64,000 nt of DNA from Nitrospiraceae bacterium. Lineage in GTDB: Bacteria > Nitrospirota > Nitrospiria > Nitrospirales > Nitrospiraceae. The stretch covers positions 1 to 64,000 of the forward strand of contig CAKKRE010000018.1 of NCBI GenBank assembly GCA_919902505.1, given 5' to 3'. Shown here in pieces: positions 1 through 64,000 of this stretch. The notes below the pieces were generated by a model that was given only the letters and a program-made list of their open reading frames with translations, was not told the DNA's origin and ran no database searches. Numbering within the stretch: position 1 is the stretch's first letter; each line of letters opens with the position of its first letter. The translations under genes were made by a program, and so were the position numbers.

Positions 1-27
1 CTAGAACGAACCACCGACGGTTCCTAG

Positions 28-786
28 CTAAGCTTTGAGCTTGAGCAGGTCCCGCGCCATCCGAATGCGTCCCGAGAAATAGTGTCCCGCCTGTCCGCAG
101 ACGTCATATCGTTCCGCAATCGGATAAAAATGGGACAGTACAAGTTGGTTGATGCCGGCTTCCTGCGCCACGCGGCCGCAGAGCCCGGCGTGGAGATGTC
201 CTGCGCCCGGGCGGTTTTCCGGAAAGGAACAGTCCAGGATGGCAAGATCTGCCTCGTGGCAGAGACGGACCAGGTTGTTGCAATAGAGGGAATCTCCCGA
301 GTAGGTGGCGACGTGGTCCTGGTATTCGATGCGGTAGCCTACGCAATGCAGTCGGGGCGCATGGGTCACGGTCCCGGGTGTGATGCGGGTATCGCCGAGG
401 CGGAAGGTGCGATCGGAGACCTCTCGAATCGTGACGCGAAACGGTGGGCGGTTGAAACTCGGGAATGTGGTCATCATCGCGCGCATCAACTTGGCGGTGC
501 CATGCGGACCGATCAGGGTCAACGGAGGTCTGGTGCCGCCCTGGTACTTGCAAAAGATGACGGCATCGAAGAAGAAGGGAATGAAGTCGGCGAAGTGGTC
601 GGCGTGGAAATGAGAAAACAAAATATGTGTAATCCGGTGCCGATCGACACCGCTGGTGATCAAGTTGCTGAGCGTGCGCGGTCCGAAGTCGAGGAGAAAC
701 GTCTGGTCGGTCTGAACCAGGTACCCGGCCGCAGCGCGTGTCGGGTGAACGTTTGTGCCTGAGCCCAGCACCGTGACCCGGATCAT
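28..786 (-). CDS. MBL-fold metallo-hydrolase (RNase Z-like)
   Basis: 252-aa metallo-beta-lactamase-fold hydrolase. The metal-binding motif HFHADH is at about residues 59-64, with downstream conserved pieces HAPRLH, YSGD, DCSFPE and SHF that fit the family's other His/Asp ligands. The size and the N-terminal MIRVTVLGSG match the RNase Z / arylsulfatase-like branch, but the substrate cannot be read from sequence. No signal peptide is visible, so it is probably cytoplasmic. Its start overlaps the stop of the upstream MarR gene by 4 nt, so the two are probably co-transcribed and translationally coupled, and the regulator may control this enzyme. Confidence 0.85.
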   Translation of the reverse strand: MIRVTVLGSGTNVHPTRAAAGYLVQTDQTFLLDFGPRTLSNLITSGVDRHRITHILFSHFHADHFADFIPFFFDAVIFCKYQGGTRPPLTLIGPHGTAKLMRAMMTTFPSFNRPPFRVTIREVSDRTFRLGDTRITPGTVTHAPRLHCVGYRIEYQDHVATYSGDSLYCNNLVRLCHEADLAILDCSFPENRPGAGHLHAGLCGRVAQEAGINQLVLSHFYPIAERYDVCGQAGHYFSGRIRMARDLLKLKA

Positions 787-1241
787 GCAGTCGGCTTCTC
801 CTGAAAGCTCCGGTGGAGGCGGCGGAGGAGCGTACGCAATTGCTCCGCCTCGGCGGCGGTGAGCGCTCGTTCGAAAAAGGGGCGTAGAAATGCGATCTGG
901 GCCGCAAACGTTTTCTTGAACAGGCGGTCGCCCTTCTCGGTCAGACAGATGCGGGTGCTTCGTCGGTCGTCGGCGACCGGCGTGCGCCGAATCAACCCCT
1001 TATCTTCCAGGCGGTCGAGCACGCCGGTCAGCGTCCCCTTGGTCACCAGGGTGGCGGTAGAGAGTTCGGCGCAGGTCAGTCCTTTGGTATCGCCCAACGT
1101 GGCAATCACGTCGAATTGCGAGGGGGTCAGCTTCAACGAACGCACGTGACGGCTATCCATGCGCCAAAAGGCGAGGTAGGTCTCGACCAAGGGGCGGAGG
1201 ACTTTGAGGTGCGGATCGTCTTTGAGGTCAGGAAGCTCCAT
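783..1241 (-). CDS. MarR-family transcriptional regulator
   Basis: 152-aa winged-helix regulator of typical MarR length. The central part (LTPSQFDVIATLGDTKGLT, then LVTKGTLTGVLDRLEDKGLI and RTPVADDRRSTRICLTEKG) is the classical MarR helix-turn-helix followed by the DxRxxxxxLT wing. It is the first gene of a two-gene operon with the MBL hydrolase (4-nt overlap). The ATG lies only 9 nt after a -10 box and has no Shine-Dalgarno sequence, which suggests a leaderless message. It is divergent from the HEAT-repeat gene, with back-to-back promoters, so the gap could also hold its operator. The ligand is unknown. Confidence 0.9.
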   Translation of the reverse strand: MELPDLKDDPHLKVLRPLVETYLAFWRMDSRHVRSLKLTPSQFDVIATLGDTKGLTCAELSTATLVTKGTLTGVLDRLEDKGLIRRTPVADDRRSTRICLTEKGDRLFKKTFAAQIAFLRPFFERALTAAEAEQLRTLLRRLHRSFQEKPTA

Positions 1242-1250
1242 TGCGCGCGC

Positions 1251-1280
1251 AGCCTAGTCATCCCATCGGGTAGCTGTCAA
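1251..1280 (-). promoter_or_regulatory. sigma-70 promoter of marR-MBL operon
   Basis: On the minus strand TTGACA (1280-1275), an 18-nt spacer and TAGGCT (1256-1251). The ATG at 1241 begins 9 nt later, about where transcription should start, which implies a leaderless mRNA. Confidence 0.55.
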
Positions 1281-1302
1281 GAGTCGTCCGTCGAAGGTCG
1301 CG

Positions 1303-1332
1303 TTGACGCCGCACAGACCGTCCCCCTATCAT
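1303..1332 (+). promoter_or_regulatory. sigma-70 promoter of HEAT-repeat gene
   Basis: TTGACG (1303-1308), 18-nt spacer, TATCAT (1327-1332). The ATG at 1343 is 10 nt downstream, again near the expected transcription start and without a ribosome-binding site. It is back to back with the marR promoter. Confidence 0.5.
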
Positions 1333-1342
1333 GTCGCCTGCC

Positions 1343-1975
1343 ATGCCTCGTCACGCGCAATCCGGCCAAGCCAATCTGACCACGATTCTCCTCCTGCTGG
1401 GGCTTGTTGTGTCCGGTGTCTGGGTGTGGAAGCGTTTGTCCCCGGACATGCAGGACCTCATCATCGACCAGGCGATTCCCCTGGCCACCCTGTCGCTTGC
1501 GGTACTGGCGGCGGTGTGGATCCTCATTGGAAAGATCGTCACACGCCGGCGACGGAACCAGCAGCGGGCGCGGCTGATTAAGCTGTTCGAGAGCCAGGCC
1601 TCCTCCGAGAAACGACTCACGCTGGCATTTGCGGTGATCGAGGTGAACGAATACCGGCGAGTCGGGCTCGAGTCGATCGCGTCGCAGCTCCAGGAATTAT
1701 TTGTGACGACCCTGAAGCGGGCGTTGGGAGACAAGCAACATCAGATACGGGGAATGGCGGCCAGCCATCTGGGAGTGATCGGCGACGACGCGGCCGTGGC
1801 CCATCTCCTTGCGGCCCTGGAAGATGACCATGCCTACGTGCGGTCCAGCGCCGCGTTGGGCCTCGGTCGTTTGCGTGCCACTGCAGCCAAAGATAAGTTG
1901 GCCTATGTCAGCAAGGAAGACTGGGACCAAACAGTGCGGAGTCGGGCACGCGAGGCGTTGGAACGTATCCGATAA
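1343..1975 (+). CDS. membrane-anchored HEAT-repeat protein
   Basis: 210-aa protein from the ATG at 1343 (an in-frame ATG at 1331 lies inside the -10 box TATCAT and is less likely). Two hydrophobic segments lie at about residues 13-29 and 46-63, followed by a basic patch (TRRRR). A soluble C-terminal part contains HEAT / PBS-lyase-like repeats (IRGMAASHLGVIGDD, then YVRSSAALGLGRL). HEAT repeats are protein-binding scaffolds, so a membrane-tethered adaptor role is inferred; the partner is unknown. It is transcribed away from marR and ends shortly before the convergent metallophosphoesterase gene. Confidence 0.8.
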   Translation: MPRHAQSGQANLTTILLLLGLVVSGVWVWKRLSPDMQDLIIDQAIPLATLSLAVLAAVWILIGKIVTRRRRNQQRARLIKLFESQASSEKRLTLAFAVIEVNEYRRVGLESIASQLQELFVTTLKRALGDKQHQIRGMAASHLGVIGDDAAVAHLLAALEDDHAYVRSSAALGLGRLRATAAKDKLAYVSKEDWDQTVRSRAREALERIR

Positions 1976-2011
1976 GAAGCAGCCTAGCGGGCAGAGCAGA
2001 TGGTCGATCGG

Positions 2012-2845
2012 TTACGCGGCCCATTCGAGCAGAACGATTTCAGGTGGACAATTCAGTCGCATGGGGATGACCGACCATCCGATCCCACGGTTCACGTAGA
2101 GCCGGTGGTTGTCTTTGGTATACATGCCGTTCGTCCGTCCATGGCAGCCCGGCGGCAGCCAGAAGGTCGGGATGTGGGGGATACGCCACTGACCGGCATG
2201 GCTGTGTCCGCAGAGGGTCAAGTCCACGTGGTGTTCAGGCGCAAGCTGGTCCAGGATATTCGGCGCATGCGCCAGCACGAGGGTGAACCGCCCCGCTTGC
2301 GGTGAGGGAATGCAACGGAGATCCGCGCGATGCAGCGATGGATCGTCAAGCCCGACGAGGGCCAGTTCGCCTGTGGCCATCGGCAGGAACGTGACTTGGT
2401 TGAGCAGGAGCGTGACTTTGCGTCGGTCGAATTGCTCGGTGAATTCGTCCACCCGGATGCCACTGTAGTGGTCGTGATTGCCGAGCGTGACGAAGACCGG
2501 TGCGAGACGCCGGAGTTCCGTCAGAAAGCGAAGCACATGCGGCAGGCCGTCGCGGACGTTCAAGAGGTCGCCGGTGATAAAGATCCAATCCGGCCTCAGG
2601 TCGGCGACGGTGCGGACGAGCGCTCGGTGTCTGGGGCGATAGCGGTCCAGATGGAGGTCGCTGAGATGCACGGCTCGCCGTCCCGCCAGTGGAGCATGGA
2701 CGAGGGAGAGGCGGGTGATGGCCGGTGCGGACAGCCCGATTTCGATCCCCGGCATCACATTGAACAGATGATGAAAGGGGCGGCTCAGCCAGTGGCCGAT
2801 CCAGACGCGCGTCAGCTCCTGCCACCGCATCAAGGAGGAGATCAT
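2012..2845 (-). CDS. metallophosphoesterase (YkuE-like)
   Basis: 277-aa calcineurin-like phosphoesterase. All the family motifs can be read in order: SDLHLDR, TGDLLN, GNHDH, AHAPN and GHSHAGQ, so the dinuclear metal site looks intact. The N-terminal 35 residues are moderately hydrophobic and could be an uncleaved membrane anchor, as in YkuE-type enzymes. The ATG overlaps the stop of the upstream gene (ATGA), so it is the second gene of an operon with the exported protein at 2842-3507. The substrate is not determinable. Confidence 0.85.
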   Translation of the reverse strand: MISSLMRWQELTRVWIGHWLSRPFHHLFNVMPGIEIGLSAPAITRLSLVHAPLAGRRAVHLSDLHLDRYRPRHRALVRTVADLRPDWIFITGDLLNVRDGLPHVLRFLTELRRLAPVFVTLGNHDHYSGIRVDEFTEQFDRRKVTLLLNQVTFLPMATGELALVGLDDPSLHRADLRCIPSPQAGRFTLVLAHAPNILDQLAPEHHVDLTLCGHSHAGQWRIPHIPTFWLPPGCHGRTNGMYTKDNHRLYVNRGIGWSVIPMRLNCPPEIVLLEWAA

Positions 2846-3507
2846 TCCATCACTCGATTGAGATGCGCCTTGTCTGCGGTGGTAACGCGGTAGCCCTGGT
2901 CGTACAGTTTGCCCATGCCGGTCATGAGCGCTTCCATGCCCCGGGCTTCGTGTAGGGAATCGAAGTGTGAGGTGAGGGAACGGAGATGGGCATCCGCTCC
3001 GAGCGACGGTTCAGAGGCCAGGTTCAGCGCGATGAGGATGTCGTGCAACTCACGGCTGCTGTAGGTCGAATTGTCGTCGCCGTCCCCGACCAGGGCGAAC
3101 TCGTAAAAGGTCAGGCTGAGGGAAAGAAAGGCCTGGGTCCGTTGGAAGTCGCTGCGCACGGCGTCGATCCCCCCCGGGTAGCGTGTACGGCAGTCGGAGT
3201 CTTCCTGCTCTGAGGAATCAGCCAAGATCCATGGTGACGTTGTCTGTCGGCTCCAGGCGATGTTCTGTACGGCGGGCGGGGCCGGTTTGTGCCGCTGCTG
3301 CTCGTAGAACCAGGTCATGCATTGACTGGCTACGGCGAAGGCCTGCTTGTCTGTGTCGGCCTGGCGGTGGATGTGTTCGGTGAACCGGGCGAAGACATCG
3401 ATGCCGTTCAAGCGGGTCGCGGCCATGGATGACGGCGCGAAGCCAGTCGTCATCGCGCAGCACAGCATCCAGACGGCGCAGTAGATATGACCAAAGCGGA
3501 TCGACAT
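2842..3507 (-). CDS. exported protein of unknown function
   Basis: 221-aa protein, family not recognised. The N-terminus has a hydrophobic stretch ending near MAATRL that looks like a Sec signal peptide, so a periplasmic location is inferred. The rest is mixed alpha-helical with few cysteines. It is translationally coupled (ATGA) to the metallophosphoesterase, which suggests a shared pathway. An extended -10 (TGTTATACT, 3563-3555 on the minus strand) lies about 50 nt upstream of its ATG and is a plausible promoter; no good ribosome-binding site is visible. Confidence 0.65.
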   Translation of the reverse strand: MSIRFGHIYCAVWMLCCAMTTGFAPSSMAATRLNGIDVFARFTEHIHRQADTDKQAFAVASQCMTWFYEQQRHKPAPPAVQNIAWSRQTTSPWILADSSEQEDSDCRTRYPGGIDAVRSDFQRTQAFLSLSLTFYEFALVGDGDDNSTYSSRELHDILIALNLASEPSLGADAHLRSLTSHFDSLHEARGMEALMTGMGKLYDQGYRVTTADKAHLNRVME

Positions 3508-3628
3508 CGGAATCGTCTACAGATAATTGCAGGAGTCGTGGACGGCCTCATTCGAGTATAACACGGGTCGTCCCTGTGCCTACCCAAATGACCGCAATTG
3601 TGCCCGACGAAGCACGAGAAGGAAACCT

Positions 3629-4681
3629 ATGCCGCCTCCATCCTGGCTCGATGACACGGTGCCCTATTTGACGGCTTCGGTTCCTGCCCTCGGCGGCCGG
3701 ATCCGCAGCACTCCGGATGATTTTTGTGTGGAAGAGCGCCCCCTCTATCTGCCTTGCGGGGAAGGTGAGCATTTGTATGTCCGGGTGAAAAAGCGCGGGA
3801 TGTCCACGCCTGACCTCGTCTTGCGACTCGCTTCTCAGCTCCACGTCAAAGCCCAAACTATCGGGGTGGCCGGGCTGAAAGATGCGCAGGCCGTGACGAC
3901 GCAGATGCTGTCGTTGCAGGGAGTGAAGGCGGAAACTGTCGCGGCATTACCCACCGACGACCGGTTGCTGACGCTGGAAATTCTGGGGCGCCATCGCAAC
4001 CGGCTTCGTAAGGGGCATCATGCGGGCAACCAGTTTCGCCTGGTGATCCGGGATGTTCGGGAGCGCAGCGAAGACGATCTGCAACAGTTGTTCGATGAAT
4101 TGGTGCGGCGGGGCGTCCCCAACTATTTCGGTCCGCAACGGCAAGGGCGATCGGGGACGAACTTTCAATTGGGTGCCGAGTTGCTCCAGGACGCGGCCCG
4201 TCGGAACAAGATGCCTCGCAACAAACGCATCTGGTTCATGAATGCCTATCAGTCCCATGTGTTCAATCGCATTGTCGCCAAACGGATTGAGAGCATCGAC
4301 CGGGTGTTTCTGGGCGACTGGGCGATGAAATCGGACAACGGCGCCTGTTTTCCCGTGGAGCAGCCGGAGGTCGAGCAGCCGCGTGCCGACCGGTTTGAGA
4401 TCAGTCCGACCGGACCACTCTTCGGCTCCCGCGCACCCTGGGCGACGGGAGTCCCAGGTGACATTGAACGGGGCGTGGCAGCTGAGCTGGGCACCACGCC
4501 GGAGCTTCTATCGAAGGCCGGCGCCGAATGCGGATTCCGTGGCGAACGGCGAGCCCTTCGCGTCCGTCTCAACGAGTTGTCCTGGTCGCTGGAGGGCACT
4601 GTGCTGACCCTTGGCTTCTGGCTGCCTCCCGGTTCCTACGCCACGAGCGTCTTGCGTGAAGTGGTGAAGAAAAGCGACTGA
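3629..4681 (+). CDS. truD: tRNA pseudouridine(13) synthase TruD
   Basis: 350-aa TruD, which isomerises U13 of certain tRNAs to pseudouridine. The ATG at 3629 is chosen because GAAGGA lies just upstream and the product then matches the roughly 350-aa family length; a longer frame back to 3527 would add 34 unlikely residues. The catalytic-Asp motif GLKDAQAVTTQ and the family blocks NYFGPQRQGRSGTN and NAYQSHVFN are present. The long insertion domain characteristic of TruD is also present. It stands alone, divergent from the 2842-3507 gene. Confidence 0.93.
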   Translation: MPPPSWLDDTVPYLTASVPALGGRIRSTPDDFCVEERPLYLPCGEGEHLYVRVKKRGMSTPDLVLRLASQLHVKAQTIGVAGLKDAQAVTTQMLSLQGVKAETVAALPTDDRLLTLEILGRHRNRLRKGHHAGNQFRLVIRDVRERSEDDLQQLFDELVRRGVPNYFGPQRQGRSGTNFQLGAELLQDAARRNKMPRNKRIWFMNAYQSHVFNRIVAKRIESIDRVFLGDWAMKSDNGACFPVEQPEVEQPRADRFEISPTGPLFGSRAPWATGVPGDIERGVAAELGTTPELLSKAGAECGFRGERRALRVRLNELSWSLEGTVLTLGFWLPPGSYATSVLREVVKKSD

Positions 4682-4788
4682 CCCTCGCGCCTCATTCCTT
4701 CCGGCAGATGGTAGAATTTACAGAGTCAGGCATGTTCCCTCCGGACGCCTTCCGCTCCGGCGCCGGCACGAGTCGTGAGAGGTCCGTC

Positions 4789-6033
4789 ATGACCGCATCG
4801 CAAGAAACCGTTTTCCTGCAGGGCCACATTATCGATTCGTTGATCCTGGCCAAAGTCCTGGATACGATTCTGATGATGGGCGGCACCTTCGATCTGCAGG
4901 ACGTCACGATCGGTGCGACCAGGGAGGCCCCCTCTCAGGCGCGGATTGTCGTGCGAGCGTCGTCTGGCCGTCTGCTGGCCGAAATTCTACGGGCCATCCA
5001 ACCGCACGGTGCCGCCATTGAGCGCGAAGCGGATTGTCGTTTCGAACCGGCACCGGCCACGGGAGTGTTTCCCGAACAGTTCTATGCAACGACCCATCTG
5101 TCGACCCAGATTCGTCTCGACGGCGAGTGGGTGGAGGTAGAAGGGATGGAGATGGATCTCGGCATCTGTGTCGATCCTGCCAAGGCTCGCGCCAGGACCG
5201 TTCCCATGGGGGCGGTGGCAGCCGGCGACCTCATCGTGACCGGGCGGGAGGGAATCAGGGTCACACCCCTCGCTCGTCCCGTCGAGCGTGACGTGTTCGG
5301 ATTTATGGAATCTGTGGTGTCGTCGGAGCGGCCGCACCACCCTGTCATTGCGGACATCGCTCAGCGCATGCAGAAGTTGCGCGAATGGCATCGACAGGGG
5401 CGCGCCGGGGCCAAGGTGCTCTTTGCCGGCGGCCCGGCGATCGTGCACGCGGGGGGGCGAGAGGCCCTGGCCTGGTTGATCGAGTCCGGGTACATACAGG
5501 TCTTGTTCTGCGGCAATGCCTTGGCTGCGCACGATATGGAAGCCGCGCTCTACGGCACGTCGCTCGGGTATGGGCTGACGGCCGGCCGCTCGGTGCCGCA
5601 CGGGCATGAGCATCACCTGCGCACCATCAATCGCATTCGTACCATCGGCAGCATCGAGCAGGCTGTGCGGTCGGGCGTCATCACCGGCGGAATCATGGCG
5701 GCCTGTGTGCGGTGCGATGTGAAGCTGGTGATGGCGGGCACCATTCGCGACGACGGTCCCTTGCCCGGGGTGCTGACGGACTCCATGGCGGCGCAGCAGG
5801 CCATGCGCGCGGAAATTCCAGGAGTCGGACTTGCCCTATTGGTTGCATCCACGCTGCATGCGATCGCGACCGGCAATTTGTTGCCGGCCACTGTGCCCAC
5901 GGTCTGTGTCGATGTGAATCCCGCGGTCCCGACGAAATTGGCCGACCGTGGCAGTTTCCAAGCCGTCGGCCTCGTCATGGATGCCGCCTCATTTCTCACA
6001 GAACTCGCGCGTGAACTCGGGTGGCGTCCATGA
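4789..6033 (+). CDS. TIGR00300/LOR-SDH-like protein, putative ornithine cyclodeaminase
   Basis: 414-aa protein from the ATG at 4789, preceded by GAGAGG with 6-nt spacing; an in-frame start at 4708 is less likely because the family begins near the GHIIDSLILAKVLD block. This family corresponds to the C-terminal part of the cyanobacterial bifunctional AgrE/ArgZ enzyme and to archaeal ornithine cyclodeaminases, which convert ornithine to proline and ammonia. Nucleotide-binding-like glycine segments (FAGGPAIVHAGG, FCGNALAAHD) are visible. It overlaps the next gene by ATGA; that gene encodes an arginine dihydrolase-like enzyme, supporting a two-step arginine-to-proline pathway split over two genes. 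The exact activity is inferred. Confidence 0.75.
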   Translation: MTASQETVFLQGHIIDSLILAKVLDTILMMGGTFDLQDVTIGATREAPSQARIVVRASSGRLLAEILRAIQPHGAAIEREADCRFEPAPATGVFPEQFYATTHLSTQIRLDGEWVEVEGMEMDLGICVDPAKARARTVPMGAVAAGDLIVTGREGIRVTPLARPVERDVFGFMESVVSSERPHHPVIADIAQRMQKLREWHRQGRAGAKVLFAGGPAIVHAGGREALAWLIESGYIQVLFCGNALAAHDMEAALYGTSLGYGLTAGRSVPHGHEHHLRTINRIRTIGSIEQAVRSGVITGGIMAACVRCDVKLVMAGTIRDDGPLPGVLTDSMAAQQAMRAEIPGVGLALLVASTLHAIATGNLLPATVPTVCVDVNPAVPTKLADRGSFQAVGLVMDAASFLTELARELGWRP

Positions 6034-6830
6034 GTCGTCTTCTCGTGTGCCCCCCCGATTATTTTCAGATCGATTACGAGATCAATCCATGGATGCGGCG
6101 GGAGAACGGCGTGGATCCGGCGCGTGCCGTCCGGCAATGGCAGGCGCTGATGGTCGTGCTGGAGCAGGATGTCGGTGTCGGGGTTGAGCGGATGCAGCCT
6201 GTTCAGGGGCTGCCCGACCTGGTCTTTACGGCCAATGCGGGAGTCGTCGTCGGTCGTCGTGCGCTGGTGAGCCGCTTTCGCCACCCGGAGCGACAGCGGG
6301 AGGAAACGCACTTTGCGCGATGGTTCCGTGAGCGCGGATATGAAGTATTGACGCTCGACCCGTCTCTGTATTTCGAAGGCGCCGGCGACCTGCTGGGATT
6401 TCCGGACACCTGGTTCGGCGGCTATCGCCAACGGTCTGATATCCGCGCGTTTCCGAAGTTAAGCGAGATATTTGAACGGGAAATCATTCCGCTCGAACTG
6501 ATCGACAGCCGGTTTTATCATCTGGACACCTGCTTTTGTCCGCTCAGCGGCGGTGACTTGCTCTATCTCCCCTCGGCGTTCGACTCCTACGGCCGGGCCG
6601 CCATTGCGGAACGGGTCCCGGAGGATCGTCGGCTCGCGGTGCCTGAAGAGGAAGCGCTCAGATTTGCCTGCAATGCGGTCTGTGTCGGCAAGCAGGTCGT
6701 GATCCCCGCCGGTTGTCCGTTCACGACGAAGCTGCTGGAAGATCGTGGCTATCGCACCCATTCTGTTCAATTAGACGAATTCATGAAGTCGGGCGGCGCA
6801 GCCAAATGCCTGACCCTCGCCCTCGATTGA
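6030..6830 (+). CDS. amidinotransferase-fold enzyme, putative arginine dihydrolase (ArgZ-like)
   Basis: 266-aa protein of the guanidine-modifying (GME) superfamily. The start is the ATG at 6030, which overlaps the upstream TGA; a GTG at 6021 is possible. Family landmarks are FTANAG, EGAGD, a His in FYHLDTCF and a terminal Cys in GGAAKCLTLAL, consistent with the Asp/Glu-His-Cys active site. Cyanobacterial ArgZ/AgrE hydrolyses arginine to ornithine, two ammonia and CO2. The neighbouring TIGR00300 gene corresponds to the second half of AgrE, so an arginine catabolic pair is likely. Dimethylarginine hydrolase (DDAH) or an amidinotransferase are the alternatives. Confidence 0.78.
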   Translation: MSRLLVCPPDYFQIDYEINPWMRRENGVDPARAVRQWQALMVVLEQDVGVGVERMQPVQGLPDLVFTANAGVVVGRRALVSRFRHPERQREETHFARWFRERGYEVLTLDPSLYFEGAGDLLGFPDTWFGGYRQRSDIRAFPKLSEIFEREIIPLELIDSRFYHLDTCFCPLSGGDLLYLPSAFDSYGRAAIAERVPEDRRLAVPEEEALRFACNAVCVGKQVVIPAGCPFTTKLLEDRGYRTHSVQLDEFMKSGGAAKCLTLALD

Positions 6831-6850
6831 TTCCTGCCGAACGTCCGCGC

Positions 6851-7207
6851 CTACCGAGATCGGAACAGAAATGAAAGGTAGAGGCCCGCGATAGCGGTCG
6901 TGGTGAGCTCAATCGTGAGCAACAGCCGGCTGACGATGGCATCCGGTTGCGGCGGGGCGAGGATGAAATGAAACCCGAGAAAGGCCGCCGGCTGTGAGGG
7001 CGGGGTTTCCCAGGGCGGCATGAGCAGGGAGACAATCAGGACCGTGACCATGCCATAGAGTATCTGGATGTTGAGTTGTTCTCTAGCCGACCCGGGGGAA
7101 GTCGGCGCCGTCTCACGGCCGGTACCCGATGCAACCCCCGCCCCACACTGAGTGCAGTAGCGATTGATTTCGGGCAGCGCACGTCCGCAGGCAGGGCAGG
7201 GTTTCAT
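6851..7207 (-). CDS. zinc-ribbon membrane protein of unknown function
   Basis: 118-aa protein from the ATG at 7207. The N-terminus is a four-cysteine zinc ribbon (CPACG and YCTQCG). It is followed by a polar linker and two hydrophobic helices (around MVTVLIVSLLMPPW and LTIELTTTAIAGLYLSF), so it is a small membrane protein with a cytoplasmic zinc ribbon. It is convergent with the arginine dihydrolase-like gene, with only 20 nt between stops. Upstream in-frame codons extend to 7336 but would run into the gpsA promoter and leader. The function is unknown. Confidence 0.7.
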   Translation of the reverse strand: MKPCPACGRALPEINRYCTQCGAGVASGTGRETAPTSPGSAREQLNIQILYGMVTVLIVSLLMPPWETPPSQPAAFLGFHFILAPPQPDAIVSRLLLTIELTTTAIAGLYLSFLFRSR

Positions 7208-7285
7208 GACAGTCGTTCCAGATGGAGCCTGCAGCCTAACGCGACGGCGGCAGGATTTCCAGTGGCGAGATAGGGGATCGCTTCG

Positions 7286-7315
7286 TTGACAGCTTTCAAA
7301 GTCCCTTCCTATAAT
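7286..7315 (+). promoter_or_regulatory. consensus sigma-70 promoter of gpsA-larB
   Basis: TTGACA (7286-7291), 18-nt spacer, TATAAT (7310-7315): both hexamers match consensus exactly. The expected start is about 7322-7324, coinciding with the ATG of a short leader ORF. Confidence 0.75.
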
Positions 7316-7323
7316 CCGCGTCC

Positions 7324-7389
7324 ATGAAGTCTGCATTCTGCATTCCAGCTGCCGGCCCGCTCCGCCACGTCATGGTGGTGGGGCAGTGA
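7324..7389 (+). CDS. possible 21-aa leader peptide upstream of gpsA
   Basis: A 21-codon ORF begins at the ATG 8 nt after the consensus TATAAT and ends at TGA 7387-7389, overlapping the GTG start of gpsA. If translated it would be from a leaderless mRNA, and ribosomes could reinitiate at gpsA, helped by the GGTGGTGGGG stretch just before the GTG. The peptide begins MKSAFCIPAAG and has no obvious regulatory codon run. Whether it is translated is unknown. Confidence 0.3.
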   Translation: MKSAFCIPAAGPLRHVMVVGQ

Positions 7390-8414
7390 TAGAGCCACCG
7401 GCCATCAAACATGTGGCAGTCATCGGCGCCGGGGCCTGGGGGACGGCGTTGGCCCGGCATCTGGCTGAAAAACAGGTGCCCGTCTGTTTGTGGGCCCATG
7501 AGCCGGAGGTCGTTCAGGCGATCCAAACCCGGCGTGAAAACTCCGTGTATTTGCCTGGCGTGCTGCTTCCGCCGACCTTGTCTGCGACGAATATTTTATC
7601 CGACGCCATAACCGGCGCTGACTGCCTGATCTTCGCGGTGCCTTCGCATGTAGCCAGACCGGTGCTGCGCCGGATCGGAGCGGTACTGCCGCAGCCCATT
7701 CCACTGGTCAGTGCGACCAAGGGGATCGAAGAAGAGACGCTTGCGCTCGTCACGCAGGTCATGCAGGCGGTGCTGCCTGCGCATATGCAGGGTTCATTGT
7801 TGGTCCTGTCAGGACCGAGTTTTGCCAGTGAGGTCAGCCGCGGGAAACCGACGGCGCTCTGTCTCGCCGGGCAGGATGCCGGCATGGTCAAGGCGATTCA
7901 GTCGTTGTTCATGACGCCGAACTTTCGCGTCTATGCGGACGATGACCTGATCGGCGTGCAACTCGGCGGCGCCTTGAAAAACGTGATGGCGCTGGCTGCC
8001 GGTGTCGTCGATGGGCTCGAACTCGGGCATAACGCCCGCGCTGCGCTCATCACCCGCGGGCTGGCCGAAATGATCCGGCTGGGTGTGGCGATGGGCGCCG
8101 ATCCACGGACCTTCTATGGTCTCTCCGGGGTCGGGGATCTCATTCTGACCTGCACCGGTCCCTTGAGCCGCAATCATTCGGTCGGGGTGCGGTTGGGTAA
8201 AGGCGAACGCTTGGAGGGGATTCTCGCGAGCATGCAGGCGGTGGCGGAAGGCGTGCGCACGACAAAGGCGGCGCTGGGGCTCGCCCTGCGCTGTGGTGTG
8301 GATATGCCGATCGTGCAGGAAGTAAACGCGGTGCTCTTTGCCGACAAGTCCTGTCGTCAGGCGGTCGGTGATCTCATGGAGCGCGAGGCCAAGGGGGAGA
8401 AGAGCCCGTCATGA
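7386..8414 (+). CDS. gpsA: NAD(P)-dependent glycerol-3-phosphate dehydrogenase
   Basis: 342-aa GpsA, which reduces dihydroxyacetone phosphate to sn-glycerol-3-phosphate for phospholipid synthesis in the cytoplasm. The Rossmann motif GAGAWGTALA is near the N-terminus. Typical later blocks are VSATKGIEEET, LSGPSFASEV, GALKNVMALAAG (catalytic Lys) and GLSGVGDLILTC. The start is GTG 7386, since no in-frame ATG precedes the Rossmann motif. The gene is driven by a near-perfect sigma-70 promoter, follows a possible leader peptide, and overlaps larB by ATGA. Confidence 0.95.
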   Translation: MIEPPAIKHVAVIGAGAWGTALARHLAEKQVPVCLWAHEPEVVQAIQTRRENSVYLPGVLLPPTLSATNILSDAITGADCLIFAVPSHVARPVLRRIGAVLPQPIPLVSATKGIEEETLALVTQVMQAVLPAHMQGSLLVLSGPSFASEVSRGKPTALCLAGQDAGMVKAIQSLFMTPNFRVYADDDLIGVQLGGALKNVMALAAGVVDGLELGHNARAALITRGLAEMIRLGVAMGADPRTFYGLSGVGDLILTCTGPLSRNHSVGVRLGKGERLEGILASMQAVAEGVRTTKAALGLALRCGVDMPIVQEVNAVLFADKSCRQAVGDLMEREAKGEKSPS

Positions 8415-9163
8415 ATCAGGACCAGCTCCAGGCGTTGCTCACGAAGGTTCAGCAGGGCGCGCTTGCGGTGCCGGATGCGCTGCACCAGTTACGCACCCTG
8501 CCCTATGAAAACTTGGGATTTGCCTCGCTCGATCACCATCGCGCGCTGCGCCAGGGGTTTCCGGAAGTCATTTTTTGCGAAGGCAAAACGGTGGCGCAGG
8601 TCATTGCCATCGCCAGAACTCTCCTGCGGAAGAACAATTCCTTGTTGGCGACGCGGGTGGAACCATCGGTTGCGCGGGCGCTGCTGCGTGTGAGCAAGCG
8701 GGCGGTCTACCACGAAGCGGCGCGGGTCGTCGCCATTGCGCCGCCCAAGTTGGTGCGCCGGGGGGCTGTGTTGATCGTCACCGCCGGCACCGCCGATATT
8801 CCCGTGGCGGAGGAAGCGCGGGTGACGGCCGATATCATGGGGAGCAAGACCGACACGTTGTACGATGTAGGAGTGGCGGGCTTGCATCGCCTGCTGGGGC
8901 AGCAGGAACGGTTGCATGATGCCCGGGCTCTCATCGTGGTGGCCGGCATGGATGGCGTGCTTCCGAGCGTCGTCGGCGGGCTGGTTCGGCAACCGGTGAT
9001 CGCGGTGCCGACGAGCCGGGGCTACGGGGCACACTTCGGCGGGTTGGCCGCATTGTTGACCATGTTGAATTCCTGCGCGGCCGGAGTCGGAGTGATGAAC
9101 ATCGACAACGGCTTCGGAGCCGGTTGCCTCGCGCATCGAATCAACATGGTGGGGGAAGCATAG
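8411..9163 (+). CDS. larB: nickel-pincer cofactor biosynthesis protein LarB
   Basis: 250-aa LarB, the enzyme that carboxylates and hydrolyses nicotinic acid adenine dinucleotide in the first step of nickel-pincer nucleotide synthesis. The C-terminal half is the PurE/AIRC-like domain with VTAGTADIPVAEEA, DVGVAGLHRL, VVAGMDGVLPSVVGGL and PTSRGYG, and the N-terminal half contains the usual LGFASLDHHRALRQGFPEVI block. It is coupled to gpsA by an ATGA overlap. larC lies 0.8 kb downstream on the same strand; larE and the racemase larA are not in the window. Confidence 0.92.
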   Translation: MNQDQLQALLTKVQQGALAVPDALHQLRTLPYENLGFASLDHHRALRQGFPEVIFCEGKTVAQVIAIARTLLRKNNSLLATRVEPSVARALLRVSKRAVYHEAARVVAIAPPKLVRRGAVLIVTAGTADIPVAEEARVTADIMGSKTDTLYDVGVAGLHRLLGQQERLHDARALIVVAGMDGVLPSVVGGLVRQPVIAVPTSRGYGAHFGGLAALLTMLNSCAAGVGVMNIDNGFGAGCLAHRINMVGEA

Positions 9164-9170
9164 CGAAGTG

Positions 9171-9198
9171 CGCTGACCGGTAGAGTAACCGGTCGGCG
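9171..9198. terminator. bidirectional hairpin between convergent genes
   Basis: CGCTGACCGGT (9171-9181), loop AGAGTA, ACCGGTCGGCG (9188-9198) form an 11-bp stem with one G-U pair. It sits in the 51-nt gap between larB (+) and the exported protein gene (-), as expected of a shared terminator, although neither side has a strong T-run. Confidence 0.5.
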
Positions 9199-9214
9199 TG
9201 CTGGCTTCGACGGC

Positions 9215-9787
9215 TTAGTTCTTCACGACAAACTTGCCGCGTTTGGGCCACGACAACATCTGCGTGCGTTGGCCCTTTTCTCCGTTACTCAGTAGTTTAA
9301 CCCGCACTTCATATTCATAGGACCCGACCGGCACCTGCTGCTTGTTGTGGTCCAGCCCGTCCCACACGAGATCCACCTGCACATGTTTCTGTGGCGTGTC
9401 TCCGGCGGCGCTGGTGGCTGTCTGCGCATGTTCATTCACCGGCTGCCGGATCGACAGGAAGCGAAGCGAGGTCATGGAGGAGGAGGTGACCAGGGCGGAC
9501 ACCTCCAGCATCAATCGTTCATCGACTTCCTTGGGCAGTTGCACCGTCGCGATGAAATGAAAGGGCCCGTCCTGCGGGCGGTAGGGCATCGGCGCGGCTT
9601 GCAGCGAGAGAATTTTCAGGTCCGGCTCCGGGCGCGGGACGCTGCTTTTGCCCTTGGTTTTGGCCAACGCATCCAGGGGCTGTCCTCCCAGCAGGAACGC
9701 GGCGCTGAACAGGATCAGCAGGCCACGTCGGATTCCATGCGATGCGCGACGGACAATCGTAGATCTGAATAGTGTGGCATTGATCAT
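9215..9787 (-). CDS. exported protein of unknown function
   Basis: 190-aa protein from the ATG at 9787. An in-frame GTG at 9853 lies in or before the -10 region of a plausible promoter (9872-9844), so it is disfavoured. The N-terminus has an arginine-rich n-region and a hydrophobic core ending at DALAKT, a Sec signal peptide. The mature part is beta-rich (FHFIATVQLPKEVDERLMLEVS, then VPVGSYEYEVRVKLL), suggesting one immunoglobulin-like domain in the periplasm. It is inserted between larB and larC on the opposite strand. Family not recognised. Confidence 0.6.
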   Translation of the reverse strand: MINATLFRSTIVRRASHGIRRGLLILFSAAFLLGGQPLDALAKTKGKSSVPRPEPDLKILSLQAAPMPYRPQDGPFHFIATVQLPKEVDERLMLEVSALVTSSSMTSLRFLSIRQPVNEHAQTATSAAGDTPQKHVQVDLVWDGLDHNKQQVPVGSYEYEVRVKLLSNGEKGQRTQMLSWPKRGKFVVKN

Positions 9788-9843
9788 GGTGTTGAAGTCG
9801 GAGCGTGTGGGCCGGTGGTCCGATGGAATGCGTCTCTTGATTG

Positions 9844-9872
9844 GGGATAACACAGCATCGAAGGGCTGTCAA
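9844..9872 (-). promoter_or_regulatory. putative sigma-70 promoter of exported protein gene
   Basis: On the minus strand TTGACA (9872-9867) and TATCCC (9849-9844) with 17-nt spacing. The -35 is perfect and the -10 weak. The expected start near 9838 gives about a 50-nt leader to the ATG at 9787. Confidence 0.35.
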
Positions 9873-9888
9873 TGAACGAGCGGAATGA

Positions 9889-9917
9889 TTGCTGTCTGGA
9901 TGCGGCTCCGGTAAGAT
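9889..9917 (+). promoter_or_regulatory. putative sigma-70 promoter of larC
   Basis: TTGCTG (9889-9894), 17-nt spacer, TAAGAT (9912-9917). The expected start is about 9924, followed by AGGAG (9948-9952) just before the GTG start at 9957. Confidence 0.4.
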
Positions 9918-9956
9918 GCCGCTCGCTCGCAGTGGATGATGAGTCGTAGGAGTGAC

Positions 9957-11165
9957 GTGGCCACACATCTGCATTTCGACTGTTTCTCCGGCATCAGCGG
10001 CGACATGACCTTGGGCGCGCTGGTCGATGCGGGATTGCCGTTTAAAGATCTCGTGCGCGGGCTGGCCTTGTTGCGGATCGAGGGGTTTCGTCTGACGCGG
10101 ACACGGGTCGAGCGCGGGGCCCTCACCGCCACTAAAGTCGATGTGCTGGTCGAGAAGGGCTTTCGCGCGCCGTTAACCCTGGCGCAGATCAAGCGGATCC
10201 TAATTAAGAGCGGCCTGCCGGCGGTGGTGAAAGAACGGAGCCAGGCCGTGTTCGATGTGCTGGCCCACGCCGAGGGAAAGGCCCATGGCGTCGAACCGGC
10301 GCATGTGCATTTCCACGAAGTCGGTGTGATCGATTCGTTTGTCGATGTGGTCGGCGGAGTGTTGGGCCTGCATCTCCTGGGCGTGGAGCGCGTGACGGCC
10401 TCCGCGATCAATGTGGGGTCGGGCACCCTCACGTCTGCTCATGGCTCATTGCCGGTGCCGGGGCCGGCGGTGGCCGCATTGGCGGTCGGCCTGCCCGTCT
10501 ATGCCGAAGGTCCGCCGCGGGAACTGGCGACTCCGACCGGGGTAGCGTTGTTGCGAACTCTCGCGACAGAATTTGGGCGCTTGCCTCACATGCAGGTGCG
10601 TCGGGTGGGGTATGGAGCGGGAACCGCCGATCCGGCGCATTGGCCGAATGTGTTACGAGTGTTCGTCGGTGAAGAACCGGCCGCCGCAGGTTCGGTGGAA
10701 ACCATCGTTGAACTTCAGACGAACATCGACGATTTGAATCCGCAGGTCTACGAGACCGTGTTCGATCGGGTGTTTGCTGCGGGAGCCGTGGATGCGACCT
10801 TGGCACCGGTCACGATGAAAAAGGGCCGGCCCGGGAATGTGCTCTCCGTGCTGGCTCCCCCGGAGAAGGTGGAGGCCGTGCTGGCCGTGTTGTTCGCCGA
10901 CACAACGGCGCTCGGGGTCAGGACCCATGAGGTGCAGCGACGGGTGCTGCCACGACGATTTGTCCCGGTACAGGTCCACGGCCACGAGGTGTCCATCAAG
11001 GTGGCGGACTCCCGACCGGGTCGGAGCAAAGCCGCTCCTGAGTATGAGGATTGTAAACGGATTGCCGAACAGAGCGGCCGTCCGGTGAAAGACATTTTAG
11101 AAGCGGCCATGCAGGCCTATCGGCGCACGGCAGGACGTGCGAAAAAAGACAAAGGGAGCAGGTGA
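9957..11165 (+). CDS. larC: nickel-pincer cofactor biosynthesis protein LarC
   Basis: 402-aa LarC, the CTP-dependent nickel insertase (cyclometallase) that completes the nickel-pincer nucleotide. The GTG at 9957 is preferred because AGGAG lies 4 nt upstream and the family starts right before the FDCFSGISGDM motif; ATGs at 9936 and 9939 would add seven residues. Recognised blocks are HAEGKAHG, VHFHEVGVIDSFVDVVGG and LQTNIDDLNPQ. The gene is one continuous ORF, unlike lactobacilli where larC1 and larC2 are joined by programmed frameshifting. The client racemase/epimerase is not in the window. Confidence 0.9.
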   Translation: MATHLHFDCFSGISGDMTLGALVDAGLPFKDLVRGLALLRIEGFRLTRTRVERGALTATKVDVLVEKGFRAPLTLAQIKRILIKSGLPAVVKERSQAVFDVLAHAEGKAHGVEPAHVHFHEVGVIDSFVDVVGGVLGLHLLGVERVTASAINVGSGTLTSAHGSLPVPGPAVAALAVGLPVYAEGPPRELATPTGVALLRTLATEFGRLPHMQVRRVGYGAGTADPAHWPNVLRVFVGEEPAAAGSVETIVELQTNIDDLNPQVYETVFDRVFAAGAVDATLAPVTMKKGRPGNVLSVLAPPEKVEAVLAVLFADTTALGVRTHEVQRRVLPRRFVPVQVHGHEVSIKVADSRPGRSKAAPEYEDCKRIAEQSGRPVKDILEAAMQAYRRTAGRAKKDKGSR

Positions 11166-11223
11166 ACACAGAAACTACCGCCGCTGTCTTCTTGTGCGAG
11201 GTGTCTTCCTCTCGAGGCCTCCA

Positions 11224-12237
11224 GTGACGATCCTGTTCTATGTGGGATTGTTTGTGGCCTCGGTCGTCATCACCCTCGCCGGGTGCCACCTCTTTACGAA
11301 CGGCATTGAATGGCTCGGCAAGCGTCTCAACATTTCTGAAGGCGCGGTCGGGAGCGTCTTCGCGGCGGTCGGGACGACCCTTCCGGAGACGTCGATTCCG
11401 ATCATCGCGATTTTTTTCGGGGCCGGGCGAGAGCAGATGGAGGTCGGTTTGGGCGCGATTCTCGGGGCGCCGTTCATGCTCAGCACGCTGGTCCTGCCCA
11501 TTCTGGCCTTGCTGTTGCTGCTCTATGCGAAGCTCGGTAAGCGGACGGCGACGTTCAAGCTCAATTACGGCGAAGTTCGTGTCGATATCAGCTTCTTCCT
11601 CATCAGTTATGCGCTGGCGTTGACCTGCGCGGTCATCCCCTCCAAGCTCTTTCACGTGGTTGTCGCGGCAGTGCTGTTGGGTATGTACGTCTATTACATG
11701 AAGCTTAAGTTCTCGGCCGAAGATGAAGAGGGTGAAGGGGGGGGTGAACTGGAGCCACTGTTGTTCGCCCGCCGGTCCTCCCGTCCGTCGTATCTGACGA
11801 TCGGGGCGCAGGGGGTCGTCGGATTGCTGGGCCTGGTCGGTGGGGCCCATCTGTTCGTGACGGCCGCGAATTCCATTTCAGCGGAAATGCAGGTCTCGCC
11901 GCTCATCCTCGCGTTGCTGATCGCTCCGTTGGCCACTGAGTTGCCGGAGATGTCGAACAGCTTTCTGTGGTTGTATCGGAAGAAGGATCGGCTGGCCGTT
12001 GGAAATGTCACCGGTGCGATGGTGTTTCAGGGCTCGATTCCCGTCTCTGTCGGGTTGCTGGGCACCGAATGGACGCTGGGGACGACGGCGCTGGCGACCA
12101 TGGTGCTCGCCGTGACCGCCATGGGCTTGAGTCTACTGCAGGCGGTCTGGTCCGGGCACTGGCGGCCCTGGTTGCTCAGCGGTAGTGCGCTGCTGTACCT
12201 TGGATACACACTGTTCTTGTACGCACATGGTTCCTAA
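11224..12237 (+). CDS. CaCA-family sodium/calcium exchanger-like membrane protein
   Basis: 337-aa polytopic inner-membrane protein with about ten hydrophobic helices in two homologous halves separated by an acidic cytoplasmic loop (residues about 165-180, DEEGEG). The paired alpha-repeat motifs GTTLPETSIP and APLATELPEMSN mark the cation/Ca2+ exchanger superfamily; the glutamates in them are the expected ion ligands. The ion is not predictable. The GTG at 11224 is chosen for GAGG 6 nt upstream; a longer frame begins at 11137 inside larC. It overlaps pdxA by 11 nt and follows larC closely, so it is probably in one operon. Confidence 0.82.
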   Translation: MTILFYVGLFVASVVITLAGCHLFTNGIEWLGKRLNISEGAVGSVFAAVGTTLPETSIPIIAIFFGAGREQMEVGLGAILGAPFMLSTLVLPILALLLLLYAKLGKRTATFKLNYGEVRVDISFFLISYALALTCAVIPSKLFHVVVAAVLLGMYVYYMKLKFSAEDEEGEGGGELEPLLFARRSSRPSYLTIGAQGVVGLLGLVGGAHLFVTAANSISAEMQVSPLILALLIAPLATELPEMSNSFLWLYRKKDRLAVGNVTGAMVFQGSIPVSVGLLGTEWTLGTTALATMVLAVTAMGLSLLQAVWSGHWRPWLLSGSALLYLGYTLFLYAHGS

Positions 12238-13270
12238 ACGCACGACTAAAACAGCGCGTCCGGTCCTGGGTCTCACGATGGGAGATCCGGCCGGGATCGG
12301 ACCGGAAGTCATCGCCAAGGCCTTGGCCGATAGGGCTCTGACGCGCCTCTGCACCCCCGTTGTCGTCGGCTCCCGTCAGGTCATGGAGCGGACGATCGCC
12401 TGGTTGAAATTGCCCTTGCAGGTGGTGGACTTCAATCCGGCGAACGGCCGGCGGTTGAAGTACGGGCAGGTGGCCGTGGCGGACCCGCTGGAAAGTCCGT
12501 TACCGAAATTTCGCATGGGTGCCGCTACAGCGGTGACCGGTGCAGCCTCCATCGCATTCATCAAGGAAGCGGTGAAGCTGGCGCAGGCGGGGCGCCTGGG
12601 CGGGATCGTCACGGCCCCCATCAACAAAGAAGCCATGAACATGGCCGGTTTTCACTACCCTGGGCACACGGAACTGCTGGCAGATCTGACCAAGACCACA
12701 GAGTTCGGGATGATGATTGTCGGTGGGCCGCTCAAAATCATGTTCACCACCACCCATGTGGCGATCAATGCCTTGTCTCCGCTGCTGACCACGGAACGGA
12801 TCAGCAAGGCCATCCGCCTCGCGCATCTCGGGTTGACGAAGTATTTTGGCATTGCGCGTCCCAGGATCGGCGTGGCGGCGTTGAATCCGCACGCAGGAGA
12901 GCATGGTCTGTTCGGCAACGAGGAGTCGACCAGTATCGCACCGGCCGTCAAGCTGGCCAGGGCGGCGGGTATCAAGGCCAGTGATCCGCTTCCGGCGGAT
13001 ACCCTGTTCGGGAAGGCCGCCCGCGGCGACTACGACGGCGTGGTGGCGATGTATCATGATCAGGGGCTTATTCCTCTGAAGCTGGTCGCATTCGGAACCT
13101 GCGTGAACCTGACCGTGGGGCTGCCGATTATCCGGACGTCAGTGGATCATGGAACGGCCTACGACATCGCCGGCAAAGGGGTGGCCGAGCATGGGAGTCT
13201 GCTGGAGGCCGTGAAGGTGGCGGCCCGCCTGGCCAAATCCTGGTCGCCGGTTACCAAAACGTCCCGATAG
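12227..13270 (+). CDS. pdxA: 4-hydroxythreonine-4-phosphate dehydrogenase
   Basis: 347-aa PdxA, which oxidises 4-phosphohydroxy-L-threonine in the DXP-dependent pyridoxal phosphate pathway. The start at ATG 12227 gives the typical LGLTMGDPAGIGPEV N-terminus. Other signatures are FHYPGHTELLADLT, ALNPHAGEHGLFG, MYHDQGLIPLK and the C-terminal RTSVDHGTAYDIAGKG. The metal-binding histidines in these blocks are conserved. It overlaps the exchanger gene by 11 nt and is followed after 18 nt by a small hypothetical gene and then rsmA; pdxA-rsmA adjacency is common in bacteria. Confidence 0.95.
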   Translation: MVPKRTTKTARPVLGLTMGDPAGIGPEVIAKALADRALTRLCTPVVVGSRQVMERTIAWLKLPLQVVDFNPANGRRLKYGQVAVADPLESPLPKFRMGAATAVTGAASIAFIKEAVKLAQAGRLGGIVTAPINKEAMNMAGFHYPGHTELLADLTKTTEFGMMIVGGPLKIMFTTTHVAINALSPLLTTERISKAIRLAHLGLTKYFGIARPRIGVAALNPHAGEHGLFGNEESTSIAPAVKLARAAGIKASDPLPADTLFGKAARGDYDGVVAMYHDQGLIPLKLVAFGTCVNLTVGLPIIRTSVDHGTAYDIAGKGVAEHGSLLEAVKVAARLAKSWSPVTKTSR

Positions 13271-13288
13271 GAAAGAGGGGGTACGTCC

Positions 13289-13609
13289 ATGGCAGAGACA
13301 GGACTTTCCGCCGCGACGATGATCGATCAGCAGGTGAAGGAATTGGATGCGATCGCGACACGGACCGTTCAAGATTTCAACACCACCTTGGGCACCGAAC
13401 GCATGGGGCAGTGGAAGATCCGAACGGTGGCGCTGCTCCAGCAACATGCCGGACAGAGTGCAGCGGATGAGCTGGCGCGAAAAAAGCCCGGTATGGCGTT
13501 CACCAACGATTTGATCGAAGAGTTCACCGACGAGGTGGAAAGTTATCGCTCCTACCTCGTGACGCTCGCCAAACGCATTCGGGCCGCGGCCCCTCCGGCC
13601 GCCAGCTAG
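13289..13609 (+). CDS. small helical protein between pdxA and rsmA
   Basis: 106-aa protein, family not recognised. It is predicted largely alpha-helical and soluble, with no cysteine, no signal peptide and an acidic centre (DLIEEFTDEVESYRSYL). It lies 18 nt after pdxA and 16 nt before rsmA, so it is clearly within their operon. The coding frame is sound, with an ATG start and a good position relative to its neighbours. Confidence 0.7.
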   Translation: MAETGLSAATMIDQQVKELDAIATRTVQDFNTTLGTERMGQWKIRTVALLQQHAGQSAADELARKKPGMAFTNDLIEEFTDEVESYRSYLVTLAKRIRAAAPPAAS

Positions 13610-13625
13610 CCGCCAGGGCGAGGTT

Positions 13626-14429
13626 ATGGCTCCTTCTTTCCCCCCGGCCCTGAAACGGCTCGGTCAGAATTTTCTCATCGACCCGAACATTATCCGCAAG
13701 ATCGTATCTCTGGCGGCGCTTGGCCCGGAGGACACTGTGTTGGAGATCGGACCGGGACGGGGCGCCCTGACCGCCGGTTTGTGTGCTGAAGCGGGGTGGG
13801 TCATTGCCGTTGAGATCGACCCGCAGTTGGAGCCTCCTCTTCAGGAGACTCTCGGACATTGCCGCAACCTGGATCTTCGGATCGGGGATGCGCTGGCATT
13901 TCCATATGAGACGTTGCCGCTACGCACGGTGGTGGTAGCCAATCTTCCCTATTATGTCTCTACGCCGATCCTCTTCGCGCTGCTCGATGCGCGTGCTCGT
14001 CTCGATCGACTGGTGCTCATGCTGCAAACGGAGGTGGCACTCAGACTGGCGGCCAAGCCGAACAGCGAGGACTATGGGGTGCTATCGGTGTTGACCCAGG
14101 AGGCTGCTGAAGTGGACCTGGCCTTTCGGGTGTCCGCGAATTGTTTCCGCCCCCGTCCGACCGTTGGATCGGCGGTGGTGCACCTTCGGATCAAAACACA
14201 GGAAGGGTTCGATCCGGTCCGGCACGAACGGTTCCGGCGGCTGGTGCGCGCGTCGTTCGCCCATCGTCGCAAAACGCTGGTGAATTCCCTGCGCGATGAA
14301 GGCTATCCTCCCGAGCAGATTGCGCGGGCTACAGAGGAAGCCGGCGTGCCGCCGCAAGCCCGGGCGGAGATGCTCACGCTCGACGACTATCGCACCCTCG
14401 CGCGCGCATTCGATCGTAATCCAGGGTGA
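13626..14429 (+). CDS. rsmA: 16S rRNA dimethyladenosine transferase
   Basis: 267-aa RsmA/KsgA, which dimethylates the two adjacent adenosines in the 3'-terminal helix of 16S rRNA during 30S assembly. The SAM-binding motif VLEIGPGRGALT, the N-terminal GQNFLIDPNI and the catalytic NLPYYVSTPI are all present, and the length is normal. GAGG lies just before the ATG. It is the last gene of the pdxA operon; ftsK after it has its own promoter. Confidence 0.95.
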   Translation: MAPSFPPALKRLGQNFLIDPNIIRKIVSLAALGPEDTVLEIGPGRGALTAGLCAEAGWVIAVEIDPQLEPPLQETLGHCRNLDLRIGDALAFPYETLPLRTVVVANLPYYVSTPILFALLDARARLDRLVLMLQTEVALRLAAKPNSEDYGVLSVLTQEAAEVDLAFRVSANCFRPRPTVGSAVVHLRIKTQEGFDPVRHERFRRLVRASFAHRRKTLVNSLRDEGYPPEQIARATEEAGVPPQARAEMLTLDDYRTLARAFDRNPG

Positions 14430-14493
14430 CTCCGACCCCTGTGAGTGGTGAATGGGCGAGGCTTCATCGGCCTGCGCAACATTGCCGCTTTGT

Positions 14494-14522
14494 TTGAAAA
14501 GGCGTTTTCCCTGTGCTACGAT
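14494..14522 (+). promoter_or_regulatory. sigma-70 promoter of ftsK-lolA
   Basis: TTGAAA (14494-14499), 17-nt spacer, TACGAT (14517-14522). The ATG of ftsK at 14530 is 7 nt after the -10 box, with no Shine-Dalgarno sequence, so the mRNA is expected to be leaderless. Confidence 0.55.
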
Positions 14523-14529
14523 CCGCCGC

Positions 14530-16965
14530 ATGGGTGTATCCACCACGGCAAAGCGCGGTGACGCCCGCTCAGCCCCTTCCCGTTCCTCTCATGTGAAGCG
14601 CGAAGTGATCGGGGTTCTCCTGATCGCCGCCGGTCTCTTGATCCTGCTCAGTCTGGTGTCGTTCGTTCCCGGCGACGCCAAATCGATGGCGGCATCCGGA
14701 GCAGCCGGCAATCAGCCCAAAAACATGATCGGGTCGGTCGGAGCGCTGTCGGCGGCCGCGTGTTTTTTCATGGTCGGCGGCGCCGCCTATCTCTTTCCCA
14801 TTCTCCTCGGACTGCTCGGCGCGCGTTGCTTTACGCCGATTCCGCTCACCATGCGACTCAGAAACGCCGGCAGCGGTCTGGCGGCTATGGTGTTCTTGAG
14901 TGCCCTGCTGCATTTGGAAGTGACCGCGGTTCCCACGATTTCCAGCGGCTGGGTCAATCGCGGGCTGGCCGGCGGGATCATCGGGCAGCTGTTGGCCGAC
15001 GGGGTTCGAAGTTACTTTGCCACGACCGGCGCGCATATCGTGATCCTCACCGGCTTGATGGTGGCGCTCCTGTTTACGGTGCCCCTGTCGCTGACGGCGC
15101 TGCTGCAGCGAGTTCCCGACTGGTGGGCGGCCGCGCGCGAGCGGATGGCCGGGCTGGTGCCGGAATGGCCGACACAGCAGGAGGAGGCTCAGCCCAAGCG
15201 ACTCCGTGAGAAGAAGTCGCGTGCTCCACGCGAGGTTGAGGGGCAGGACTTCGATCGCGAAGTGCAGGTGGTGGCTGAAGCGGTGGAGCAGATTCCCGTT
15301 CCTGTGATTCCTCCCAAGATTCAGCCCCCGATGAAAGTGGAAAAACGTGCGGTCTCGGCGGACGAGCCGGCGGCGGCCGTGGCGACGAGTCCCTCCGTGT
15401 CCGACGGGTATGTGCTGCCTGATCCGCAGGAATTGTTGAGCGATCCCTCCGGTCCGCTTGCCCGTCTCAGCGATGATGAGTTGAAACTGCAATCCGAAAT
15501 CCTGACCAAGGCGCTGAAGAGTTTTGCGATCGACGGGCGGGTGACGGAGGTGCAACCGGGTCCGGTCGTGACGATGTATGAGTTCGAGCCCGCGCCGGGG
15601 ACGAAGGTCGCACGGATTGTGAATCTTGCCGATGACCTGGCCCTGGCGCTCAAAGCCATCAGCTTGCGTATCGTGGCGCCGTTGCCCGGGAAGTCGGTCG
15701 TCGGGATCGAAGTGCCGAATCCCCATCGCGAAATGGTGTCTATGAAGGAAGTCGTCACCAGCGACGCCTTTTCGCGCTCGCGCTCCAAATTGGGGCTCGC
15801 GCTTGGGAAAGATATCTTCGGCGGTGCGGTCTGCGCAGATCTGAGAACGATGCCTCACTTGCTGGTTGCCGGCGCGACCGGAGCCGGCAAGAGCGTGGGG
15901 TTGAACACGATGTTGTTGAGCATTCTGTTCAACGCCCGCCCGGACGAAGTAAAGCTGCTGCTCATCGATCCGAAAATGCTGGAGTTCCAAAGTTACGATG
16001 GCATTCCGCATTTGCTCCGTCCCGTCATTACGGATCCCAAATCGGCGGCGCGCGGCTTGGGGTGGGTGGTCCAGGAAATGGAGCGGCGCTACAAGCTGCT
16101 GGCTGAGGCGGGGGTGCGCAGTATCGATGCCTACAATCGGCGGATTTCAGAAGTGCAAGGGGCGGTGTCGGATGTCTGGCAATCCGGCAAGCCTGAGCAG
16201 GTCGAACTGACATTTCTGTCCGAAGAGGAGCGTCTCTCTAAGGGCGAAGATGCGGAGCCCGCCGGCGACAATGGGCCGACTGATTCGGTCAAGCCGAGTC
16301 CGCCGGAGCCCCTGCCCTACATCATGGTGATGATCGACGAGCTGGCGGATTTGATGATGGTGGCCCCGAAAGATGTGGAAGATAAGATTGCGCGCTTGGC
16401 CCAGATGGCGCGCGCTTCCGGGATTCACCTCGTGTTGGCGACCCAAAGGCCGTCGGTCGATGTGTTGACCGGCCTCATCAAGGCCAACTTTCCGGCGCGT
16501 ATCGCGTTTCAAGTCTCATCCAAGACCGACTCGCGCACGATTCTGGATGCCAACGGCGCCGAGGCGCTGCTCGGTCGCGGCGATATGTTGTATCTCGCCT
16601 CGGGGACCGGGAAGCTGATGCGGATTCACGGGTCCTATGTGTCGGACGACGATGTGCGGCGGGTGGTCGAATTCGTCAAAAAGCAGGCGTTGCCCTCCTA
16701 CTGCCGGGAACTCCAATCGCTCAAGATCGAAGAGGCGGAAGAGGAGCAAGCCAAGGACGAAGTCTACGAACAGGCCAAGGACCTGGTATTGTCCACCGGC
16801 CAAGCCTCTGCTTCCCTGATTCAACGGCGTCTCCGCGTCGGGTATCCCAGGGCGGCGCGTATGATCGAGCAGATGGAGGCGGAAGGTGTGGTCGGAGCAG
16901 CAGGCCGGGACGGGCGTCGAGAGGTCCTCGGCCGTCGTGGGCCGGTCGGTGGAGATGAAGCATGA
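14530..16965 (+). CDS. ftsK: DNA translocase FtsK
   Basis: 811-aa FtsK/SpoIIIE. Hydrophobic N-terminal helices (about residues 25-190) anchor it at the septum. A charged linker follows, then the motor domain with Walker A GATGAGKS and Walker B YIMVMIDELADLMMV, and a C-terminal winged-helix gamma domain (LIQRRLRVGYPRAARMIEQME) for recognising orienting sequences. The start at ATG 14530 is set by the promoter just upstream; a longer frame to 14452 would begin before the -35 box. It moves chromosome dimers at division. It overlaps lolA by ATGA. Confidence 0.95.
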   Translation: MGVSTTAKRGDARSAPSRSSHVKREVIGVLLIAAGLLILLSLVSFVPGDAKSMAASGAAGNQPKNMIGSVGALSAAACFFMVGGAAYLFPILLGLLGARCFTPIPLTMRLRNAGSGLAAMVFLSALLHLEVTAVPTISSGWVNRGLAGGIIGQLLADGVRSYFATTGAHIVILTGLMVALLFTVPLSLTALLQRVPDWWAAARERMAGLVPEWPTQQEEAQPKRLREKKSRAPREVEGQDFDREVQVVAEAVEQIPVPVIPPKIQPPMKVEKRAVSADEPAAAVATSPSVSDGYVLPDPQELLSDPSGPLARLSDDELKLQSEILTKALKSFAIDGRVTEVQPGPVVTMYEFEPAPGTKVARIVNLADDLALALKAISLRIVAPLPGKSVVGIEVPNPHREMVSMKEVVTSDAFSRSRSKLGLALGKDIFGGAVCADLRTMPHLLVAGATGAGKSVGLNTMLLSILFNARPDEVKLLLIDPKMLEFQSYDGIPHLLRPVITDPKSAARGLGWVVQEMERRYKLLAEAGVRSIDAYNRRISEVQGAVSDVWQSGKPEQVELTFLSEEERLSKGEDAEPAGDNGPTDSVKPSPPEPLPYIMVMIDELADLMMVAPKDVEDKIARLAQMARASGIHLVLATQRPSVDVLTGLIKANFPARIAFQVSSKTDSRTILDANGAEALLGRGDMLYLASGTGKLMRIHGSYVSDDDVRRVVEFVKKQALPSYCRELQSLKIEEAEEEQAKDEVYEQAKDLVLSTGQASASLIQRRLRVGYPRAARMIEQMEAEGVVGAAGRDGRREVLGRRGPVGGDEA

Positions 16966-17684
16966 TGCGGATATTCTTAATCGTTGCTGTGCTGCTTATG
17001 AGTGGAATTCCGGCAGTGGCTCAACCGGTGACGCCCGATGAACCGGCGGTCGACCTCCAGTCTCTGCAGGAGGTCCAAGAAGTCGTGAAGAAGATCCAGG
17101 CCCGCTATGAGAAAACCAAGGACTTGCAGGCCTCATTCACGCAAAAAACCAGGATCGAAGGATTTTCGACGCCCGTGATTTCGACCGGACATTTCTATAT
17201 CAAGAAGCCCGGGCGTCTGCGATGGGACTATATCGAACCGGCCACGGAAGAAATTTACGTCAACAAAGACGACGTCAAAATGTATGTGCCGGAGCACAAG
17301 CAGGTGCTGGTGGGCAAGCTCACCTATATGGCCGCTTCCCAGGCGCCGCTGCAATTGCTGCAAGGGGTGGCCAAGCTGGATGAAGAATTCGATATCGAAC
17401 CGACGGCGAACAAGGACCGTGGGGCAGGGGGCATTCTGCTGGTCTCTTTGACTCCGAAGCAGGGGCGGGCCGAACCGGAGCGCGCGATTCAGAAGATTGT
17501 GATCGAAGTACAGCCGAAGACGTACTTCCTCAAGACGATCGCGTTGCATGAGGTCAGCGGCAATATCGCGACCTTTGAGTTTTCAGAATTGAAGCCGAAC
17601 AGCGGACTGAAGGACGACCTATTTGATTTCAAGGCCCCGGCCGATGTAGAAATCGTGAGGGCGCCGGTGCTGAGCAGACCCTAG
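16962..17684 (+). CDS. lolA: outer-membrane lipoprotein carrier protein LolA
   Basis: 240-aa periplasmic LolA-type chaperone, which ferries lipoproteins from LolCDE to the outer membrane. A signal peptide ends near AVAQP. The mature part has the LolA pattern: KTKDLQASFTQKT, then GHFYIKKPGRLRWDY, YVPEHKQVLVG and FEFSELKPNSGL. The ftsK-lolA order with an ATGA overlap is a common bacterial arrangement and supports the call. The C-terminal region lacks an obvious LolB-like lipobox. Confidence 0.88.
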   Translation: MMRIFLIVAVLLMSGIPAVAQPVTPDEPAVDLQSLQEVQEVVKKIQARYEKTKDLQASFTQKTRIEGFSTPVISTGHFYIKKPGRLRWDYIEPATEEIYVNKDDVKMYVPEHKQVLVGKLTYMAASQAPLQLLQGVAKLDEEFDIEPTANKDRGAGGILLVSLTPKQGRAEPERAIQKIVIEVQPKTYFLKTIALHEVSGNIATFEFSELKPNSGLKDDLFDFKAPADVEIVRAPVLSRP

Positions 17685-17728
17685 TTCTCGACATCCGTGA
17701 CGCGTAAAACGTACCTCGCGGGGACGCA

Positions 17729-17806
17729 GAGCGTATGGCTGATGGCGTATAGCTGATAGCCCTCTCTCTTTCGGACCATACGCTACGTGCTATACGCCAT
17801 ACGCTC
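17729..17806. repeat. palindromic intergenic repeat, GCGTATGGC family (copy 1)
   Basis: The outer arms GAGCGTATGGC (17729-17739) and GCCATACGCTC (17796-17806) are perfect inverted repeats. A second pair, TGGCGTATAGC (17743-17753) and GCTATACGCCA (17789-17799), lies inside and overlaps them. A related element lies at 57842-57920. It occupies most of the 168-nt gap before the oxygenase gene. Confidence 0.65.
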
Positions 17807-17852
17807 ATTCATCCGGACAAGATACGAACGACGCTTCACGAAAGGCGAAGGT

Positions 17853-18614
17853 ATGAGCCCAACCTGTACAAGCAGCGTGACCGAGGCGGTGGAGCGGGCG
17901 ATCGCGGCGTTGGATCTCGACCGGCTTGAGCGGGAATATTGGGCTCAGAACGAATTCCTGTATATCCCGGAGTTTTTGCCGCGCGATTTTGTGGAGGCCA
18001 CCCTGGCTCAGCAAGCCCAGATGCTCAAGTCAGGGTTGAACCGCAATTATATTCCCGGGCATAAGAAGGGCGGCAGTGTCGGCTATTATGCCGTGATGGA
18101 GAAAGCGCCGCAGTTCATCGACCTGTATCGCTCGGATGCCTTTCGGGCGATGCTCAATCGGTTGACCAAGGTGAATTTGCTGCTCTGTCCCGACAACGAT
18201 CCCCATTCCTGTGCGCTCTATTACTATACGGAAGCCGGCGATCACATCGGGTATCACTACGATACGTCCTACTACAAAGGCGCCCGGTACACCATTCTGA
18301 TGGGGTTGCTCGATCGGTCCTCGCAGTGCCGCTTAGTCTGCGATCTTTTCAAAGATGTGCCGGGGAAACAACCGGTGCACCGTGAATTGGCGACTGCGCC
18401 AGGCGATCTGGTGATCTTCAATGGCGACAAGCTCTGGCATGCCGTCACGCCGCTCGGAGAGCAGGAAGAGCGGATCGTGCTGACCATGGAGTATGTGACG
18501 AATCCCGATATGGGCGCGTTCAAGCGCCTGTATTCCAATCTGAAAGATTCATTCGCCTATTTCGGGTTGCGCTCGGTGTTTAAGCGGGCGTACGCTCCTC
18601 GCTCACAGTCCTGA
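17853..18614 (+). CDS. 2OG-Fe(II) oxygenase-like protein
   Basis: 253-aa double-stranded beta-helix oxygenase candidate. The start at ATG 17853 follows GAAGG; an upstream frame to 17787 runs through the palindromic repeat and is unlikely. The iron-binding facial triad can be read as HYD in GYHYDTSYY and a distal His in KLWHAVTPLGEQEERIV, where the following Arg would bind 2-oxoglutarate. The protein lacks a signal peptide. The substrate is unknown; small-molecule or lipid hydroxylation are both possible. It is monocistronic and convergent with the kinase gene at 18696. Confidence 0.75.
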   Translation: MSPTCTSSVTEAVERAIAALDLDRLEREYWAQNEFLYIPEFLPRDFVEATLAQQAQMLKSGLNRNYIPGHKKGGSVGYYAVMEKAPQFIDLYRSDAFRAMLNRLTKVNLLLCPDNDPHSCALYYYTEAGDHIGYHYDTSYYKGARYTILMGLLDRSSQCRLVCDLFKDVPGKQPVHRELATAPGDLVIFNGDKLWHAVTPLGEQEERIVLTMEYVTNPDMGAFKRLYSNLKDSFAYFGLRSVFKRAYAPRSQS

Positions 18615-18695
18615 CATCCATCCTTCGCTGCTGCAAGCTTGCCGACCGACTCCTTCGCGTGTGTCTTCTCGTCAGGCCGCAATGGAATCACGACA

Positions 18696-21446
18696 TCATC
18701 GTGGCGGTTCCTCTTCCTGAGCGAGTGCCGGAAACCGTAACCGGAAGGTGGTGCCTCCGCCTTCGGTGCTGTCTACCGTGATGGTTCCGGCATATTTAGT
18801 CACGATCTTGTGCACGATGCTGAGTCCGAGTCCCGTCCCTTTGCCGGCTGTTTTGGTGGTGAAGAACGGATCGAAAATCCTCGGCCGGATGGAAGCCGGG
18901 ATGCCCGGGCCGGTATCGGCAATGGTCACCTGGATCCATCTGCCGTCCTGACCGGTCGTTAACGTCAAGCAGCCGATCCCTTCCATGGCCTGGGTGGCGT
19001 TGCTGATCAAGTTGACAAACACCTGATCGATTTCTCCCTTTCGCGCGCGAAGAAACACAGGGGCTTCGAACTGTGTGGCGATCTCCACTCGGCCGAAATG
19101 AGGCCCTCGCCGGACCATCTTGACCGCCTCGAGCAAACGCTCCGCCACATCGATCTCCGTTTCTCCATCTTTCCCGGCCGCGCGGGCATAGCCGGCGAAG
19201 TCCCGCACGACGGTGGAGACGTGACGGGCGTAGCCCACAATATCGGCGGCAAACTGTTTTACCGTGTCCGGATCGTCCTCATCCAGGATCAACTCGGCCA
19301 TGCTGAGAATAGCTTGGGCCGGGTTGTTGATTTCGTGCGCCATACCGGACACCATGGTGCCAAGGCTGGAGAGTTTTTCAGCCTGGATCAGTTCATCCTG
19401 GAGTTGTTTGTCGTCGGTGATATCCCACAACAGGATGCCTACTTGATACTGCGGGGAGTCCGGGGTCGAGACCGGAAAAAACCGATAGCGATACAACCGT
19501 GTGGCGACTTCGCACTCACGTTCAGAGAGCCGATGAGGCGAGTCTGCCGTGTGCGTGCTCCATTCCACCACCAGCTGTTGAAGCGCGGACTCGCTGAGGG
19601 AAAGACATTCGCGCAGAGGACGGCCGATCAGCGATTCTCCGGGAGGCGCAAAATACTGCTGGGCCAGCGCATTGGCATACTGAACGTGCCAGTCGCTTCC
19701 GCACAGGAAAATCGCGCCGGGCAGACTCGCCAGCAGGCTCTGAGTCATGCGATGCGCCGCACGTAATGCCTGCGCGGCTCCTGTGCGATCGATGAACTGT
19801 CCGATCTTCATGCCGGTGTCGGCGAGGATCTGAATCAGGTGGCTGTCGGAGGCCCGCCGCTGTTCGGTATACAACTCAAGCACTCCGTGGATGGTGCTGC
19901 CGGTCCGGATGGGGACGATGCAGGCCCCGTGAATACCCAGGCGAGAGGCGGTCGGTGCGCGGGTGAATCGGGAATCCGCCAAGACGTCCGGTATCCAGAG
20001 CGGGAGTTTGGAGGCCCAGGCGATGCCGGGGAAATCCATCCCCGGCGGGAACTCACTGTTGCGACAGACCGAGAGAAACTCATCCCATCGATGCGATGGG
20101 CGGACCCAGCTTCCCTGACACGTCAGCTGGTCTCCCATCGGCCCGCATTGCCACAAGAGCGCCATATCCCACGGACCCATTGTGCCTGCGACGTGGAGCA
20201 GTTGCGGGATGGCTTCTTCGACGGTGCCGGCTTGCGCGAGGATATGGCTGACGGAGAGTTGTGCCTGCCGTAGGCCCTCCTGCTGTTTGTGAGCGCTGAT
20301 GTCCTGGAAGACCACGACTGCGCTGACCGGCCGGTCTCGCTCACGGATGGGACTGATGACGTATTGGACAGGAAACAGCGAGCCGTCCTTCCTGGCGAAG
20401 GTCTCGTTTTGGATGCGGTGAATGGCCCCGTCATGAAGCGCCGCGCAGAGACAGAAAGGGTCTGAGGAGTACACCGCATTGTCGTTGCCGGTTCGATAGA
20501 GGAGCGGTGCCAACGGTTTGCCGATCAGCTCGGCCGCGCTCCATCCGAGCATCCGCGCCGCGGTGGCGTTGACGAAGGTGGCGCATCCTTGCGGGTCTAG
20601 TCCGAAGATGCCTTCCCCGGCGCTGTCGAGAATCAGCGCGTTCTGATGGCTCAACCTGACGACAGACTCTTCGGCACGTTTGCGCCGCGCAATATTGCGA
20701 ATGATGCCGCTGAAGAACATCCCTTCACTCGCGCGCCAGGATGCCAGCGAGAGCTCAATCGGGAATTCGTCTCCGGTTTTGGTCAGACCCACGAGCTCGA
20801 TGGTGTGCCCGATGACCGTGGCTGTTCCACCCTGGGCGAGGCGCGTGATGCCGGCCGTGTGCGCGGCGCGAAACCGTTCCGGCATCAAGATGGTCAGCGG
20901 GCGCCCAAGGGCCTCTTCTTTGGTGTGCCCGAACATTCGCTCGGCGGCGCCGTTCCACCAGATGATGAGGCCGCTCTGGTCGGCGAGCACCATGGCGTCG
21001 GTCGCCGACTCCACCAACGCCCGGAAGCGTTCTTCGCTGGCCTGCAGCGCCTCCTCTACATGCTCGGCCCGGACGGTCAGCCCTTTCACCGAGACGGCCC
21101 GGCGAAGGATGGCTTTGAGTTCTTGGGAATTATACGGCTTGGTCAGATACGCGAAGGCTCCTTTGGCCAGAGAGCCGATCGTGTTTTCAGGCGTGACGTT
21201 TCCGGTCAGGATGATGACGGGGAGACTCGCATCCAGTTCCATGAGCACTTTCAAGACCGAGAGTCCGTTGATGTCGGGCAATTGGATGTCGAGGAGCGCC
21301 GCGTCGTAGCGCGTCTGTTTGGCTTGTTGAAGAGCGTCGGTTCCGGAAGCGGCGCTGTGCACCAGGTATCCCTCGTGACCCAACATGTCCGTGAGAGATT
21401 CCCGGATATCCGGATCGTCATCGACAATGAGAACGGGAGGGCGCAT
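18696..21446 (-). CDS. hybrid sensor histidine kinase, REC-PAS-PAS-GAF-PAS-HisKA-HATPase
   Basis: 916-aa cytoplasmic sensor kinase with an N-terminal receiver (VDDDPD acidic pocket, phospho-Asp in LLDIQLPD, Lys in LTKPYN). Then come two PAS domains, a GAF-like region (about residues 400-540), another PAS, a HisKA with HEINNP and an HATPase with NLISNATQAM, DTGPGIP and GTGLGLSI. Placing the receiver first means its kinase activity may be gated by another kinase. The first 250 residues closely parallel those of the 1040-aa protein at 25031-28153. A sigma-54-type promoter (21509-21494) and a GTATC-N6-GATAC-like site (21634-21649) lie upstream. Confidence 0.9.
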   Translation of the reverse strand: MRPPVLIVDDDPDIRESLTDMLGHEGYLVHSAASGTDALQQAKQTRYDAALLDIQLPDINGLSVLKVLMELDASLPVIILTGNVTPENTIGSLAKGAFAYLTKPYNSQELKAILRRAVSVKGLTVRAEHVEEALQASEERFRALVESATDAMVLADQSGLIIWWNGAAERMFGHTKEEALGRPLTILMPERFRAAHTAGITRLAQGGTATVIGHTIELVGLTKTGDEFPIELSLASWRASEGMFFSGIIRNIARRKRAEESVVRLSHQNALILDSAGEGIFGLDPQGCATFVNATAARMLGWSAAELIGKPLAPLLYRTGNDNAVYSSDPFCLCAALHDGAIHRIQNETFARKDGSLFPVQYVISPIRERDRPVSAVVVFQDISAHKQQEGLRQAQLSVSHILAQAGTVEEAIPQLLHVAGTMGPWDMALLWQCGPMGDQLTCQGSWVRPSHRWDEFLSVCRNSEFPPGMDFPGIAWASKLPLWIPDVLADSRFTRAPTASRLGIHGACIVPIRTGSTIHGVLELYTEQRRASDSHLIQILADTGMKIGQFIDRTGAAQALRAAHRMTQSLLASLPGAIFLCGSDWHVQYANALAQQYFAPPGESLIGRPLRECLSLSESALQQLVVEWSTHTADSPHRLSERECEVATRLYRYRFFPVSTPDSPQYQVGILLWDITDDKQLQDELIQAEKLSSLGTMVSGMAHEINNPAQAILSMAELILDEDDPDTVKQFAADIVGYARHVSTVVRDFAGYARAAGKDGETEIDVAERLLEAVKMVRRGPHFGRVEIATQFEAPVFLRARKGEIDQVFVNLISNATQAMEGIGCLTLTTGQDGRWIQVTIADTGPGIPASIRPRIFDPFFTTKTAGKGTGLGLSIVHKIVTKYAGTITVDSTEGGGTTFRLRFPALAQEEEPPR

Positions 21447-21493
21447 GGTGCGACTGCTCCGGATTGTGAGAAGTCTTCACGGTTTGCTGTGAG

Positions 21494-21509
21494 GGCAATA
21501 CCTATGCCA
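21494..21509 (-). promoter_or_regulatory. sigma-54 promoter of hybrid kinase gene
   Basis: On the minus strand TGGCAT-AGGTA-TTGCC, i.e. GG-N10-GC with the -24 GG at 21508-21507 and the -12 GC at 21496-21495. The expected start is about 21484, 38 nt before the ATG at 21446. Confidence 0.6.
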
Positions 21510-21633
21510 CCGGTGGGCCGATGAAGCGTGAGACTGCAGAGGGGGAACCTATTGATTCTGTGAGGAACAGCGAGAGAGGGGAAGGTCCGTGCGGTATGGG
21601 TGCAGCCAGGCGGTGCTCAAATAAATGCGGGGT

Positions 21634-21649
21634 TTATCGGATCGGATAC
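21634..21649. promoter_or_regulatory. GTATC-N6-GATAC-type site upstream of hybrid kinase
   Basis: TTATC-GGATCG-GATAC, one mismatch from the palindrome GTATC-N6-GATAC found at other sigma-54-like promoters in this window. It lies about 150-165 nt upstream of the predicted start, a usual enhancer distance. No second copy is seen 21 nt away. Confidence 0.45.
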
Positions 21650-21689
21650 AGCGGCGAAGAGAGCTGTGGTAGGACCGGCTGACTTGTAG

Positions 21690-24005
21690 TCATGCCTTCG
21701 ATGCGGGTGAGTTGTCGAGCGGCAAGGTGAAATAAAACTGGGTTCCGACTTCCAGCCGGCTGTCCACCCACATCTGCCCTCCGTGCAGGGTCACCAGACT
21801 TTTGGTGATGAAGAGCCCGAGTTGGGCCCCCTGCGAAGTCGGCATGGCTGACTCGACCTTTGCGAATTCGTTAAAGACGTGGGGTAACTCGTTAGGCGCA
21901 ATTCCGCATCCGGTGTCGGCTACGGTGATCTGGGCGAAGTTCGCGTCGCGGACGCTGCAGCTCACCGAGACCTGTCCGGATTTCGGGGTGAATTTGATGG
22001 CGTTGCCGACAAGATTGAAAAGTATCTGTTCCAGCTTGTCGCGGTCGGCTCGCACCGTGATCGGCTGTTCGCAAGGCAGCACTTCGAGCGTGATGGATTT
22101 TTCTGCGGCGAGCGTCTGAATGCTCTCCACCACATCTCGGACGAACGCGTCGATCTGCAGCGATTCGGGCTTGATCTCGATCCGTCCGACATCCAGGCGG
22201 GACCAGTCCAGTAGTTGGTTGATGATTCGTGTGAGTCGATCCACATTGTGTTTCACCCGCTGCAGGTAGTGCTCCTGTCGTTCGGAGAGTTGCCCGGTCA
22301 GCCCGTCTAGCATGTTCTCGACGAACCCTTTGATGGAGGTCATCGGCGTGCGTAATTCATGCGAGGCGACCGACACAAATTTCGAGCGCCGTTGGTCGTG
22401 CTCCTGAAGGCGCTCGTTCACCGTTTGCAGTTCGTGCGTGCGTTCCTGCACGCGTCGTTCGAGGTGGTCCGTCAATGTGGCCAGTTCGGTATAGGCGCGC
22501 GCATTGTCCACGGCAACCGCCACGTGGCTCGCAATGGTCATCATGAGATCCAGATCTTCTTGGGTGCAAGGCTGGGTTCCACGGTCGGCGCCCAAGAACC
22601 CGAGAATCCGTTGTTGGCTGCGGAGGGGGACGCCGACGAAGGAAAAGATCCCGGTTCGACGAAGGAGAGTCAGCACAGCCGGAGTGACCCGGTTGGCGAC
22701 CGCCTCCACGTTCGATATCAGAACCGGTTTGCCTCGAATCAACATTTCCGCGACAAATTTGTCGTCATCCTGCACCGGGATGACAATTCGCCGGGCCATC
22801 TCTTCTATCTCTGGGGGCATTCCGAGGACCTGTTCGACCGTCGCGTTTCCCCGCTCCTTGTCCCACAAAAACAGGGCCATCCGAGCGAAGCCGAGATTCT
22901 CATTGAGTAATTGTAATATCGTCGAGAGAAGCCGATCCAAGTTCAGGGTCGAGGTGATCGCGGCGCTGGACTGATTCAAGGTCGTCAGTTGTGCGACATG
23001 TCGCCGGATGGTTTCAAGGTTGGCGGAGATGGCCTGGTTGCGCTCCTGCAGGGATTTGGTCATCAAATTGAACAGCGCCGTCAGTTGGCCGACTTCGTCC
23101 TGCGTCGTCGGAACGACAAAGGTGGAAAGATCGCCCTCGCTGACTTTGCGCGCGCCTGCGGCGAGATGGCGCAAGGGGGTGATGATCCGGCGGGCCAGCA
23201 GATTCGTGCAGAGAATGCCTGCCGTGATGATGCCAAGGGTGAGCAGGAGAAAGTTTCGCAGAACCGTCGCCAGTTCTCGTTGCATCGGCACCTCGGTCAA
23301 GCCGATTTGGACGACTCCGAAGGCCTGAGGGGTGGTCGGTGCGTTCGCCGCTTTGCGCGTTTCTTCCTCCTGGAGCGCCAGCGCCTCCAGGCGGGATTCC
23401 GAGCGCTTCATCACCGGGATGGCAAAATCGTAGAACGTTTCTTCGTGAATGCCTGATGTTGAAATAGGAAGGGTCGAGTCTTTCTCCCGGAGGGGAATTG
23501 TGTCCGCACCGCTGAGCCTGAGGCGCGTGATGGTCGGCTCCGTGCCTGAATGCTTGATCACCGCGTCCGCAATGTCGGGCCGCGGATAAAAAGGTCGTGC
23601 TGCCGATCGGACGGGTCCGAGCGGGCTGTCGAGTTTGCCTTTGCTCTTTGCGGCGAGGATCTGGCCGTCTGCGCCGGTGATCAGCGCATAGACCACCTCG
23701 TCGACCCCCATGACACCGTCGATGAACTGCTCCAGGATGACTCGTTCCTCGATGATGATGCCGTATCGTACGTTGTGGGCGAGATTCTTGACCAGAATGG
23801 TTCCGAGATCTTGCACCCGTTCGGTCATGGCGATGCGTTTACTGTGAACGAAGTACCAACTCATTCCCGAGCAGGTCAGAATAATGATCAAGCTGAAAAA
23901 TACGACGAACTTCGTCCTGAGACTGATAAATCGTCCCGGGCCGCTCGGGTACAACGAGGGTGAGGTGAGGTAGTGCGCGAGGCCTTTCACGGTGGGTCCT
24001 TTCAT
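21690..24005 (-). CDS. membrane sensor histidine kinase with HAMP and GAF
   Basis: 771-aa inner-membrane kinase. TM1 is near residues 30-47, followed by a periplasmic sensor region of about 190 residues, TM2 near residues 240-262, HAMP, GAF (about 350-500), HisKA with SHELRTPMTSIKG and HATPase with NLVGNAIKFTP and DTGCGIAP. The second glycine box is degenerate (GAQLGLFITKSL). The ATG at 24005 overlaps the stop of the binding-protein gene by one nucleotide (TGATG), so synthesis is coupled. It probably reads the state of that periplasmic binding protein. No dedicated response regulator is adjacent. Confidence 0.88.
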   Translation of the reverse strand: MKGPTVKGLAHYLTSPSLYPSGPGRFISLRTKFVVFFSLIIILTCSGMSWYFVHSKRIAMTERVQDLGTILVKNLAHNVRYGIIIEERVILEQFIDGVMGVDEVVYALITGADGQILAAKSKGKLDSPLGPVRSAARPFYPRPDIADAVIKHSGTEPTITRLRLSGADTIPLREKDSTLPISTSGIHEETFYDFAIPVMKRSESRLEALALQEEETRKAANAPTTPQAFGVVQIGLTEVPMQRELATVLRNFLLLTLGIITAGILCTNLLARRIITPLRHLAAGARKVSEGDLSTFVVPTTQDEVGQLTALFNLMTKSLQERNQAISANLETIRRHVAQLTTLNQSSAAITSTLNLDRLLSTILQLLNENLGFARMALFLWDKERGNATVEQVLGMPPEIEEMARRIVIPVQDDDKFVAEMLIRGKPVLISNVEAVANRVTPAVLTLLRRTGIFSFVGVPLRSQQRILGFLGADRGTQPCTQEDLDLMMTIASHVAVAVDNARAYTELATLTDHLERRVQERTHELQTVNERLQEHDQRRSKFVSVASHELRTPMTSIKGFVENMLDGLTGQLSERQEHYLQRVKHNVDRLTRIINQLLDWSRLDVGRIEIKPESLQIDAFVRDVVESIQTLAAEKSITLEVLPCEQPITVRADRDKLEQILFNLVGNAIKFTPKSGQVSVSCSVRDANFAQITVADTGCGIAPNELPHVFNEFAKVESAMPTSQGAQLGLFITKSLVTLHGGQMWVDSRLEVGTQFYFTLPLDNSPASKA

Positions 24006-24973
24006 CAATAGAGCTCGTCGGCCTTTTCCTCGAGGTCTCTGGGGATCTCGATGTCGAGGAACTTGGCGGTTTTACGATTCAGACTCATTTCGATACGGTC
24101 CGGGTGTAACGGTTTGGCGGGGAGTGAGACGTGACCCTCCAGGATCTTGCGGGTGAGTTGCCCGGCCTGCCGTCCGATATCGCTATAGTTGACCGAGAGG
24201 CACAGCAGGGCCCCGCTTCGGGCGAACTCGCGTGAAAACCCGACCACCGGCACGCGTCCTTCCAATGCGGTATTCAAGATAAACCGCAGCGATTCATCGG
24301 TGAGCACGGTGGAGTCAGGGACGAGCCACAATGCATCGATCGACGGCAGCAAGGTGCGCAGAGCGCCAGGCACATCCCGCTCGCTGTTGAGTTGGATCGG
24401 GACAAGGTCTGTCCCGTTGGATTTGAGCAGTCGCCGCGCGTCTTCGATCAGCGTCGCGGTCTTGGATGGATCGTACAAGGTGCCGACGTGTTTGAGACGA
24501 GGCAGCAGGGATTTAATTATGGTGAGCTGCCGCTCCATTGGAATTTCCATGAGCACGCCCGTGATGTTGAAGGCGTTGAGCCCATACTTGGACGGGTCCA
24601 GCACCATAGCGTAGACCACTGGAATGTCGACGATCTCGAGTTGTGCCGCCTTCGCTGCCTTCAACCCGACAGCGAACACCAATGCCGGGTCGGCTGCACG
24701 GACCTTGCGGGCCAGTTTCCGTCCCTTCTCCAAATCACCTTGTAAATCATATTCGGCGAGCACGACGTCGTGTGGAAGGGCGGCTTTGAAGCCGCTGACG
24801 GCTTGGTTATAGGCGGCGATGTCCGACGACTTGAGAATGACGACGTCCATTGCCGAAGCCAGACCGGTACTGAAGAGTAAGCAGACAAGGGCGGCGATGG
24901 TCCAACTCAGCCTCTGCCGATACCGATCGGCAGGCCCAGTGGTGAACGGTGATTGTACGAATGGGAACGTCAC
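24005..24973 (-). CDS. ABC-type periplasmic binding protein (ABC_sub_bind family)
   Basis: 322-aa exported binding protein of the ABC_sub_bind family. The start is a GTG at 24973 with a long basic n-region and a signal peptide core ending near LASAMDVVIL. The two-lobe pattern is typical, with AYNQAVSGFKAAL, ALVFAVGLKAAKAA, DIPVVYAMVLDPS, ALWLVPDSTVLTDESLRFIL and PVVGFSREFARSGALL. No permease or ATPase gene is near, and it is translationally coupled to a membrane histidine kinase. A sensory co-receptor role is therefore more likely than transport. The ligand is unknown. Confidence 0.85.
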   Translation of the reverse strand: MTFPFVQSPFTTGPADRYRQRLSWTIAALVCLLFSTGLASAMDVVILKSSDIAAYNQAVSGFKAALPHDVVLAEYDLQGDLEKGRKLARKVRAADPALVFAVGLKAAKAAQLEIVDIPVVYAMVLDPSKYGLNAFNITGVLMEIPMERQLTIIKSLLPRLKHVGTLYDPSKTATLIEDARRLLKSNGTDLVPIQLNSERDVPGALRTLLPSIDALWLVPDSTVLTDESLRFILNTALEGRVPVVGFSREFARSGALLCLSVNYSDIGRQAGQLTRKILEGHVSLPAKPLHPDRIEMSLNRKTAKFLDIEIPRDLEEKADELY

Positions 24974-25030
24974 AGTCTGCGTCCTCGTCGATCCAGCCGG
25001 CCCCGTGAGCGATTGCCGAATGTCCCCTGT

Positions 25031-28000
25031 CTACTGGTCCGAGTGCCCCTTTGTCGCGTGAACGATACCGAGGACGCGTGTGGCCACTCCATCGGTGTTG
25101 CGATGAATACGGCCGGTCCAGGCCAGCCAATGGATGGAGTGATCGGCCCACACGACGCGATGCCGGATGTTGAGCGTGGACTGGTCGCGCAAACTGTGTT
25201 CGATCTGCATCAGGACCGACCCGCGATCGAGCGCATAAATCAGGCCGATATAAGCCGCATAGGTGCCGGGGAAAGACCCTGGGACCAGACCGAACAGGGC
25301 CTCGACGTCGGGTGACCAATAGAGTCGATCGGACTGCAGATCCCAATCCCAGATGCCGACTTCCGATTCGGTCAAGGCCCTGCGCAACCGTTCTTCGCTG
25401 AGGCGAAGGTGCGCTTCCGCCTGCTTGCGCTCCGTGATGCATTGCAGCGAGCCGGCCATGCGGCGCGCATAACCTTGCGCGTCCCGCTCCAGCACTTCGG
25501 CCCGCGCGTGAAACCAGCAGTAGTCGCCCTGCTTGGTCAGCAACCGGTAGTCGACATCGTAATGAGAGCTGCCTTTTTCGAGGCAGGCCGTCAGCCGATC
25601 GAATACGATCTCGCGATCGTCCGGGTGCAGCCGGGAGGCCCAGCTGTCGAGGATATCGGGAAATTCCTGCTCATTGTATCCCAGCATCTCCCGCACGCGC
25701 GGCGACCACCAGACCGGAGTCATCGGCGAGTACCAGGGCTGGTCGGGAAGCACATGGCCGTCCCAGAATCCGTCGTTCGATCCCCGGATGACCGATTCGA
25801 ACCGCTCTTCGCTCGCGCGAAGCGAATCCTGGACCTGTCTGTAGTCGGTGATATCGCGAGAGATCGCCAGGAGGCGTCGTGAATAACCCCGCGTGTCGAG
25901 CATGGGCGTGACCTGCACGTCCCACCACTTCGGGACTCCGTTGGTGGTGGGACAGAAGCCGACAAACTTGCCGATCTCGCCGGCCTTGGCGGCTTCGAGC
26001 GCAGCCAGGGCGGCATTTCGATCGTCTCCCTCCCAGAGGTCCGCCCAGGGTTTGTTCAGGTAGCTGGTGAGATCGTCGATGTGTAACAGTGTTTTTCCCG
26101 CGTCGTTCATATATTGCAGCCGACCTTCCAGGTCCAGCACTTTGATGCAGTCGGCGCTGCTACGTAAGATTTGATTCTTAAATTCTTCGCTGTCGTGGAG
26201 GGCGAGTTCCGCCTCTTTCATGGCGGTGATGTCTTCGCACACGATCAGCACCACCGGAGCCTGTTGGTCGTTGAGCACGGCCTGAGCGGTTTCTCGCACC
26301 CAGATGACGCTGCCATCCTTCCGCACCTTGCGAAACTCCCAACCTCTGGGCCGGCCCATTTCGGAGAGGCAGGCGGCAAGGTTCCGGCGCACGTCGTCCC
26401 GATCGCTTGGGTGGAAGATATTCAGCACGGACGCTCCGAGCAGTTCCGGGACGTCATACCCGAGACGATCGGCGCCGAAGCGGTTGACCGACAGGACGGT
26501 GCCTGCGGCGTCCACCATGAAATACATGGACGGATTGTCGTCGAACAGGACCCGATACCGACGTTCGCTTTCGGTCAGCGCCGCTTCAACCCGTTTGCGC
26601 TCCGTCACGTCCTCCGCGAAGCCCGCGATGCGATAGACCGTTCCCGACGCGTCACGGATCGGGAATGCGCGATCCCAGATCCATCGCACCGATCCATCGG
26701 GGCGGAGGATGCGATATTCCTCACTGTACGCCCCCGAAATTTGCCGGCTCATGGCCGCGTCCCGGACCCGTAGCCGGTCGTCTGGATGGATGGCGTCCAT
26801 CCACGAGCCCGGCATCGCGTAGAGGCTTTCGCAGGAACGCCCCCAGACTTCTTCGTACCCGGGACTGATATAGAGCACTCTGGTCTTGGCCGGATCGGTG
26901 ATCCAGAACACTTCCCGTATGTGCTTCGCCAGCTGGCGGAATCGCTCCTGGCTTTCTTCGACGGCGCGTTCGGCTTCCAGGCGCTCAGTGATGTCGCGGA
27001 AGACGACCACCGCCCCTGCCACCGCGCCCTTCTCGATGATCGGGGTGCTCACATATTCCACCGGGAGACTGGTGCCGTCTTTCCTCCAGAAGACATCGCG
27101 CGACACACGATGGACCACGCCGTCGCGAAGGGCCGCGTAGATGGGGCAATCGCCGGCCGGGTAGGAGCTGCCGTCGGGCCGTGAGTGGTGGAGCCGTGTA
27201 TGCATCGGTTGCTCGACGAGTTCGGATGGGTCATACCCGAGCAATTGAGCGGCGGTCGGATTCACGAAGGTGGTCAGGCCGTCGCGATCCAGTCCGTAGA
27301 TGCCTTCCCCTGCTTGCGTGAGGATGACTTCGTGCAGATGGCGGAGGCGGTCGAGAATTTCTTCTGCCTTGCGCCGTTGAGTAATGTCGCGAATGATGCC
27401 GCTGAAAAAGACGGCGGCATCGGTTTTCCACATAGCCAACGACAGCTCGATCGGGAACTCGCTGCCGTCCTTACGCAGGCCCTCCAGCTCGACCAGACGA
27501 CCGATAAGGCGGGACTGGCCGGTGTTCTTCACGCGGGCGAGCCCTCGCTCGTGAGCGGCGCGATACCGTTGCGGCATCAACATGGTCAGGGGGTGCCCGC
27601 GGGCTTCGTCATCGGTATACCCGAACAACCGGGAGGAGGCCTGATTCCAGGAGAGAATATGCCCGTTGTGGTCCGCCAGCACGATGGAGTCGGTGGCGGC
27701 CTCGACCAGAGATTGAAATCGTGCTTCGCTTTCGCTCAGCGCATGTTCGGCGTGCTCGGCCTTAGCGGCGAGCGCCTGGATGCCGATAGCCCGGCGCAGG
27801 ACGGCCCGCAATTCGTCCCGGTTATAGGGTTTGGTGAGGTAGGCGAATGCGCCCTGTGTCAGTGAACCGACGGTACGGTCGGCGCTCGTGTAGGCCGTGA
27901 GGATGATGACCGGAAGCTGCGGTTGTTGTTCTTGCAACGTCCGTAGGACCGAAGAGCCGTCTCCGTCCGGCAAGCCCAAGTCCAATAGGACGGCATTGTA

Positions 28001-28153
28001 GTGATGGTCGTGGGTCTGCGTGAGCGCTTCCGCGCAGGTGCCGGCGACGCTCACGTCGTAACCGTCGTGGTTGAGTAAGTCTTGTAGCCCGAGGGCGATG
28101 TCTGGATCGTCGTCCACGACGAGGATCGAATGGCCGGGCGTAATGGCTGTCAT
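25031..28153 (-). CDS. receiver protein with seven PAS domains and no kinase
   Basis: 1040-aa cytoplasmic protein: an N-terminal receiver (VDDDPD, phospho-Asp in LLDLGLPD, LTKPYN) followed by seven PAS/PAC units. These begin near the repeated SEARFQSL, ILTQAGEGIYG, SQERFRQL, SERRYRVL, SEEFKNQI, SEERFESV and SEERLRRAL motifs. It ends directly after the seventh PAS with no HisKA, HATPase, GGDEF, EAL or HTH domain. GAGG 5 nt before the ATG supports the start. The receiver-PAS-PAS part resembles the kinase at 18696-21446, so one may derive from the other. It may act as a phospho-controlled sensory scaffold. Confidence 0.88.
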   Translation of the reverse strand: MTAITPGHSILVVDDDPDIALGLQDLLNHDGYDVSVAGTCAEALTQTHDHHYNAVLLDLGLPDGDGSSVLRTLQEQQPQLPVIILTAYTSADRTVGSLTQGAFAYLTKPYNRDELRAVLRRAIGIQALAAKAEHAEHALSESEARFQSLVEAATDSIVLADHNGHILSWNQASSRLFGYTDDEARGHPLTMLMPQRYRAAHERGLARVKNTGQSRLIGRLVELEGLRKDGSEFPIELSLAMWKTDAAVFFSGIIRDITQRRKAEEILDRLRHLHEVILTQAGEGIYGLDRDGLTTFVNPTAAQLLGYDPSELVEQPMHTRLHHSRPDGSSYPAGDCPIYAALRDGVVHRVSRDVFWRKDGTSLPVEYVSTPIIEKGAVAGAVVVFRDITERLEAERAVEESQERFRQLAKHIREVFWITDPAKTRVLYISPGYEEVWGRSCESLYAMPGSWMDAIHPDDRLRVRDAAMSRQISGAYSEEYRILRPDGSVRWIWDRAFPIRDASGTVYRIAGFAEDVTERKRVEAALTESERRYRVLFDDNPSMYFMVDAAGTVLSVNRFGADRLGYDVPELLGASVLNIFHPSDRDDVRRNLAACLSEMGRPRGWEFRKVRKDGSVIWVRETAQAVLNDQQAPVVLIVCEDITAMKEAELALHDSEEFKNQILRSSADCIKVLDLEGRLQYMNDAGKTLLHIDDLTSYLNKPWADLWEGDDRNAALAALEAAKAGEIGKFVGFCPTTNGVPKWWDVQVTPMLDTRGYSRRLLAISRDITDYRQVQDSLRASEERFESVIRGSNDGFWDGHVLPDQPWYSPMTPVWWSPRVREMLGYNEQEFPDILDSWASRLHPDDREIVFDRLTACLEKGSSHYDVDYRLLTKQGDYCWFHARAEVLERDAQGYARRMAGSLQCITERKQAEAHLRLSEERLRRALTESEVGIWDWDLQSDRLYWSPDVEALFGLVPGSFPGTYAAYIGLIYALDRGSVLMQIEHSLRDQSTLNIRHRVVWADHSIHWLAWTGRIHRNTDGVATRVLGIVHATKGHSDQ

Positions 28154-28221
28154 AGCGGCCTCGCTGTCACTCCGGATTTCTCATGTCCTGCAACCTTGCT
28201 GTGAGCTGTCCGATAATTCCG

Positions 28222-30285
28222 TCAAAATCTCACTGTGACCCATCCCATCGACCGGCTGCCGATCCGGTCGCCGAGCGGATGCTCCCGATGTGTGTCGTTC
28301 AGTGCATTGAAGATCGAGAGGGCGACTTCCGCGTCGCGCATGTAACCGGCGGCGGCCTTTTGTTGCCAGAATCGATACCCGACTCGCAGATTGAGGAGGT
28401 TGTAACTCTGGACGCGATCGGTCGGGACAACGATTCCAGCAGCCGGATTATTCGCTAATGCCGTGAAGCTCTGTGCGATGGGATAGGTGGTCGCCCCGAC
28501 ATAGTAGTAGCTGAGCTCCCCGCTCAGGCCGTTTTCCCATTCGGCCCTCAGCCCTGCGCTGACTTTCGATCGTGGGGCACCTCGTCTGACGGTGCCGCTG
28601 AATGACTGGCCGATTTCCTCGTAGGCGTAGTTGGCAAATCCGCTGAGCCAGCGGCTGACGAGAAACTCAATTCCGGCCTCGCCGCCATAGATGTTCGCAG
28701 AGCCCTGGTCGTTGACGAATTCGGAAGCACCGCCGGAGGTGATTCGGCTGCCGATCAGATCGGAGACATGGTTGAAAAATAGATCCGCCCGTACCCTCAG
28801 GCGGTGTTTCCAGTACCATCCCTGGTATCCGGCCTCATACGAAATGATCTGTTCAGGGGCGAGTCTGGTCGATCCGCTGATCGGAACCGTCGACGAGATT
28901 GAGGGTGGAAACGGTACTCCCGTTGGAATGGTCGTGGTCACGCGTTGGTCCTGATGGGATTCGAAGAGAGTCGGTGGCCGATAGGCAACTGATCCGGAGA
29001 GGTGAAAGGTGTGTCCCTCAACGGGCTGGTAGAGAATGGCCACTCGCGGGCTCCAGGTTCCGGCGATTTGACTATGGAGATCGTAACGCAGGCCGGCGAC
29101 GATCGTCAGTGTGGGAACGGCGCGCCATTCGTCTTGGATGAATAGACCCAGACGGTCTTCCCGGCTGAATTGATCGATCACGGTGCTTGACAGCGAGTTG
29201 TGTCGATAGGTGGCTCCATAGAGGAGCCGATTGGTCGCCCACGGGTTGATCGTATGTTGCACGTCTACGTTATAGGTGTTTCCGGAGAAAGGGTTGGTGG
29301 ATTGCCCGTTACGATCGGTTACGCGGAGTAGATTGACCAATTGAGAACCGGGGTTGACTGTCGTGTCATCTGCGAATCCCGACCACCAGGCTCGAACCAG
29401 AAAGGCCCCCTGCTCGAAGAGGACGTTGGCATACGCAAGCGAAGGTCGGCTTGAGTTATGCGTGACTTCACCGACCGGACCGTCGTAGCGATTGGTCTCG
29501 ACCAATCCTCCGGACACCTGAAGCTTGGACATCGATGAGAGAGCGTATTCGGTCTGTACATTGAACTTGTTCGACCGAAACCCCAGAGCATCACGATCCC
29601 GCCACTGTTGTGTCTGATCGCGACCGATGGAGAGGCGATAGCCGAACTTCCCGACGGTCCCGGCATGGACCGCGGCGCTGCTGATCGTGCCGAGTTCACC
29701 TCCTCCGAATTGCAGGGTCGTGCCCTTCATCTCTTCAGGCGATTTGGTGATGATGTTGATGACTCCGTCGAACGCATTGAATCCGTAGACCGCGGAGGCC
29801 GGCCCCTTCAGCACCTCAATCCGCTTGATTTCAGGGAGCGTGATCGGGATGGATTTCCAGAATACGTTTCCTTGAACGTCGAGGTAGATCGAACGTCCAT
29901 CCACCATGACGAGCATCTTGTTCGCGAAGGGTTGATTCCCTCCCCTGGCACTGACGTTGAAATCGCCTCCCGTCATCTGCATGACCTCTAGCCCCGGGAC
30001 GCGGCGAAGAACGGTCGGTAGATCCGTCGCGCCGGATTGACGGATATCCTCGTCCGTGACGACGTAGACGTTGGACGGGGCCTGTGAGATCGGTTGCTCA
30101 TAACGCGACGCAATGCTCACGGTTTCTTCTTCCTTGAGCAGCTCCAGTTCTTCGCTCCTTGCCACCGGGGCCAGCTCTGGCCGCTCCGGTACAGACGATT
30201 CGGCCCATGCCGAGCCTGAAATGCCAATGGTTATCACTGCCGCCAGCATCGGGTGCCCCGATCTCTTCAACTCAGAATTCATCAT
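28222..30285 (-). CDS. TonB-dependent outer-membrane receptor
   Basis: 687-aa receptor. A signal peptide ends near SAWAES, followed by an N-terminal stretch and then the plug domain (SNVYVVTDEDIRQSGATDLPTVL, VMVDGRSIYLD, IERIEVLKGPASAVYG-like block, GVINIITK). A 22-strand type beta-barrel ends in an aromatic residue (GWVTVRF). GGGGGAG lies before the ATG. The substrate is unknown; the VPGLEV plug style resembles siderophore and cobalamin receptors. The first 17 residues resemble those of the second receptor at 31124-33184, which is on the same strand. Energising TonB/ExbBD genes are not in the window. Confidence 0.9.
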   Translation of the reverse strand: MMNSELKRSGHPMLAAVITIGISGSAWAESSVPERPELAPVARSEELELLKEEETVSIASRYEQPISQAPSNVYVVTDEDIRQSGATDLPTVLRRVPGLEVMQMTGGDFNVSARGGNQPFANKMLVMVDGRSIYLDVQGNVFWKSIPITLPEIKRIEVLKGPASAVYGFNAFDGVINIITKSPEEMKGTTLQFGGGELGTISSAAVHAGTVGKFGYRLSIGRDQTQQWRDRDALGFRSNKFNVQTEYALSSMSKLQVSGGLVETNRYDGPVGEVTHNSSRPSLAYANVLFEQGAFLVRAWWSGFADDTTVNPGSQLVNLLRVTDRNGQSTNPFSGNTYNVDVQHTINPWATNRLLYGATYRHNSLSSTVIDQFSREDRLGLFIQDEWRAVPTLTIVAGLRYDLHSQIAGTWSPRVAILYQPVEGHTFHLSGSVAYRPPTLFESHQDQRVTTTIPTGVPFPPSISSTVPISGSTRLAPEQIISYEAGYQGWYWKHRLRVRADLFFNHVSDLIGSRITSGGASEFVNDQGSANIYGGEAGIEFLVSRWLSGFANYAYEEIGQSFSGTVRRGAPRSKVSAGLRAEWENGLSGELSYYYVGATTYPIAQSFTALANNPAAGIVVPTDRVQSYNLLNLRVGYRFWQQKAAAGYMRDAEVALSIFNALNDTHREHPLGDRIGSRSMGWVTVRF

Positions 30286-30494
30286 TCAGAACTCCCCCTG
30301 CGATCCCTCCCCCCATCCCTGCCTTCTCCCCCTCCCCATTGCCCTCACTCCGCGCGGGGAAGAGGGGAGCAGGAGAGGTTAAGGAATGACTCCGCACCTG
30401 CATCGTTTCTCCGCCTCGCGCCCCTCCACAAATCTGGTGATATCTGCTATCGTGAGCCGATCGGTGTAAGCCCTTGGGAACATGGAGGTGCTGG
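30286..30494. other. 209-nt gap with C/G-rich imperfect hairpin
   Basis: This is the long 5' leader side of the receptor gene (minus) and the upstream region of hicBA (plus). It holds a pyrimidine-rich block (about 30300-30345) that can pair imperfectly with the purine-rich block 30355-30378, forming a weak hairpin. No cobalamin- or other recognised riboswitch core is visible. Confidence 0.3.
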
Positions 30495-30713
30495 ATGAGG
30501 ACCTTTGCCGCATATCTGGAATGGGACCCGGAGACACAGCTGTATGTGGGGTTTGTGCCGGGAATTTCGGGGGCACATAGCCAGGGCAAAACGTTGGATG
30601 ACCTCCAAAAGAATTTGAAGGAGGTTTTGGAGTTATGCCTTGAGGAATACCGGATAAGTGGAGAGGAACTCCCTCGATTCGTCGGCTTGCAGCAGATCGA
30701 GGTTGCCGGGTGA
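30495..30713 (+). CDS. hicB: HicB-family antitoxin
   Basis: 72-aa HicB-like antitoxin. The ATG at 30495 is preceded by GGAGGTG (30484-30490). The sequence shows the degenerate RNase H-like fold of HicB (YLEWDPETQLYVGFVPGI, then GKTLDDLQKNLKEVLELCLEEY). There is no separate C-terminal DNA-binding domain, as in the short HicB class. It overlaps hicA by GTGA, with the antitoxin first. The pair sits between two TonB receptor genes on the opposite strand. Confidence 0.88.
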   Translation: MRTFAAYLEWDPETQLYVGFVPGISGAHSQGKTLDDLQKNLKEVLELCLEEYRISGEELPRFVGLQQIEVAG

Positions 30714-30943
30714 GCCGACTGCCGATCGTTGGCTGCAAGACCATGGAAAAGATCCTTCTTCGATTGGGTTTTGAAAACGTTAGGCAGAAAGGCAGTCATG
30801 TGTTTTACCGTCATCCGGATGGCAGAACGACGACTGTACCCCATCATCCAAGTCACGACTTGGCCCGTCCCCTGATCCGTGAAATTCTTCGCGAGATCGA
30901 TCTCACACCGGAACAGTTTCGCCACGAGTTGGACAATCTGTAA
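30710..30943 (+). CDS. hicA: HicA-family mRNA interferase toxin
   Basis: 77-aa HicA toxin with a double-stranded-RNA-binding-like fold. The signature is GSHVFYRHPDGR, where the His is the catalytic residue, preceded by a helix with KILLRLGFENVRQK. It cleaves mRNA when not bound by HicB. The start is the GTG at 30710, overlapping the hicB stop, so translation is coupled. The length is slightly longer than the minimal HicA. The gene looks intact and functional. Confidence 0.88.
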   Translation: MSRLPIVGCKTMEKILLRLGFENVRQKGSHVFYRHPDGRTTTVPHHPSHDLARPLIREILREIDLTPEQFRHELDNL

Positions 30944-31035
30944 GGGACCGGCGACCAGGTGTGTAGGTCCACCTTCAAGGCCGGCCATCTTGGCCATTTC
31001 TGACAGATCGGTCTTCATCGCCCTCTCCGTCACCG

Positions 31036-31091
31036 CACCGTCTCGGCGGCGTCCACAGGCGTGACGTTCATTATTCTTCGCGTCGTGGACC
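31036..31091. repeat. 56-nt direct repeat, copy 1
   Basis: A 56-nt segment (starting CACCGTCTCGGCGGCGTCCA, ending CGTCGTGGACC) repeated at 33220-33275 with about three mismatches. The two copies flank the receptor gene 31124-33184. Confidence 0.7.
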
Positions 31092-31123
31092 TCGGAACTC
31101 ATCATTCAGCCTTCAGGCCTCCT

Positions 31124-33184
31124 TCAGAACGTGGCATTTACTCCGAAGAAGAAGCGCCGACCCGGCTCGGGAAACCCAGGATTCTGCTCGTAGTTGGCGT
31201 CCAACAGGTTCTCGATGGCGATATAGGGCTTGATGCCTTTCCTCACCTCGTAGGACACCTTGGCATTCACCAGAAACAGATTGATCTGGCTGGGCAGTCG
31301 AGTCGGAGGCGAAAAGTCGGCGAATGTGAATGGTGCGCCATTGATGTATGCAAGCTGGACGAACCCGCTGACGCCGATCGGCGCCTGATACATCAAACGA
31401 CTATTGACTTGATGGTAAAAGGTGCTGCCCGGTGCCTGGCCCAGGTTCTCGAAGTCGATATTCGTGTAGGTGTAATCGGCGGAGAGGGAGAACGCCTTCG
31501 TCACTGTCGCAATGATACCGGCTTCGATGCCTTGAGCAAGCAACGACGTCAGATTCTGGTCTTGGGTCTGGTTGCCGGGCAGTTGAGCAAAGCCGATGAC
31601 ATCGTTCAGTTTGTTGCGGAACCAGGTTGCGCTCGCCGTGATGCGCTCACCCCAGAACGACTGTTCGGCGCCGGCCTCGACGGAGAAATTCCGCTCGGGT
31701 TTCAATTGGGGATTGCCGATGCCGCCGAAGAGATTGAGGAGCCGGGGGAGCCGGCTCTTGTCTCCGAGCGCCGCATGCAGTCTCGTGCTGGTGAAGGGTT
31801 GATAGACGACCGACCCCCGAGGGTTCGCGGAGTGGATCGTGCGTCCTCCGCCCGTATACAGCAGGTCATAACTCATCCCGGCGGTCAGCAAGAGGTTCGA
31901 GACCGGCGCATACTCGGTCTCGACGAAGAAATCCGTCGTGAGCGATTCCTGTTGTTCCTGCGTCGCCAGGAGGCGGTCCTCCCGTTTGTGCCGGTCTTGT
32001 TTGATGAAGGTGCCGGCCTTGAGCCGCAGGGTTTTCACGAGGTCCAGCGCCGCCTGCAGGTTGGTTCCATACACGTCGTTGATATCGCGGCTCAGGCCGT
32101 TGGTCTGCGAAAAGGACTGGTCGGGGTAGAAGGCGAGGTCGTTGCTGAAGCGGTCGTAGTAGGCGTTGCCGCGCAGTTCGAGGTTGTTCCACACCGTGGT
32201 GGTGCCGTACAAATCGAGATATTGCCGCTTCCACGTGGGGAACTCGGTGAAGGTGAGGCCCCTGCCCAGCCGCCCGCCGCTTTGGAAATTGGTATTGACC
32301 GGACTGTCCAGGGCGGCGCTGTAATAGCCTGCTTGGAACGCGATGCGATCCTTCGCGCTGAAGTCGTAGCCGAGATTGACCGACAGGTTGCCCTTTTCAT
32401 AGCCGGAGTGTTCCCTGAAATCGGTGGACTGCGCCGGTGTCGGCGTAAAAGATCCCGATAGCGGAAAGCCGTTGCTGAGACGATAACTGCCGGCGATGAA
32501 GTAGTTGAAGCCTCCCTTCGTCCCGCCGTGCTGGAGCCAATAGTCCTGGGTATTGTGCGCTTCATAGGAGGCCGTGATCCTGGTCGTCGGGACGGCGGTC
32601 CCCCGTTTCGTGACGATGTTGATCACCGTGCCTATGGCATTCGGCCCATAGGCGGCATCGACCGGCCCCTTCACGATTTTGATTTTTTCGACGTTGTCGA
32701 TGGGAAGATTGTTGAAGTCCACGTCGCCGAAGAAGGGATCGTAGACGGGGCGTCCATCGATGAACACGATCGTCTGTCTAGCGGTGAGGCCCCGGACGAC
32801 GGCGGACGAGGGATTTTTGCCGCCGCCGATGGAGAGAAAGAGGCCCGGCACGAACCGCAACGCATCCCCCACGTTGCGCGCGTTCTGGTCCAGAATGTCC
32901 TGCGCGCTGATTTCGTAGACGCTGGATGTCGGCCCCAACGGCTGTTCCGACGATGGGACGAGTTCCCCCAGGCGGAAAAGTTCCGCTTGCTGCTCTTCCT
33001 CGATCAACTCCAGCGCTTCTTTGCCCTCCGGCGAAATGGTGAGATCTCCCGGCCTGGCGGAGACGACGGACGACGGACTCGGAGTGGGGGCGGCCGGCAC
33101 CGGCATCGGACAGATTCCTGCCAGGCTGGCCGACAACAGGGCGGCCAACATCGGATGACGGGGTCTTCTTAACTCAGCACGCAT
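31124..33184 (-). CDS. TonB-dependent outer-membrane receptor
   Basis: 686-aa receptor. A signal peptide runs to about PVPAAPTP, followed by a 60-residue extension and the plug (SSVYEISAQDILDQNARNVGDAL, FIDGRPVYDPF, VEKIKIVKGPVDAAYG, GTVINIVTK). The large barrel ends in RRFFFGVNATF. The N-terminal MRAELRRPRHPMLAALL resembles that of the other receptor (HPMLAA shared). No ribosome-binding site is visible at ATG 33184. It is flanked by 56-nt direct repeats. The substrate is unknown; the barrel is only distantly similar to that of the 28222 receptor. Confidence 0.9.
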   Translation of the reverse strand: MRAELRRPRHPMLAALLSASLAGICPMPVPAAPTPSPSSVVSARPGDLTISPEGKEALELIEEEQQAELFRLGELVPSSEQPLGPTSSVYEISAQDILDQNARNVGDALRFVPGLFLSIGGGKNPSSAVVRGLTARQTIVFIDGRPVYDPFFGDVDFNNLPIDNVEKIKIVKGPVDAAYGPNAIGTVINIVTKRGTAVPTTRITASYEAHNTQDYWLQHGGTKGGFNYFIAGSYRLSNGFPLSGSFTPTPAQSTDFREHSGYEKGNLSVNLGYDFSAKDRIAFQAGYYSAALDSPVNTNFQSGGRLGRGLTFTEFPTWKRQYLDLYGTTTVWNNLELRGNAYYDRFSNDLAFYPDQSFSQTNGLSRDINDVYGTNLQAALDLVKTLRLKAGTFIKQDRHKREDRLLATQEQQESLTTDFFVETEYAPVSNLLLTAGMSYDLLYTGGGRTIHSANPRGSVVYQPFTSTRLHAALGDKSRLPRLLNLFGGIGNPQLKPERNFSVEAGAEQSFWGERITASATWFRNKLNDVIGFAQLPGNQTQDQNLTSLLAQGIEAGIIATVTKAFSLSADYTYTNIDFENLGQAPGSTFYHQVNSRLMYQAPIGVSGFVQLAYINGAPFTFADFSPPTRLPSQINLFLVNAKVSYEVRKGIKPYIAIENLLDANYEQNPGFPEPGRRFFFGVNATF

Positions 33185-33219
33185 CGTTTAGCACTCAGAA
33201 TTTCGGAACACTGCCGCCT

Positions 33220-33275
33220 CACCGTCTCGGCGGCGTCCACAAACGTGACGCTCATTATTCTTCGCGTCGTGGACC
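33220..33275. repeat. 56-nt direct repeat, copy 2
   Basis: Second copy of the 31036-31091 segment in the same orientation, lying about 36 nt upstream of the receptor start on the minus strand. Confidence 0.7.
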
Positions 33276-33823
33276 CCAGAACGTCTTGAGGAACATTCAT
33301 CATTCATAATTCCTCATTCAAAATTTTAAGCTGCCTCATCCCGTCACCAGCCGGCCGATTTGGCCGCCCAAGGGCGGCCTCTCGCTCGCGAAGGGTCTTC
33401 TGTGGGAAGGGAAAGGAAAGAAGGCGCGTCCCCGCCGGGGTGGTGACGGCTGGGGACGCAAGATCAGAAGCTCCCCGTACAGATGGGCGGTGTGTCGTGG
33501 TGCCGGGTGGTTCCTGACCGGTCGTTCACCCATGAAGGGGCGATCGGTCTGTGAGAGGGGCGCTGCGCCTCGACGGACGCTCTGGCAGAGCTGCATCCCT
33601 TGGCGCATGACATACCGTGGATCCCTTGACCGGCCGTTTCAGGTGTCGTTGGACATATGGATGGAACAGGGCCCTATGGTCCTCCATAGGTCTCTCGCAA
33701 AAGGCATGCTCATAGTGCCGATGGCACAGGCGGACGAGGTGCCGGGATTCTGCGAGAATCCAAGCAATTCACCGCGTCGCGTCGATGGGAGTGGGGTCGA
33801 GAGGGGCTCGATACTCGAGGCGC
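33276..33823. other. 548-nt gap with hairpins and a doubtful 90-codon frame
   Basis: No convincing gene. A minus-strand frame 33608-33336 (90 codons, Pro/Arg-rich, no ribosome-binding site) is doubtful. Two clean hairpins are visible: GGCCGCCC-AA-GGGCGGCC (33362-33379) and CCTATGG-TCCT-CCATAGG (33673-33690). A degenerate sigma-54-like element lies at 33712-33696 on the minus strand, and tandem GTATC-N6-GATAC sites follow at 33824-33860, so an untranslated RNA is possible. Confidence 0.35.
33696..33712 (-). promoter_or_regulatory. weak sigma-54-like element
   Basis: On the minus strand AGCATG-CCTT-TTGC, i.e. AG instead of GG at -24 but a good TTGC at -12. Its expected start, about 33686, puts the tandem palindromes at about -138 to -174, as at the better promoters. 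Confidence 0.25.
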
Positions 33824-33860
33824 GTATCTATCTAGATACAGGCTGTATGTCTTCAGATAC
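33824..33860. promoter_or_regulatory. tandem GTATC-N6-GATAC sites (pair 1)
   Basis: GTATC-TATCTA-GATAC (33824-33839) and GTATG-TCTTCA-GATAC (33845-33860), 21 bp apart start to start, both followed by AGGC. They overlap the 3' end of the ribbon-helix-helix gene. Confidence 0.55.
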
Positions 33861-34109
33861 AGGCGTTTGAATAGTCTTGTTTGTGCGTGGACGACCTGGC
33901 TTCAAATCTTGAAGCCGTGGCGAAAAAGGGCAGCCGTTTTGCGACTCCAGATTATTGAGGAGATCTTCAATCGCTGATGAAATCAGGCCGGCCATAGTGG
34001 TGCCCGACGTCCAATAGGCGGCATCGCGCATACGTTCCAAGAGCTCGGTCGGTAGGCTGACGGTCATACGTTGGCGTTTCTGGGATCGCAAATAGATAAA
34101 TCGATTCAT
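33828..34109 (-). CDS. ribbon-helix-helix-like protein
   Basis: 93-aa protein from the ATG at 34109, with AAGGAG 8 nt upstream; the frame continues to 34169 but has no better start. Residues about 15-50 (MTVSLPTELLERMRDAAYW, then TTMAGLISSAIEDLL) fit a ribbon-helix-helix DNA-binding domain: a short basic beta-strand followed by two helices. The C-terminal tail is basic and Pro-rich (KPGRPR). It lies 108 nt after the 39-aa membrane protein gene on the same strand, so it may belong to the same sigma-54-driven transcript. It could be an antitoxin-like or transcription factor; no toxin partner is visible. Confidence 0.65.
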   Translation of the reverse strand: MNRFIYLRSQKRQRMTVSLPTELLERMRDAAYWTSGTTMAGLISSAIEDLLNNLESQNGCPFSPRLQDLKPGRPRTNKTIQTPVSEDIQPVSR

Positions 34110-34217
34110 GGTGCCACTCCTTTGCACGAGACTACTGATGTTGAGCGCTTGGCTCGGCGCCTGTGTCATATCGATGCGCGAGTTCGTGGCGCAGGGATAT
34201 GGTCAGTGTCATGAAGT

Positions 34218-34337
34218 TCACCGCTGCGGCGGATGCGTTTCAGGCTGCTGCGGGGCGGCGTCTTTCCATACGGCAACAATCAAGAGAGCCAACATGCCAC
34301 TGACTCCGATCAGGAGACCACCCATGACGAGTTCCAT
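34218..34337 (-). CDS. 39-aa single-TM protein
   Basis: Short ORF from the ATG at 34337 with AAAGGAG 6 nt upstream, a strong start signal. The product is one hydrophobic helix (MGGLLIGVSGMLALLIVAVW) and a polar, Pro-rich tail. The function is unknown. A sigma-54-type promoter lies about 75-90 nt upstream, and tandem GTATC-N6-GATAC sites about 210-250 nt upstream. The arrangement matches that of the 58-aa membrane protein gene at 44617-44793 almost to the nucleotide. Confidence 0.6.
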   Translation of the reverse strand: MELVMGGLLIGVSGMLALLIVAVWKDAAPQQPETHPPQR

Positions 34338-34412
34338 GTCAGGCTCCTTTCTGTACTGAATGAGTATTCCCGGTGACCTCAAATGGAAAAGTCCCTGTAC
34401 ACTCCTGGGAAT

Positions 34413-34428
34413 AGCAACAGCCGTGCCG
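34413..34428 (-). promoter_or_regulatory. sigma-54 promoter of 39-aa protein gene
   Basis: On the minus strand CGGCAC-GGCTG-TTGCT, with the -24 GG at 34427-34426 and the -12 GC at 34415-34414. The expected start is about 34403, 66 nt before the ATG. Confidence 0.6.
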
Positions 34429-34547
34429 TACGTGCCTGAGGAAAAGTGTTCGCCGATTCTCCCAACCCTTTTGAGAATTGCTGCATTCGGAGAGCGGTCT
34501 GACAAGAACCGTTGTCTTTACTCGGGGGTGTCTGGCGCACAACGCCT

Positions 34548-34584
34548 GTATCGGATCTCATTCACCGCGTATCAGATTGGATAA
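34548..34584. promoter_or_regulatory. tandem GTATC-N6-GATAC sites (pair 2)
   Basis: GTATC-GGATCT-CATTC (34548-34563) and GTATC-AGATTG-GATAA (34569-34584), 21 bp apart. They lie about -145 to -181 from the predicted sigma-54 start at 34403. Confidence 0.5.
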
Positions 34585-34613
34585 CGGGGTTGAAGCCATG
34601 CAGGAAGAGGATC

Positions 34614-35345
34614 TCAGGTAGGCAGGTACACTCCGGACTGTTTCAAGAGGTGATGAAGCATTCGCTCCAACGACTGTTTGTCCTCCTCATATGTTATGAG
34701 GTCGAGCAGACAGGCGATGGCGTCGTACCAAAGGCCGGATTCGGAATAGCGATAGATCGCGTCACGATCGCAAGAGGTCCAGGTGCATGGCATGCCCAGC
34801 GAGCAGGCTTCACTATAGGGGATCCGTTCGATGGTTCCGCCTGCGACAATGTCCCGCGAAGGTTCATCCGGGTCCACGACCAGAGTTATGAACCATCGGT
34901 AGGACTCCTGCTCCTTGAATTCAATTCCATATTCCCGAGGCCTGGTACAGTGGATGCCTGCATGAAGAGGTGAGGGGAGCGAGCGTTCAAGAATAGGCCG
35001 AATTCCGCGGGAGTCCACTACTGTAATGGTCATGGCCTGAGCGGTATGCAGAGACAGGTACCAGCAGAGTGACGGATCGCCTTTGATCGTAAAGCCGACA
35101 TGATCCGGGACCAAGGCGATCAGCAGGGGAACACCCGACTCGGCACCCCTGCTCTGCCCGCCGATGCGCGCTCGCGGCGCATGGTCCTTTCGCGGTTTAT
35201 ATAGGGGCATAGGCGAGTCTGGAGCCTTGATGAGGTCGGCCGCGCGACCGTCCGGAAGTGTCGACGCAAACCAGACGGCGCTGCGCCAGGACATCGGCCA
35301 CGCCATGGCAACGACAACCAGCAGGGTGAGTCTGAGGTAGAACAT
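34614..35345 (-). CDS. DUF928 exported protein (copy 2)
   Basis: 243-aa protein with an N-terminal hydrophobic signal (MFYLRLTLLVVVAMAWPM) and a DUF928 domain. Family-like blocks are APRARIGGQSRG, LIALVPDHVGFTIKGDPSLCWYLS, YRWFITLVVDPDEPSRDIVAGGTIERI, and a terminal helical part (GLWYDAIACLLDLI). The upstream gene 35385-36092 is clearly its paralog. DUF928 genes are, from recollection, often found with CHAT proteins and two-partner secretion genes in cyanobacteria, and the same neighbours occur here. The molecular function is unknown; a periplasmic location is inferred. Confidence 0.75.
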   Translation of the reverse strand: MFYLRLTLLVVVAMAWPMSWRSAVWFASTLPDGRAADLIKAPDSPMPLYKPRKDHAPRARIGGQSRGAESGVPLLIALVPDHVGFTIKGDPSLCWYLSLHTAQAMTITVVDSRGIRPILERSLPSPLHAGIHCTRPREYGIEFKEQESYRWFITLVVDPDEPSRDIVAGGTIERIPYSEACSLGMPCTWTSCDRDAIYRYSESGLWYDAIACLLDLITYEEDKQSLERMLHHLLKQSGVYLPT

Positions 35346-35384
35346 CCTGTGCCGATCAGTAGGTGGACGGACTCAGGCAACGTG

Positions 35385-36092
35385 TCAGCGCCGGCCGGCA
35401 TGGGCCTGCGCAAGATCCCATTCGGCCACACCATGCAAACCGACTTGCTTGAGCAAGGCTGCCCGCTGTTTTCGTAGACCCGTATCACCAGGATCGGAGG
35501 TAATGAGATCGCACAGGCAGGCCATGGCATCGTACCAGAAACCCGTGGCGGCACTCGTCCTCACCGCTTCCTGGGTGCAGGTGGTCGTGGCGCCCAACAC
35601 CATACACTCGCTGAACTCACAGCGCTCGATCATTCCGCCGGTCACGATATCGCGTGAGGGAGAGTTCTCGTCTTTGATCACGGAGATATACCACCGGTAT
35701 TGGATGTGTGCCTGAAGCGTGAAGCCGAGATCCTCAAGGTTGACGGCATGAACACCGGCGTGGTTCGGGGGTGCGATGAACCGTTCAACGAGCGCGCGAA
35801 TCGATCGCTCATCGATCAGGGTGAATTTAATCGGCAACGCTGTGTGCTTGGAAAGGAACCAGTTGAGAACCGGATGTTGCTTGACGGTGATGCCGACGTG
35901 GTCGGGAACGAGCGCGGCAATAGCGGGGTCTTCTCCTTCGCTGCCTCTCAACGTCCCACCGATGCGAGCTCTGGGCATCACTTGCTGAGGCGCCTTGTAC
36001 AGCGGAATTTCCAGTTGTACGTCAGTTCCCGCCTCGCCGCTGCTCGCGAGCAGGGCCGCGAGCAGCACCGTTGTGCCTACCTTCACGGCCAT
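35385..36092 (-). CDS. DUF928 exported protein (copy 1)
   Basis: 235-aa paralog of the next gene downstream, sharing MPRARIGGTLRG, IAALVPDHVGITVKQHPVLNWFLSKHTA, YRWYISVIKDENSPSRDIVTGGMIERCE and GFWYDAMACLCDLI. The start is placed at ATG 36092 because the ORF's extra 34 residues back to 36194 are read from a dispersed repeat; from 36092 the protein starts with a clean signal peptide (VGTTVLLAALLASSGEAGT). It follows the CHAT gene in the same direction and is probably in one operon with it. Confidence 0.75.
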   Translation of the reverse strand: MAVKVGTTVLLAALLASSGEAGTDVQLEIPLYKAPQQVMPRARIGGTLRGSEGEDPAIAALVPDHVGITVKQHPVLNWFLSKHTALPIKFTLIDERSIRALVERFIAPPNHAGVHAVNLEDLGFTLQAHIQYRWYISVIKDENSPSRDIVTGGMIERCEFSECMVLGATTTCTQEAVRTSAATGFWYDAMACLCDLITSDPGDTGLRKQRAALLKQVGLHGVAEWDLAQAHAGRR

Positions 36093-36205
36093 GCACAAGC
36101 AACGCCGCAACGAGCGAGGGGGCGAGGCGTACCCTCCAGGGTTCGGTGAGGGCTCGAGCGATGCGAGCGCGCTGCTGACGAACGTGTTTAACATTCTGCT
36201 AGAGC
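36093..36205. repeat. dispersed repeat abutting CHAT stop codon
   Basis: On the minus strand this segment begins at the stop codon of the CHAT gene and runs to the DUF928 start. It is clearly related to 38815-38941 (shared blocks GCGAGGGGGCGAGGC, GAGCGATGCGAG and TTCAACAT/TTTAACAT before TAGAG). It supplies 34 spurious upstream codons to the DUF928 frame. Confidence 0.6.
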
Positions 36206-38511
36206 CAATTGTTCAATAACAGAAATGCCGACCAATACGCCGGATGTTCATAGAGCCGGCCGGACAGTAACTTCAGCTGTGCAATTTGCAAGGCGTGTGC
36301 CTTAGATATCGATGAGTTATGCAATTGGCGATAGAATTCTGATACCAGTTCCGACGACGCTTCATCGTTAATGAACCAGAGGGTTGCGAGGGCACTCCTC
36401 GCTCCGGCTTTCACCGCAATGCCGGCAAGCCCGAGCGCGGCACGGTCGTCGCCGATACCGGTCTGGCAGGCGCTCAACGTGAGGAGTTCCAAGGGATCCT
36501 GGCGAAAGCGAAGCAACCCCACCAGCCGCTCTAACTGCGTCATGGTCAGCCGATCGTCGAACGTCAGCAAGAATGATTGATTCACGTCCGTGGCAAACCG
36601 GCCGTGCGTGGCGATGTGGAGAATGCTGTAGCGGCCGTCCTTCAATTCCCTTTCCAAGCGTGGCGTGACAAAGTTGCGGTCGAGGAGTTGCTCGCCCTTG
36701 AAGAGCGAGTTGAGGTGGGCCATCTCTTCGGCGACGTGCGGGAGAGGAGGAAACCCCTGCACCGCTTGAGTCAAACCGCTGGAGAGCAGGTGAGCGCTGG
36801 TCCGGTTGATGGGGCGAGGGTCAGTCAAATCGAGGCCGGGGGTCATTGCGACGGCGTACTGTGCGATGAGGAATTGGTGGCCGTCATGGAGCGCCGACAT
36901 GGGAATGGTGCGAAGCGGTCCGTCCGGGACAAAGACCAGCGTGTTGACCTTGAGTCTGCGAAGGTCCCCTAGAAGCGGTCGGAGCAACCAGTCATACAAT
37001 TGCTGCGCATGGGGCAGGTACTCGCGGGTCGTCCGCTTTTCAAGCATGCGCCGGAAGCTGCGTATTTCGGCAGTCAGCGCCGACGCCGTCACCGGAACGG
37101 AGTGTCGTCTGAGGCCGTCCGGGAAGCTCACGAGCAGTTCGGTGCGATCGCTGAATATGATCGGGTAAATGATGGCCGTCGCAGGGGACACGGCATCCAG
37201 TTTGGTCAGTCGAGCCTGCATCTGGTCCACGCAATCATCGCGAAAATAATCCCGGAGCTCGGCGGCTTTGTAGGCCTCGATCGCATCGCGCGCCGCTTTT
37301 AGATAGGAGTCGGCCTCAGAGTCCTCTGTCATCAAGGCCGCCCGTTGAAGCAGCAGATCGGCCAATTCGAAATATAGCGAACGAATCGATTGATGGGCAG
37401 GATCCAGCGAGGTGTGCGAACCGAAAGCCACTTCGGCGCGGATCGGTTGCAGGGTGGCCGCCGCTTCTTGATAGGCCGACAATGCGCGATCGAGGTGGCC
37501 CAGACGGGTGAGGAGACGACCACTTTGCCATTGCCACCGGTAGAGCGATTCCGGTGCGCCGGCAGACTGCGCAGCAAAGACGGCTCGCCGGGTGAGTTGG
37601 AGGGCTTCGTCTAAGCGGCGTTCCCCCTCATAGAGATGTCCGAGGTGCCCGTAAGCATAGGAGGCGAGGCGCTTACCGCCGGACTTCTCCGCCATCGCAG
37701 CCGCCTCTTGCAGCAGCGCAGCGGACCGCTTGAGCCAGCGCGCATGCTCATCCGGCTGGTCCGCCGCCAGGTCGCGATACCCTAACGCCAGATTGATGAG
37801 CCCATCGGCCTTGTTGTGGGAACCGGCAGCCGCTGACAGCCGGTTATCGGCCTCACTCAAGGCTGCTGCCGCCTCATCAAATCGTTTCAATTGCATCGCC
37901 ACCCGCGCGGCGTTGACGCGGGCGCGGACGAACAGTATGCGTACATTCTCCTCTGTCGCTCCTGCCGCGCTGTCTTGAAATGCGGCAAGGGCTTCCGGAA
38001 AACGGCCTTGTAACGCCAGGACAATGCCGAGGTCGTTCTGGATCGCCGCCGACAGTGTCTTGAGATTCCCTGTGTGCGCGATCTCTGCAGCTTGTGACAG
38101 ATAGTCCGTAGCGGTGTCGTATTGATGGCTCGTCACATACGTTTTCCCCAACTCAGAGAGGGTGAGCGCCAGCCATTTTGGATCGCCGATTCTACGCGCG
38201 AGTTGCAGGGCCAATTCCTGTTGCAGGAAGGCTTGGTTCACGTGTCCCAATGCTCGTGCTGCATAGGCGGCATGGAAGAGCGCCTGAAGATGTCCCTTCA
38301 CCTGGCCCGCTTGGTCGTATAGTTGCGCGGCTGCCTTCCAATCGACGAGTGCCTGCTCCAAAGCGCCCTGTTCCGCGGCGGAAAGGCCTCGCTGCATCAG
38401 TTCATCGGCCGACGGCGCGGTTTCCGCGGCGGATGCCGCTGTGCCGGAGAGCAGGAGTATGAGCCCGACTCTGAGCACCGGCTGAAGTGAAGCGCGAAGC
38501 CGTGATGCCAT
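36199..38511 (-). CDS. exported TPR-CHAT protease-like protein
   Basis: 770-aa protein. The ATG at 38511 is preceded by AAAGGG with 6-nt spacing and gives a clean signal peptide (VLRVGLILLLSGTAASAAE); the frame continues to 38628 inside a repeat. Residues about 30-420 are tetratricopeptide-like helical repeats. The C-terminal 300 residues are a CHAT (caspase-HetF-associated) domain with the catalytic His in HIATHGRF (about residue 632) and Cys in LTLSACQTGIGDD (about 679), followed by GLAGIAVKAGARSALATLW. Both catalytic residues are present. The signal peptide implies periplasmic action, unlike TPR-CHAT proteins of phage defence. It sits between a TpsB/TpsA pair and two DUF928 genes. Confidence 0.88.
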   Translation of the reverse strand: MASRLRASLQPVLRVGLILLLSGTAASAAETAPSADELMQRGLSAAEQGALEQALVDWKAAAQLYDQAGQVKGHLQALFHAAYAARALGHVNQAFLQQELALQLARRIGDPKWLALTLSELGKTYVTSHQYDTATDYLSQAAEIAHTGNLKTLSAAIQNDLGIVLALQGRFPEALAAFQDSAAGATEENVRILFVRARVNAARVAMQLKRFDEAAAALSEADNRLSAAAGSHNKADGLINLALGYRDLAADQPDEHARWLKRSAALLQEAAAMAEKSGGKRLASYAYGHLGHLYEGERRLDEALQLTRRAVFAAQSAGAPESLYRWQWQSGRLLTRLGHLDRALSAYQEAAATLQPIRAEVAFGSHTSLDPAHQSIRSLYFELADLLLQRAALMTEDSEADSYLKAARDAIEAYKAAELRDYFRDDCVDQMQARLTKLDAVSPATAIIYPIIFSDRTELLVSFPDGLRRHSVPVTASALTAEIRSFRRMLEKRTTREYLPHAQQLYDWLLRPLLGDLRRLKVNTLVFVPDGPLRTIPMSALHDGHQFLIAQYAVAMTPGLDLTDPRPINRTSAHLLSSGLTQAVQGFPPLPHVAEEMAHLNSLFKGEQLLDRNFVTPRLERELKDGRYSILHIATHGRFATDVNQSFLLTFDDRLTMTQLERLVGLLRFRQDPLELLTLSACQTGIGDDRAALGLAGIAVKAGARSALATLWFINDEASSELVSEFYRQLHNSSISKAHALQIAQLKLLSGRLYEHPAYWSAFLLLNNWL

Positions 38512-38616
38512 GTCATGCCCTTTCTGCCGCAGTCGTCTCGTTTCGTGGATTGCGGAAACCCCTATTCGCCACCTCCGAACACCCAATGTTGAGTTGAAAG
38601 TGACATCGAGAAAGCT

Positions 38617-38814
38617 CCTAGCCCGCATTATTCATGAGCGCTTCTGCTGCAATCGCCGATCCGCTGCTGCGACGAGCCTTCGGCCGACGGGCTCACCCCT
38701 CGGCCCCTCGACGTACTGTACGAGTACGCCTCGGGCCCTCACGGCTCCGCGCGCCGGTCTCGCGACGTGGCTCGACGATTTCGCGACGAACCGTCATGAA
38801 TAATGCGGGCTAGG
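38617..38814. repeat. 198-bp palindromic element with 21-bp inverted ends
   Basis: Perfect 21-bp terminal inverted repeats (38617-38637, starting CCTAGCCCGCATTATT, and 38794-38814). The interior contains no ORF of note but is GC-rich and partly self-complementary (GTACTGTACGAGTAC near 38710-38725). A half-copy of the end lies at 44460-44480 (19 of 21 positions match). It resembles a MITE or other non-autonomous palindromic element. Confidence 0.75.
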
Positions 38815-38941
38815 ATGGTCAAAAAGGTCGTCCAGCAAGGCCGCAGCGATGCGAGGGGGCGAGGCTGTACCCTTGCGGTACGTTGAGCCCCTGAGCGATG
38901 CGAGAACAAAGCTGGCGGACTTTTTCAACATCCTATTAGAG
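38815..38941. repeat. dispersed repeat abutting TpsB stop codon
   Basis: Directly next to the 198-bp element and ending at the tpsB stop codon. It is related to 36093-36205, which in the same way ends at the CHAT stop codon. The pattern suggests insertion or recruitment of the repeat at gene 3' ends. Confidence 0.6.
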
Positions 38942-40696
38942 TACCTGCACGACGAGTTGGAGATGGATACCATGATCCTGCATGTTGCCCTCGCCGCCCC
39001 GGACGTGATTGAGTTGCTGGCCCCAGTAGACTTCGAAGCGTGCACGTTCCTGGGGCAGAATGGTCCAGCGTAACCCGACTCCCACGCTCGCCAACGTGTG
39101 AGGATCAGGGGTATTCCCTTTGGCGTTCCAGGCCCGTCCGAAATCGACGAATTGTGCGAACTGCAGCCGGTCCTCGCCAGATGCGAACCGGAGGAGGGGC
39201 ACGCGCGATTCAAGTGACGCGAGCACCGCATCGTCCCGCACGAGGGTGTTTTCCCGATAGCCGCGCACGCTGAAGCGTCCGCCGACGGGCATTTGTTCGA
39301 GTGGAAAGAGCCGGTCGTTGGCGATCTGCGCGGCCACGCGTCCCAACAACTGGATGCCCCACCATTCTTCTATCCGTTTGACCGCCTGGGCTTGACCCAA
39401 CCAGGAAACAAATTGACCGTCCGGCAGAGGCCCGTTGTTGACGGTGGCGCCCAGGACGTTCAGTCCGACGCTGAAACGGGACAAGACGGCAAACACATAG
39501 GATGGAGATCGATGCGTATATTCCTGGCTGAATCGGAGTGCGCTGACGGTGGCCACCCCGGTCGTGGAAGAACCAGGAATGAAGAGCGACGGCAGCCCCG
39601 GAACGTCGAACGCAGACGTCGTCTTCAAATATAAATGTTCGCCGCTCAGAGAGAGTGCGACCTCGTCGCTCACGGTACGGTACACAGGTTGGCGTACCGC
39701 GATCCCGATGACTTCGGAGTCCACATTCAGATCCAAGGCGCGAAAAGGATTCTCGACGACCAGAAAAGCATTGCGCCGATAGTAGGCCGTGAAGGTCGTC
39801 TCGTAGGCGTTGAGCGGCACACTATAGGACGTATCGATGATGGGGTTCACGCCGTGCGAACGCCCGTAGGTAAACACAAATTGGTCGCCGTGACCCGTCA
39901 CATTCTGGTGCGCCACTGTCGCCAGGCCGCGCTCAGCGCCGACCACCGGTGTTTGATAGTTGTTGAACTCCAGCCAGGCCTTGAAGGGGTTGGCGTCTTT
40001 GACCCGCAGATTCAAGACGCTTTCGCCACGAACGTCTCCCGGTCTCAGCTCGGTATTGATCCGTTCGATGCGCGGATCCTGCTGCAGCAGTTGGATCCGT
40101 TCCTGGAGAGGCTGGATGCTGACGGGAGTGCCAATGCCGCGCGCCACACGATTCCGTAAGTACGAACTGCGGAACCATTGGTTGCCTTCGACGTCGATTC
40201 GGGTGAGGGTGCCTTCGACGATCTGAATCACGATGGTCCCGAAGGTGACATCTTGATCGGGAATGACGGCTCCGGAGGTGAGATACCCTTTATTCACGTA
40301 CAAGAGGGTGAGGGCCAGGCGAACCCGCTCCAGATCTTCCGTGGTCAGTTCACGATTGCGATAGGGAGCGATGACGTCAGCGAGCTCTGCGTCAGAAAAC
40401 ACGGTACTGCCGGTGACGTGGATGTCATGGACGAACACACGAACGGATCCCAATCTGTTCTCGAACGGCTTCTGCGGGGCGGGTGACACCTCCGGAAGGA
40501 TGGGGCTTGGGGGCGGTGTTTCCGGTGCTTTGAACTCTTCCCTCAACGGAGCAGGCGGTTTCCCCGACCGGCCGGTCGGGTCAAAAATAGGAGGAAGCGG
40601 CGGTGCAATTTGTGCTGTGGCTGAAACTCCCAGGAGGCAGATGCTCATCGTAATGCCTATGCACACAGATCGGATATGAAAGATCCCACAATGCAA
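38936..40696 (-). CDS. TpsB outer-membrane transporter (ShlB/FhaC family)
   Basis: 586-aa two-partner secretion pore. The start is a TTG at 40696 with AGGGAG 6 nt upstream; an in-frame ATG at 40648 is the alternative. A signal peptide ends near ATAQIAPP and a Pro-rich linker follows. Then come POTRA-type domains (VFVHDIHVTGSTVFSDAELAD; GTLTRIDVEGNQWFRSSYLR) and a 16-strand barrel with the FhaC-type VRGYRENTL motif, ending in LQLVVQVL. It would secrete TpsA, encoded immediately upstream on the same strand (38-nt gap). Confidence 0.9.
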   Translation of the reverse strand: MHCGIFHIRSVCIGITMSICLLGVSATAQIAPPLPPIFDPTGRSGKPPAPLREEFKAPETPPPSPILPEVSPAPQKPFENRLGSVRVFVHDIHVTGSTVFSDAELADVIAPYRNRELTTEDLERVRLALTLLYVNKGYLTSGAVIPDQDVTFGTIVIQIVEGTLTRIDVEGNQWFRSSYLRNRVARGIGTPVSIQPLQERIQLLQQDPRIERINTELRPGDVRGESVLNLRVKDANPFKAWLEFNNYQTPVVGAERGLATVAHQNVTGHGDQFVFTYGRSHGVNPIIDTSYSVPLNAYETTFTAYYRRNAFLVVENPFRALDLNVDSEVIGIAVRQPVYRTVSDEVALSLSGEHLYLKTTSAFDVPGLPSLFIPGSSTTGVATVSALRFSQEYTHRSPSYVFAVLSRFSVGLNVLGATVNNGPLPDGQFVSWLGQAQAVKRIEEWWGIQLLGRVAAQIANDRLFPLEQMPVGGRFSVRGYRENTLVRDDAVLASLESRVPLLRFASGEDRLQFAQFVDFGRAWNAKGNTPDPHTLASVGVGLRWTILPQERARFEVYWGQQLNHVRGGEGNMQDHGIHLQLVVQVL

Positions 40697-40734
40697 TTCG
40701 GCTCCCTCTTCGCCTGCGTGCGAGGCTCACAAGG

Positions 40735-43700
40735 TCAGGAGCGACAATCTGCCGGCCAGTCACGGGCACCGAGTTGTGGTAACGGCCCGAGCTGATCGAC
40801 CAGTTGTTCTGAACGTATCTGCGTCTGATGCGCAGACTCAAACGTGGGCATCTGTGCCGATTGGGTGGGGCCTTCGTCGGCAAACATCAGGGGGCTCATG
40901 AGCCAGCCGCCCGGTTCCGCAGGCAGGGCATCCCTTCCCGCGATCACGAGACTGCTCAATTGTCCGCCGGCCTGCGCCGCACAGCGTTGTCGCAAGAGCT
41001 GTTGCCCTTGTAGCGGTTGTTGCGGCAGGGTGGCTAAGCTGCCGCTCAAACTGGACACGGGCGATTGAATGTTCACGGCACCGCTCAAGCCGAATTGTGA
41101 CGAGGCACTGATGACACTTGTCGGATCGGCCAGGAATGTCCCCGCGATAATGTTGATGTTGCCGCCTCGGCCCTGTACGGCTTGGGCGAGGATGTGACTG
41201 TTCTGGAGGGTCACGACTGCCGGATCGATCGTGATATTCCCGCCGGATGTATCGGGGCCGCCCAGAACCGAAGTGCTGAGTCGACCGTTGATGAATCGGA
41301 TCGAATCGATCGCCTGAATAACGATGTCGCCGCCGCTCGCCTGGTTGGCTTCCGTCGTGATGGACGCATTTTGAGCGAGGAATCGAGGCCCGGAATTGAT
41401 GGTCATGCTGCCGGCATTACCAAGTCCCGTGCTGCTGGCGGAAATGAATGCGCCGTCGCTCACGGTGACGGATTGAGCCGCGCTCAGCGAGACGTTGCCG
41501 CCGCTCCGAGTTCCTCTGGTAAGGGCGGAAATTCCACCACCCTCCATCAAGATATTTCCAGCGGATAGATCGATATTGCCGCTCTGTTCCTGGCCGTTCA
41601 CCGACTGCGGCCGTAAATCCGTCACATTGGCGGATATATTCGTGTTGCGCAGTTCCATCGGGCCCCTTGCGCGCATCTCAATTCTGCCTCCGAGACCGAT
41701 GTTGCTCGTGTCCGTCAACACATCGGTTCCTGTCAGGCGGATGGTAGACGAAGGCGGGTAGGGGACACCGTCAGGAATGGGGCCACTGACGCCGGTGATA
41801 CTGATCATACCCGCGCCGCCGGTGCTGCCACTGCTGCTGGAAATGACCACTCTGGACGGATCGGCGACATCCAGTATCCTGGGTGCCGCAAGCGTCCCTC
41901 CTGGTCTGGTTCCAGGTCTGGTGGTCAACACATCCGAGTGCAGCTCAATGCGGTTGGCAATCCGATTCCCTTGCGTGGGGGCAATGATCCCTCCTCCGGT
42001 GATGTCCAAGTTCTTCGCAGACATGAGCAGGCTGCCCTGGACGCTCCGGCCGTCCGTGACAACCGTGCCCCCCTCCCCCGCGCCCACGACATCGATCAAC
42101 CGGCCCTGGGAATCCAGGACGTTCGTCACATTGTTCACTTGTGAGTTCACGACGGAATGGTCGAGGATGATATTGTCGCCTCTGATTCTGAGATACCCCG
42201 GCAACCCTTCGTGCAGCGCTTCGACCGTGACCTCCGAATTGGTCAACTTCACCGTATCGGTGGGAGCATCCGGGTACGGGGCATCCCACACAGCACCGAA
42301 TGAAAAATAGTGATCCTTGATGATCTTCGTGATGCCGGCCTGAGCCCGTCCATGTCCCGTATTCGTGATGAGGGAGTTGTCGGCTGTGAAGGAATGTTCG
42401 GCCCGCAACCAGATCTCGCCTGCACTCGGGCCGCCCTGACAGAGCGGGCACGACCCAATGTCCGATACCTCGGCATTGGCCTTGATGGTACTGTCTTTCA
42501 AGCCAATGTCCCGACCCATGATATCGATGCGGCTGAAGCCCTGGTTTTGCGCGGGTTGCCCATTGGGTTTATTATCGTTGATGGTGAAGTCTTGGGTCGT
42601 GACCGATACGCCGGAATCGATCAACGAGGCCTGCCCGTTCGTCCTCATCATCACGATCCCACCCGGCGCATTGCCGATGGCGTCGGAATGGATATCCGTG
42701 CCCCGTAAGTCAAACTCTCGTGCGAAATAATAGGTAATGGCTCTGTTGGGCTCCGAATCAGGGGCGGTGACGTGTCTGTACAGTCGCGTACTCGGAGGGG
42801 TGAAGCCTGGAATACCTTGAAGAGTAATATAGCCGGCCTGTCCCCCGACACATTGGCCGCCGCAGTGACTATCGCTTGAAATCAGGACGCGCCCGTCCGG
42901 ACCGGATTGGGTTTTCAGGGTATCCACATTCAGCGTGATCGCCCCGGCATCCGCTCCGCCTGTGGTGTCTGCCCGTACGGCGGTCCCGTTTGCCAACTCA
43001 ACTCGTTGGGCCGTCATGGCAATGTTTCCGGGAACGACCGTTGGGTCGACGGCCTTGGTGACGCCTGTAATAATATGGGTATGGCTCAGTAACACCGCGT
43101 CAGCCGGCCCTCCTGTTTTTCCTGCGATGCTAATAGTTCCGGCTCCGCCCCGGCCGGTACTGGTGCTCGCAATGGTCACCGGCGCGGCGCCGCTGAGCGG
43201 AGTGCCATCGACGCTGACATTGCTTCGCAGGGTGTCCACCTCAAAGCTGATATTCCCTGCCGTTCCGTCGATCGCGGAGGTGAGGATATTCGAGTCGTGC
43301 AACAGCGACACCGTATCCGCTTGGATAGAGAGCCCCCCTGCTGTCGAGGTGGAAGGTGTGGCATTCGGGACGGTCGCTGTCGCGCTCGCCTCAAGGCGGG
43401 CGTTCTCCATGGTGAATTGCCCACTGCGGATTACGATGCGCCCTGCGGTAGGTGCGCTCGTATGAACATCGGCTCCTTGAGCGAGTGAAATAGTTCCGAG
43501 TGATGTAAACCCGTTCAACGTTGGGTCGGTGGGCGTCGCCGCCGCCGCATTCGTCAACACCTCGCCGGCCGAGGCGACCGCGACAAGGTTGATCGGCCCG
43601 CCGGGGGCTAAAAGCTGGGCCGGTTGGATTGCGGTATGTGCGAGGGTTCCTCCTTGAACGGTAATGTTGCCTCCCACCAACGAGATGCCTTGCCCTTCCG

Positions 43701-44409
43701 CGACCGCGAGTTGCCCGCCTTGCACGGTGATGGCGCCGGGGTTCGAGCCCAAAAACCCAAACGCGGCCACCGGCGCGCTGGAGATGGCCGCATCCTGCAG
43801 CCCGGCAATCGCGTTGAACCTCGCCCCATCTGTCAAACGCAGATAATCAGCGGTGGTGAAGCTCACCGATCCCCCGACATTCAGAACCGCATTCGGCCCA
43901 AAGACGATCCCGGCTGGATTCATCAGGAACACATTGGCATTGCCGAAACCGGTGGTTTGGAGGGTGCCGAAGATGTTGGAGGGATTGCCGCTCGTCACAC
44001 GGCCGAGAATATTGGAGGTGGCGAGGCCGGAGTCGTTGAGAAAATTGGCGATGTTGTTGGTCGGAACGCTAAACTCTCCGAAGCTATGGAACAGATTGGT
44101 CCCCGCTCGTGTTCCGGCGGTGATGTCATATTGCAGGGAGTTTCCGGAAGACTTGCTGATGTGGGTATTCAGTCCTGAGGATGTGATCGGCGGGGTGACT
44201 TGAGCGTGACTCGTGTCCGGCAGGCAGAGAGGAATCAGCCACCAGCAGGCGAACATGGTCGCGCATACACAGGGCAGCCGAGTTGCGCCCACGGCCAAGA
44301 GTCTGCTGCCCCCCATCATTTTCATGGCAATTGTGCATCTCAGGTGCAAGCGCTCAGGATCCGCAACTGTCTCCCCGGCCCATTTCCGCACGGTGCAGGG
44401 CGACTCCAT
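40735..44409 (-). CDS. TpsA filamentous-hemagglutinin-like exoprotein
   Basis: 1224-aa secreted beta-helix protein. The annotated start at 44409 has GAGG 9 nt upstream; ATG 44325 would give 1196 aa and a shorter signal region (hydrophobic core near CVCATMFACWWLIPLCL). Residues about 70-200 are the TPS secretion domain (NLFHSFGEFSVPTNN, ILGRVTSG, MNPAGIVFGPNA, FTTADYL). The rest is Gly/Ser/Thr-rich repeats with many GNI, GGN and SG turns. The C-terminal part contains a Cys and SSLVIAGRDALPAEPGG, a tail style seen in cyanobacterial TpsA proteins. It is probably a surface adhesin or large exoprotein; the neighbouring CHAT protein could process it, which is an inference. Confidence 0.88.
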   Translation of the reverse strand: MESPCTVRKWAGETVADPERLHLRCTIAMKMMGGSRLLAVGATRLPCVCATMFACWWLIPLCLPDTSHAQVTPPITSSGLNTHISKSSGNSLQYDITAGTRAGTNLFHSFGEFSVPTNNIANFLNDSGLATSNILGRVTSGNPSNIFGTLQTTGFGNANVFLMNPAGIVFGPNAVLNVGGSVSFTTADYLRLTDGARFNAIAGLQDAAISSAPVAAFGFLGSNPGAITVQGGQLAVAEGQGISLVGGNITVQGGTLAHTAIQPAQLLAPGGPINLVAVASAGEVLTNAAAATPTDPTLNGFTSLGTISLAQGADVHTSAPTAGRIVIRSGQFTMENARLEASATATVPNATPSTSTAGGLSIQADTVSLLHDSNILTSAIDGTAGNISFEVDTLRSNVSVDGTPLSGAAPVTIASTSTGRGGAGTISIAGKTGGPADAVLLSHTHIITGVTKAVDPTVVPGNIAMTAQRVELANGTAVRADTTGGADAGAITLNVDTLKTQSGPDGRVLISSDSHCGGQCVGGQAGYITLQGIPGFTPPSTRLYRHVTAPDSEPNRAITYYFAREFDLRGTDIHSDAIGNAPGGIVMMRTNGQASLIDSGVSVTTQDFTINDNKPNGQPAQNQGFSRIDIMGRDIGLKDSTIKANAEVSDIGSCPLCQGGPSAGEIWLRAEHSFTADNSLITNTGHGRAQAGITKIIKDHYFSFGAVWDAPYPDAPTDTVKLTNSEVTVEALHEGLPGYLRIRGDNIILDHSVVNSQVNNVTNVLDSQGRLIDVVGAGEGGTVVTDGRSVQGSLLMSAKNLDITGGGIIAPTQGNRIANRIELHSDVLTTRPGTRPGGTLAAPRILDVADPSRVVISSSSGSTGGAGMISITGVSGPIPDGVPYPPSSTIRLTGTDVLTDTSNIGLGGRIEMRARGPMELRNTNISANVTDLRPQSVNGQEQSGNIDLSAGNILMEGGGISALTRGTRSGGNVSLSAAQSVTVSDGAFISASSTGLGNAGSMTINSGPRFLAQNASITTEANQASGGDIVIQAIDSIRFINGRLSTSVLGGPDTSGGNITIDPAVVTLQNSHILAQAVQGRGGNINIIAGTFLADPTSVISASSQFGLSGAVNIQSPVSSLSGSLATLPQQPLQGQQLLRQRCAAQAGGQLSSLVIAGRDALPAEPGGWLMSPLMFADEGPTQSAQMPTFESAHQTQIRSEQLVDQLGPLPQLGARDWPADCRS

Positions 44410-44459
44410 TCATTCAGACCTCGCTATACTCTATGCGATTGCCCGGTCGCATAGGTCGA

Positions 44460-44480
44460 TCATGAATAGTCCGGGCTAGG
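44460..44480. repeat. remnant end of the 198-bp palindromic element
   Basis: TCATGAATAGTCCGGGCTAGG matches 19 of 21 positions of the right end of the element at 38794-38814. It stands alone, 51 nt upstream of tpsA (minus strand). Confidence 0.55.
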
Positions 44481-44616
44481 AAGATGCTCTCGACCGGCAA
44501 TCCGGTGCAATGCCTGTTTTTGGCGCCCCATCGGCACGAGCCTCTCTTCCCGCCGTATAGAGCCATCTTCACAGCCCGCGCACTACTCCGACACCCTGCC
44601 GTGACCTGTTCCCTGG

Positions 44617-44793
44617 TTACGCCGAGGAGTGATGGTTCTTGGACATCTCTTTGAGTGCGCGAGACTCACTGAGGTGATCCATTCCCGTCGAATCGGTCGC
44701 TCTTGACCGAAGAGGGCTTGGATGCATCCAAATGCGTCCCACAGCTGCGAGAAGGAAGACGACACCGAGTAGGAGAAAAAGAATCACGAGCAT
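44617..44793 (-). CDS. 58-aa single-TM protein
   Basis: Short ORF from the ATG at 44793 with GAGGT 4 nt upstream. The product has one strongly hydrophobic N-terminal helix (LVILFLLLGVVFLLAAVG) followed by a polar tail with several Ser and His residues (MDHLSESRALKEMSKNHHSS). The function is unknown and it is not obviously homologous to the 39-aa protein at 34218. The upstream layout is almost identical to that gene: sigma-54 promoter with expected start near 44856, and tandem palindromes at about -145 to -182. Confidence 0.6.
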   Translation of the reverse strand: MLVILFLLLGVVFLLAAVGRIWMHPSPLRSRATDSTGMDHLSESRALKEMSKNHHSSA

Positions 44794-44865
44794 GGTGACC
44801 TCATGGATCCGCTGTTCTCCCGTTGGCGTACTTCCTAGGGAAACATCCTATCTGCCTCGTGGATG

Positions 44866-44881
44866 CGCAAAGGTTGTGCCA
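44866..44881 (-). promoter_or_regulatory. sigma-54 promoter of 58-aa protein gene
   Basis: On the minus strand TGGCAC-AACCT-TTGCG: GG at 44880-44879, GC at 44868-44867, matching the consensus at every key position. The expected start is about 44856, 62 nt before the ATG. Confidence 0.65.
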
Positions 44882-44999
44882 TGGAGGGCGAGGGAAGCAT
44901 CAGTGATTTTCGATGGTAAGATGCGTAGTGATTTTGATGACATCCGATATCACGATCAGTCTCGTTCTCCTGGAGTAGATGTACGTATCGCCGCGAGGT

Positions 45000-45037
45000 G
45001 TATCGAATCGGATGCTAGGCCGTATCCAATCTGATAC
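45000..45037. promoter_or_regulatory. tandem GTATC-N6-GATAC sites (pair 3)
   Basis: GTATC-GAATCG-GATGC (45000-45015) and GTATC-CAATCT-GATAC (45022-45037), 22 bp apart, at about -145 to -182 from the predicted sigma-54 start. Confidence 0.55.
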
Positions 45038-45537
45038 GAAATGATCGCTTCGATGAATGTGAATAGATACGGTCCAGACGTGAGGACGATGTCGGAAGAA
45101 GAGATCGTCCAATAGCAGGAGAGGAGGGTTACGCTGCCGGTCTGGAGAAAGGTTGCCGCGTCTCCTGTGATGGCGGAGACGCGGCAGATGGCGTGGAGAA
45201 GGCGGTCTGATCAGCGCTGGATGGGCACGATCCAGGAGGCCGTGTCATGCGGTTGCTCTTGGTTGGCAACCGGCGACGAGAAACCGGCTCTCTGCCACGC
45301 CGACAAGGCACGAGCACCATTCGATCAACGCTGTTCGCTCGACTGCATTGACCCATGGCCGTGGAAGAAGCAACCGTCATGCCGTCGATATCTGAAGATG
45401 AGGCCATCGCGGCGAATCGACGAACGGTTGTCCCGAGGCCGAAGAGCCTCTGCCGTAGGCGTGGGGCATGTTGTGTCTGAGGGCAAGAAACGGGGCATCG
45501 GGAAATAACGATCGGAGCCGTCAGGAACGAGTAGGAC
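45038..45537. other. 500-nt structured gap, possible ncRNA or terminator
   Basis: No convincing gene. It contains a perfect 12-bp stem, TGCCGCGTCTCC (45154-45165) and GGAGACGCGGCA (45175-45186) with a 9-nt loop, and a second stem GGTTGC/GCAACC (45251-45271). It lies downstream of ompP1 on the minus strand. Open frames here have Arg/Ser-rich, non-protein-like composition. Confidence 0.35.
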
Positions 45538-46923
45538 TCAGTAGTTGAACCGCAACGACAGCGAGCCGACATGCACCATGCTGTCGTATCGGCCATTGAC
45601 GGTTGGGTTTTGGTTGTCTGCGATGGTGCGTACTTCATACAGACCCGCTTGATACGCGAGATCGATGGCGAACAATTTCGGCTTCAGCGGGCCGATGCCC
45701 AGTTCGCCGCAACGCACCAGCCCGAGGAACGAACCGTTTTCATGGCAGGCCAACCCGATTCCGACGGACGGAATGTGGGTATTGGCTGAGGGGACTCCCG
45801 GATTAAATGTGCGATCGGGTATTTGAGCCTGCTGGTTCATGTAGCCGGCCCGAAGAGCAATGTCCCAATCCGGCATCGAGGCCAGGCGTAGCCATCGGTA
45901 TTCGGTGCCGATCATGACGGTGTAGGTGCTCTGCCAATTTTGCGGAAACGGCAACAGGGCGCCGTTCGTCAAATGGACATCGAGGTTCCGGTTGGATTTC
46001 CATCCGGTGTAGTCCACGTCGAATTCCAGCTTCCACTCGCGCTCGGACGTACGAACCGGCCAGATGCCGATGCCGCCGGAGAAGACCTGCGGCAGCACGA
46101 AGGTGGCTGTAGCGCCGGCGACTGAGGTGCCGTTGGCGAGAAAGTTGCCGGTGAGATGGAGAGTGGCTTGACTGCGATAGACCATGCCGATGTTGACGAG
46201 CGGTTTTCCGTCGCTGTTGCGAAAGGGGGTGTACAGGAGGCTGACGTTAAACCCTGCCGTGGTGTCGCTTCCGTTGATCTCCATCAGGGAGCCGGCCGGG
46301 ATGCCCAGCCCGCCTGGCCAGATGGATTTCTGTTCGAGATGGCCTTCTCCGAAGAGCCCGGAAAAGGTGTAAATATCCGCGCCCAACCCGAACGAGAGCT
46401 GATCGTTCAGTTTGTAGGCGATGGTGGGTTTGATGTCGAGCAACGGCAAGGTGGTAAAGGTGATGGCGGTGCGAAACGGCCCATCGTTCGGGTATCTAGT
46501 CAAGGAACCGAACGGATTGTTCAATCCGATCCCGGCGGTGAAGTTCCCGAGTGCCGACAGTCCGAGGTCCTTGAGGTTCGCGACCAGGTACACGTGCCCG
46601 GGAGGAGGCCAGGCCACGCTTCCGTTGCGATCGCCTGTCGCTTGTGCACCGGTCGGACTCGTAAACTGGGTGGTGCCGCCGATCAGCGTGGTTCCGAACA
46701 GGGTTTGGAACCCATGCAGTTGTGTCATGCCGGCGGGGTTGTAATGGAGCGCGGAAGGGTCATCGGCCTGAGCGACGAAGGCGTTCCCCATGGCGGCGGC
46801 GGCAGCGGACTGGCCCTGGAGCCGTGGGGTTTGGGCGTGTGCGGCTGCTGTGAAGGTGACCCCGGCGGCCGAAACCAAGAGACAGAGAAGCAGGGCGCGG
46901 CGGAATCGCTGAGCGAGAGGCAT
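45538..46923 (-). CDS. OmpP1/FadL-family outer-membrane protein
   Basis: 461-aa outer-membrane barrel of the OmpP1/FadL/TodX family. A signal peptide ends near AAHAQTPRL, then the FadL signature (GQSAAAAAMGNAFVAQADDPSALHYNPAGM). A 14-strand barrel follows and the C-terminus is aromatic (SLSLRFNY). FadL-type barrels import hydrophobic molecules such as fatty acids or aromatics; the substrate here is unknown. It begins 4 nt after the stop of the hybrid kinase gene, so it is co-expressed with the kinase. Confidence 0.88.
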   Translation of the reverse strand: MPLAQRFRRALLLCLLVSAAGVTFTAAAHAQTPRLQGQSAAAAAMGNAFVAQADDPSALHYNPAGMTQLHGFQTLFGTTLIGGTTQFTSPTGAQATGDRNGSVAWPPPGHVYLVANLKDLGLSALGNFTAGIGLNNPFGSLTRYPNDGPFRTAITFTTLPLLDIKPTIAYKLNDQLSFGLGADIYTFSGLFGEGHLEQKSIWPGGLGIPAGSLMEINGSDTTAGFNVSLLYTPFRNSDGKPLVNIGMVYRSQATLHLTGNFLANGTSVAGATATFVLPQVFSGGIGIWPVRTSEREWKLEFDVDYTGWKSNRNLDVHLTNGALLPFPQNWQSTYTVMIGTEYRWLRLASMPDWDIALRAGYMNQQAQIPDRTFNPGVPSANTHIPSVGIGLACHENGSFLGLVRCGELGIGPLKPKLFAIDLAYQAGLYEVRTIADNQNPTVNGRYDSMVHVGSLSLRFNY

Positions 46924-46927
46924 AGGG

Positions 46928-49630
46928 TTACCGTCCTATTGGAGACTCGGATTTGCCGGAGCCGGCGATGAACCAACGATCGACGATGTGCCGCAGCCTG
47001 GTTCCATCGAAGGGCTTCAGTAGGTAATCTTGAGCGCCGGATTCCACTGCCGCCATGGCGCGATCCAGCGCCTCCACGGCCGTCATCATGACCACCGGCA
47101 ACGTGGGGTGAGTGGGACGCAACTGTCGCAGGACTTCAAACCCGTCCAATTCCGGCAGGGCGATATCAAGCAACACGCCATCGACCGTCGTCTCCGCCAG
47201 CATACGTAATGCGGCTCGACCGTCCGCCGCGGTGCAGACATGAACGCCTTCCGCCTCCAAACGATCCCGCAGCAGGTCGCAAATGTCAGGATCGTCGTCG
47301 ACGACCAGCACGCTCCGGCGAACGGCGGGGGCTGGTTCGCGCGAATGCAGGGGGAGGGTGAAGATAAACTCCGTGCCCTGATCCACCTCGCTACGAACCG
47401 TGATGCTGCCGCCGTGCAGATCGACCAAATCCTTGACGATCGCCAACCCGAGTCCCAATCCTTTGGTCTGGCCTCGCTCCTCCTGTTGCACGCGGAAGAA
47501 CGGATCGAAGAGTTTGGGAAGCGCATCCGGGGGAATGCCTTGGCCGTTATCGCGGATGACGGTCCGAGCCATCTCGTGCGCATCGACCGAAAGCTCCACC
47601 CAGACGTGTCCCCCGTCGGGAGTGTACTTGATAGCATTATCCAATAAATTCGTCAAAATCTGGCTGAGCCGGTCTTGATCCGCCCACACCGGCAGTTCGG
47701 GATCCGGGCTCTGAAGTTCGATATTGAGGTGCTTGGTGATAGCCAGCGGCAGGAGTTGTTCGATGACGTCGCTCACAAGCGTCGGAAGACAAACCTGTTC
47801 GAAGGAGAGTACGAGTTTGCCGGCTTCGACACGCGAGAGGTCCAGCAGGTCGGTGATCATGCGGGCGAGTCTGGTGCCGTTGGCTTTGATGCGGGTGAGG
47901 TACTGCTCCTGCTTCATGTTGAGTGAACCGACGAGTCCCTCGAGCATATTGTCCGCGAAGCCGACGATGCTGGTGAGCGGCGTTCGAAGCTCGTGGGACA
48001 CGTGGGCAAGAAATTTCGATTTGAGCCGATCCATCTGCTTGAGTTGCGCGTTGGCGGCTTCCAACTCCGCCGTCCGCTCGCGCACGCGCGCCTCCAGGCC
48101 GGCATTCAACGATTCGATTTCACGATAGGCCTGGGCATTGTCCAGCGCGATGGCGACCTGGCTGGCGAGGGTGACCAGGACATCGAGATCGTCTTGGGTC
48201 AGAGCTTGATTGTGCGTGCGGTCGACCGAGAGAGAGCCGATGACGGCATCTTGTGTCTTGAGTGGAACGGTAATGAACGATTTCACATTCACCATCGCGA
48301 TCAATTTTTGATCGAACGGGTGCAGTCGGTCCCAGATTTCGTGAATGTTGTTCGTCAGCACGGGCTCGCCACGCAGGAACACGGTCCCTTCCACACTGTC
48401 GGGGTCGGAGACGGGCACTTCCTGCGTCCGCAGAAAATCCGCGACCTCCTGCGGCATGCCGCGCACACGAAAATCGTGCGACACGTTTCTGGTGCGATCG
48501 AACTGCGTGATCATGGCGCGGTCGTAGTGCAATTCACGGACGATCGTGTCCAGCACATTGGTGAGCAGCTCTTCCCGGTCGAAGGTCGAACTGAACAACA
48601 GTCCCGCGCGGTGCAGTGTCGTCAGATCATTGATTTTTCGTCGCAAGGTGACGGCGGTACTTTGTTGTTCGAGGTAGGCCTCGCGCAATTCCTCATGCCG
48701 CGCATCGACGGCCTGCTCCTGATCCTTGATCAACCGTTGCAGCGGTTTGGCGGCTTGGCGCATGTGATTGGTGATCATCCACCACAACAGTGACGCTGGA
48801 ACCGCTGCGAGCCCCAGCGCTTCGATCGTCGGCACGTCAGGCCGGCGGAGATGCAGGTAGGTGAAGGTGCCTCCTGCGACGAGCATCCACATGGCGAGCG
48901 GCACGGCACTACGGACCTGCGGCGTCCACGTGAATTCCCATTCACAATAGGGATCGCCGTTGGCGGTGCAGGAGAGGTCTCTGACCGTGGCGGCCGGTGT
49001 GCCGTGCATTTGTGTCTGTACCCGCGCGATGCTGCTCTTGCAAGAGAGGCAGATCACATCCACGCACCGCTTCCGGTAGGGACCGAATTGCACCAGGGCC
49101 CGATCGGTGAAGGTCATGCGGAGGACAGCCGACCGTCTGGTCACCCGGCCGACCTCGAACTCCAGCACGCCTCGAACGTACTTGCTGCCGAAATAGGGCC
49201 ACATTTTGTAGAGCTGCGGGGTCGAAAACGGGCGACAGAGGATTTGAATCAGAGGGGGGACTTTCCTTTCCGTTCCGACATTCACGTGAAACTGGGGATC
49301 TCCGGACAACTGTTCGCAGAACTCTCTGAGGTAACAGACGAATTCGTACGAGTAACTATTCCAGATATTGCGAAGCGAGTCGGGGGTGACGTGGTAGGTG
49401 CGGTCAGGAAGGCGGGCGTTGAGTAATCGACACAGCTCATCCAGCGCCTCACGGGCAGCGTTCTCCCCACTGGTGCGACTGAGATAATCGTGGAGATAGT
49501 CTACGTTGGATTGAACGATGACCCCGCTGATGTCGCAGATCTTTTCGCCCTGGTCGTTGAGGCCGAAGGGGCGAAACTCCATGAACGGTCGTTCGAGAAT
49601 GGAGTGTTCTTTGGAGAGAAGGTCGGTCAT
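46928..49630 (-). CDS. hybrid histidine kinase, V4R-like sensor, TM, GAF, HisKA, REC
   Basis: 900-aa hybrid kinase. The N-terminal 235 residues form a sensor region ending in a Cys-rich CTANGDPYCEWEFTW block, similar to heme-NO/4-vinyl-reductase-type domains; ligand unknown. Two membrane helices (about residues 240-285) follow, then a GAF domain, HisKA (SHELRTPLTSIVG), HATPase (NLLDNAIKYTPDGG, DNGQGIPP, KGLGLGLAIVK) and a C-terminal receiver (VDDDPD, phospho-Asp in LLDIALPE). It is coupled to the OmpP1 gene by a 4-nt gap, so it may regulate or sense molecules imported by that porin. Confidence 0.87.
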   Translation of the reverse strand: MTDLLSKEHSILERPFMEFRPFGLNDQGEKICDISGVIVQSNVDYLHDYLSRTSGENAAREALDELCRLLNARLPDRTYHVTPDSLRNIWNSYSYEFVCYLREFCEQLSGDPQFHVNVGTERKVPPLIQILCRPFSTPQLYKMWPYFGSKYVRGVLEFEVGRVTRRSAVLRMTFTDRALVQFGPYRKRCVDVICLSCKSSIARVQTQMHGTPAATVRDLSCTANGDPYCEWEFTWTPQVRSAVPLAMWMLVAGGTFTYLHLRRPDVPTIEALGLAAVPASLLWWMITNHMRQAAKPLQRLIKDQEQAVDARHEELREAYLEQQSTAVTLRRKINDLTTLHRAGLLFSSTFDREELLTNVLDTIVRELHYDRAMITQFDRTRNVSHDFRVRGMPQEVADFLRTQEVPVSDPDSVEGTVFLRGEPVLTNNIHEIWDRLHPFDQKLIAMVNVKSFITVPLKTQDAVIGSLSVDRTHNQALTQDDLDVLVTLASQVAIALDNAQAYREIESLNAGLEARVRERTAELEAANAQLKQMDRLKSKFLAHVSHELRTPLTSIVGFADNMLEGLVGSLNMKQEQYLTRIKANGTRLARMITDLLDLSRVEAGKLVLSFEQVCLPTLVSDVIEQLLPLAITKHLNIELQSPDPELPVWADQDRLSQILTNLLDNAIKYTPDGGHVWVELSVDAHEMARTVIRDNGQGIPPDALPKLFDPFFRVQQEERGQTKGLGLGLAIVKDLVDLHGGSITVRSEVDQGTEFIFTLPLHSREPAPAVRRSVLVVDDDPDICDLLRDRLEAEGVHVCTAADGRAALRMLAETTVDGVLLDIALPELDGFEVLRQLRPTHPTLPVVMMTAVEALDRAMAAVESGAQDYLLKPFDGTRLRHIVDRWFIAGSGKSESPIGR

Positions 49631-49774
49631 ACGGAAGCCGCCCGATTCGGTCGATGCCGCGTGACGGAGGAGTGCCCAGGCGGCCAGATCATAACGTACC
49701 TGTTCTCGGGAGGCGAGGCCCTCCGTGCAGCGTGGCGTCTGTCGGCGTGTGCCTGGTTGTCCTGCTGTGGCCCG

Positions 49775-51556
49775 TTATTCAAGATCCCGGCAGGCCGGGG
49801 CATCATGTACGACCAAACGATCGAGGTCACAGGTCTTCAAATATTCGACGATGGCCCGCCGGTCTTCCACCGGCAATTCACATCCCAGGACGCCGTTACG
49901 GCTCCCGCTTTCGCAACCCGGGACGGTGGCGAATTCGTGGCCTCCGTTCCCGTTTCCAGGGAGTTGCGTCCTGAATTCAAACCCTCCCAGCGGATTGCGG
50001 CTCGACGGTGAACCCGTACAGTCCTCCACCACAAAGCCCACTTTCTCCGGGTCGAATTGCATGGTCGGACTGAGATAGAAACACGCATGGCGCTCGCGGG
50101 CCGGAGAAAGCAATTCATAGAGGTTCGGGACCGATCCGTTGTGAAGAAACGGAGCCGTTGCCCAGACAGCCACGTGCGGGCGGGCGATATATTGCGCCGT
50201 ATCTCTCCACGTATTTGTCACGTGCCGATACTCAGGATCCTCCGTGGCGCCGTTGAGCGCCATCAATTCGTTCATGATGAATTCCGACGCATCCTTGGCC
50301 GACATCCGGCCACGCTGCAATGGGCCGGTATCCACGGTGCGACGGGAAAAGTTTTCAAGATACAGTGGGTCAGTCCCGATTTCCTTCAGCGGCACGGTGG
50401 TCACGTGGAGGCTGGGACCGGTGGGGGAAGGATTCGTGATCTTGGTGGCGACATGGCAATGCGCGCAGAGGTTTTGGATGCCTTTGACCTTGTTGCCGTG
50501 GTACAGGTCGTTGCCTTTCGCCGCTAATTCTCGATTGATGGACGGGAAGGTGCTCGGCCAACGAGGTGGAGGCAGCCGGCGAGCGAGGGCCTCCAGTGTC
50601 TTGAGCGAGTGGACATCGACCGATGAGCGAAACAGCTCATTCTTTTCTGAAGGAGTCGATTCCGCAGTTTGCGTCCAAGCGAAGAGGCCGGCATTCACGC
50701 CGATCACTTGCGCGATATTTCTCGCGAGCGGATGTTGGATCGACCCGCTCCATTGCACCCAGTCATATTCCCATACACCCCACAGCGGCGGAATGCTCAC
50801 CGACGCGTTGGCGGGCCTGAGGTTGTCCGGATGGAGGGGCGCAAAGACTGTATTGCCGCCGCGGCCGAGCGCATCGAAGCGGCCTGGTCCCCACTGCTCC
50901 GGAGAAATATCTTTCCCTCCCCGAGTAAGGAGCGCCTGGGTACGAGTTTTCACCTCCAGCGCCAGGGTGGTGAGCGTATAGGCGGTCATGGCTTCCCCGC
51001 GGCGCTCAAGCACGCGGGTGGCGAAGGCTTTGAATTTATCGGGCGGGTTCAATTCCTTGAGACTCTTCATGAAGGCGGGCACATCCGACGGAATAAGCTC
51101 GCCCAGGCTCTTCAGCAGAATTTGTAAGAACCGTGCGTTGTATTGGAGCGACGGGCCGCCTTCGATGCGAATCGACTGCTCTTTGTATCTGAATTCGGTG
51201 GTATGGCAAAAAGCGCAGGTGAAGCCGACCATTGCGGGCGACGACGCTCCCCGGTCGACTCGTGCGAATCCGACGGGAAGTTTGTCCGGGTGGGTCTGGT
51301 CACGCAGGATACCGGTGGCGGCGAATGTCTTGAGGAGCGACTCATCCTCAATCAACGCGACAAACCAGTCGTAGGGAATCAGCTGCGTACCGGCGGACGT
51401 ATGGTACCACTGTTGCCGCTCCTGCTCAGGCCAACCTTGAACATCAGAAGCGCTGACGTTCTGTGACGGGGGCAGGTCAATCGCTTGGCAATGTACGGTC
51501 GACAATGCGAACAGGCCCGCGGCAAGTGCCACGACACGTCGGGGGTAGAAATGCAT
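49775..51556 (-). CDS. exported di-heme c-type cytochrome (MauG/RoxA-like)
   Basis: 593-aa periplasmic protein with a signal peptide (AAGLFALSTVHCQA) and two heme c motifs, CAFCH (about residue 115) and CAHCH (about residue 365). The C-terminal half contains WATAPFLHNGSVPNLYELLSP, typical of the di-heme peroxidase / MauG / RoxA superfamily, where it helps form the catalytic heme site. The length is closer to RoxA-like oxygenases than to ordinary cytochrome c peroxidases. The reaction is unknown. A sigma-54 promoter and a GTATC-N6-GATAC site lie upstream, and its predicted 5' leader begins with an 8-bp hairpin. Confidence 0.83.
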   Translation of the reverse strand: MHFYPRRVVALAAGLFALSTVHCQAIDLPPSQNVSASDVQGWPEQERQQWYHTSAGTQLIPYDWFVALIEDESLLKTFAATGILRDQTHPDKLPVGFARVDRGASSPAMVGFTCAFCHTTEFRYKEQSIRIEGGPSLQYNARFLQILLKSLGELIPSDVPAFMKSLKELNPPDKFKAFATRVLERRGEAMTAYTLTTLALEVKTRTQALLTRGGKDISPEQWGPGRFDALGRGGNTVFAPLHPDNLRPANASVSIPPLWGVWEYDWVQWSGSIQHPLARNIAQVIGVNAGLFAWTQTAESTPSEKNELFRSSVDVHSLKTLEALARRLPPPRWPSTFPSINRELAAKGNDLYHGNKVKGIQNLCAHCHVATKITNPSPTGPSLHVTTVPLKEIGTDPLYLENFSRRTVDTGPLQRGRMSAKDASEFIMNELMALNGATEDPEYRHVTNTWRDTAQYIARPHVAVWATAPFLHNGSVPNLYELLSPARERHACFYLSPTMQFDPEKVGFVVEDCTGSPSSRNPLGGFEFRTQLPGNGNGGHEFATVPGCESGSRNGVLGCELPVEDRRAIVEYLKTCDLDRLVVHDAPACRDLE

Positions 51557-51660
51557 GGTTCATCTCCTCATGGTGGGCGAGATTATCTGAACGGGTCGTG
51601 CATGATCGATCCAGAGGGTGGTCAACCTGACGCGCATTCATCATTCATTCGCCCATTGTG

Positions 51661-51686
51661 GCGGCACTGATGGAGGTAAGTGCCGC
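51661..51686. other. 5'-leader hairpin of cytochrome gene
   Basis: GCGGCACT (51661-51668), 10-nt loop, AGTGCCGC (51679-51686): a perfect 8-bp stem about 10 nt after the predicted start at 51696, which may stabilise the mRNA 5' end. Confidence 0.45.
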
Positions 51687-51705
51687 GCTCACGCAGGTGC
51701 TGAGA

Positions 51706-51721
51706 AGCAACTCATATGCCA
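51706..51721 (-). promoter_or_regulatory. sigma-54 promoter of di-heme cytochrome gene
   Basis: On the minus strand TGGCAT-ATGAG-TTGCT: GG at 51720-51719 and GC at 51708-51707. The expected start is about 51696, 140 nt before the ATG. Confidence 0.65.
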
Positions 51722-51735
51722 TAAGCGCGGGAAGG

Positions 51736-51751
51736 GTACCTGGATCGGTAC
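51736..51751. promoter_or_regulatory. GTACC-N6-GGTAC palindrome
   Basis: GTACC-TGGATC-GGTAC, a perfect dyad with the same 5-6-5 layout as the GTATC sites but a different half-site. It lies 15 nt upstream of the -24 element, too close for a typical enhancer; it could bind a different regulator. Confidence 0.35.
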
Positions 51752-51852
51752 ACGAAAGCCATTTATTTTTTGAGCGCGATGCGTGGCGGGTGGCAGGTTT
51801 GAAACCCGTCTAGTCCGGTATGGATATGGAAGAGCGGCTCAATCGTATAAAG

Positions 51853-51868
51853 GTATCTGAAGAGATAC
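51853..51868. promoter_or_regulatory. GTATC-N6-GATAC site upstream of cytochrome gene
   Basis: Perfect GTATC-TGAAGA-GATAC, about -157 to -172 from the predicted sigma-54 start at 51696. It is a single copy. Confidence 0.55.
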
Positions 51869-51909
51869 AGCGCAGTCGGCGAACGCGATCTGGGGACGAT
51901 GTGAAGATG

Positions 51910-52425
51910 CTACTGGTGGAGATGTTTCATGGCAGCGGCGCAGAGGATAATGAAGAAGCCCATCCAGAGCGCGGCGCGTTGAAACGGAATCGATTCGTAG
52001 TTTTCGCCTTCCTCTTCCTCGTCCTGATCTGATTTGAAAATGACGGTATAGAGGAACAGCGTGAGGAGGCACAGAACCAGGATCAGCTTGATGCAGAAAA
52101 TCCAGAGGTACTTGGGATGGTTCTGCATCCCCTGGCCCGTCTGGGAGACGAAGATCTGATTGACGTAGTGGAGGTTGATGCCGCCGGTGAACAGCAGGAC
52201 GACCAGCAGGATCCCCGCCACCCGCTTGTAATGCTTGTAAAAAGCGTCGGTAATCGGGCGAACATATTCCTTGGGCAGGGCGGCTTCCCGGAGCCCGGGC
52301 TTGACGGCCATCACGATGAACGCGAGCCCGCCGATCCAGATCACAGCTGAGAGGAGATGGAACCAGTGATTGACGATCGGAATCAGCTGATTCAGATCAA
52401 GGAAGATGCTTTGTACGGAATCCAT
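51910..52425 (-). CDS. CopD-like four-helix membrane protein
   Basis: 171-aa inner-membrane protein with four hydrophobic helices. The first contains His residues (HWFHLLSAVIWIGGLAFIVM) in a pattern typical of CopD/DUF2269-type proteins, where paired His may bind heme or copper. An acidic loop (DEEEEGE) precedes the last helix. The function is unknown. It is on the same strand as the radical-SAM gene, 69 nt downstream of that gene's stop, so it may belong to its transcript. Confidence 0.72.
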   Translation of the reverse strand: MDSVQSIFLDLNQLIPIVNHWFHLLSAVIWIGGLAFIVMAVKPGLREAALPKEYVRPITDAFYKHYKRVAGILLVVLLFTGGINLHYVNQIFVSQTGQGMQNHPKYLWIFCIKLILVLCLLTLFLYTVIFKSDQDEEEEGENYESIPFQRAALWMGFFIILCAAAMKHLHQ

Positions 52426-52494
52426 TATAGATCGGTGAGGGGCGACCAGCGAATGTAGCTGGGGCTACCGTAGGCCCTGCGTGGCGCCCGGTTC

Positions 52495-53898
52495 CTAATC
52501 CTTCCCTCGCATATCGAAATTGAAGACCGGCGCGTCGTTTCCAAATCGCTTTTTCCGCAGCTCTTCCATCAACTCAACGGTAACCATCGCGATTCCGGTT
52601 TCTCTCGCATGGCGCTCCACGCCCTTCTTGACCATGGCCCGCAGGAAATAGGGGATTCGGCTGAGTCGAAGCGCCGAGGCCTCGTCCCACGCGATATCGG
52701 TCTCTTCCGGAGTGTTGAACGCGACCTTGATCTTATCTCCGCCTTTCGGGGTGTACAGGCACCATTGGTCTTCATCGAGCCAGTCGCCGTGATCTACGTA
52801 GGGTCGAGCACGACAGCCGCCGCAGATGTCCGTGTACTCGCAATCGCCGCATTTGCCCTTGAGTTGGGGGTAGCGGAAGGAATTGAACACGTCCGAGCGT
52901 TCCCACAAATCGACAAAACTCGTCTCGCGAACATTTCCGGCCGAGAGCGGCATGTAGGGACAGGGGGTCAGTTCCCCGTTCGGAGTGACTCGCGCGTAAT
53001 TCGTCCCGGCCAAACAGCCTCCGCCCATATATCCGGTGGCTTTGGTCAGGGGGGAATTGGGATCTTTCTCGTAGGCCAGTCGCTTGAAATGCGGAGCGCA
53101 GCGGGCGCGTACCAGCATATCTTTGTACTGGTCCTGGCAATCCACAAGATAGCCCAAAACCTCTTCGTACTGTTGGGGTGTGATGTCCGTCAGTTCTTCG
53201 CCGCGTCCGGTGCAGACCATGAAGAACACGTTCAAGACTCGTGCGCCGAGGGTGTGGGCCCATTCCACGACTGCAGGCAGTTCCTGATAGTTCATGGGCT
53301 GCGCACTGAAGTGAACCTGGAACTGCAAACCGTTGCGTTTGCACGCCTCGATGCCGGCCAATGCGCTGGCAAAGGCACCGGGAACGCCGCGGAACTTGTC
53401 GTGCTTGTCCGGATCAAGCGAGTCGATGCTGATGCCGACACCCATGACGCCGATCTCGACCAGCGTTTTTGCCATGCGATCGTTGATCAACATGCCATTG
53501 GTGCCGAACACGACGATGAAGCCGAGCCCCACGGCATGTCGGGCGATGTCCAGGATGTCGGGGCGCACCAGCGGTTCTCCGCCGGTGATCACCAGCAGGC
53601 ATCCTTTGTTCACCTCGGCGATTTGATCGATGAGACGGAAGCATTCTTCCGTACTGAGCTCATCCGACCCGCCGCCGGCTTTGGTCGTCGCATCGAGATA
53701 ACAGTGATCACACTTGAGATTGCAGCGCTTGGTGAGGTTCAGTGCGACCAGATAGGGTTTAAAGTCATCGACCGTGCGACCGTCGTTCGGCGCAGCCGAA
53801 GGAGAGGTCGGGGAGATGAACTTCGAGATTTGCTGCTGGAGAGACTCCAGCTTATCTCCGAGGAACGGGAAATTGAGAACCGGCAGTGATTTTCCCAT
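52495..53898 (-). CDS. radical SAM/SPASM protein with C-terminal PCP_red domain
   Basis: 467-aa radical SAM enzyme. The [4Fe-4S] motif CNLKCDHC (about residues 60-67) is followed by the SAM-binding GGEPLVRPD and GISIDS motifs. A Cys-rich SPASM region includes GGCLAG, CPYMP and CGDCEYTDICGGC, like heme-modifying AhbD/NirJ. The C-terminal 50 residues (IAWDEASALRLSRIPYF...) form a PCP_red domain, the small fold named for light-independent protochlorophyllide reductase. The start is taken as ATG 53898, giving a one-nucleotide TGATG overlap with the upstream gene; GTG 53901 is possible. The upstream gene carries three more PCP_red domains. Confidence 0.85.
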   Translation of the reverse strand: MGKSLPVLNFPFLGDKLESLQQQISKFISPTSPSAAPNDGRTVDDFKPYLVALNLTKRCNLKCDHCYLDATTKAGGGSDELSTEECFRLIDQIAEVNKGCLLVITGGEPLVRPDILDIARHAVGLGFIVVFGTNGMLINDRMAKTLVEIGVMGVGISIDSLDPDKHDKFRGVPGAFASALAGIEACKRNGLQFQVHFSAQPMNYQELPAVVEWAHTLGARVLNVFFMVCTGRGEELTDITPQQYEEVLGYLVDCQDQYKDMLVRARCAPHFKRLAYEKDPNSPLTKATGYMGGGCLAGTNYARVTPNGELTPCPYMPLSAGNVRETSFVDLWERSDVFNSFRYPQLKGKCGDCEYTDICGGCRARPYVDHGDWLDEDQWCLYTPKGGDKIKVAFNTPEETDIAWDEASALRLSRIPYFLRAMVKKGVERHARETGIAMVTVELMEELRKKRFGNDAPVFNFDMRGKD

Positions 53899-56009
53899 CA
53901 CCGGTTCGCCCCGGTTTTGCCGGAGGAGCCGGTCAGGTTGGCGATCATATCTTTCAGATTGCCGGTCTTCATGGCATCGGCCATGTAGCCCTTCGCCTGT
54001 TCGATTCCCTCAGTGGCCACTTCCAGGGTGATGACCGTTGTGCCGATTTTATCGGCATGTTTCTCGATCAAGGCCTTGGTGCATTCCCGCATAAACCCTT
54101 CCGGGGCGCGGTCCAAACGACCTTGAGCATCCGGCGTCCAGGTATAGGGCGACGAGGTTTCCTGAGGAGCCGCAGCCGGTTCCTCGCCATGGCCGATCTT
54201 AGCCTGGGTGTCGGTTCCGTTGGTTTCAGTTGCCGCAGGGGCCTGTTGAGGAGTGGTTCCCGTCCCCTTATTTGCAAAGATGGGCGTATAGTCTTCGGAT
54301 GCCGCTTCTCGAATCATCGGGCCGGCATATTCCAGCGTGATCGTGGTCATGCCGAGCTTGCGGGCACTCTTTTCGATCTTGGCCTTGGCCCGACGACGTT
54401 GGAAGCCGGCCGGTACGGTGCGAATCGCTTCCTTCGCATCCTTGGTCCATTGCATCGGGATATCGTCATAGGCCATGTCGGTCTCAAGCCCACCCTCGGC
54501 CTTGGCGGCCGCTTCGAAGATGGTCTTGTCGACTTGTTTAAAGCGATCACCCTCGGCGCTGCACACCGGGCACTTCACGGGCGTGTCGCCCTTTCCGATA
54601 TAGCCGCACCCGTCGCAAACAAAGTAGTTCTGGCTCATGCGATCCAGATAGGCCTGCGTACCGGGGCTGTGAGCCGGTTTTTCTTCCACCACTTGGGTCA
54701 TCATCCCGCTCAAAGTGGAGCCCATCAAGTCCTGTGCGACTGAATCGTCCGCCTGCATCTTGTCGCGATCGATTCCGGCAGCATCCAGATTTCCGCCCAA
54801 CGCCCGCATCGCATCCATCGCTCCCTTGGGGAGAATATGTCCGACGGCAGAGTCGACGACCGTATTGCTGATAATCGTGTGGCCCTTCTCAATGGCGTAC
54901 CGGTGGATGGCGGTCTTGGCGACTCCACGGGCAAACACGGGAATCCGTTCCATGCGGCGCAAGGCTTCTTCGGTCCAGGCAATGGTGTATTCCGCCTGCG
55001 TATCGATCGGTGGCACATACTTCCGATTCGACACCAGGATGTTGCAAGATGCCGCCCGAAGCAGGTTTTCCGTGTTGCTGCCGATGTCCATGTCCTCGTC
55101 GCTGTGGACGCCGATACGGCCCACGATGAGGAGCCACGGATTTTCTTTCCGCACGTATTGAATGATCTTTTCGAAGGCTTTCCCGTCCAGGAGGGTCGTT
55201 TTCACATCGGTCTGCTCGGCCTGGGCGATTTCCCGCGAAATATCCAAGTGCGACTGATAAATCTTTGCCAGACCGCTGTCGATGACTTCCTCGTGCAGTT
55301 TTTCCTGCTCCTTGAAGCGGAAGACCTTGCCCGCCTCTTCATTGAGCACGCCGGAAATGCTGTGAAACGCCGCATAGTGGAAGTAGGGATCGAAGGCAGA
55401 AATCGCTTCAACCGGCACATTAAACGCTTTACCTAACGCCAAACCGGTCATGAGACCGCCGAAAGAGTACGGACTGCCGTCCACGGCCACGACGATCTTG
55501 CCGGCGCCTACCGGAGTCGGTTGCTTGATGATCAACATGTCGGAGTTGCGCACGCGCCGCAGCACCCGTTCCGTATTGCTGCCGATCACGCTGTCTTTGA
55601 CCGCTCCGACTCCCAAGGCCCCCATAATCACGAGATCATAGGCATTGGTGTTGATGTCCTCAGCCAGCACTTTCCAATTGCGTCCCTCTAGGGAACGGCG
55701 TTCGACGGGCAGGTTGGCTTCGTTGCACTTCTTGTCGACGTAGTCGAGGTAGGAATCCGTGATGATCTGGAGCCCGCGGGTAATCAGCGAATCGTGGATC
55801 TGGCGCTGCCGGTCGAGTTCCTTCTCGTCGTGATATTCCTCGGGAAGGCCGGCCTCCATCTGCTTAAAACGCTTGTCGTGCATCTTAGCGGCATAGACGT
55901 GACTGCCCACAATCTTCGAGCCGTAGGTCTTGGCCAATTCGACTCCAACGTCGACGGCTGTATTGGAATGGTCGGAATTATCGACCGGGATATAAATGGT
56001 CTTGTACAT
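53898..56009 (-). CDS. fusion: two universal-stress domains, rubredoxin-like and three PCP_red domains
   Basis: 703-aa protein. Residues 1-165 and 170-330 are two universal stress protein domains, each ending in an ATP-binding-like GSNTERVL / GSNTENLL. Residues 341-390 are a PCP_red domain. Residues 462-490 are a rubredoxin-type zinc or iron site (CDGC and CPVC). Residues 519-565 and 622-668 are two further PCP_red domains, separated by Ala/Thr/Pro linkers. AGGAGG 7 nt before the ATG marks a strong start. It is coupled to the radical-SAM gene, so the two PCP_red proteins probably work together, perhaps in tetrapyrrole or redox stress handling (inference). Confidence 0.85.
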   Translation of the reverse strand: MYKTIYIPVDNSDHSNTAVDVGVELAKTYGSKIVGSHVYAAKMHDKRFKQMEAGLPEEYHDEKELDRQRQIHDSLITRGLQIITDSYLDYVDKKCNEANLPVERRSLEGRNWKVLAEDINTNAYDLVIMGALGVGAVKDSVIGSNTERVLRRVRNSDMLIIKQPTPVGAGKIVVAVDGSPYSFGGLMTGLALGKAFNVPVEAISAFDPYFHYAAFHSISGVLNEEAGKVFRFKEQEKLHEEVIDSGLAKIYQSHLDISREIAQAEQTDVKTTLLDGKAFEKIIQYVRKENPWLLIVGRIGVHSDEDMDIGSNTENLLRAASCNILVSNRKYVPPIDTQAEYTIAWTEEALRRMERIPVFARGVAKTAIHRYAIEKGHTIISNTVVDSAVGHILPKGAMDAMRALGGNLDAAGIDRDKMQADDSVAQDLMGSTLSGMMTQVVEEKPAHSPGTQAYLDRMSQNYFVCDGCGYIGKGDTPVKCPVCSAEGDRFKQVDKTIFEAAAKAEGGLETDMAYDDIPMQWTKDAKEAIRTVPAGFQRRRAKAKIEKSARKLGMTTITLEYAGPMIREAASEDYTPIFANKGTGTTPQQAPAATETNGTDTQAKIGHGEEPAAAPQETSSPYTWTPDAQGRLDRAPEGFMRECTKALIEKHADKIGTTVITLEVATEGIEQAKGYMADAMKTGNLKDMIANLTGSSGKTGANR

Positions 56010-56174
56010 CGAGACGCCTCCTAGGCAAACACTCTATAGGGGGATGAGATCAGAGAACCGCCAAGAATTCAAACGGTTGAATGGAACTTTACCCCAAAAG
56101 AAGCGGCATGATAGCACCGTGTTCTCGGGGAATGCAAGCAAACCAAGGGGCGTGCAGGGGCCTGTGAATAACGG

Positions 56175-57830
56175 CTAACTCATTGGACTCACAGCCGTCT
56201 TTTCGGTGGTGGCGGTTGTCGATTGAGCCGGGCGACGGGAACGCAGTATCTCCTCCAGGGTCAGCAATGCGTCCCGTCCGGAGTTGTTTTGAATGCCGCG
56301 AATGAGATTCGCATCGGCGTAGTGAGCCGTGTCCGGCTTCGAACCGGAGGAAGCCGTTTGAGAAGTGGTCTGAGAAAGTGATCCGGTCCAAGCGCGGGGG
56401 TCGCGGCTCCCTTCTTTTCGTTCCCATGCGGCGAGGCAGGCCTTGGCGATGATCTTGTTGAGCGGCGCCGGGTTATAGAGGAGTTTGCGGATGCTTGTCG
56501 GCGTCAACATAAGCGGGTTGTACCCGGCGGAGAGGTAGCCTTCTTCCAGCAGCCGGTGTTCCAGGTCCGTATTGGGTTGGATGCCCAGGAAGAACATCAG
56601 GGGGAAGACCCGTTCCTCTCCCAGGATCGAGGCGACCTTTTTGTAGGACTCGACGCTCTGGAGCAGGCTTTCTTCCGTCTCCTTCGGGGAGTTCAGTGAA
56701 TAGTTGAGGATGACCTTGCCCTTGAAGCCCGCTTCGGCCAGATACCGGCACCCATCGTAGAGGCGTTCGAGCTTGAAGCCCATGTGCAGGTTATTCAGTA
56801 CTTCCTGCGACCCGGAGGTGATGGCGACTTCCAAATCTCCGACACCCGATCGCACCATCAACTTGGCCAGATCCGGCGTGATCAACGAGGTGCGGATGTA
56901 ACCGGACCACTCGATCTCAAGTTTTTCACTCACAATCCGTTCGAGGATCTCGGTGCACTGCGGATAGGCTTCCTTCCCGGTAATGAACTGCGCATCGGTA
57001 AACCAAAACCGTCGGGCGCCCCATTGGTGATAGTGCTGGGAGATGTCTTTGACGACCATTTCCGGCGGCCGGTACCGCACGCGTTTGCCTTCAATATACG
57101 GATACAGACAGAAGGCGCAGTCGTACGGGCAGCCACGTTTCGTTTGCACGCCGATCGACTCGTCCATATAGGCGTCGTGCTGCGGGAAAATGGAGGTCAG
57201 GTAAGGCAGATCGACGGTCAAGGCATCGAGAAGCGCCGGCGAGCCCTGGTTGCCCTTGCGCGTGTGCTTCCCTTCGCGAATAATATAGCGCTCATTGGCG
57301 AGCGATTCCCCATTGATCACCTTCAGAATCGCATCTTCACCCTCGCCTAAAATGCCGATGGTGCCTTCCGGCAGTTTTTCGATCAACTGATCCGCAAAGG
57401 CCGTGAAGGCGCCGCCGCCGATCATGATCTGCGTTGTAGGGAATTCCTTCCGGATCAGCCAAGGGTACGACAGGTTGGCGCGAATGTGGCTGTAGTAACG
57501 ATAGAGCTGCTTCAGCCCGGCGAACGACGCAGCCACCCGCTTGATGGGGTTCCCGGCGAAATAGAAATTGAAGGCATGTTCCAGAGAGGCATCGCCTTCA
57601 TGGGGGGAGAAAATCTGAATGTCCCGCCACGAAAAACAGACGAGGTCCGGCTTGAACTCAAGCGCGGCATCGCGAATCGCCTGACTGCGCTGTGACTCGG
57701 GAAACAACGACAGGTCCAGAATCCGTTGCCGCACCTCCGGTTTCCGGCGGTGGATAAAGTCGGCTAGATAGGTCACCCCGATCGGGTACACCTTCTTGCA
57801 GGGGAGAAAAATGTAGAGAATGGATTCCAT
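56175..57830 (-). CDS. B12-binding radical SAM protein
   Basis: 551-aa protein. The N-terminal 170 residues look like a cobalamin-binding Rossmann domain (IFLPCKKVYPIGVTYLADFI, IMIGGGAFTAFAD, LGEGEDA), as in class B radical SAM methyltransferases. The radical SAM core has CPYDCAFC (residues about 235-242) and later FTDAQFI and SLNSPKETEESL. The C-terminal 100 residues are polar and poorly conserved. The substrate is unknown; hopanoid, lipid or cofactor modification would be typical for this class. It precedes ubiE/menG on the same strand, separated by a palindromic repeat. Confidence 0.8.
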   Translation of the reverse strand: MESILYIFLPCKKVYPIGVTYLADFIHRRKPEVRQRILDLSLFPESQRSQAIRDAALEFKPDLVCFSWRDIQIFSPHEGDASLEHAFNFYFAGNPIKRVAASFAGLKQLYRYYSHIRANLSYPWLIRKEFPTTQIMIGGGAFTAFADQLIEKLPEGTIGILGEGEDAILKVINGESLANERYIIREGKHTRKGNQGSPALLDALTVDLPYLTSIFPQHDAYMDESIGVQTKRGCPYDCAFCLYPYIEGKRVRYRPPEMVVKDISQHYHQWGARRFWFTDAQFITGKEAYPQCTEILERIVSEKLEIEWSGYIRTSLITPDLAKLMVRSGVGDLEVAITSGSQEVLNNLHMGFKLERLYDGCRYLAEAGFKGKVILNYSLNSPKETEESLLQSVESYKKVASILGEERVFPLMFFLGIQPNTDLEHRLLEEGYLSAGYNPLMLTPTSIRKLLYNPAPLNKIIAKACLAAWERKEGSRDPRAWTGSLSQTTSQTASSGSKPDTAHYADANLIRGIQNNSGRDALLTLEEILRSRRPAQSTTATTEKTAVSPMS

Positions 57831-57841
57831 GGTCGGAGCTG

Positions 57842-57920
57842 ATGGCTAATAGCGTATGGCTGACAGGTGAGAAAGGAATGGCTCCCTACTCCCGGTGCTA
57901 TTCGCCATAGGCCATACGCT
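57842..57920. repeat. palindromic intergenic repeat, GCGTATGGC family (copy 2)
   Basis: Arms AGCGTATGGC (57851-57860) and GCCATACGCT (57911-57920) are perfect inverted repeats, with a further arm pair ATGGCTAATAGC (57842-57853) and GCTATTCGCCAT (57898-57909) matching at 11 of 12 positions. It is the same family as 17729-17806. Confidence 0.6.
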
Positions 57921-57925
57921 CTTTG

Positions 57926-58708
57926 TTACTTGGTTGCGATGTGGATTGCGACAATGCCCCCGGTGAGGTTCCGGTACTCCACCTGGCTGAATCCGGCTTC
58001 GCGTAACAGGGTGGCCAACCGCTCCTGATCGGGAAACGTGCGGATCGACGCCGGGAGGTATTCGTATACCCCTGTCCGATCTCTCGCGACCTTGGTGCCG
58101 ATCCAGGGAAGTAGACGAAACGAATACCAATCATAGAGGCTGCGCAGCCAGCCATAGGCCGGTCGTGAAAATTCAAGGCACACGAATCGACCGCCCGGCC
58201 GTAGCACCCGACGGATTTCCGTGAACGCCTGCGTCAGGTTGCCCACATTGCGCATGCAGAAGCCGGTGGTCACGGCGTGGAAGGTCTCGTCGGGGAAGCC
58301 CAGCTGCTCGGCATTGGCCTGCAGGCAGGTAATCCGGTTGCGGAGCCCGCGGCCGATGACTTTCCTCAACCCTTCCGCCAACATCGCATGGTTCAAGTCG
58401 GAGGCGATGACATGGCCCTGCTCGCCCATTTTGGGTTCAATCAAGAGGGCGAGATCCGCCGTGCCGGCGCCGATGTCGAGTGCACGCCCGTTCGTCACGG
58501 TGGGCACGTACGACGCGGTGAGGCGTTTCCAATGGTGATGGAGGCCGAAGCTCAGCAGGGTGTTGTTGAGATCGTAGACGCCCGCGATCGCCGTGAACAT
58601 CCGTTGGACGGCCTGTTCACGCGCCTGGCCGGACCAGGTTGAGACGGCTTGCGGCTGTGGCAACGGCCGGTCTGTCGCGGGCGTGGGTTGTTCTTGGACC
58701 TTCAGCAT
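57926..58708 (-). CDS. ubiE/menG: demethylmenaquinone methyltransferase UbiE/MenG
   Basis: 260-aa SAM-dependent methyltransferase. The SAM site is DIGAGTADLALLI, with family signatures FTAIAGVYDLNNTLLSFGLHH and TTGFCMRNVGNL and ending in LTGGIVAIHIATK. It methylates demethylmenaquinone (or the ubiquinone precursor) at the membrane; Nitrospira uses menaquinone, so the MenG role is expected. The start is ATG 58708, placed 6 nt after a -10 box; the open frame continues upstream to 58975 through the promoter region, which is not coding. Confidence 0.92.
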   Translation of the reverse strand: MLKVQEQPTPATDRPLPQPQAVSTWSGQAREQAVQRMFTAIAGVYDLNNTLLSFGLHHHWKRLTASYVPTVTNGRALDIGAGTADLALLIEPKMGEQGHVIASDLNHAMLAEGLRKVIGRGLRNRITCLQANAEQLGFPDETFHAVTTGFCMRNVGNLTQAFTEIRRVLRPGGRFVCLEFSRPAYGWLRSLYDWYSFRLLPWIGTKVARDRTGVYEYLPASIRTFPDQERLATLLREAGFSQVEYRNLTGGIVAIHIATK

Positions 58709-58714
58709 AAGCTC

Positions 58715-58744
58715 GTGGTAGCACCAGCTTTCAAGCTTTGTCAA
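58715..58744 (-). promoter_or_regulatory. sigma-70 promoter of ubiE/menG
   Basis: On the minus strand TTGACA (58744-58739), 18-nt spacer, TACCAC (58720-58715). The ATG at 58708 is 6 nt further, implying a leaderless mRNA. Confidence 0.5.
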
Positions 58745-58826
58745 GCCGGACACACGGGATACTAATTGAGGAATGTGACGCCTGCTGATAGGAAAGCTTC
58801 CTGGTGAAATAAGACGAGGGAAATCC

Positions 58827-58855
58827 TTGTTTCCATTAGGAGGAAGGGTTATACG
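58827..58855 (+). promoter_or_regulatory. putative sigma-70 promoter of helicase gene
   Basis: TTGTTT (58827-58832), 17-nt spacer, TATACG (58850-58855), 12 nt before the ATG at 58868. AGGAGG lies inside the spacer, so it cannot serve this transcript. Confidence 0.35.
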
Positions 58856-58867
58856 TGCTTCCAAATT

Positions 58868-61800
58868 ATGGCACGCAGATTCTTTCGCTCCTCCATACAA
58901 GAGCTGGAAGCGTTGTTTAAGGAGGGAAACGACAACGTAGATATTCTTCATGCGTTGCAGGAGGAGCTGAACCATCGGAAAAGCGAGCGGGCAGGAAGAT
59001 TGCGCACGCAGGTCAAAGAGAGACTTGCGATCTTGCAGCCCCGAGCATCTGAGAAGAAGCCTGCCCCAGAAAAATCACCATCACGCCGATCACCTGACGA
59101 TCAATCGGGATCTCGCTCCCGCGAAAAATATCCGTCGCCCCAGTCTCCTCCGGCTTCTCCTGAAAGCCCCTCAAGAGAAAGATCCTCGGGAACTGATAGA
59201 GAACCCCCGCCACCACCCATGACCAATCGACCGGACGATATTCTTTCGGCATGGACCGCAATGGAAGTTCTCTCGCCACAGGTCTATATCCGGCCAGAAG
59301 ACCTAGCTGCTGGTGACAAGAGGCGAGTCACCACGCTAACAGAGTCTTTTCCGTGGGAGCGAGGTGAGAGGTCACGCCCCAACCAACGTCTTTACTATCA
59401 GGTTGTTCTTGGGTCAATAAAGATGGAACCGGCGATAGGTTGTCTCATCGAACGATATAGTGACAGTCGTGAGGAGAGGCCTCGGATACGTGGGAAGGTG
59501 GCTCTCGCTATTGTCGTGGTTGATCGCCAAGGCCGGCTCATTGAGTCGCCAGCAGTTGGGATATCAAGTTTCGGCTGGGGCGTGATGTCTGCGGTGAACG
59601 GCGACTTGGCAGGCCTCGCACGATGGACAGACGTTGAATCACAGTTGGTTGACCGAATCGAGAGGTTGCTTCTCGGAACAACGACGGGAGACGATGGTGG
59701 AGAGGAGCGTCAAACACGGCCACTTACAGGAGCCGCGTTGTTTGCCGCCCACGAGGCGCTTATCCATGAACTGGGATTGCCAAGAGAATGGGTTGAAACG
59801 CCGGAATTCGCAATCCGCTCATATGTCTATTTCAAAGATCCTAATCCACCTGAGCCTCTTTTACTCAATAGCTTCTTTCTCGCAGACCTCGCGCTCGCTC
59901 ACAAGCTGTTCGCGGAGGGCAAAGCGCCTCAGAATCTCCGACGCTATCTCGGCGTCGAGCGTCCACAGAATAGTCGGGATTTGCTACAGGACACTGCCGC
60001 ATTGGCGGAAGCAGTTAGCCCCGGTTTCACCCACCCCTCACGCTGGCCTGGCATAGGCCGTTCCCCGCTGGTATTACTTCAGCAAGCGGCTGTCAATTTG
60101 TCATTCCGAGAAACGAAGGCTGGTGGGTTGCTGGGTATCAATGGCCCGCCTGGAACTGGAAAGACGACATTGCTTCGAGATCTAGTCGCCGGAGTAGTTA
60201 CCGAAAGAGCGGAGGCAATGGCGAAGTTCGACGACCCAGAGACTGCGTTCGAGCATTCTGGGGAAAAGCTCAAGGCTGGTGCGAGCTGGATTCACCTCTA
60301 TCGGCTGAATCCAGCGTTGCGTGGGTTCGAGATGGTGGTGGCATCATCAAACAACAAAGCCGTCGAGAACGTGAGCGCAGAGCTTCCGAACCTTAGCGCT
60401 ATTGCAAACGACGCCCAGGAGCTGCGCTACTTCAAGACGCTGTCTGACGCAATGCATCAATCCGAGACCTGGGGAGCCATTGCCGCTGTATTAGGCAATA
60501 TGCAGAATCGCAGCCGATTCAAGCAGGTCTTTTGGTGGGACGACGACAACGGACTTAGCAACTACCTGCGGGCTGCAACGGGCTTGGCCAGAGACGTAGA
60601 GATAACCGACCCAGAAACAGGGCATGTCGATCATCGAACACCACGCATTGTCGAAGCGGAACAGCCGCCATCTAGCCGAGAGGAAGCCCTTGAACGGTGG
60701 AGAGGCACACGGAAGCGATTCCTGAAGGCGTTGGACGAAAGCCGCTGCAGGCAAACATGGTTGGAGAGCCTTTACGCCGAGTTGAAACGATTGCCTGCGT
60801 TGGCTCAGGGGGAAGCGAGCACCAAAGCGCAGTGTGATGCTGCAATAGAAACCGTCCAACAGCTCAAAGATGCGGAATCGATGACTCAGCAGGCAGAAGC
60901 CGAAGCGGCGCATCAGCTTGAATATGCCGACCAAGAGCTTCGCGCGCATGGCTTGGCAAAGCCGGGATTCTGGGCGCGATTGTTCAGAACGCGCCTTGCA
61001 TGCGAATGGTCAGACAAGTTGACAGCTCTCCGTGCCAATCATCGCGGAGCGAAGATGCAACACACAAAAACAACTGCGGAACACCGGCGCATCAAAGGCG
61101 AACTCCGACGGGCGCTGCTCGAATGGCAGAACGCTGAAGCTGCCTGGCAAGTGGCTTGTGCGCAGCATCAGCAGGCGAATCAGCGACTCGTTGATGCTCA
61201 GCAGAGGCACGGGGTTATCCTTGCAGATGATGCGTTCTTTTCGCTAGAGCACGGCAAGCGGCACCAAGCAACACCGTGGTTTTCTCCATCTACCCAACGC
61301 CTGCGCGACGAGGTTTTCATTTCCGCGATGGCGATGCACCGTGCTTTTATTGACGCGGCTGCCAAACCCTTGCGTCACAACCTCGGCGCCTTGATGAATG
61401 TGTTCACGACGCAGACGCTGCGAGGTCCCGAGAAACAGGTGTTGCTGCCGGATTTGTGGGCCTCACTTTTCCTTGTGGTGCCGTTGATTTCAACGACATT
61501 TGCTTCTGTCAACCGAATGCTGGGCAAGTTGCCACCTGAAAGTCTCGGCTGGCTGTTTGTGGATGAGGCTGGCCAAGCATTGCCGCAAGCTGCAGTGGGC
61601 GCACTCTTGCGAACTCGCCGAGCCGTTATCGTTGGCGACCCTGTGCAAATTGAGCCAGTGGTTGTGCTTCCTGATACGTTGACGCATGCCATCTGTCGCC
61701 GCTTTGGCGTTGATCCTAACCACTATGCGGCTCCATCAGCTTCGGCCCAGACGCTCGCTGACTCTGCGTCCTCCTACACCAGTGAATTCCAAACCCATGT

Positions 61801-62401
61801 CGGCAGTCGGAGTGTTGGTGTGCCGCTCTTGGTGCATCGGCGATGCTCGGAGCCGATGTTTAGTATCTCCAACACGATAGCTTATTCCGGGCTGATGGTG
61901 TCCGCAAAATTGTCCAAACCATCTGCCATTCGAGATGTGCTTGGTCCTTCTGCATGGATTCACGTTGAAGGCAGTGTCGAAGATAAATGGTGCCGAGAGG
62001 AAGGCGATGAGGTGGTGCGCATGCTTCGTCAATTAAAGCAAGCGGGTGCAAAGCCAGACCTTTATATAATCACACCATTCGTCATGGTCGCAGACCGATT
62101 GCGTCAAACGATACGTGAGAGTGACGTGTTCAGAGGATGGGGCAGTGAGGATGAGTGGCGCTGGATCAACGAGCGAGTTGGTACCGTACATACAGCACAG
62201 GGACGTGAAGCGGAAGCGGTCATACTTGTATTGGGTGCGCCTCACCCAGGTCAAACGGGTGCTCGCAGTTGGGCTGGCAGCCGACCGAATCTGCTAAACG
62301 TAGCTGTTACTCGCGCGAAGGAGGCCGTGTACGTCATTGGCAACCGGCAGCTTTGGCGTGAGGCCGGGTTATTCCGAGAACTCGACAGGAAGCTTCCATA
62401 A
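58868..62401 (+). CDS. large lone SF1 (DNA2/NAM7-like) helicase
   Basis: 1177-aa protein. Residues 1-60 form a short helical module, then a Ser/Pro/Lys/Arg-rich linker (to about 115) and an N-terminal region of unknown fold. The superfamily-1B helicase core has Walker A GPPGTGKTT (about 425), a coiled-coil Gln/Glu/Ala-rich insertion (about 630-790), motif II FVDEAGQALPQ (about 897), VGDPVQIEP, VHTAQGREAEAV (about 1105) and NVAVTRAKE (about 1145). All nucleotide-binding motifs are present. Base composition and codon use look less GC-rich than the neighbours, and it is inserted between ubiE and uvrA, so horizontal acquisition is likely. A single-gene defence role is possible but unproven. Confidence 0.85.
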   Translation: MARRFFRSSIQELEALFKEGNDNVDILHALQEELNHRKSERAGRLRTQVKERLAILQPRASEKKPAPEKSPSRRSPDDQSGSRSREKYPSPQSPPASPESPSRERSSGTDREPPPPPMTNRPDDILSAWTAMEVLSPQVYIRPEDLAAGDKRRVTTLTESFPWERGERSRPNQRLYYQVVLGSIKMEPAIGCLIERYSDSREERPRIRGKVALAIVVVDRQGRLIESPAVGISSFGWGVMSAVNGDLAGLARWTDVESQLVDRIERLLLGTTTGDDGGEERQTRPLTGAALFAAHEALIHELGLPREWVETPEFAIRSYVYFKDPNPPEPLLLNSFFLADLALAHKLFAEGKAPQNLRRYLGVERPQNSRDLLQDTAALAEAVSPGFTHPSRWPGIGRSPLVLLQQAAVNLSFRETKAGGLLGINGPPGTGKTTLLRDLVAGVVTERAEAMAKFDDPETAFEHSGEKLKAGASWIHLYRLNPALRGFEMVVASSNNKAVENVSAELPNLSAIANDAQELRYFKTLSDAMHQSETWGAIAAVLGNMQNRSRFKQVFWWDDDNGLSNYLRAATGLARDVEITDPETGHVDHRTPRIVEAEQPPSSREEALERWRGTRKRFLKALDESRCRQTWLESLYAELKRLPALAQGEASTKAQCDAAIETVQQLKDAESMTQQAEAEAAHQLEYADQELRAHGLAKPGFWARLFRTRLACEWSDKLTALRANHRGAKMQHTKTTAEHRRIKGELRRALLEWQNAEAAWQVACAQHQQANQRLVDAQQRHGVILADDAFFSLEHGKRHQATPWFSPSTQRLRDEVFISAMAMHRAFIDAAAKPLRHNLGALMNVFTTQTLRGPEKQVLLPDLWASLFLVVPLISTTFASVNRMLGKLPPESLGWLFVDEAGQALPQAAVGALLRTRRAVIVGDPVQIEPVVVLPDTLTHAICRRFGVDPNHYAAPSASAQTLADSASSYTSEFQTHVGSRSVGVPLLVHRRCSEPMFSISNTIAYSGLMVSAKLSKPSAIRDVLGPSAWIHVEGSVEDKWCREEGDEVVRMLRQLKQAGAKPDLYIITPFVMVADRLRQTIRESDVFRGWGSEDEWRWINERVGTVHTAQGREAEAVILVLGAPHPGQTGARSWAGSRPNLLNVAVTRAKEAVYVIGNRQLWREAGLFRELDRKLP

Positions 62402-62489
62402 AACAAATTCATTTGATCGCGGAGGGCTCGCTCTGATTCTGACCCCGATCTCCCTGAGTTCTGCGAGTACATTCTAATCAAGCCCCACA

Positions 62490-62498
62490 TGGTATAAT
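62490..62498 (+). promoter_or_regulatory. extended -10 promoter of uvrA
   Basis: TGG-TATAAT with the TATAAT at 62493-62498 and the TG of an extended -10 at 62490-62491; no -35 consensus. The ATG at 62508 is 9 nt downstream with no Shine-Dalgarno sequence. Confidence 0.5.
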
Positions 62499-62507
62499 CC
62501 CGCGTTT

Positions 62508-64000
62508 ATGAGCAATTCCATCATCATCAAAGGGGCGCGTGAGCACAATCTGAAGAATCTCGATGTCGAGATTCCGCGGGACAAGCTGGTCGTCATGACG
62601 GGCCTGAGCGGTTCAGGGAAGTCCTCCCTCGCCTTCGATACCATCTATGCGGAAGGCCAGCGGCGTTATGTCGAGTCCCTGTCCGCCTATGCCCGGCAGT
62701 TTCTCGAACAGATGGGCAAGCCCGACGTGGACTCCATCGAGGGCCTCTCACCTGCCATTTCAATCGAACAGAAGAGCACCAGTCATAATCCCCGTTCCAC
62801 GGTCGGGACGGTCACCGAAATCTACGACTACCTGCGGCTCCTGTATGCCCGTGTCGGCCGCCCATTCTGTTTCCAATGCGGTCAGGAGATCACGGCGCAG
62901 ACTGTCCAGCAGATGGTGGATGCGATCTGCGAGTTGCCTGAGGGGGCGAAGTTCCAAATCCTGTCGCCGATCGTACGTGGGCGGAAGGGTGAGTATCGGA
63001 AAGAATTGCTGGAGATGCGGAAAGCCGGCTACGTGCGGGCCCGGATCAACGGGGAGATCGTCGATCTCGGGGATGACATTACGCTCGACAAACAAAAGAA
63101 TCACAACATCGAGATCGTGGTCGATCGACTGGTCATGAAGCCCGGCGACGCGTTGATGCGGCGGGTCGCGGACTCCGTCGAAACGTCCATGAAGCTGGCC
63201 GGGGGGTTGGTCGGCGTCCTGTCCGAGACGGGCAAGGTGCATCTGTATAGCGAGAAGCTGGCCTGCATCAAGTGCGGGGTGAGTTATCCGGAGATCACGC
63301 CGCGAATCTTCTCGTTCAATAGCCCGCATGGAGCCTGCCCGGCCTGCGACGGTATTGGATATGCCATGACGCCGGGCGCGTCGGAAGAAGAGGACTTTAC
63401 GCTGCTGGAGCGGTGCGAGACCTGCGAGGGAGCTCGGCTCAAGCCGGAAAGTCTGGCGGTGAAGATCGCCAGGAAATCGATTGCCGAAGTCACGATGTTA
63501 TCGGTGCGGGCAGCGGCGGATTTTTTCACGTCCCTCAAGTTCACCGAACGCGAACTCGTCATCGCCCATCGCATCCTGAAGGAGATTCGCGAGCGGCTGG
63601 GGTTCTTGGTGAATGTCGGTTTGGATTATCTGACGCTGGATCGCCCGGCTGCCACGCTCTCAGGTGGTGAAGGTCAACGCATTCGGCTGGCGACCCAAAT
63701 CGGATCTGGTTTGGTGGGCGTGTTGTACATCCTGGACGAACCCTCGATCGGCCTCCATCAGCGGGATAACAGACGCCTGCTGCAAACCCTGCTTCGCCTC
63801 CGCGATCTCGGCAATACGGTGATCGTGGTGGAGCACGATGCGGAGACGATGGAAGCGGCCGACTACATTCTCGACCTGGGTCCGGGCGCCGGCACGCATG
63901 GCGGCCGAATCATTGCCCAGGGCACACCCAAGCAGGTGATGGCGAATCCCGACTCGCTGACCGGGATGTACCTGCGCGGCGAGCAGATGGTCTCGCTCCC
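62508..64000 (+). CDS. uvrA: excinuclease ABC subunit A, N-terminal half (runs off the window)
   Basis: The first 497 codons of UvrA, the damage-recognition ATPase of nucleotide excision repair. The start at ATG 62508 gives [15 protein letters not shown], followed by Walker [15 protein letters not shown] and the [18 protein letters not shown] block. The CFQCG and CIKCG zinc-binding pairs, [11 protein letters not shown] and [14 protein letters not shown] follow. The first ABC signature [16 protein letters not shown] and Walker [13 protein letters not shown] lie near the window end. The second ABC module lies outside. The frame is intact to the last base. Confidence 0.95.

Follow-up and report, generated by a model that had tools for sequence, protein, structure and literature searches.

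A predicted sigma-54 regulon with GTATC-N6-GATAC operators in the Nitrospiraceae

The DNA analyzed here (the window: 64,000 nucleotides, positions 1 to 64,000 of contig CAKKRE010000018.1 from a Nitrospiraceae bacterium, assembly GCA_919902505.1) very probably carries part of an enhancer-dependent sigma-54 regulon in which a Fis-type AAA+ activator encoded outside the window acts through GTATC-N6-GATAC operators on surface and cell-interaction genes and, apparently, on an RNA. A sequence-only reading had described an apparent sigma-54 regulon with this recurring palindrome; the observation is confirmed, and the system is larger than described. We propose that the activator binds the palindrome, often at two operators, and reaches sigma-54 polymerase by looping, the GG-N10-GC promoters lying roughly 100 to 180 bp away. 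The regulon would drive genes for tiny proteins, di-haem enzymes, a TonB receptor, lipase- and peptidase-type enzymes, and an XrtA-type deacetylase, as well as a second activator gene heading a contractile-injection-system locus and, apparently, a conserved structured RNA. Enzymes of the cell surface, tiny proteins, and the regulator of an injection system are predicted to be under a single switch. Nitrospira are key nitrite oxidizers, and in our literature search for a sigma-54 regulon in Nitrospira, no such paper stood out among the matches listed. The proposed regulon is testable, as it comes with an explicit operator sequence and spacing rule, some twenty promoter predictions, four activator candidates, and a conserved RNA that is new.

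A motif scan of the window recovered all eight of the palindromes reported earlier, with exact matches at 33824, 45022, and 51853, one mismatch at 21634, 33845, 34569, and 45000, and two mismatches at 34548. With up to two mismatches allowed, the window contains 32 such sites, against a mean of 15.0 (standard deviation, 3.7; largest value, 25) in 100 shuffles. Across the 4.24-Mb genome, the exact palindrome occurs 28 times and its reversed control 0 times; the corresponding counts are 133 and 54 with up to one mismatch and 21 and 4 for the tandem core GATAC-N3-7-GTATC, the operators often being paired with about two helical turns between them. Sixteen of the 24 exact-site clusters, some with good promoters, overlap an open frame of at least 80 aa on either strand, a crude check that says little in GC-rich DNA where gene calls are the longest open frames, made without a trained caller. 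A literature search for the motif found no paper.

The four -24/-12 elements previously noted at 21509, 34428, 44881, and 51721 are all present, and their likeness to TGGCAC-N5-TTGC holds except that the element at 34428 has C instead of T before the GG. The distances from site start to -24 are of the enhancer type, as had been claimed (140, 135/156, 134/156, and 147 bp, respectively). The same pairing held up genome-wide, contrary to the part of the refuting outcome named in the sequence-only reading that had palindromes lying far from -24/-12 elements: on a score with weights set from the consensus and a threshold (at least 11) picked after a first look, a strong GG-N10-GC element lies 80 to 190 bp downstream of 17 of the 24 exact-site clusters, against a random mean of 0.64 and a maximum of 5 in 2,000 draws, a control that is conservative because the draws come from the same site-centered loci. 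Genome-wide, the distance from site start to -24 is 88 to 182 bp, and elements at other distances from the clusters are rare; 7 of the 24 clusters lack a strong element. Architecture and spacing are also kept in related genomes, where the tiny-protein promoters show the near-constant distances of 127 to 136 and 148 to 157 bp. Two of the window's promoters have the following features.

21634 to 21649, no strand: UAS TTATC-N6-GATAC of the hybrid-kinase promoter (motif scan)
21494 to 21509, minus strand: -24/-12 element TGGCATAGGTATTGCC (promoter scan)
18696 to 21446, minus strand: hybrid kinase with receiver, PAS, GAF, HisKA, and HATPase domains, a predicted target (domain search)
34548 to 34584, no strand: tandem UAS of two sites (motif scan; relatives)
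34413 to 34428, minus strand: -24/-12 element CGGCACGGCTGTTGCT (promoter scan; relatives)
34218 to 34337, minus strand: tiny protein of 39 aa, membrane character judged by eye (tblastn matches in 10 of 15 relatives, 61 to 95% identity)

The kinase is the 916-aa PAS/GAF protein that had been named as a target, and its site and element lie 139 to 143 bp apart in 7 of 15 relatives in the stretches examined. Two tiny membrane proteins had likewise been named; proteins of 39 and 58 aa were found, their membrane character being judged by eye only.

The most extensive comparison concerns the promoter beside a CopD-like gene.

51910 to 52425, minus strand: CopD-like membrane protein, the synteny anchor (CopD models below their cut-offs)
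51853 to 51868, no strand: UAS GTATC-N6-GATAC after the CopD-like gene (motif scan; same place in other family genomes)
51706 to 51721, minus strand: -24/-12 element TGGCATATGAGTTGCT (promoter scan; family genomes)
49775 to 51556, minus strand: di-haem cytochrome c peroxidase family protein of 593 aa (NCBIfam CytoC_perox, 388.6 bits against a cut-off of 150; Pfam RoxA-like_Cyt-c)

The predicted di-haem target thus scores above the NCBIfam cut-off, in agreement with its earlier description as a di-heme cytochrome. The CopD-like gene was matched in 137 of 147 family genomes, from which 72 regions were taken: 30 best matches, 40 picked for genus spread, plus the loci of G070 and G139, which a search for the site had turned up; G000 is among the 72, and one region (G010) is shortened by a contig end. 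Genera are given as g-numbers, and some genomes outside g1 are named Nitrospira at NCBI. All 34 of the regions with the site have a correctly oriented -24/-12 element at 80 to 190 bp, and the reversed and reverse-complement controls gave 0 each. The element is also present in 15 of 34 regions without the operator, and therefore the promoter can persist without it. For small genomes, the number of exact sites was rejected as a measure of the regulon, because a -24/-12 element accompanies 3 of the 12 exact sites in G070 and G139 and the count there is mostly due to chance.

Upstream of the 44881 promoter lies what appears to be a previously undescribed conserved structured RNA.

45369 to 45384, minus strand: -24/-12 element CGGCATGACGGTTGCT of the RNA (promoter scan; equivalent in 16 of 16 same-genus genomes, the window included)
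45143 to 45307, minus strand: structured RNA whose 3' hairpin resembles a terminator (covariance model R1, 50.2 bits, E value of 1.1e-11; fold z score of -6.05)
45000 to 45070, no strand: UAS cluster separating the RNA from the 44881 promoter (45000, 45022, and 45055, the last with two mismatches; motif scan)
44866 to 44881, minus strand: -24/-12 element TGGCACAACCTTTGCG (promoter scan; relatives)
44617 to 44793, minus strand: tiny protein of 58 aa, membrane character judged by eye (tblastn matches in 5 of 15 relatives)
40735 to 44409, minus strand: exoprotein carrying a TPS secretion domain, encoded downstream of the 44881 promoter (Pfam TPS)

Neither the RNA (45307 to 45143) with its own -24/-12 element at 45384 nor the two-mismatch site at 45055 had been noted before. 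Two-sided changes are seen in 23 of the 35 base pairs of the RNA (0 of 500 shuffles) and in 8 of 35 in alignment A3, which was fitted to the covariance model, so that its counts lean toward the model; alignment A1 was not so fitted. Looked for in the examined loci with a model whose E values are rough, the RNA was present in all 15 of the additional genomes of this genus that were tested, and GGCA and TTGC are invariant upstream of it in all 16. It has a 3' GC hairpin, and the reading frames differ between genomes as judged by eye; the transcript is predicted. Rfam gave no match at E values up to 1 for positions 33000 to 46000 of the window and, for five family loci, one match with an E value of 0.15, whose 22.4 bits fall short of the gathering score (46). 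A literature search on structured RNAs listed general discovery papers among its matches (the best 12 of 25).

Control of this RNA by the operator system in the window's genus is the weakest step of the model because the RNA promoter has no operator upstream: none was found within 500 bp in any of the 16 same-genus genomes. Instead, the operators lie directly 3' of the RNA, are mostly tandem, and are common to the next promoter. Since the RNA promoter is on their far side, two promoters in this genus probably share one operator cluster, which would act on the RNA from downstream. There is also a real, if less than even, chance that some other, unseen activator drives the RNA promoter and that the downstream operators serve the next gene only. 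The empty upstream stretches are what this alternative would predict, as are G058, in which the 0.5 kb between the RNA and the contig end showed no operator, and G038, in which one follows only at 460 nt; however, the RNA lies downstream of these operators in other genera of the family, and in G064, about 12 bp separate the end of the preceding gene from the -24 element, so that there is no intergenic room. The shared cluster, if true, would be an unusual promoter architecture. More tentatively, we suggest that such a cluster might fire two sigma-54 promoters of the same direction, that of the next gene from upstream and that of a new family of structured regulatory RNA from downstream, and that the module might be the family-wide core of a surface-remodeling and cell-cell-interaction program, which in the window's genus might also command the second activator and the injection system.

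The predicted targets across the genome include lipases, peptidases, di-haem enzymes, tiny proteins, an XrtA-system polysaccharide deacetylase, and the activator gene heading a contractile-injection-system locus; the earlier suggestion of a stress or envelope response would fit these kinds of genes. The promoter of the injection-system activator, on contig C81, carries the operator and a -24/-12 element, and the operator (score of at least 12 with a position weight matrix built from sites of this genome) is found upstream of 12 of 16 orthologs, on contigs named Nitrospira. Sheath and tube genes lie on C81, which ends there, and Pvc16, an AAA ATPase, and eCIS_core are found in the same locus of "Ca. 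N. defluvii" (L088), so that the two combined hold the gene set of extracellular contractile injection systems; the C81 locus differs from these in that a sigma-54 activator gene with an operator of its own stands at its head. A literature search for such a locus with a sigma-54 activator gave only an unrelated-looking match.

No gene for a sigma-54 activator had been seen in the window, and PF00158, which has 29 matches in the genome (27 of them strong, at least 198 bits, a number that implies an rpoN gene), has none there. The search for an activator matching the palindrome, which had been recommended, singled out no one protein; it was narrowed to four core candidates because G070 has four strong sigma-54 activators in all, yet retains the operator, promoter, and RNA. 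One of the four is disfavored. All four are present in genus g19, which has almost no sites, a point that the model alone does not explain, and comparison of recognition helices between site-rich and site-poor genomes gave no informative difference. As for autoregulation as a guide, only the C81 activator, among the loci of the genome's own activators scanned, has a site scoring at least 12 in its own promoter; on contig C33, a one-mismatch site follows an activator gene.

On balance, the activator is probably the NtrX-like L025 (contig C58) or the AtoC-like L026 (contig C13), these names denoting best matches below the NCBIfam cut-offs (513 against 600 bits for NtrX and 514 against 714 for AtoC). 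Both belong to the set of four in G070 and have orthologs in eight genomes compared fully or nearly so (G006, G019, G024, G039, G051, G061, G065, and G070). However, they also occur, and keep the same recognition helix, in the two aligned g19 genomes, the site-less G019 and G039, and no site scoring at least 9 lies in the 7 kb around either gene. The core response regulator L020 (contig C21), also one of the G070 four, is an unlikely choice: together with its neighbor L024, it is absent from the small genomes G051, G065, and G024, all of which lack the CopD-side site, but at an E value of 1e-150, a threshold that fragmented genes could escape, it has no match in 22 of 147 genomes, 9 of which have at least seven exact sites (including G050 and G139, 99% complete), and G139 keeps the operator, promoter, and RNA. 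That the C81 activator would regulate itself and be the master of the dispersed genes is suggested by the operator in its own promoter and in those of its orthologs, but this reading was rejected as highly improbable because motif-rich genomes are without it: at an E value of 1e-80, it has no match in G018 (20 sites), G061 (38), G083 (14), and G101 (14), a paralog with about 51% identity is all that G075 and G098 have, and it is not among the four of G070, which has the conserved promoter. Finally, the palindrome might be the operator of a repressor or one-component factor that merely lies upstream of sigma-54 promoters, but this is very improbable given the distance window, the orientation rule, the promoter beside all 34 CopD-side operators, as expected of an enhancer, and the tandem spacing of about two helical turns.

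The favored reading, an enhancer-binding activator, has close parallels. NtrC-type systems (the NtrC, ZraR, and AtoC class) combine a -24/-12 promoter, palindromic operators at enhancer distance, and Fis-type AAA+ activators; the genome studied here has all of these, but its operator is GTATC-N6-GATAC and its activator is represented by candidates only. GlmY and GlmZ are sigma-54-dependent regulatory RNAs. Qrr1 is described as another, involving LuxO and SypG (PMC10162802). The predicted RNA of the window resembles these in being short and structured, with its own -24/-12 element near predicted activator sites, and differs in having no Rfam match in the stretches searched and, in the window's genus, in having the operators downstream. 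The PEP-CTERM box/PrsK-PrsR regulon, as set out by Haft et al. 2006 (PMC1569441), also joins a sigma-54 promoter to an activator motif for secreted proteins, and an XrtA-system polysaccharide deacetylase is a target here; unlike GTATC-N6-GATAC at 88 to 182 bp from -24, however, its motif 1 ends in TTTACA and lies a mean of 62.8 nt from motif 2. The genome has its own PrsR gene (C16:77562) above the cut-off; a reciprocal match to it was looked for among 28 of the 29 strong G061 activators (a motif-rich genome) and all 4 of G070, and none was found, although both genomes have sites. PrsR was therefore rejected as the activator, on motif, distance, and missing orthologs.

A pair of operators in the 34-kb region had no promoter assigned to it.

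33828 to 34109, minus strand: RHH-type protein of 93 aa (Pfam RHH_5/RHH_3 weak, below cut-off; tblastn matches in 10 of 15 relatives)
33824 to 33860, no strand: tandem UAS pair (33824/33845) over the 3' end of the RHH gene (relatives)
33697 to 33711, minus strand: sigma-54-like element GAGCATGCCTTTTGC, with AG instead of GG at -24 (relatives)
31124 to 33184, minus strand: TonB-dependent receptor, encoded by the first large gene downstream of 33711 (Pfam Plug and TonB beta-barrel)

The sequence-only reading did not include the promoter-like element at 33711. The tandem sites occupy the same place in all 11 genomes found to have the RHH gene, the window included, and in each, AGCATGC[AC]TTTTGC faces them from 125 to 130 and 146 to 151 bp away (114 and 135 bp in G066). 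The RHH protein itself resembles that encoded after the RNA in other genera, with a common GPFPxR..GRPR tail recognized by eye.

The sequence-only reading had placed eight GTATC-N6-GATAC palindromes and four sigma-54 promoter sequences (GG-N10-GC, the -24/-12 element) in the window, and all of these were confirmed where it had placed them. Across the whole genome holding this contig (C18), 4,240,547 bases in all, the exact palindrome occurs 28 times versus 0 for the reversed control, palindromes with at most one mismatch occur 133 times versus 54, and the tandem core GATAC-N3-7-GTATC occurs 21 times versus 4. These 28 group into 24 clusters, and in 13 of the clusters a further site (at most one mismatch) lies at a distance of 21 to 23 bp; by a crude check, 16 of the 24 overlap an open frame of at least 80 aa. 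Strong -24/-12 elements (score of at least 11, with weights based on a general consensus) lie 80 to 190 bp away in the reading direction in 17 of the 24 clusters. When positions were drawn at random 2,000 times from the same 210,566 bp, the average was 0.64 and the highest count 5. The seven clusters lacking a strong element are those at window 33824 and at loci L046, L047, L053, L054, L061, and L063, among which window 33824, L061, and L063 each consist of two sites in tandem and have an element of lower score. The palindromes (hereafter operators) and the -24/-12 elements are real; what the sequence demonstrates is their architecture, its excess over chance, and its conservation, described below.

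The comparison with relatives suggested by the same reading shows that the architecture is kept, both beside the CopD-like gene (window 51910..52425, minus strand) and in the other gaps. Of the 137 genomes that carry the CopD-like gene, 72 were read on this side, where the window's 51853 site lies just after the gene. The site is present in 34 of these 72 regions, with a -24/-12 element 80 to 190 bp on in all 34, and four further genomes have the variant GTATC-N5-GATAC together with the element. Neither form is found in the remaining 34 regions, 15 of which, including that of "Candidatus Nitrospira defluvii" (G030), still have the element; reversed and reverse-complement controls gave 0 in the CopD-side regions. 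"Ca. Nitrospira defluvii" and the window's genome belong to a common genus, g1, which is meant by "same genus" throughout. The other gaps were checked, within the fetched stretches, in 15 same-genus genomes: the hybrid-kinase promoter recurs in 7 with a spacing of 139 to 143 bp, and the tiny-protein promoters recur with their two sites at 130 to 136 and 151 to 157 bp (127 and 148 bp in G064). Between operator and sigma-54 element, the window (about 51765-51730) and its same-genus relatives also have a common block resembling TTGGCATTCG...GATCCAGGTACCCT (ATGGCTTTCG in the window), which is possibly a second promoter of the sigma-70 type.

Outside the window's genus, 14 genomes have, downstream of the CopD-side promoter, a conserved sequence read as a structured RNA, which comprises a hairpin with a GTGCCC loop and a GC-rich 3' hairpin. 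In an alignment (A1) that was not fitted to the structure, two-sided changes occur in 23 of 35 pairs and 94.1% of cells are paired, versus 82.3% in shuffles; none of 500 shuffles attains any of five measures, and the signal is lost when the partners are slid. Covariation of the predicted RNA is shown at the level of the alignment. A covariance model (R1) places the window's copy at 45307-45143 (50.2 bits, E = 1.1e-11), with a fold z of -6.05, and gives 21 matches with E of at most 0.05 across 73 sources, 14 of these being the training set. The RNA is found in all 15 further same-genus genomes, 6.2 to 6.6 kb beyond the CopD-like gene; an Rfam search of five loci and 13 kb of the window returned no match above threshold. 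Among the nearest published systems are RNAs driven by sigma-54, Qrr1 for example (PMC10162802). At loci L297 (G025) and L303 (G035), two operator variants, GTCTC-N4-GAGAC and, 21 bp on, GTATC-N5-GATAC, precede both a -24/-12 element and an RNA match, the latter strong in G035 and weak in G025.

The order in the 14 genomes of other genera (g2, g6, g10, and g17) is operators, -24/-12 element, RNA, followed, by eye, by a ribbon-helix-helix (RHH)-type gene in 10 of them; in G012 and G021, a tiny hydrophobic protein (translated by eye only) intervenes between element and RNA. In the window's genus, the RNA precedes the operators. Its -24/-12 element, at 45384 in the window, stands 23 to 79 nt ahead of it in all 16 genomes, with invariant GGCA and TTGC, and is the sole strongly conserved block past the upstream gene; in G064, about 12 bp separate that gene from the -24 element. 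No operator (matrix score above 7) occurs within 500 bp upstream of this promoter in any of the 16. Tandem operators lie 22 to 137 nt 3' of the RNA in 14 of the 16 and at 460 nt in G038, and none was found in the 0.5 kb between the RNA and the contig end in G058; these same operators stand 127 to 157 bp ahead of the next promoter. The simplest reading of this layout is that a single enhancer would serve both promoters, acting in two directions.

The pair at 33824/33845 had been assigned no promoter in the sequence-only reading. In each of the 11 genomes where the RHH gene was found (the window and 10 of 15 relatives), this pair overlaps the gene's 3' end. Downstream, at 33711 in the window, lies AGCATGC[AC]TTTTGC, 125 to 130 bp from one site and 146 to 151 bp from the other (114 and 135 bp in G066), which is a -24/-12 element with AG replacing GG. 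The first large gene beyond it in the window encodes, by Pfam, a TonB-dependent receptor. Between the RNA module and the pair of genes for a 39-aa protein (tiny39) and the RHH protein, the window (34614-44409) has a two-partner-secretion exoprotein gene and a DUF928 gene, and in G095, G066, and G089, RNA, operators, tiny39, and RHH follow in direct succession.

Targets were called as the longest open frame and named from Pfam or NCBIfam. Those predicted are as follows:

Hybrid kinase (window)
Two di-haem enzymes (window and L051)
TonB receptor
Patatin-type lipase
Tle1-like lipase
Two papain-type peptidases (the one at L057 barely over the cut-off)
Animal-haem-peroxidase pair of frames
XrtA-system polysaccharide deacetylase (over its cut-off)
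TPR-S protein
Sigma-54 activator on contig C81, ahead of sheath and tube genes
Several tiny proteins
Transposase
Several proteins without a match

The exterior theme of these targets is in line with the general proposal stated in the title of PMC3162934. The peroxidase frames (L050:4616-5395 and 5546-6448) share a strand, and each corresponds to a portion of the family, like two pieces of a split gene. At L055 (contig C9), a 57-bp duplicate containing both operators occurs at 1628-1684 and 4172-4228 (86% alike, 2.5 kb apart), and the second copy has a -24/-12 element and points at a DDE transposase gene. Among 16 orthologs of the C81 activator on contigs that bear the name Nitrospira, 12 retain its operator, and the matching locus of "Ca. 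Nitrospira defluvii" carries, further on, genes for Pvc16, an AAA ATPase, and a core protein of the extracellular contractile injection system (eCIS). This activator (L041/L087, 382-1845) has the loop GAYTSA, the usual form being GAFTGA, and its N terminus gave no Pfam receiver match.

As the sequence-only reading had noted, the window holds no sigma-54 activator gene: the genome encodes 27 strong PF00158 proteins, 0 of them in the window. G070 (2.0 Mb, 99% complete) retains operator, promoter, and RNA, and its four activators are orthologs of L020, L024, L025 (NtrX-like), and L026 (AtoC-like). L020 is matched in 125 of 147 genomes but is disfavored as the activator, since 9 of the 22 genomes without it have at least seven exact sites, including G050 and G139, both at 99% completeness (G139 and G140 being deduced as the two unlisted misses among the 22). 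The small genomes G051, G065, and G024, which have no CopD-side site, keep L025 and L026 and are missing L020 and L024; three further genomes, G006 together with G019 and G039 of genus g19, have all four candidates and no site. Our best guess, from these distributions, is that L025 or L026 may be the activator, with L024 a further candidate.

We found no report of the GTATC-N6-GATAC motif in the open-access literature searched. NtrC-type regulons are among the nearest known systems. The PrsR box (PMC1569441) differs from the present system in both motif and distance. The window's genome itself encodes, on contig C16 at 77562-78890, a protein over the NCBIfam cut-off for PrsR, the PEP-CTERM-box response regulator.

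Follow-up and report, generated by a model that had tools for sequence, protein, structure and literature searches.

Genes for a two-partner secretion (TPS) exoprotein (TpsA), its transporter (TpsB), a TPR-CHAT protein and DUF928 proteins form a neighbourhood in Nitrospirota that did not arise by chance. We give an even chance to the proposal that this cluster uses an operon-encoded clan CD protease to gate whether a surface adhesin is retained or released, resembling LapG and CdrA in its working but built from unrelated parts. A wider proposal is put forward tentatively, as something short of an even prospect: a widespread envelope system of Nitrospirota and Cyanobacteria, comprising a tailed TPS exoprotein, a periplasmic TPR-CHAT protease, an adaptor of the DUF928/MtxA type and a CHASE2 or ABC_sub_bind/histidine kinase sensor, that would gate adhesin retention. 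No description of such a system was found in the papers searched, and no paper there joins DUF928, the CHAT domain and two-partner secretion; subscription journals lay outside the scope of the search. The system is broader than first described, and the most informative additions to the original prediction, which was made from the DNA alone, are the C-terminal tail of TpsA, the domain fusions and the link between DUF928 and MtxA.

Proteases of the caspase/separase class, to which CHAT belongs, are otherwise discussed as cytoplasmic and are tied to defence or cell death. According to a 2017 review, the proteases that mature TpsA proteins are apparently not encoded in TPS operons (PMC5422565). 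The cluster described here apparently encodes a maturation-type protease of the caspase/separase class within a TPS operon. If the proposal is true, it would give DUF928 (perhaps also MtxA) a first functional context and supply DUF928 and secreted CHAT proteins with a testable function. It would also point to what CHASE2 sensors may do and would place a caspase-like enzyme outside the cytoplasm as a regulator of surface proteins in bacteria. For Nitrospira, whose members are key nitrifiers living in flocs and biofilms, it is relevant to how attachment might be controlled. With the domain fusions and the conserved tail to work from, direct tests of the idea are feasible in tractable cyanobacteria.

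Organization of the locus

The window is a 64,000-nucleotide stretch of contig C18 of a 4.24-Mb Nitrospiraceae genome, for which Candidatus Nitrospira defluvii is the closest named relative; the first DUF928 protein of the window is 88% identical to its counterpart in that organism. The five genes originally placed on one strand are all present on the minus strand and are supported by Pfam. They belong to a same-strand run with the following features.

40735-44409, minus: TpsA, FHA-like exoprotein of 1224 residues, predicted to be exported (Pfam PF05860, 129.4 bits; NCBIfam adhes_NPXG, 77 bits)
40738-40983, minus: C-terminal tail of TpsA, CAAQAGGQLSSLVIAGRDALPAEPGGWLMSPL, then a variable linker and ADCRS (conserved across CHAT-linked TpsAs)
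38936-40696, minus: TpsB, Omp85-type outer-membrane transporter (ShlB PF03865, 95.8 bits; POTRA_2 PF08479, 81.7 bits)
36199-38628, minus: TPR-CHAT protein, predicted periplasmic clan CD protease (Pfam PF12770, 187.4 bits)
35385-36194, minus: DUF928 protein 1, predicted to be periplasmic (Pfam PF06051, 116.8 bits; cut-off 26)
34614-35345, minus: DUF928 protein 2, paralogue (Pfam PF06051, 84.5 bits; cut-off 26)
33828-34169, minus: small RHH-like protein, possible local regulator (RHH_5/RHH_3 below cut-off; synteny)
31124-33184, minus: TonB-dependent receptor (Pfam; synteny, kept downstream across the genus Nitrospira)
28222-30285, minus: TonB-dependent receptor (Pfam; synteny, kept downstream across the genus Nitrospira)
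25031-28153, minus: response regulator with several PAS domains (Pfam; synteny)
24005-24973, minus: ABC_sub_bind-type binding protein with a hydrophobic N-terminal segment (Pfam PF04392, 113.9 bits; synteny)
21690-24008, minus: HAMP-GAF histidine kinase with an N-terminal membrane segment (Pfam; synteny)
18696-21446, minus: response regulator-PAS-GAF-histidine kinase hybrid, closing the same-strand run (Pfam)

TpsA consists of a TPS domain (residues 80-317), a repetitive remainder and a C-terminal tail with two cysteines. Its gene is separated by 38 bp from that of TpsB, which carries POTRA_2 and a ShlB barrel and would export TpsA. The two DUF928 proteins share 40% identity in an alignment. 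The gap between tpsB and the CHAT gene is occupied by 319 bp of repeats (38616-38934) that are missing in N. defluvii. Two elements abut here: a MITE-like repeat of ~196 bp with inverted ends TCCTAGCCCGCATTATTCATGA, with about 30 genomic copies, and a repeat of ~123 bp with about 10. Their insertion may affect co-transcription across the gap.

The TPR-CHAT protein

A TPR solenoid is followed by a CHAT domain whose catalytic dyad is formed by His675 (HIATHG) and Cys721 (SACQTG), and the protein is predicted to be a caspase-like (clan CD) peptidase. The dyad and the signal peptide were both part of the original prediction. Both residues are present, are invariant in an alignment of 22 window-type homologues (22/22) and are intact in 61 of the 62 CHATs of a wider alignment; loss of these residues in close homologues had been set beforehand as a refutation test. 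The lone exception is a CHAT paralogue in genome G042 (L116:2408-6130), with HIASRG and SATET in place of the motifs; it lies in tandem with an intact copy and is a natural pseudo-protease.

Signal peptides were assigned by visual inspection and with a crude criterion that asks for a hydrophobic stretch, a basic n-region and an AxA-like site, and the signal peptide of the TPR-CHAT protein was recognized in this way. Its likely start is Met40 of the open reading frame (38511), giving MASRLRASLQPVLRVGLILLLSGTAASA-AE, as in the 770-residue N. defluvii protein. Applied to 58 CHATs and 63 DUF928 proteins, the crude criterion was positive for 44 and 52, respectively; it does not score the second DUF928 protein of the window, the N-terminus of which is hydrophobic. 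From its signal peptide, the TPR-CHAT protein is probably periplasmic.

In the AlphaFold model of the TPR-CHAT protein the TPR part is good and the CHAT half is mostly poor (pLDDT of about 30-40 over residues 596-756). A reading of the S1 pocket was dropped because the model of this half is too poor. Foldseek aligned the model over its full length with Craspase Csx29/TPR-CHAT (8eey_B, 7zoq_A and 7xsq_B) and with separase. The matches listed by VIA-align were taken up by TPR-only chains; that Craspase was not among them is no evidence against the likeness. At the sequence level, no match was found between CHAT and PDB peptidases. The window protein shares with Craspase Csx29 the architecture of a TPR solenoid joined to a CHAT protease, but Csx29 occurs in the cytoplasm in a complex with gRAMP/Cas7-11, whereas the window protein has a signal peptide and is encoded beside TPS genes; a local Pfam scan recognized no Cas family among the window proteins that it covered.

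Conservation in Nitrospirota

The listed matches to CHAT, TPS and DUF928 were compared across 101 Nitrospirota genomes, which belong to the same order and are mutually related, so that p-values have descriptive value only; broken contigs depress the co-occurrence counts. CHATs of 740-940 residues, the size of the window protein, were classed as secreted-size (short), and a CHAT gene was counted as TPS-linked when within 15 kb of a TPS gene. By these measures, a TPS gene accompanies 67 of 78 window-size CHATs but only 4 of 58 longer ones, and 52 of 67 DUF928 matches lie near a window-size CHAT. A lack of co-conservation in other genomes had also been set beforehand as a refutation test; CHAT, TPS and DUF928 proved strongly co-conserved. 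Both TPS and a short CHAT are present in 49 genomes, TPS alone in eight, CHAT alone in one and neither in 43. About one third of the TPS genes lie far from every CHAT.

Loci across Nitrospira, and in relatives beyond the genus, preserve the order TpsA, TpsB, CHAT and DUF928, the last as a single gene or a pair. The core is usually followed on its 3' side by an RHH-like gene, none to two TonB-dependent receptors, the response regulator with PAS domains, ABC_sub_bind and the HAMP-GAF kinase; the last three follow in this order in nearly all loci on a sufficiently long contig. A second TPS-CHAT locus of the window genome (contig C16, 86524-90141; L058) has the order TpsB, TpsA (446 residues) and CHAT. 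Loci of this type are found throughout the genus and have the two-cysteine tail and no DUF928.

Cyanobacterial loci and domain fusions

Since the Nitrospirota genomes are related, the independent support for this linkage comes from its recurrence in cyanobacteria, where the sample consisted of plasmids. Similar combinations had been expected there, and the same parts do recur. Among 12 plasmid loci found by DUF928 alone, a separate CHAT is present in ten, CHASE2 in ten and TpsA in six; among ten found by CHAT, eight have TpsA, in one case as a fusion. In Nostoc TCL26-01, CHAT and DUF928 occur with CHASE2 and with no TPS gene within 9 kb.

Several of the parts are joined in single open reading frames. 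A TPS-TPR-CHAT fusion is encoded on plasmid pREC3 of Acaryochloris (L122), and a TPS-CHAT fusion with intact His and Cys is encoded in genome G086 (L104), immediately downstream of TpsB. Two Calothrix plasmids (L053 and L056) carry a POTRA-TPR-CHAT fusion; as POTRA is a periplasmic module of the transporter, this arrangement puts the protease on the periplasmic side of the transporter. CHAT-CHASE2 fusions are found in Nostoc ATCC 53789 (L049:9466-11817) and Brasilonema (L052:9335-11662). These lie immediately upstream of DUF928 genes on plasmids, and their CHAT part has degenerate motifs (GHS and SCD/SCN) and is predicted to be cytoplasmic. On A. marina pREC3, DUF928 and the TPS-TPR-CHAT gene are followed by two genes for toxin-activating lysine-acyltransferases and one for a calcium-binding (RTX-like) protein; from this gene context, CHAT and DUF928 may serve further large exoproteins too.

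In a tree of CHAT sequences, those of Nitrospirota form one group, with nearly all of the plasmid-borne cyanobacterial sequences outside it. The exception is a long-branch Nitrospirota sequence (L077, not TPS-linked) that joins a long-branch cyanobacterial one. With plasmid-only cyanobacterial sampling, the tree contains no sign of recent transfer, and the ancient transfer to which the cyanobacterial combinations had seemed to point is unsupported by it.

The C-terminal tail of TpsA

A two-cysteine tail that appears to be undescribed ends most CHAT-linked TpsAs. It consists of a cysteine, a motif resembling SSF(V)xGRxxLPxxP, a variable linker and a second cysteine close to the C-terminus, the cysteines being about 80 residues apart. 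In Nitrospira it reads RCAA..G..SS(F/L)VVAGRDxLPxEPGGWLxSP, followed by about 45-60 variable residues and a terminal GCxS. Most of the cyanobacterial plasmid TpsAs that were checked have Cx..SSFTVTGRGGLPxSP and then a cysteine near the end.

Among complete Nitrospirota TpsAs, the tail is present in 49 of 51 that are linked to CHAT versus five of 13 that are not. The two CHAT-linked TpsAs without it are a frameshift fragment and the TPS-CHAT fusion itself. One tail-bearing unlinked TpsA comes from G040, a genome that lacks secreted-size CHATs; unlinked TpsAs that have their own TpsB and no CHAT differ at the C-terminal end.

The GRD/GRG core is conserved within the genus. Within the GR motif, the basic position is occupied by arginine in almost every member of the genus and at the paralogous locus, and by Lys, Ser, Ala, His or Gln in other lineages. 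Because this position varies beyond the genus, the family as a whole gives no support to a single arginine cleavage site, and cleavage at a fixed arginine (GR|D/G) is not proposed. The comparison of tails that had been suggested yielded a conserved tail and no common arginine site.

The tail is a candidate for both a periplasm-retained anchor and the target of the protease. Of the two roles first suggested for the cluster, the processing of a surface protein or self/non-self recognition, the former, in the sense of processing or retention, is the one that we favour from co-conservation, the kept catalytic residues and the conserved tail. Features of the CdiA type are missing: the tail is conserved rather than polymorphic, Pfam and NCBIfam gave no toxin domain in TpsA and no immunity gene was recognized, so that nothing found here points to self/non-self recognition.

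DUF928, MtxA and the sensor genes

AlphaFold2, run on 32 sequences, gave a confident β-sandwich with C-terminal helices (Ig-like and TPR-like). The best structural match to the model of DUF928 protein 1 is the C-terminal domain of MtxA (PDB entry 4Z29; Foldseek E value of 6e-6). VIA-align superimposed the model on 4z29_B with a Z-score of 10.6 and an r.m.s.d. of 4.7 over 159 residues, covering both domains; the runners-up cover the Ig-like part only, mostly with Z-scores of 8-9 (the next being 9.2). Two DUF928 profiles gave no match to PDB chains, leaving sequence similarity to MtxA undetected.

MtxA of Magnetospirillum has a signal peptide and consists of Ig and TPR parts, and the next gene downstream encodes a CHASE2 adenylate cyclase (PMC4439547). 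A signal peptide and the two-domain fold, predicted in the case of DUF928, are features of both; DUF928 has a CHASE2 neighbour in ten of 12 cyanobacterial plasmid loci and in other Nitrospirota. The two differ in that MtxA is reported in a magnetotaxis context and has no known association with TPS or CHAT. A relationship between DUF928 and MtxA, based on agreement in predicted fold and in type of neighbour and with sequence similarity undetectable, is probable rather than established.

In a different family of the same order, and likewise at a second locus of genome G030, the cluster contains CHASE2 or has it nearby. CHASE2 is directly beside CHAT in G030, G074, G084, G087 and G098 and 12-20 kb away in G081, G086, G089 and G094. 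No CHASE2 cyclase or kinase gene was found at the window locus. With ABC_sub_bind and histidine kinases in Nitrospiraceae and CHASE2 elsewhere, the core module appears to be paired with alternative envelope sensors.

Proposed mechanism and alternatives

In the proposed mechanism, TpsB would thread TpsA outwards, N-terminus first. The tail, with a cysteine at each end and possibly closed by a disulfide, would remain in or behind the TpsB pore and tether the exoprotein. The secreted TPR-CHAT protein would use its TPR solenoid to recognize the tail on the periplasmic side and would then cut it, by which TpsA would be released or matured. DUF928 might serve as an adaptor or as an inhibitor, linking the protease to a sensor of the envelope. 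For cyanobacteria and other Nitrospirota, this sensor would be a cyclase or kinase with CHASE2; for Nitrospira, it would be the downstream relay of ABC_sub_bind and histidine kinase.

The precedent is LapG, a periplasmic cysteine protease that cleaves CdrA, a TpsA protein, in its periplasmic tail (PMC5422565, PMC4694147). In the CdrAB-LapG-LapD system of Pseudomonas aeruginosa, too, a TPS adhesin has its C-terminal tail in the periplasm, where a cysteine protease under the control of an inner-membrane sensor determines whether the adhesin remains cell-attached (PMC5422565, PMC4694147), although for the window the corresponding locations are predicted ones. LapG is transglutaminase-like, whereas the window protease is of the CHAT/clan CD type, and the place of the c-di-GMP receptor LapD would be taken by DUF928 with CHASE2 or with ABC_sub_bind and a histidine kinase. 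Pfam scans of the window neighbours gave no GGDEF or EAL domain of a LapD-type receptor, and the window system falls outside the Lap family.

HMW1 and HxuA have a disulfide-bearing C-terminal anchor that is kept in the periplasm (PMC5422565). Their cysteine pair is likewise C-terminal and is presumed to keep TpsA in the pore of TpsB, but it closes a short loop, whereas about 80 residues around the SSF..GR..LP..P motif lie between the cysteines here. To our knowledge, HMW1 has no dedicated in-operon protease. FhaB/FhaC of Bordetella, with SphB1 and DegP, also involves a TPS exoprotein with a processed C-terminal part; its proteases belong to other families and are encoded outside the fhaB/fhaC locus (PMC5422565), and its prodomain is of another kind.

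Several observations count against the proposed mechanism: the five tail-bearing unlinked TpsAs, the TPS genes far from CHAT, the catalytically dead G042 paralogue, the Nostoc TCL26-01 locus without a TPS gene nearby, the wide cysteine spacing compared with HMW1, the variable residue of the GR motif and the low confidence of the CHAT model.

The dead paralogue would suit a role in chaperoning and quality control, in which the TPR part keeps TpsA competent for secretion and stalled TpsA is removed by the protease, regulated release playing no part. The POTRA-TPR-CHAT fusions, which set the TPR beside the transporter entrance, the linkage of secreted-size CHAT to TPS and the precedent of DegP for FhaB and HMW1 (PMC5422565) agree with this explanation as well. 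It leaves unexplained the conserved tail of CHAT-linked TpsAs and the conserved sensor genes, and we consider it unlikely.

The two TonB-dependent receptors that follow the cluster in Nitrospira, and the TonB receptor and ABC transporter genes that flank a Calothrix locus (L124), raise the possibility of iron or nutrient piracy, with TpsA as a binder of the type known from HxuABC (PMC5422565) and with CHAT and DUF928 merely maturing it. Such receptors are absent beside several related loci (L034, L035, L043 and L045) and were not seen in cyanobacterial loci other than that of Calothrix, which makes this explanation improbable.

PorU, also of clan CD, attaches T9SS cargo at the cell surface. 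By analogy, CHAT could cut the tail of TpsA and join the resulting end to an acceptor on the surface, as would suit an operon-linked clan CD enzyme, a C-terminal signature on the substrate and the GRD/GRG core conserved in the genus; with CHAT predicted to be periplasmic, whereas PorU works at the cell surface, and with no genes for a sugar acceptor recognized, the chance of this is slight. Equally slight is that of an envelope stress or death switch, in which CHAT would be a sensor-controlled killer protease and TpsA a surface sensor rather than a substrate: the Craspase relatives among the Foldseek neighbours belong to defence, and CHASE2 and two-component sensors occur nearby, with CHAT fused to CHASE2 in places, but the protease, having a signal peptide, would not be cytoplasmic, the tail and the linkage to TpsB are left unexplained and no toxin or immunity gene was recognized.

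Other genes of the window

Upstream of tpsA on the same strand (45538-51556) are genes for a FadL-type channel, a GAF-histidine kinase-response regulator and a RoxA-like cytochrome c; the FadL and kinase genes are likewise upstream in N. defluvii (L024). In the region 52495-56009, a gene for a radical SAM protein with a PCP_red domain adjoins one for a universal stress protein that has three PCP_red domains and a rubredoxin-like domain.
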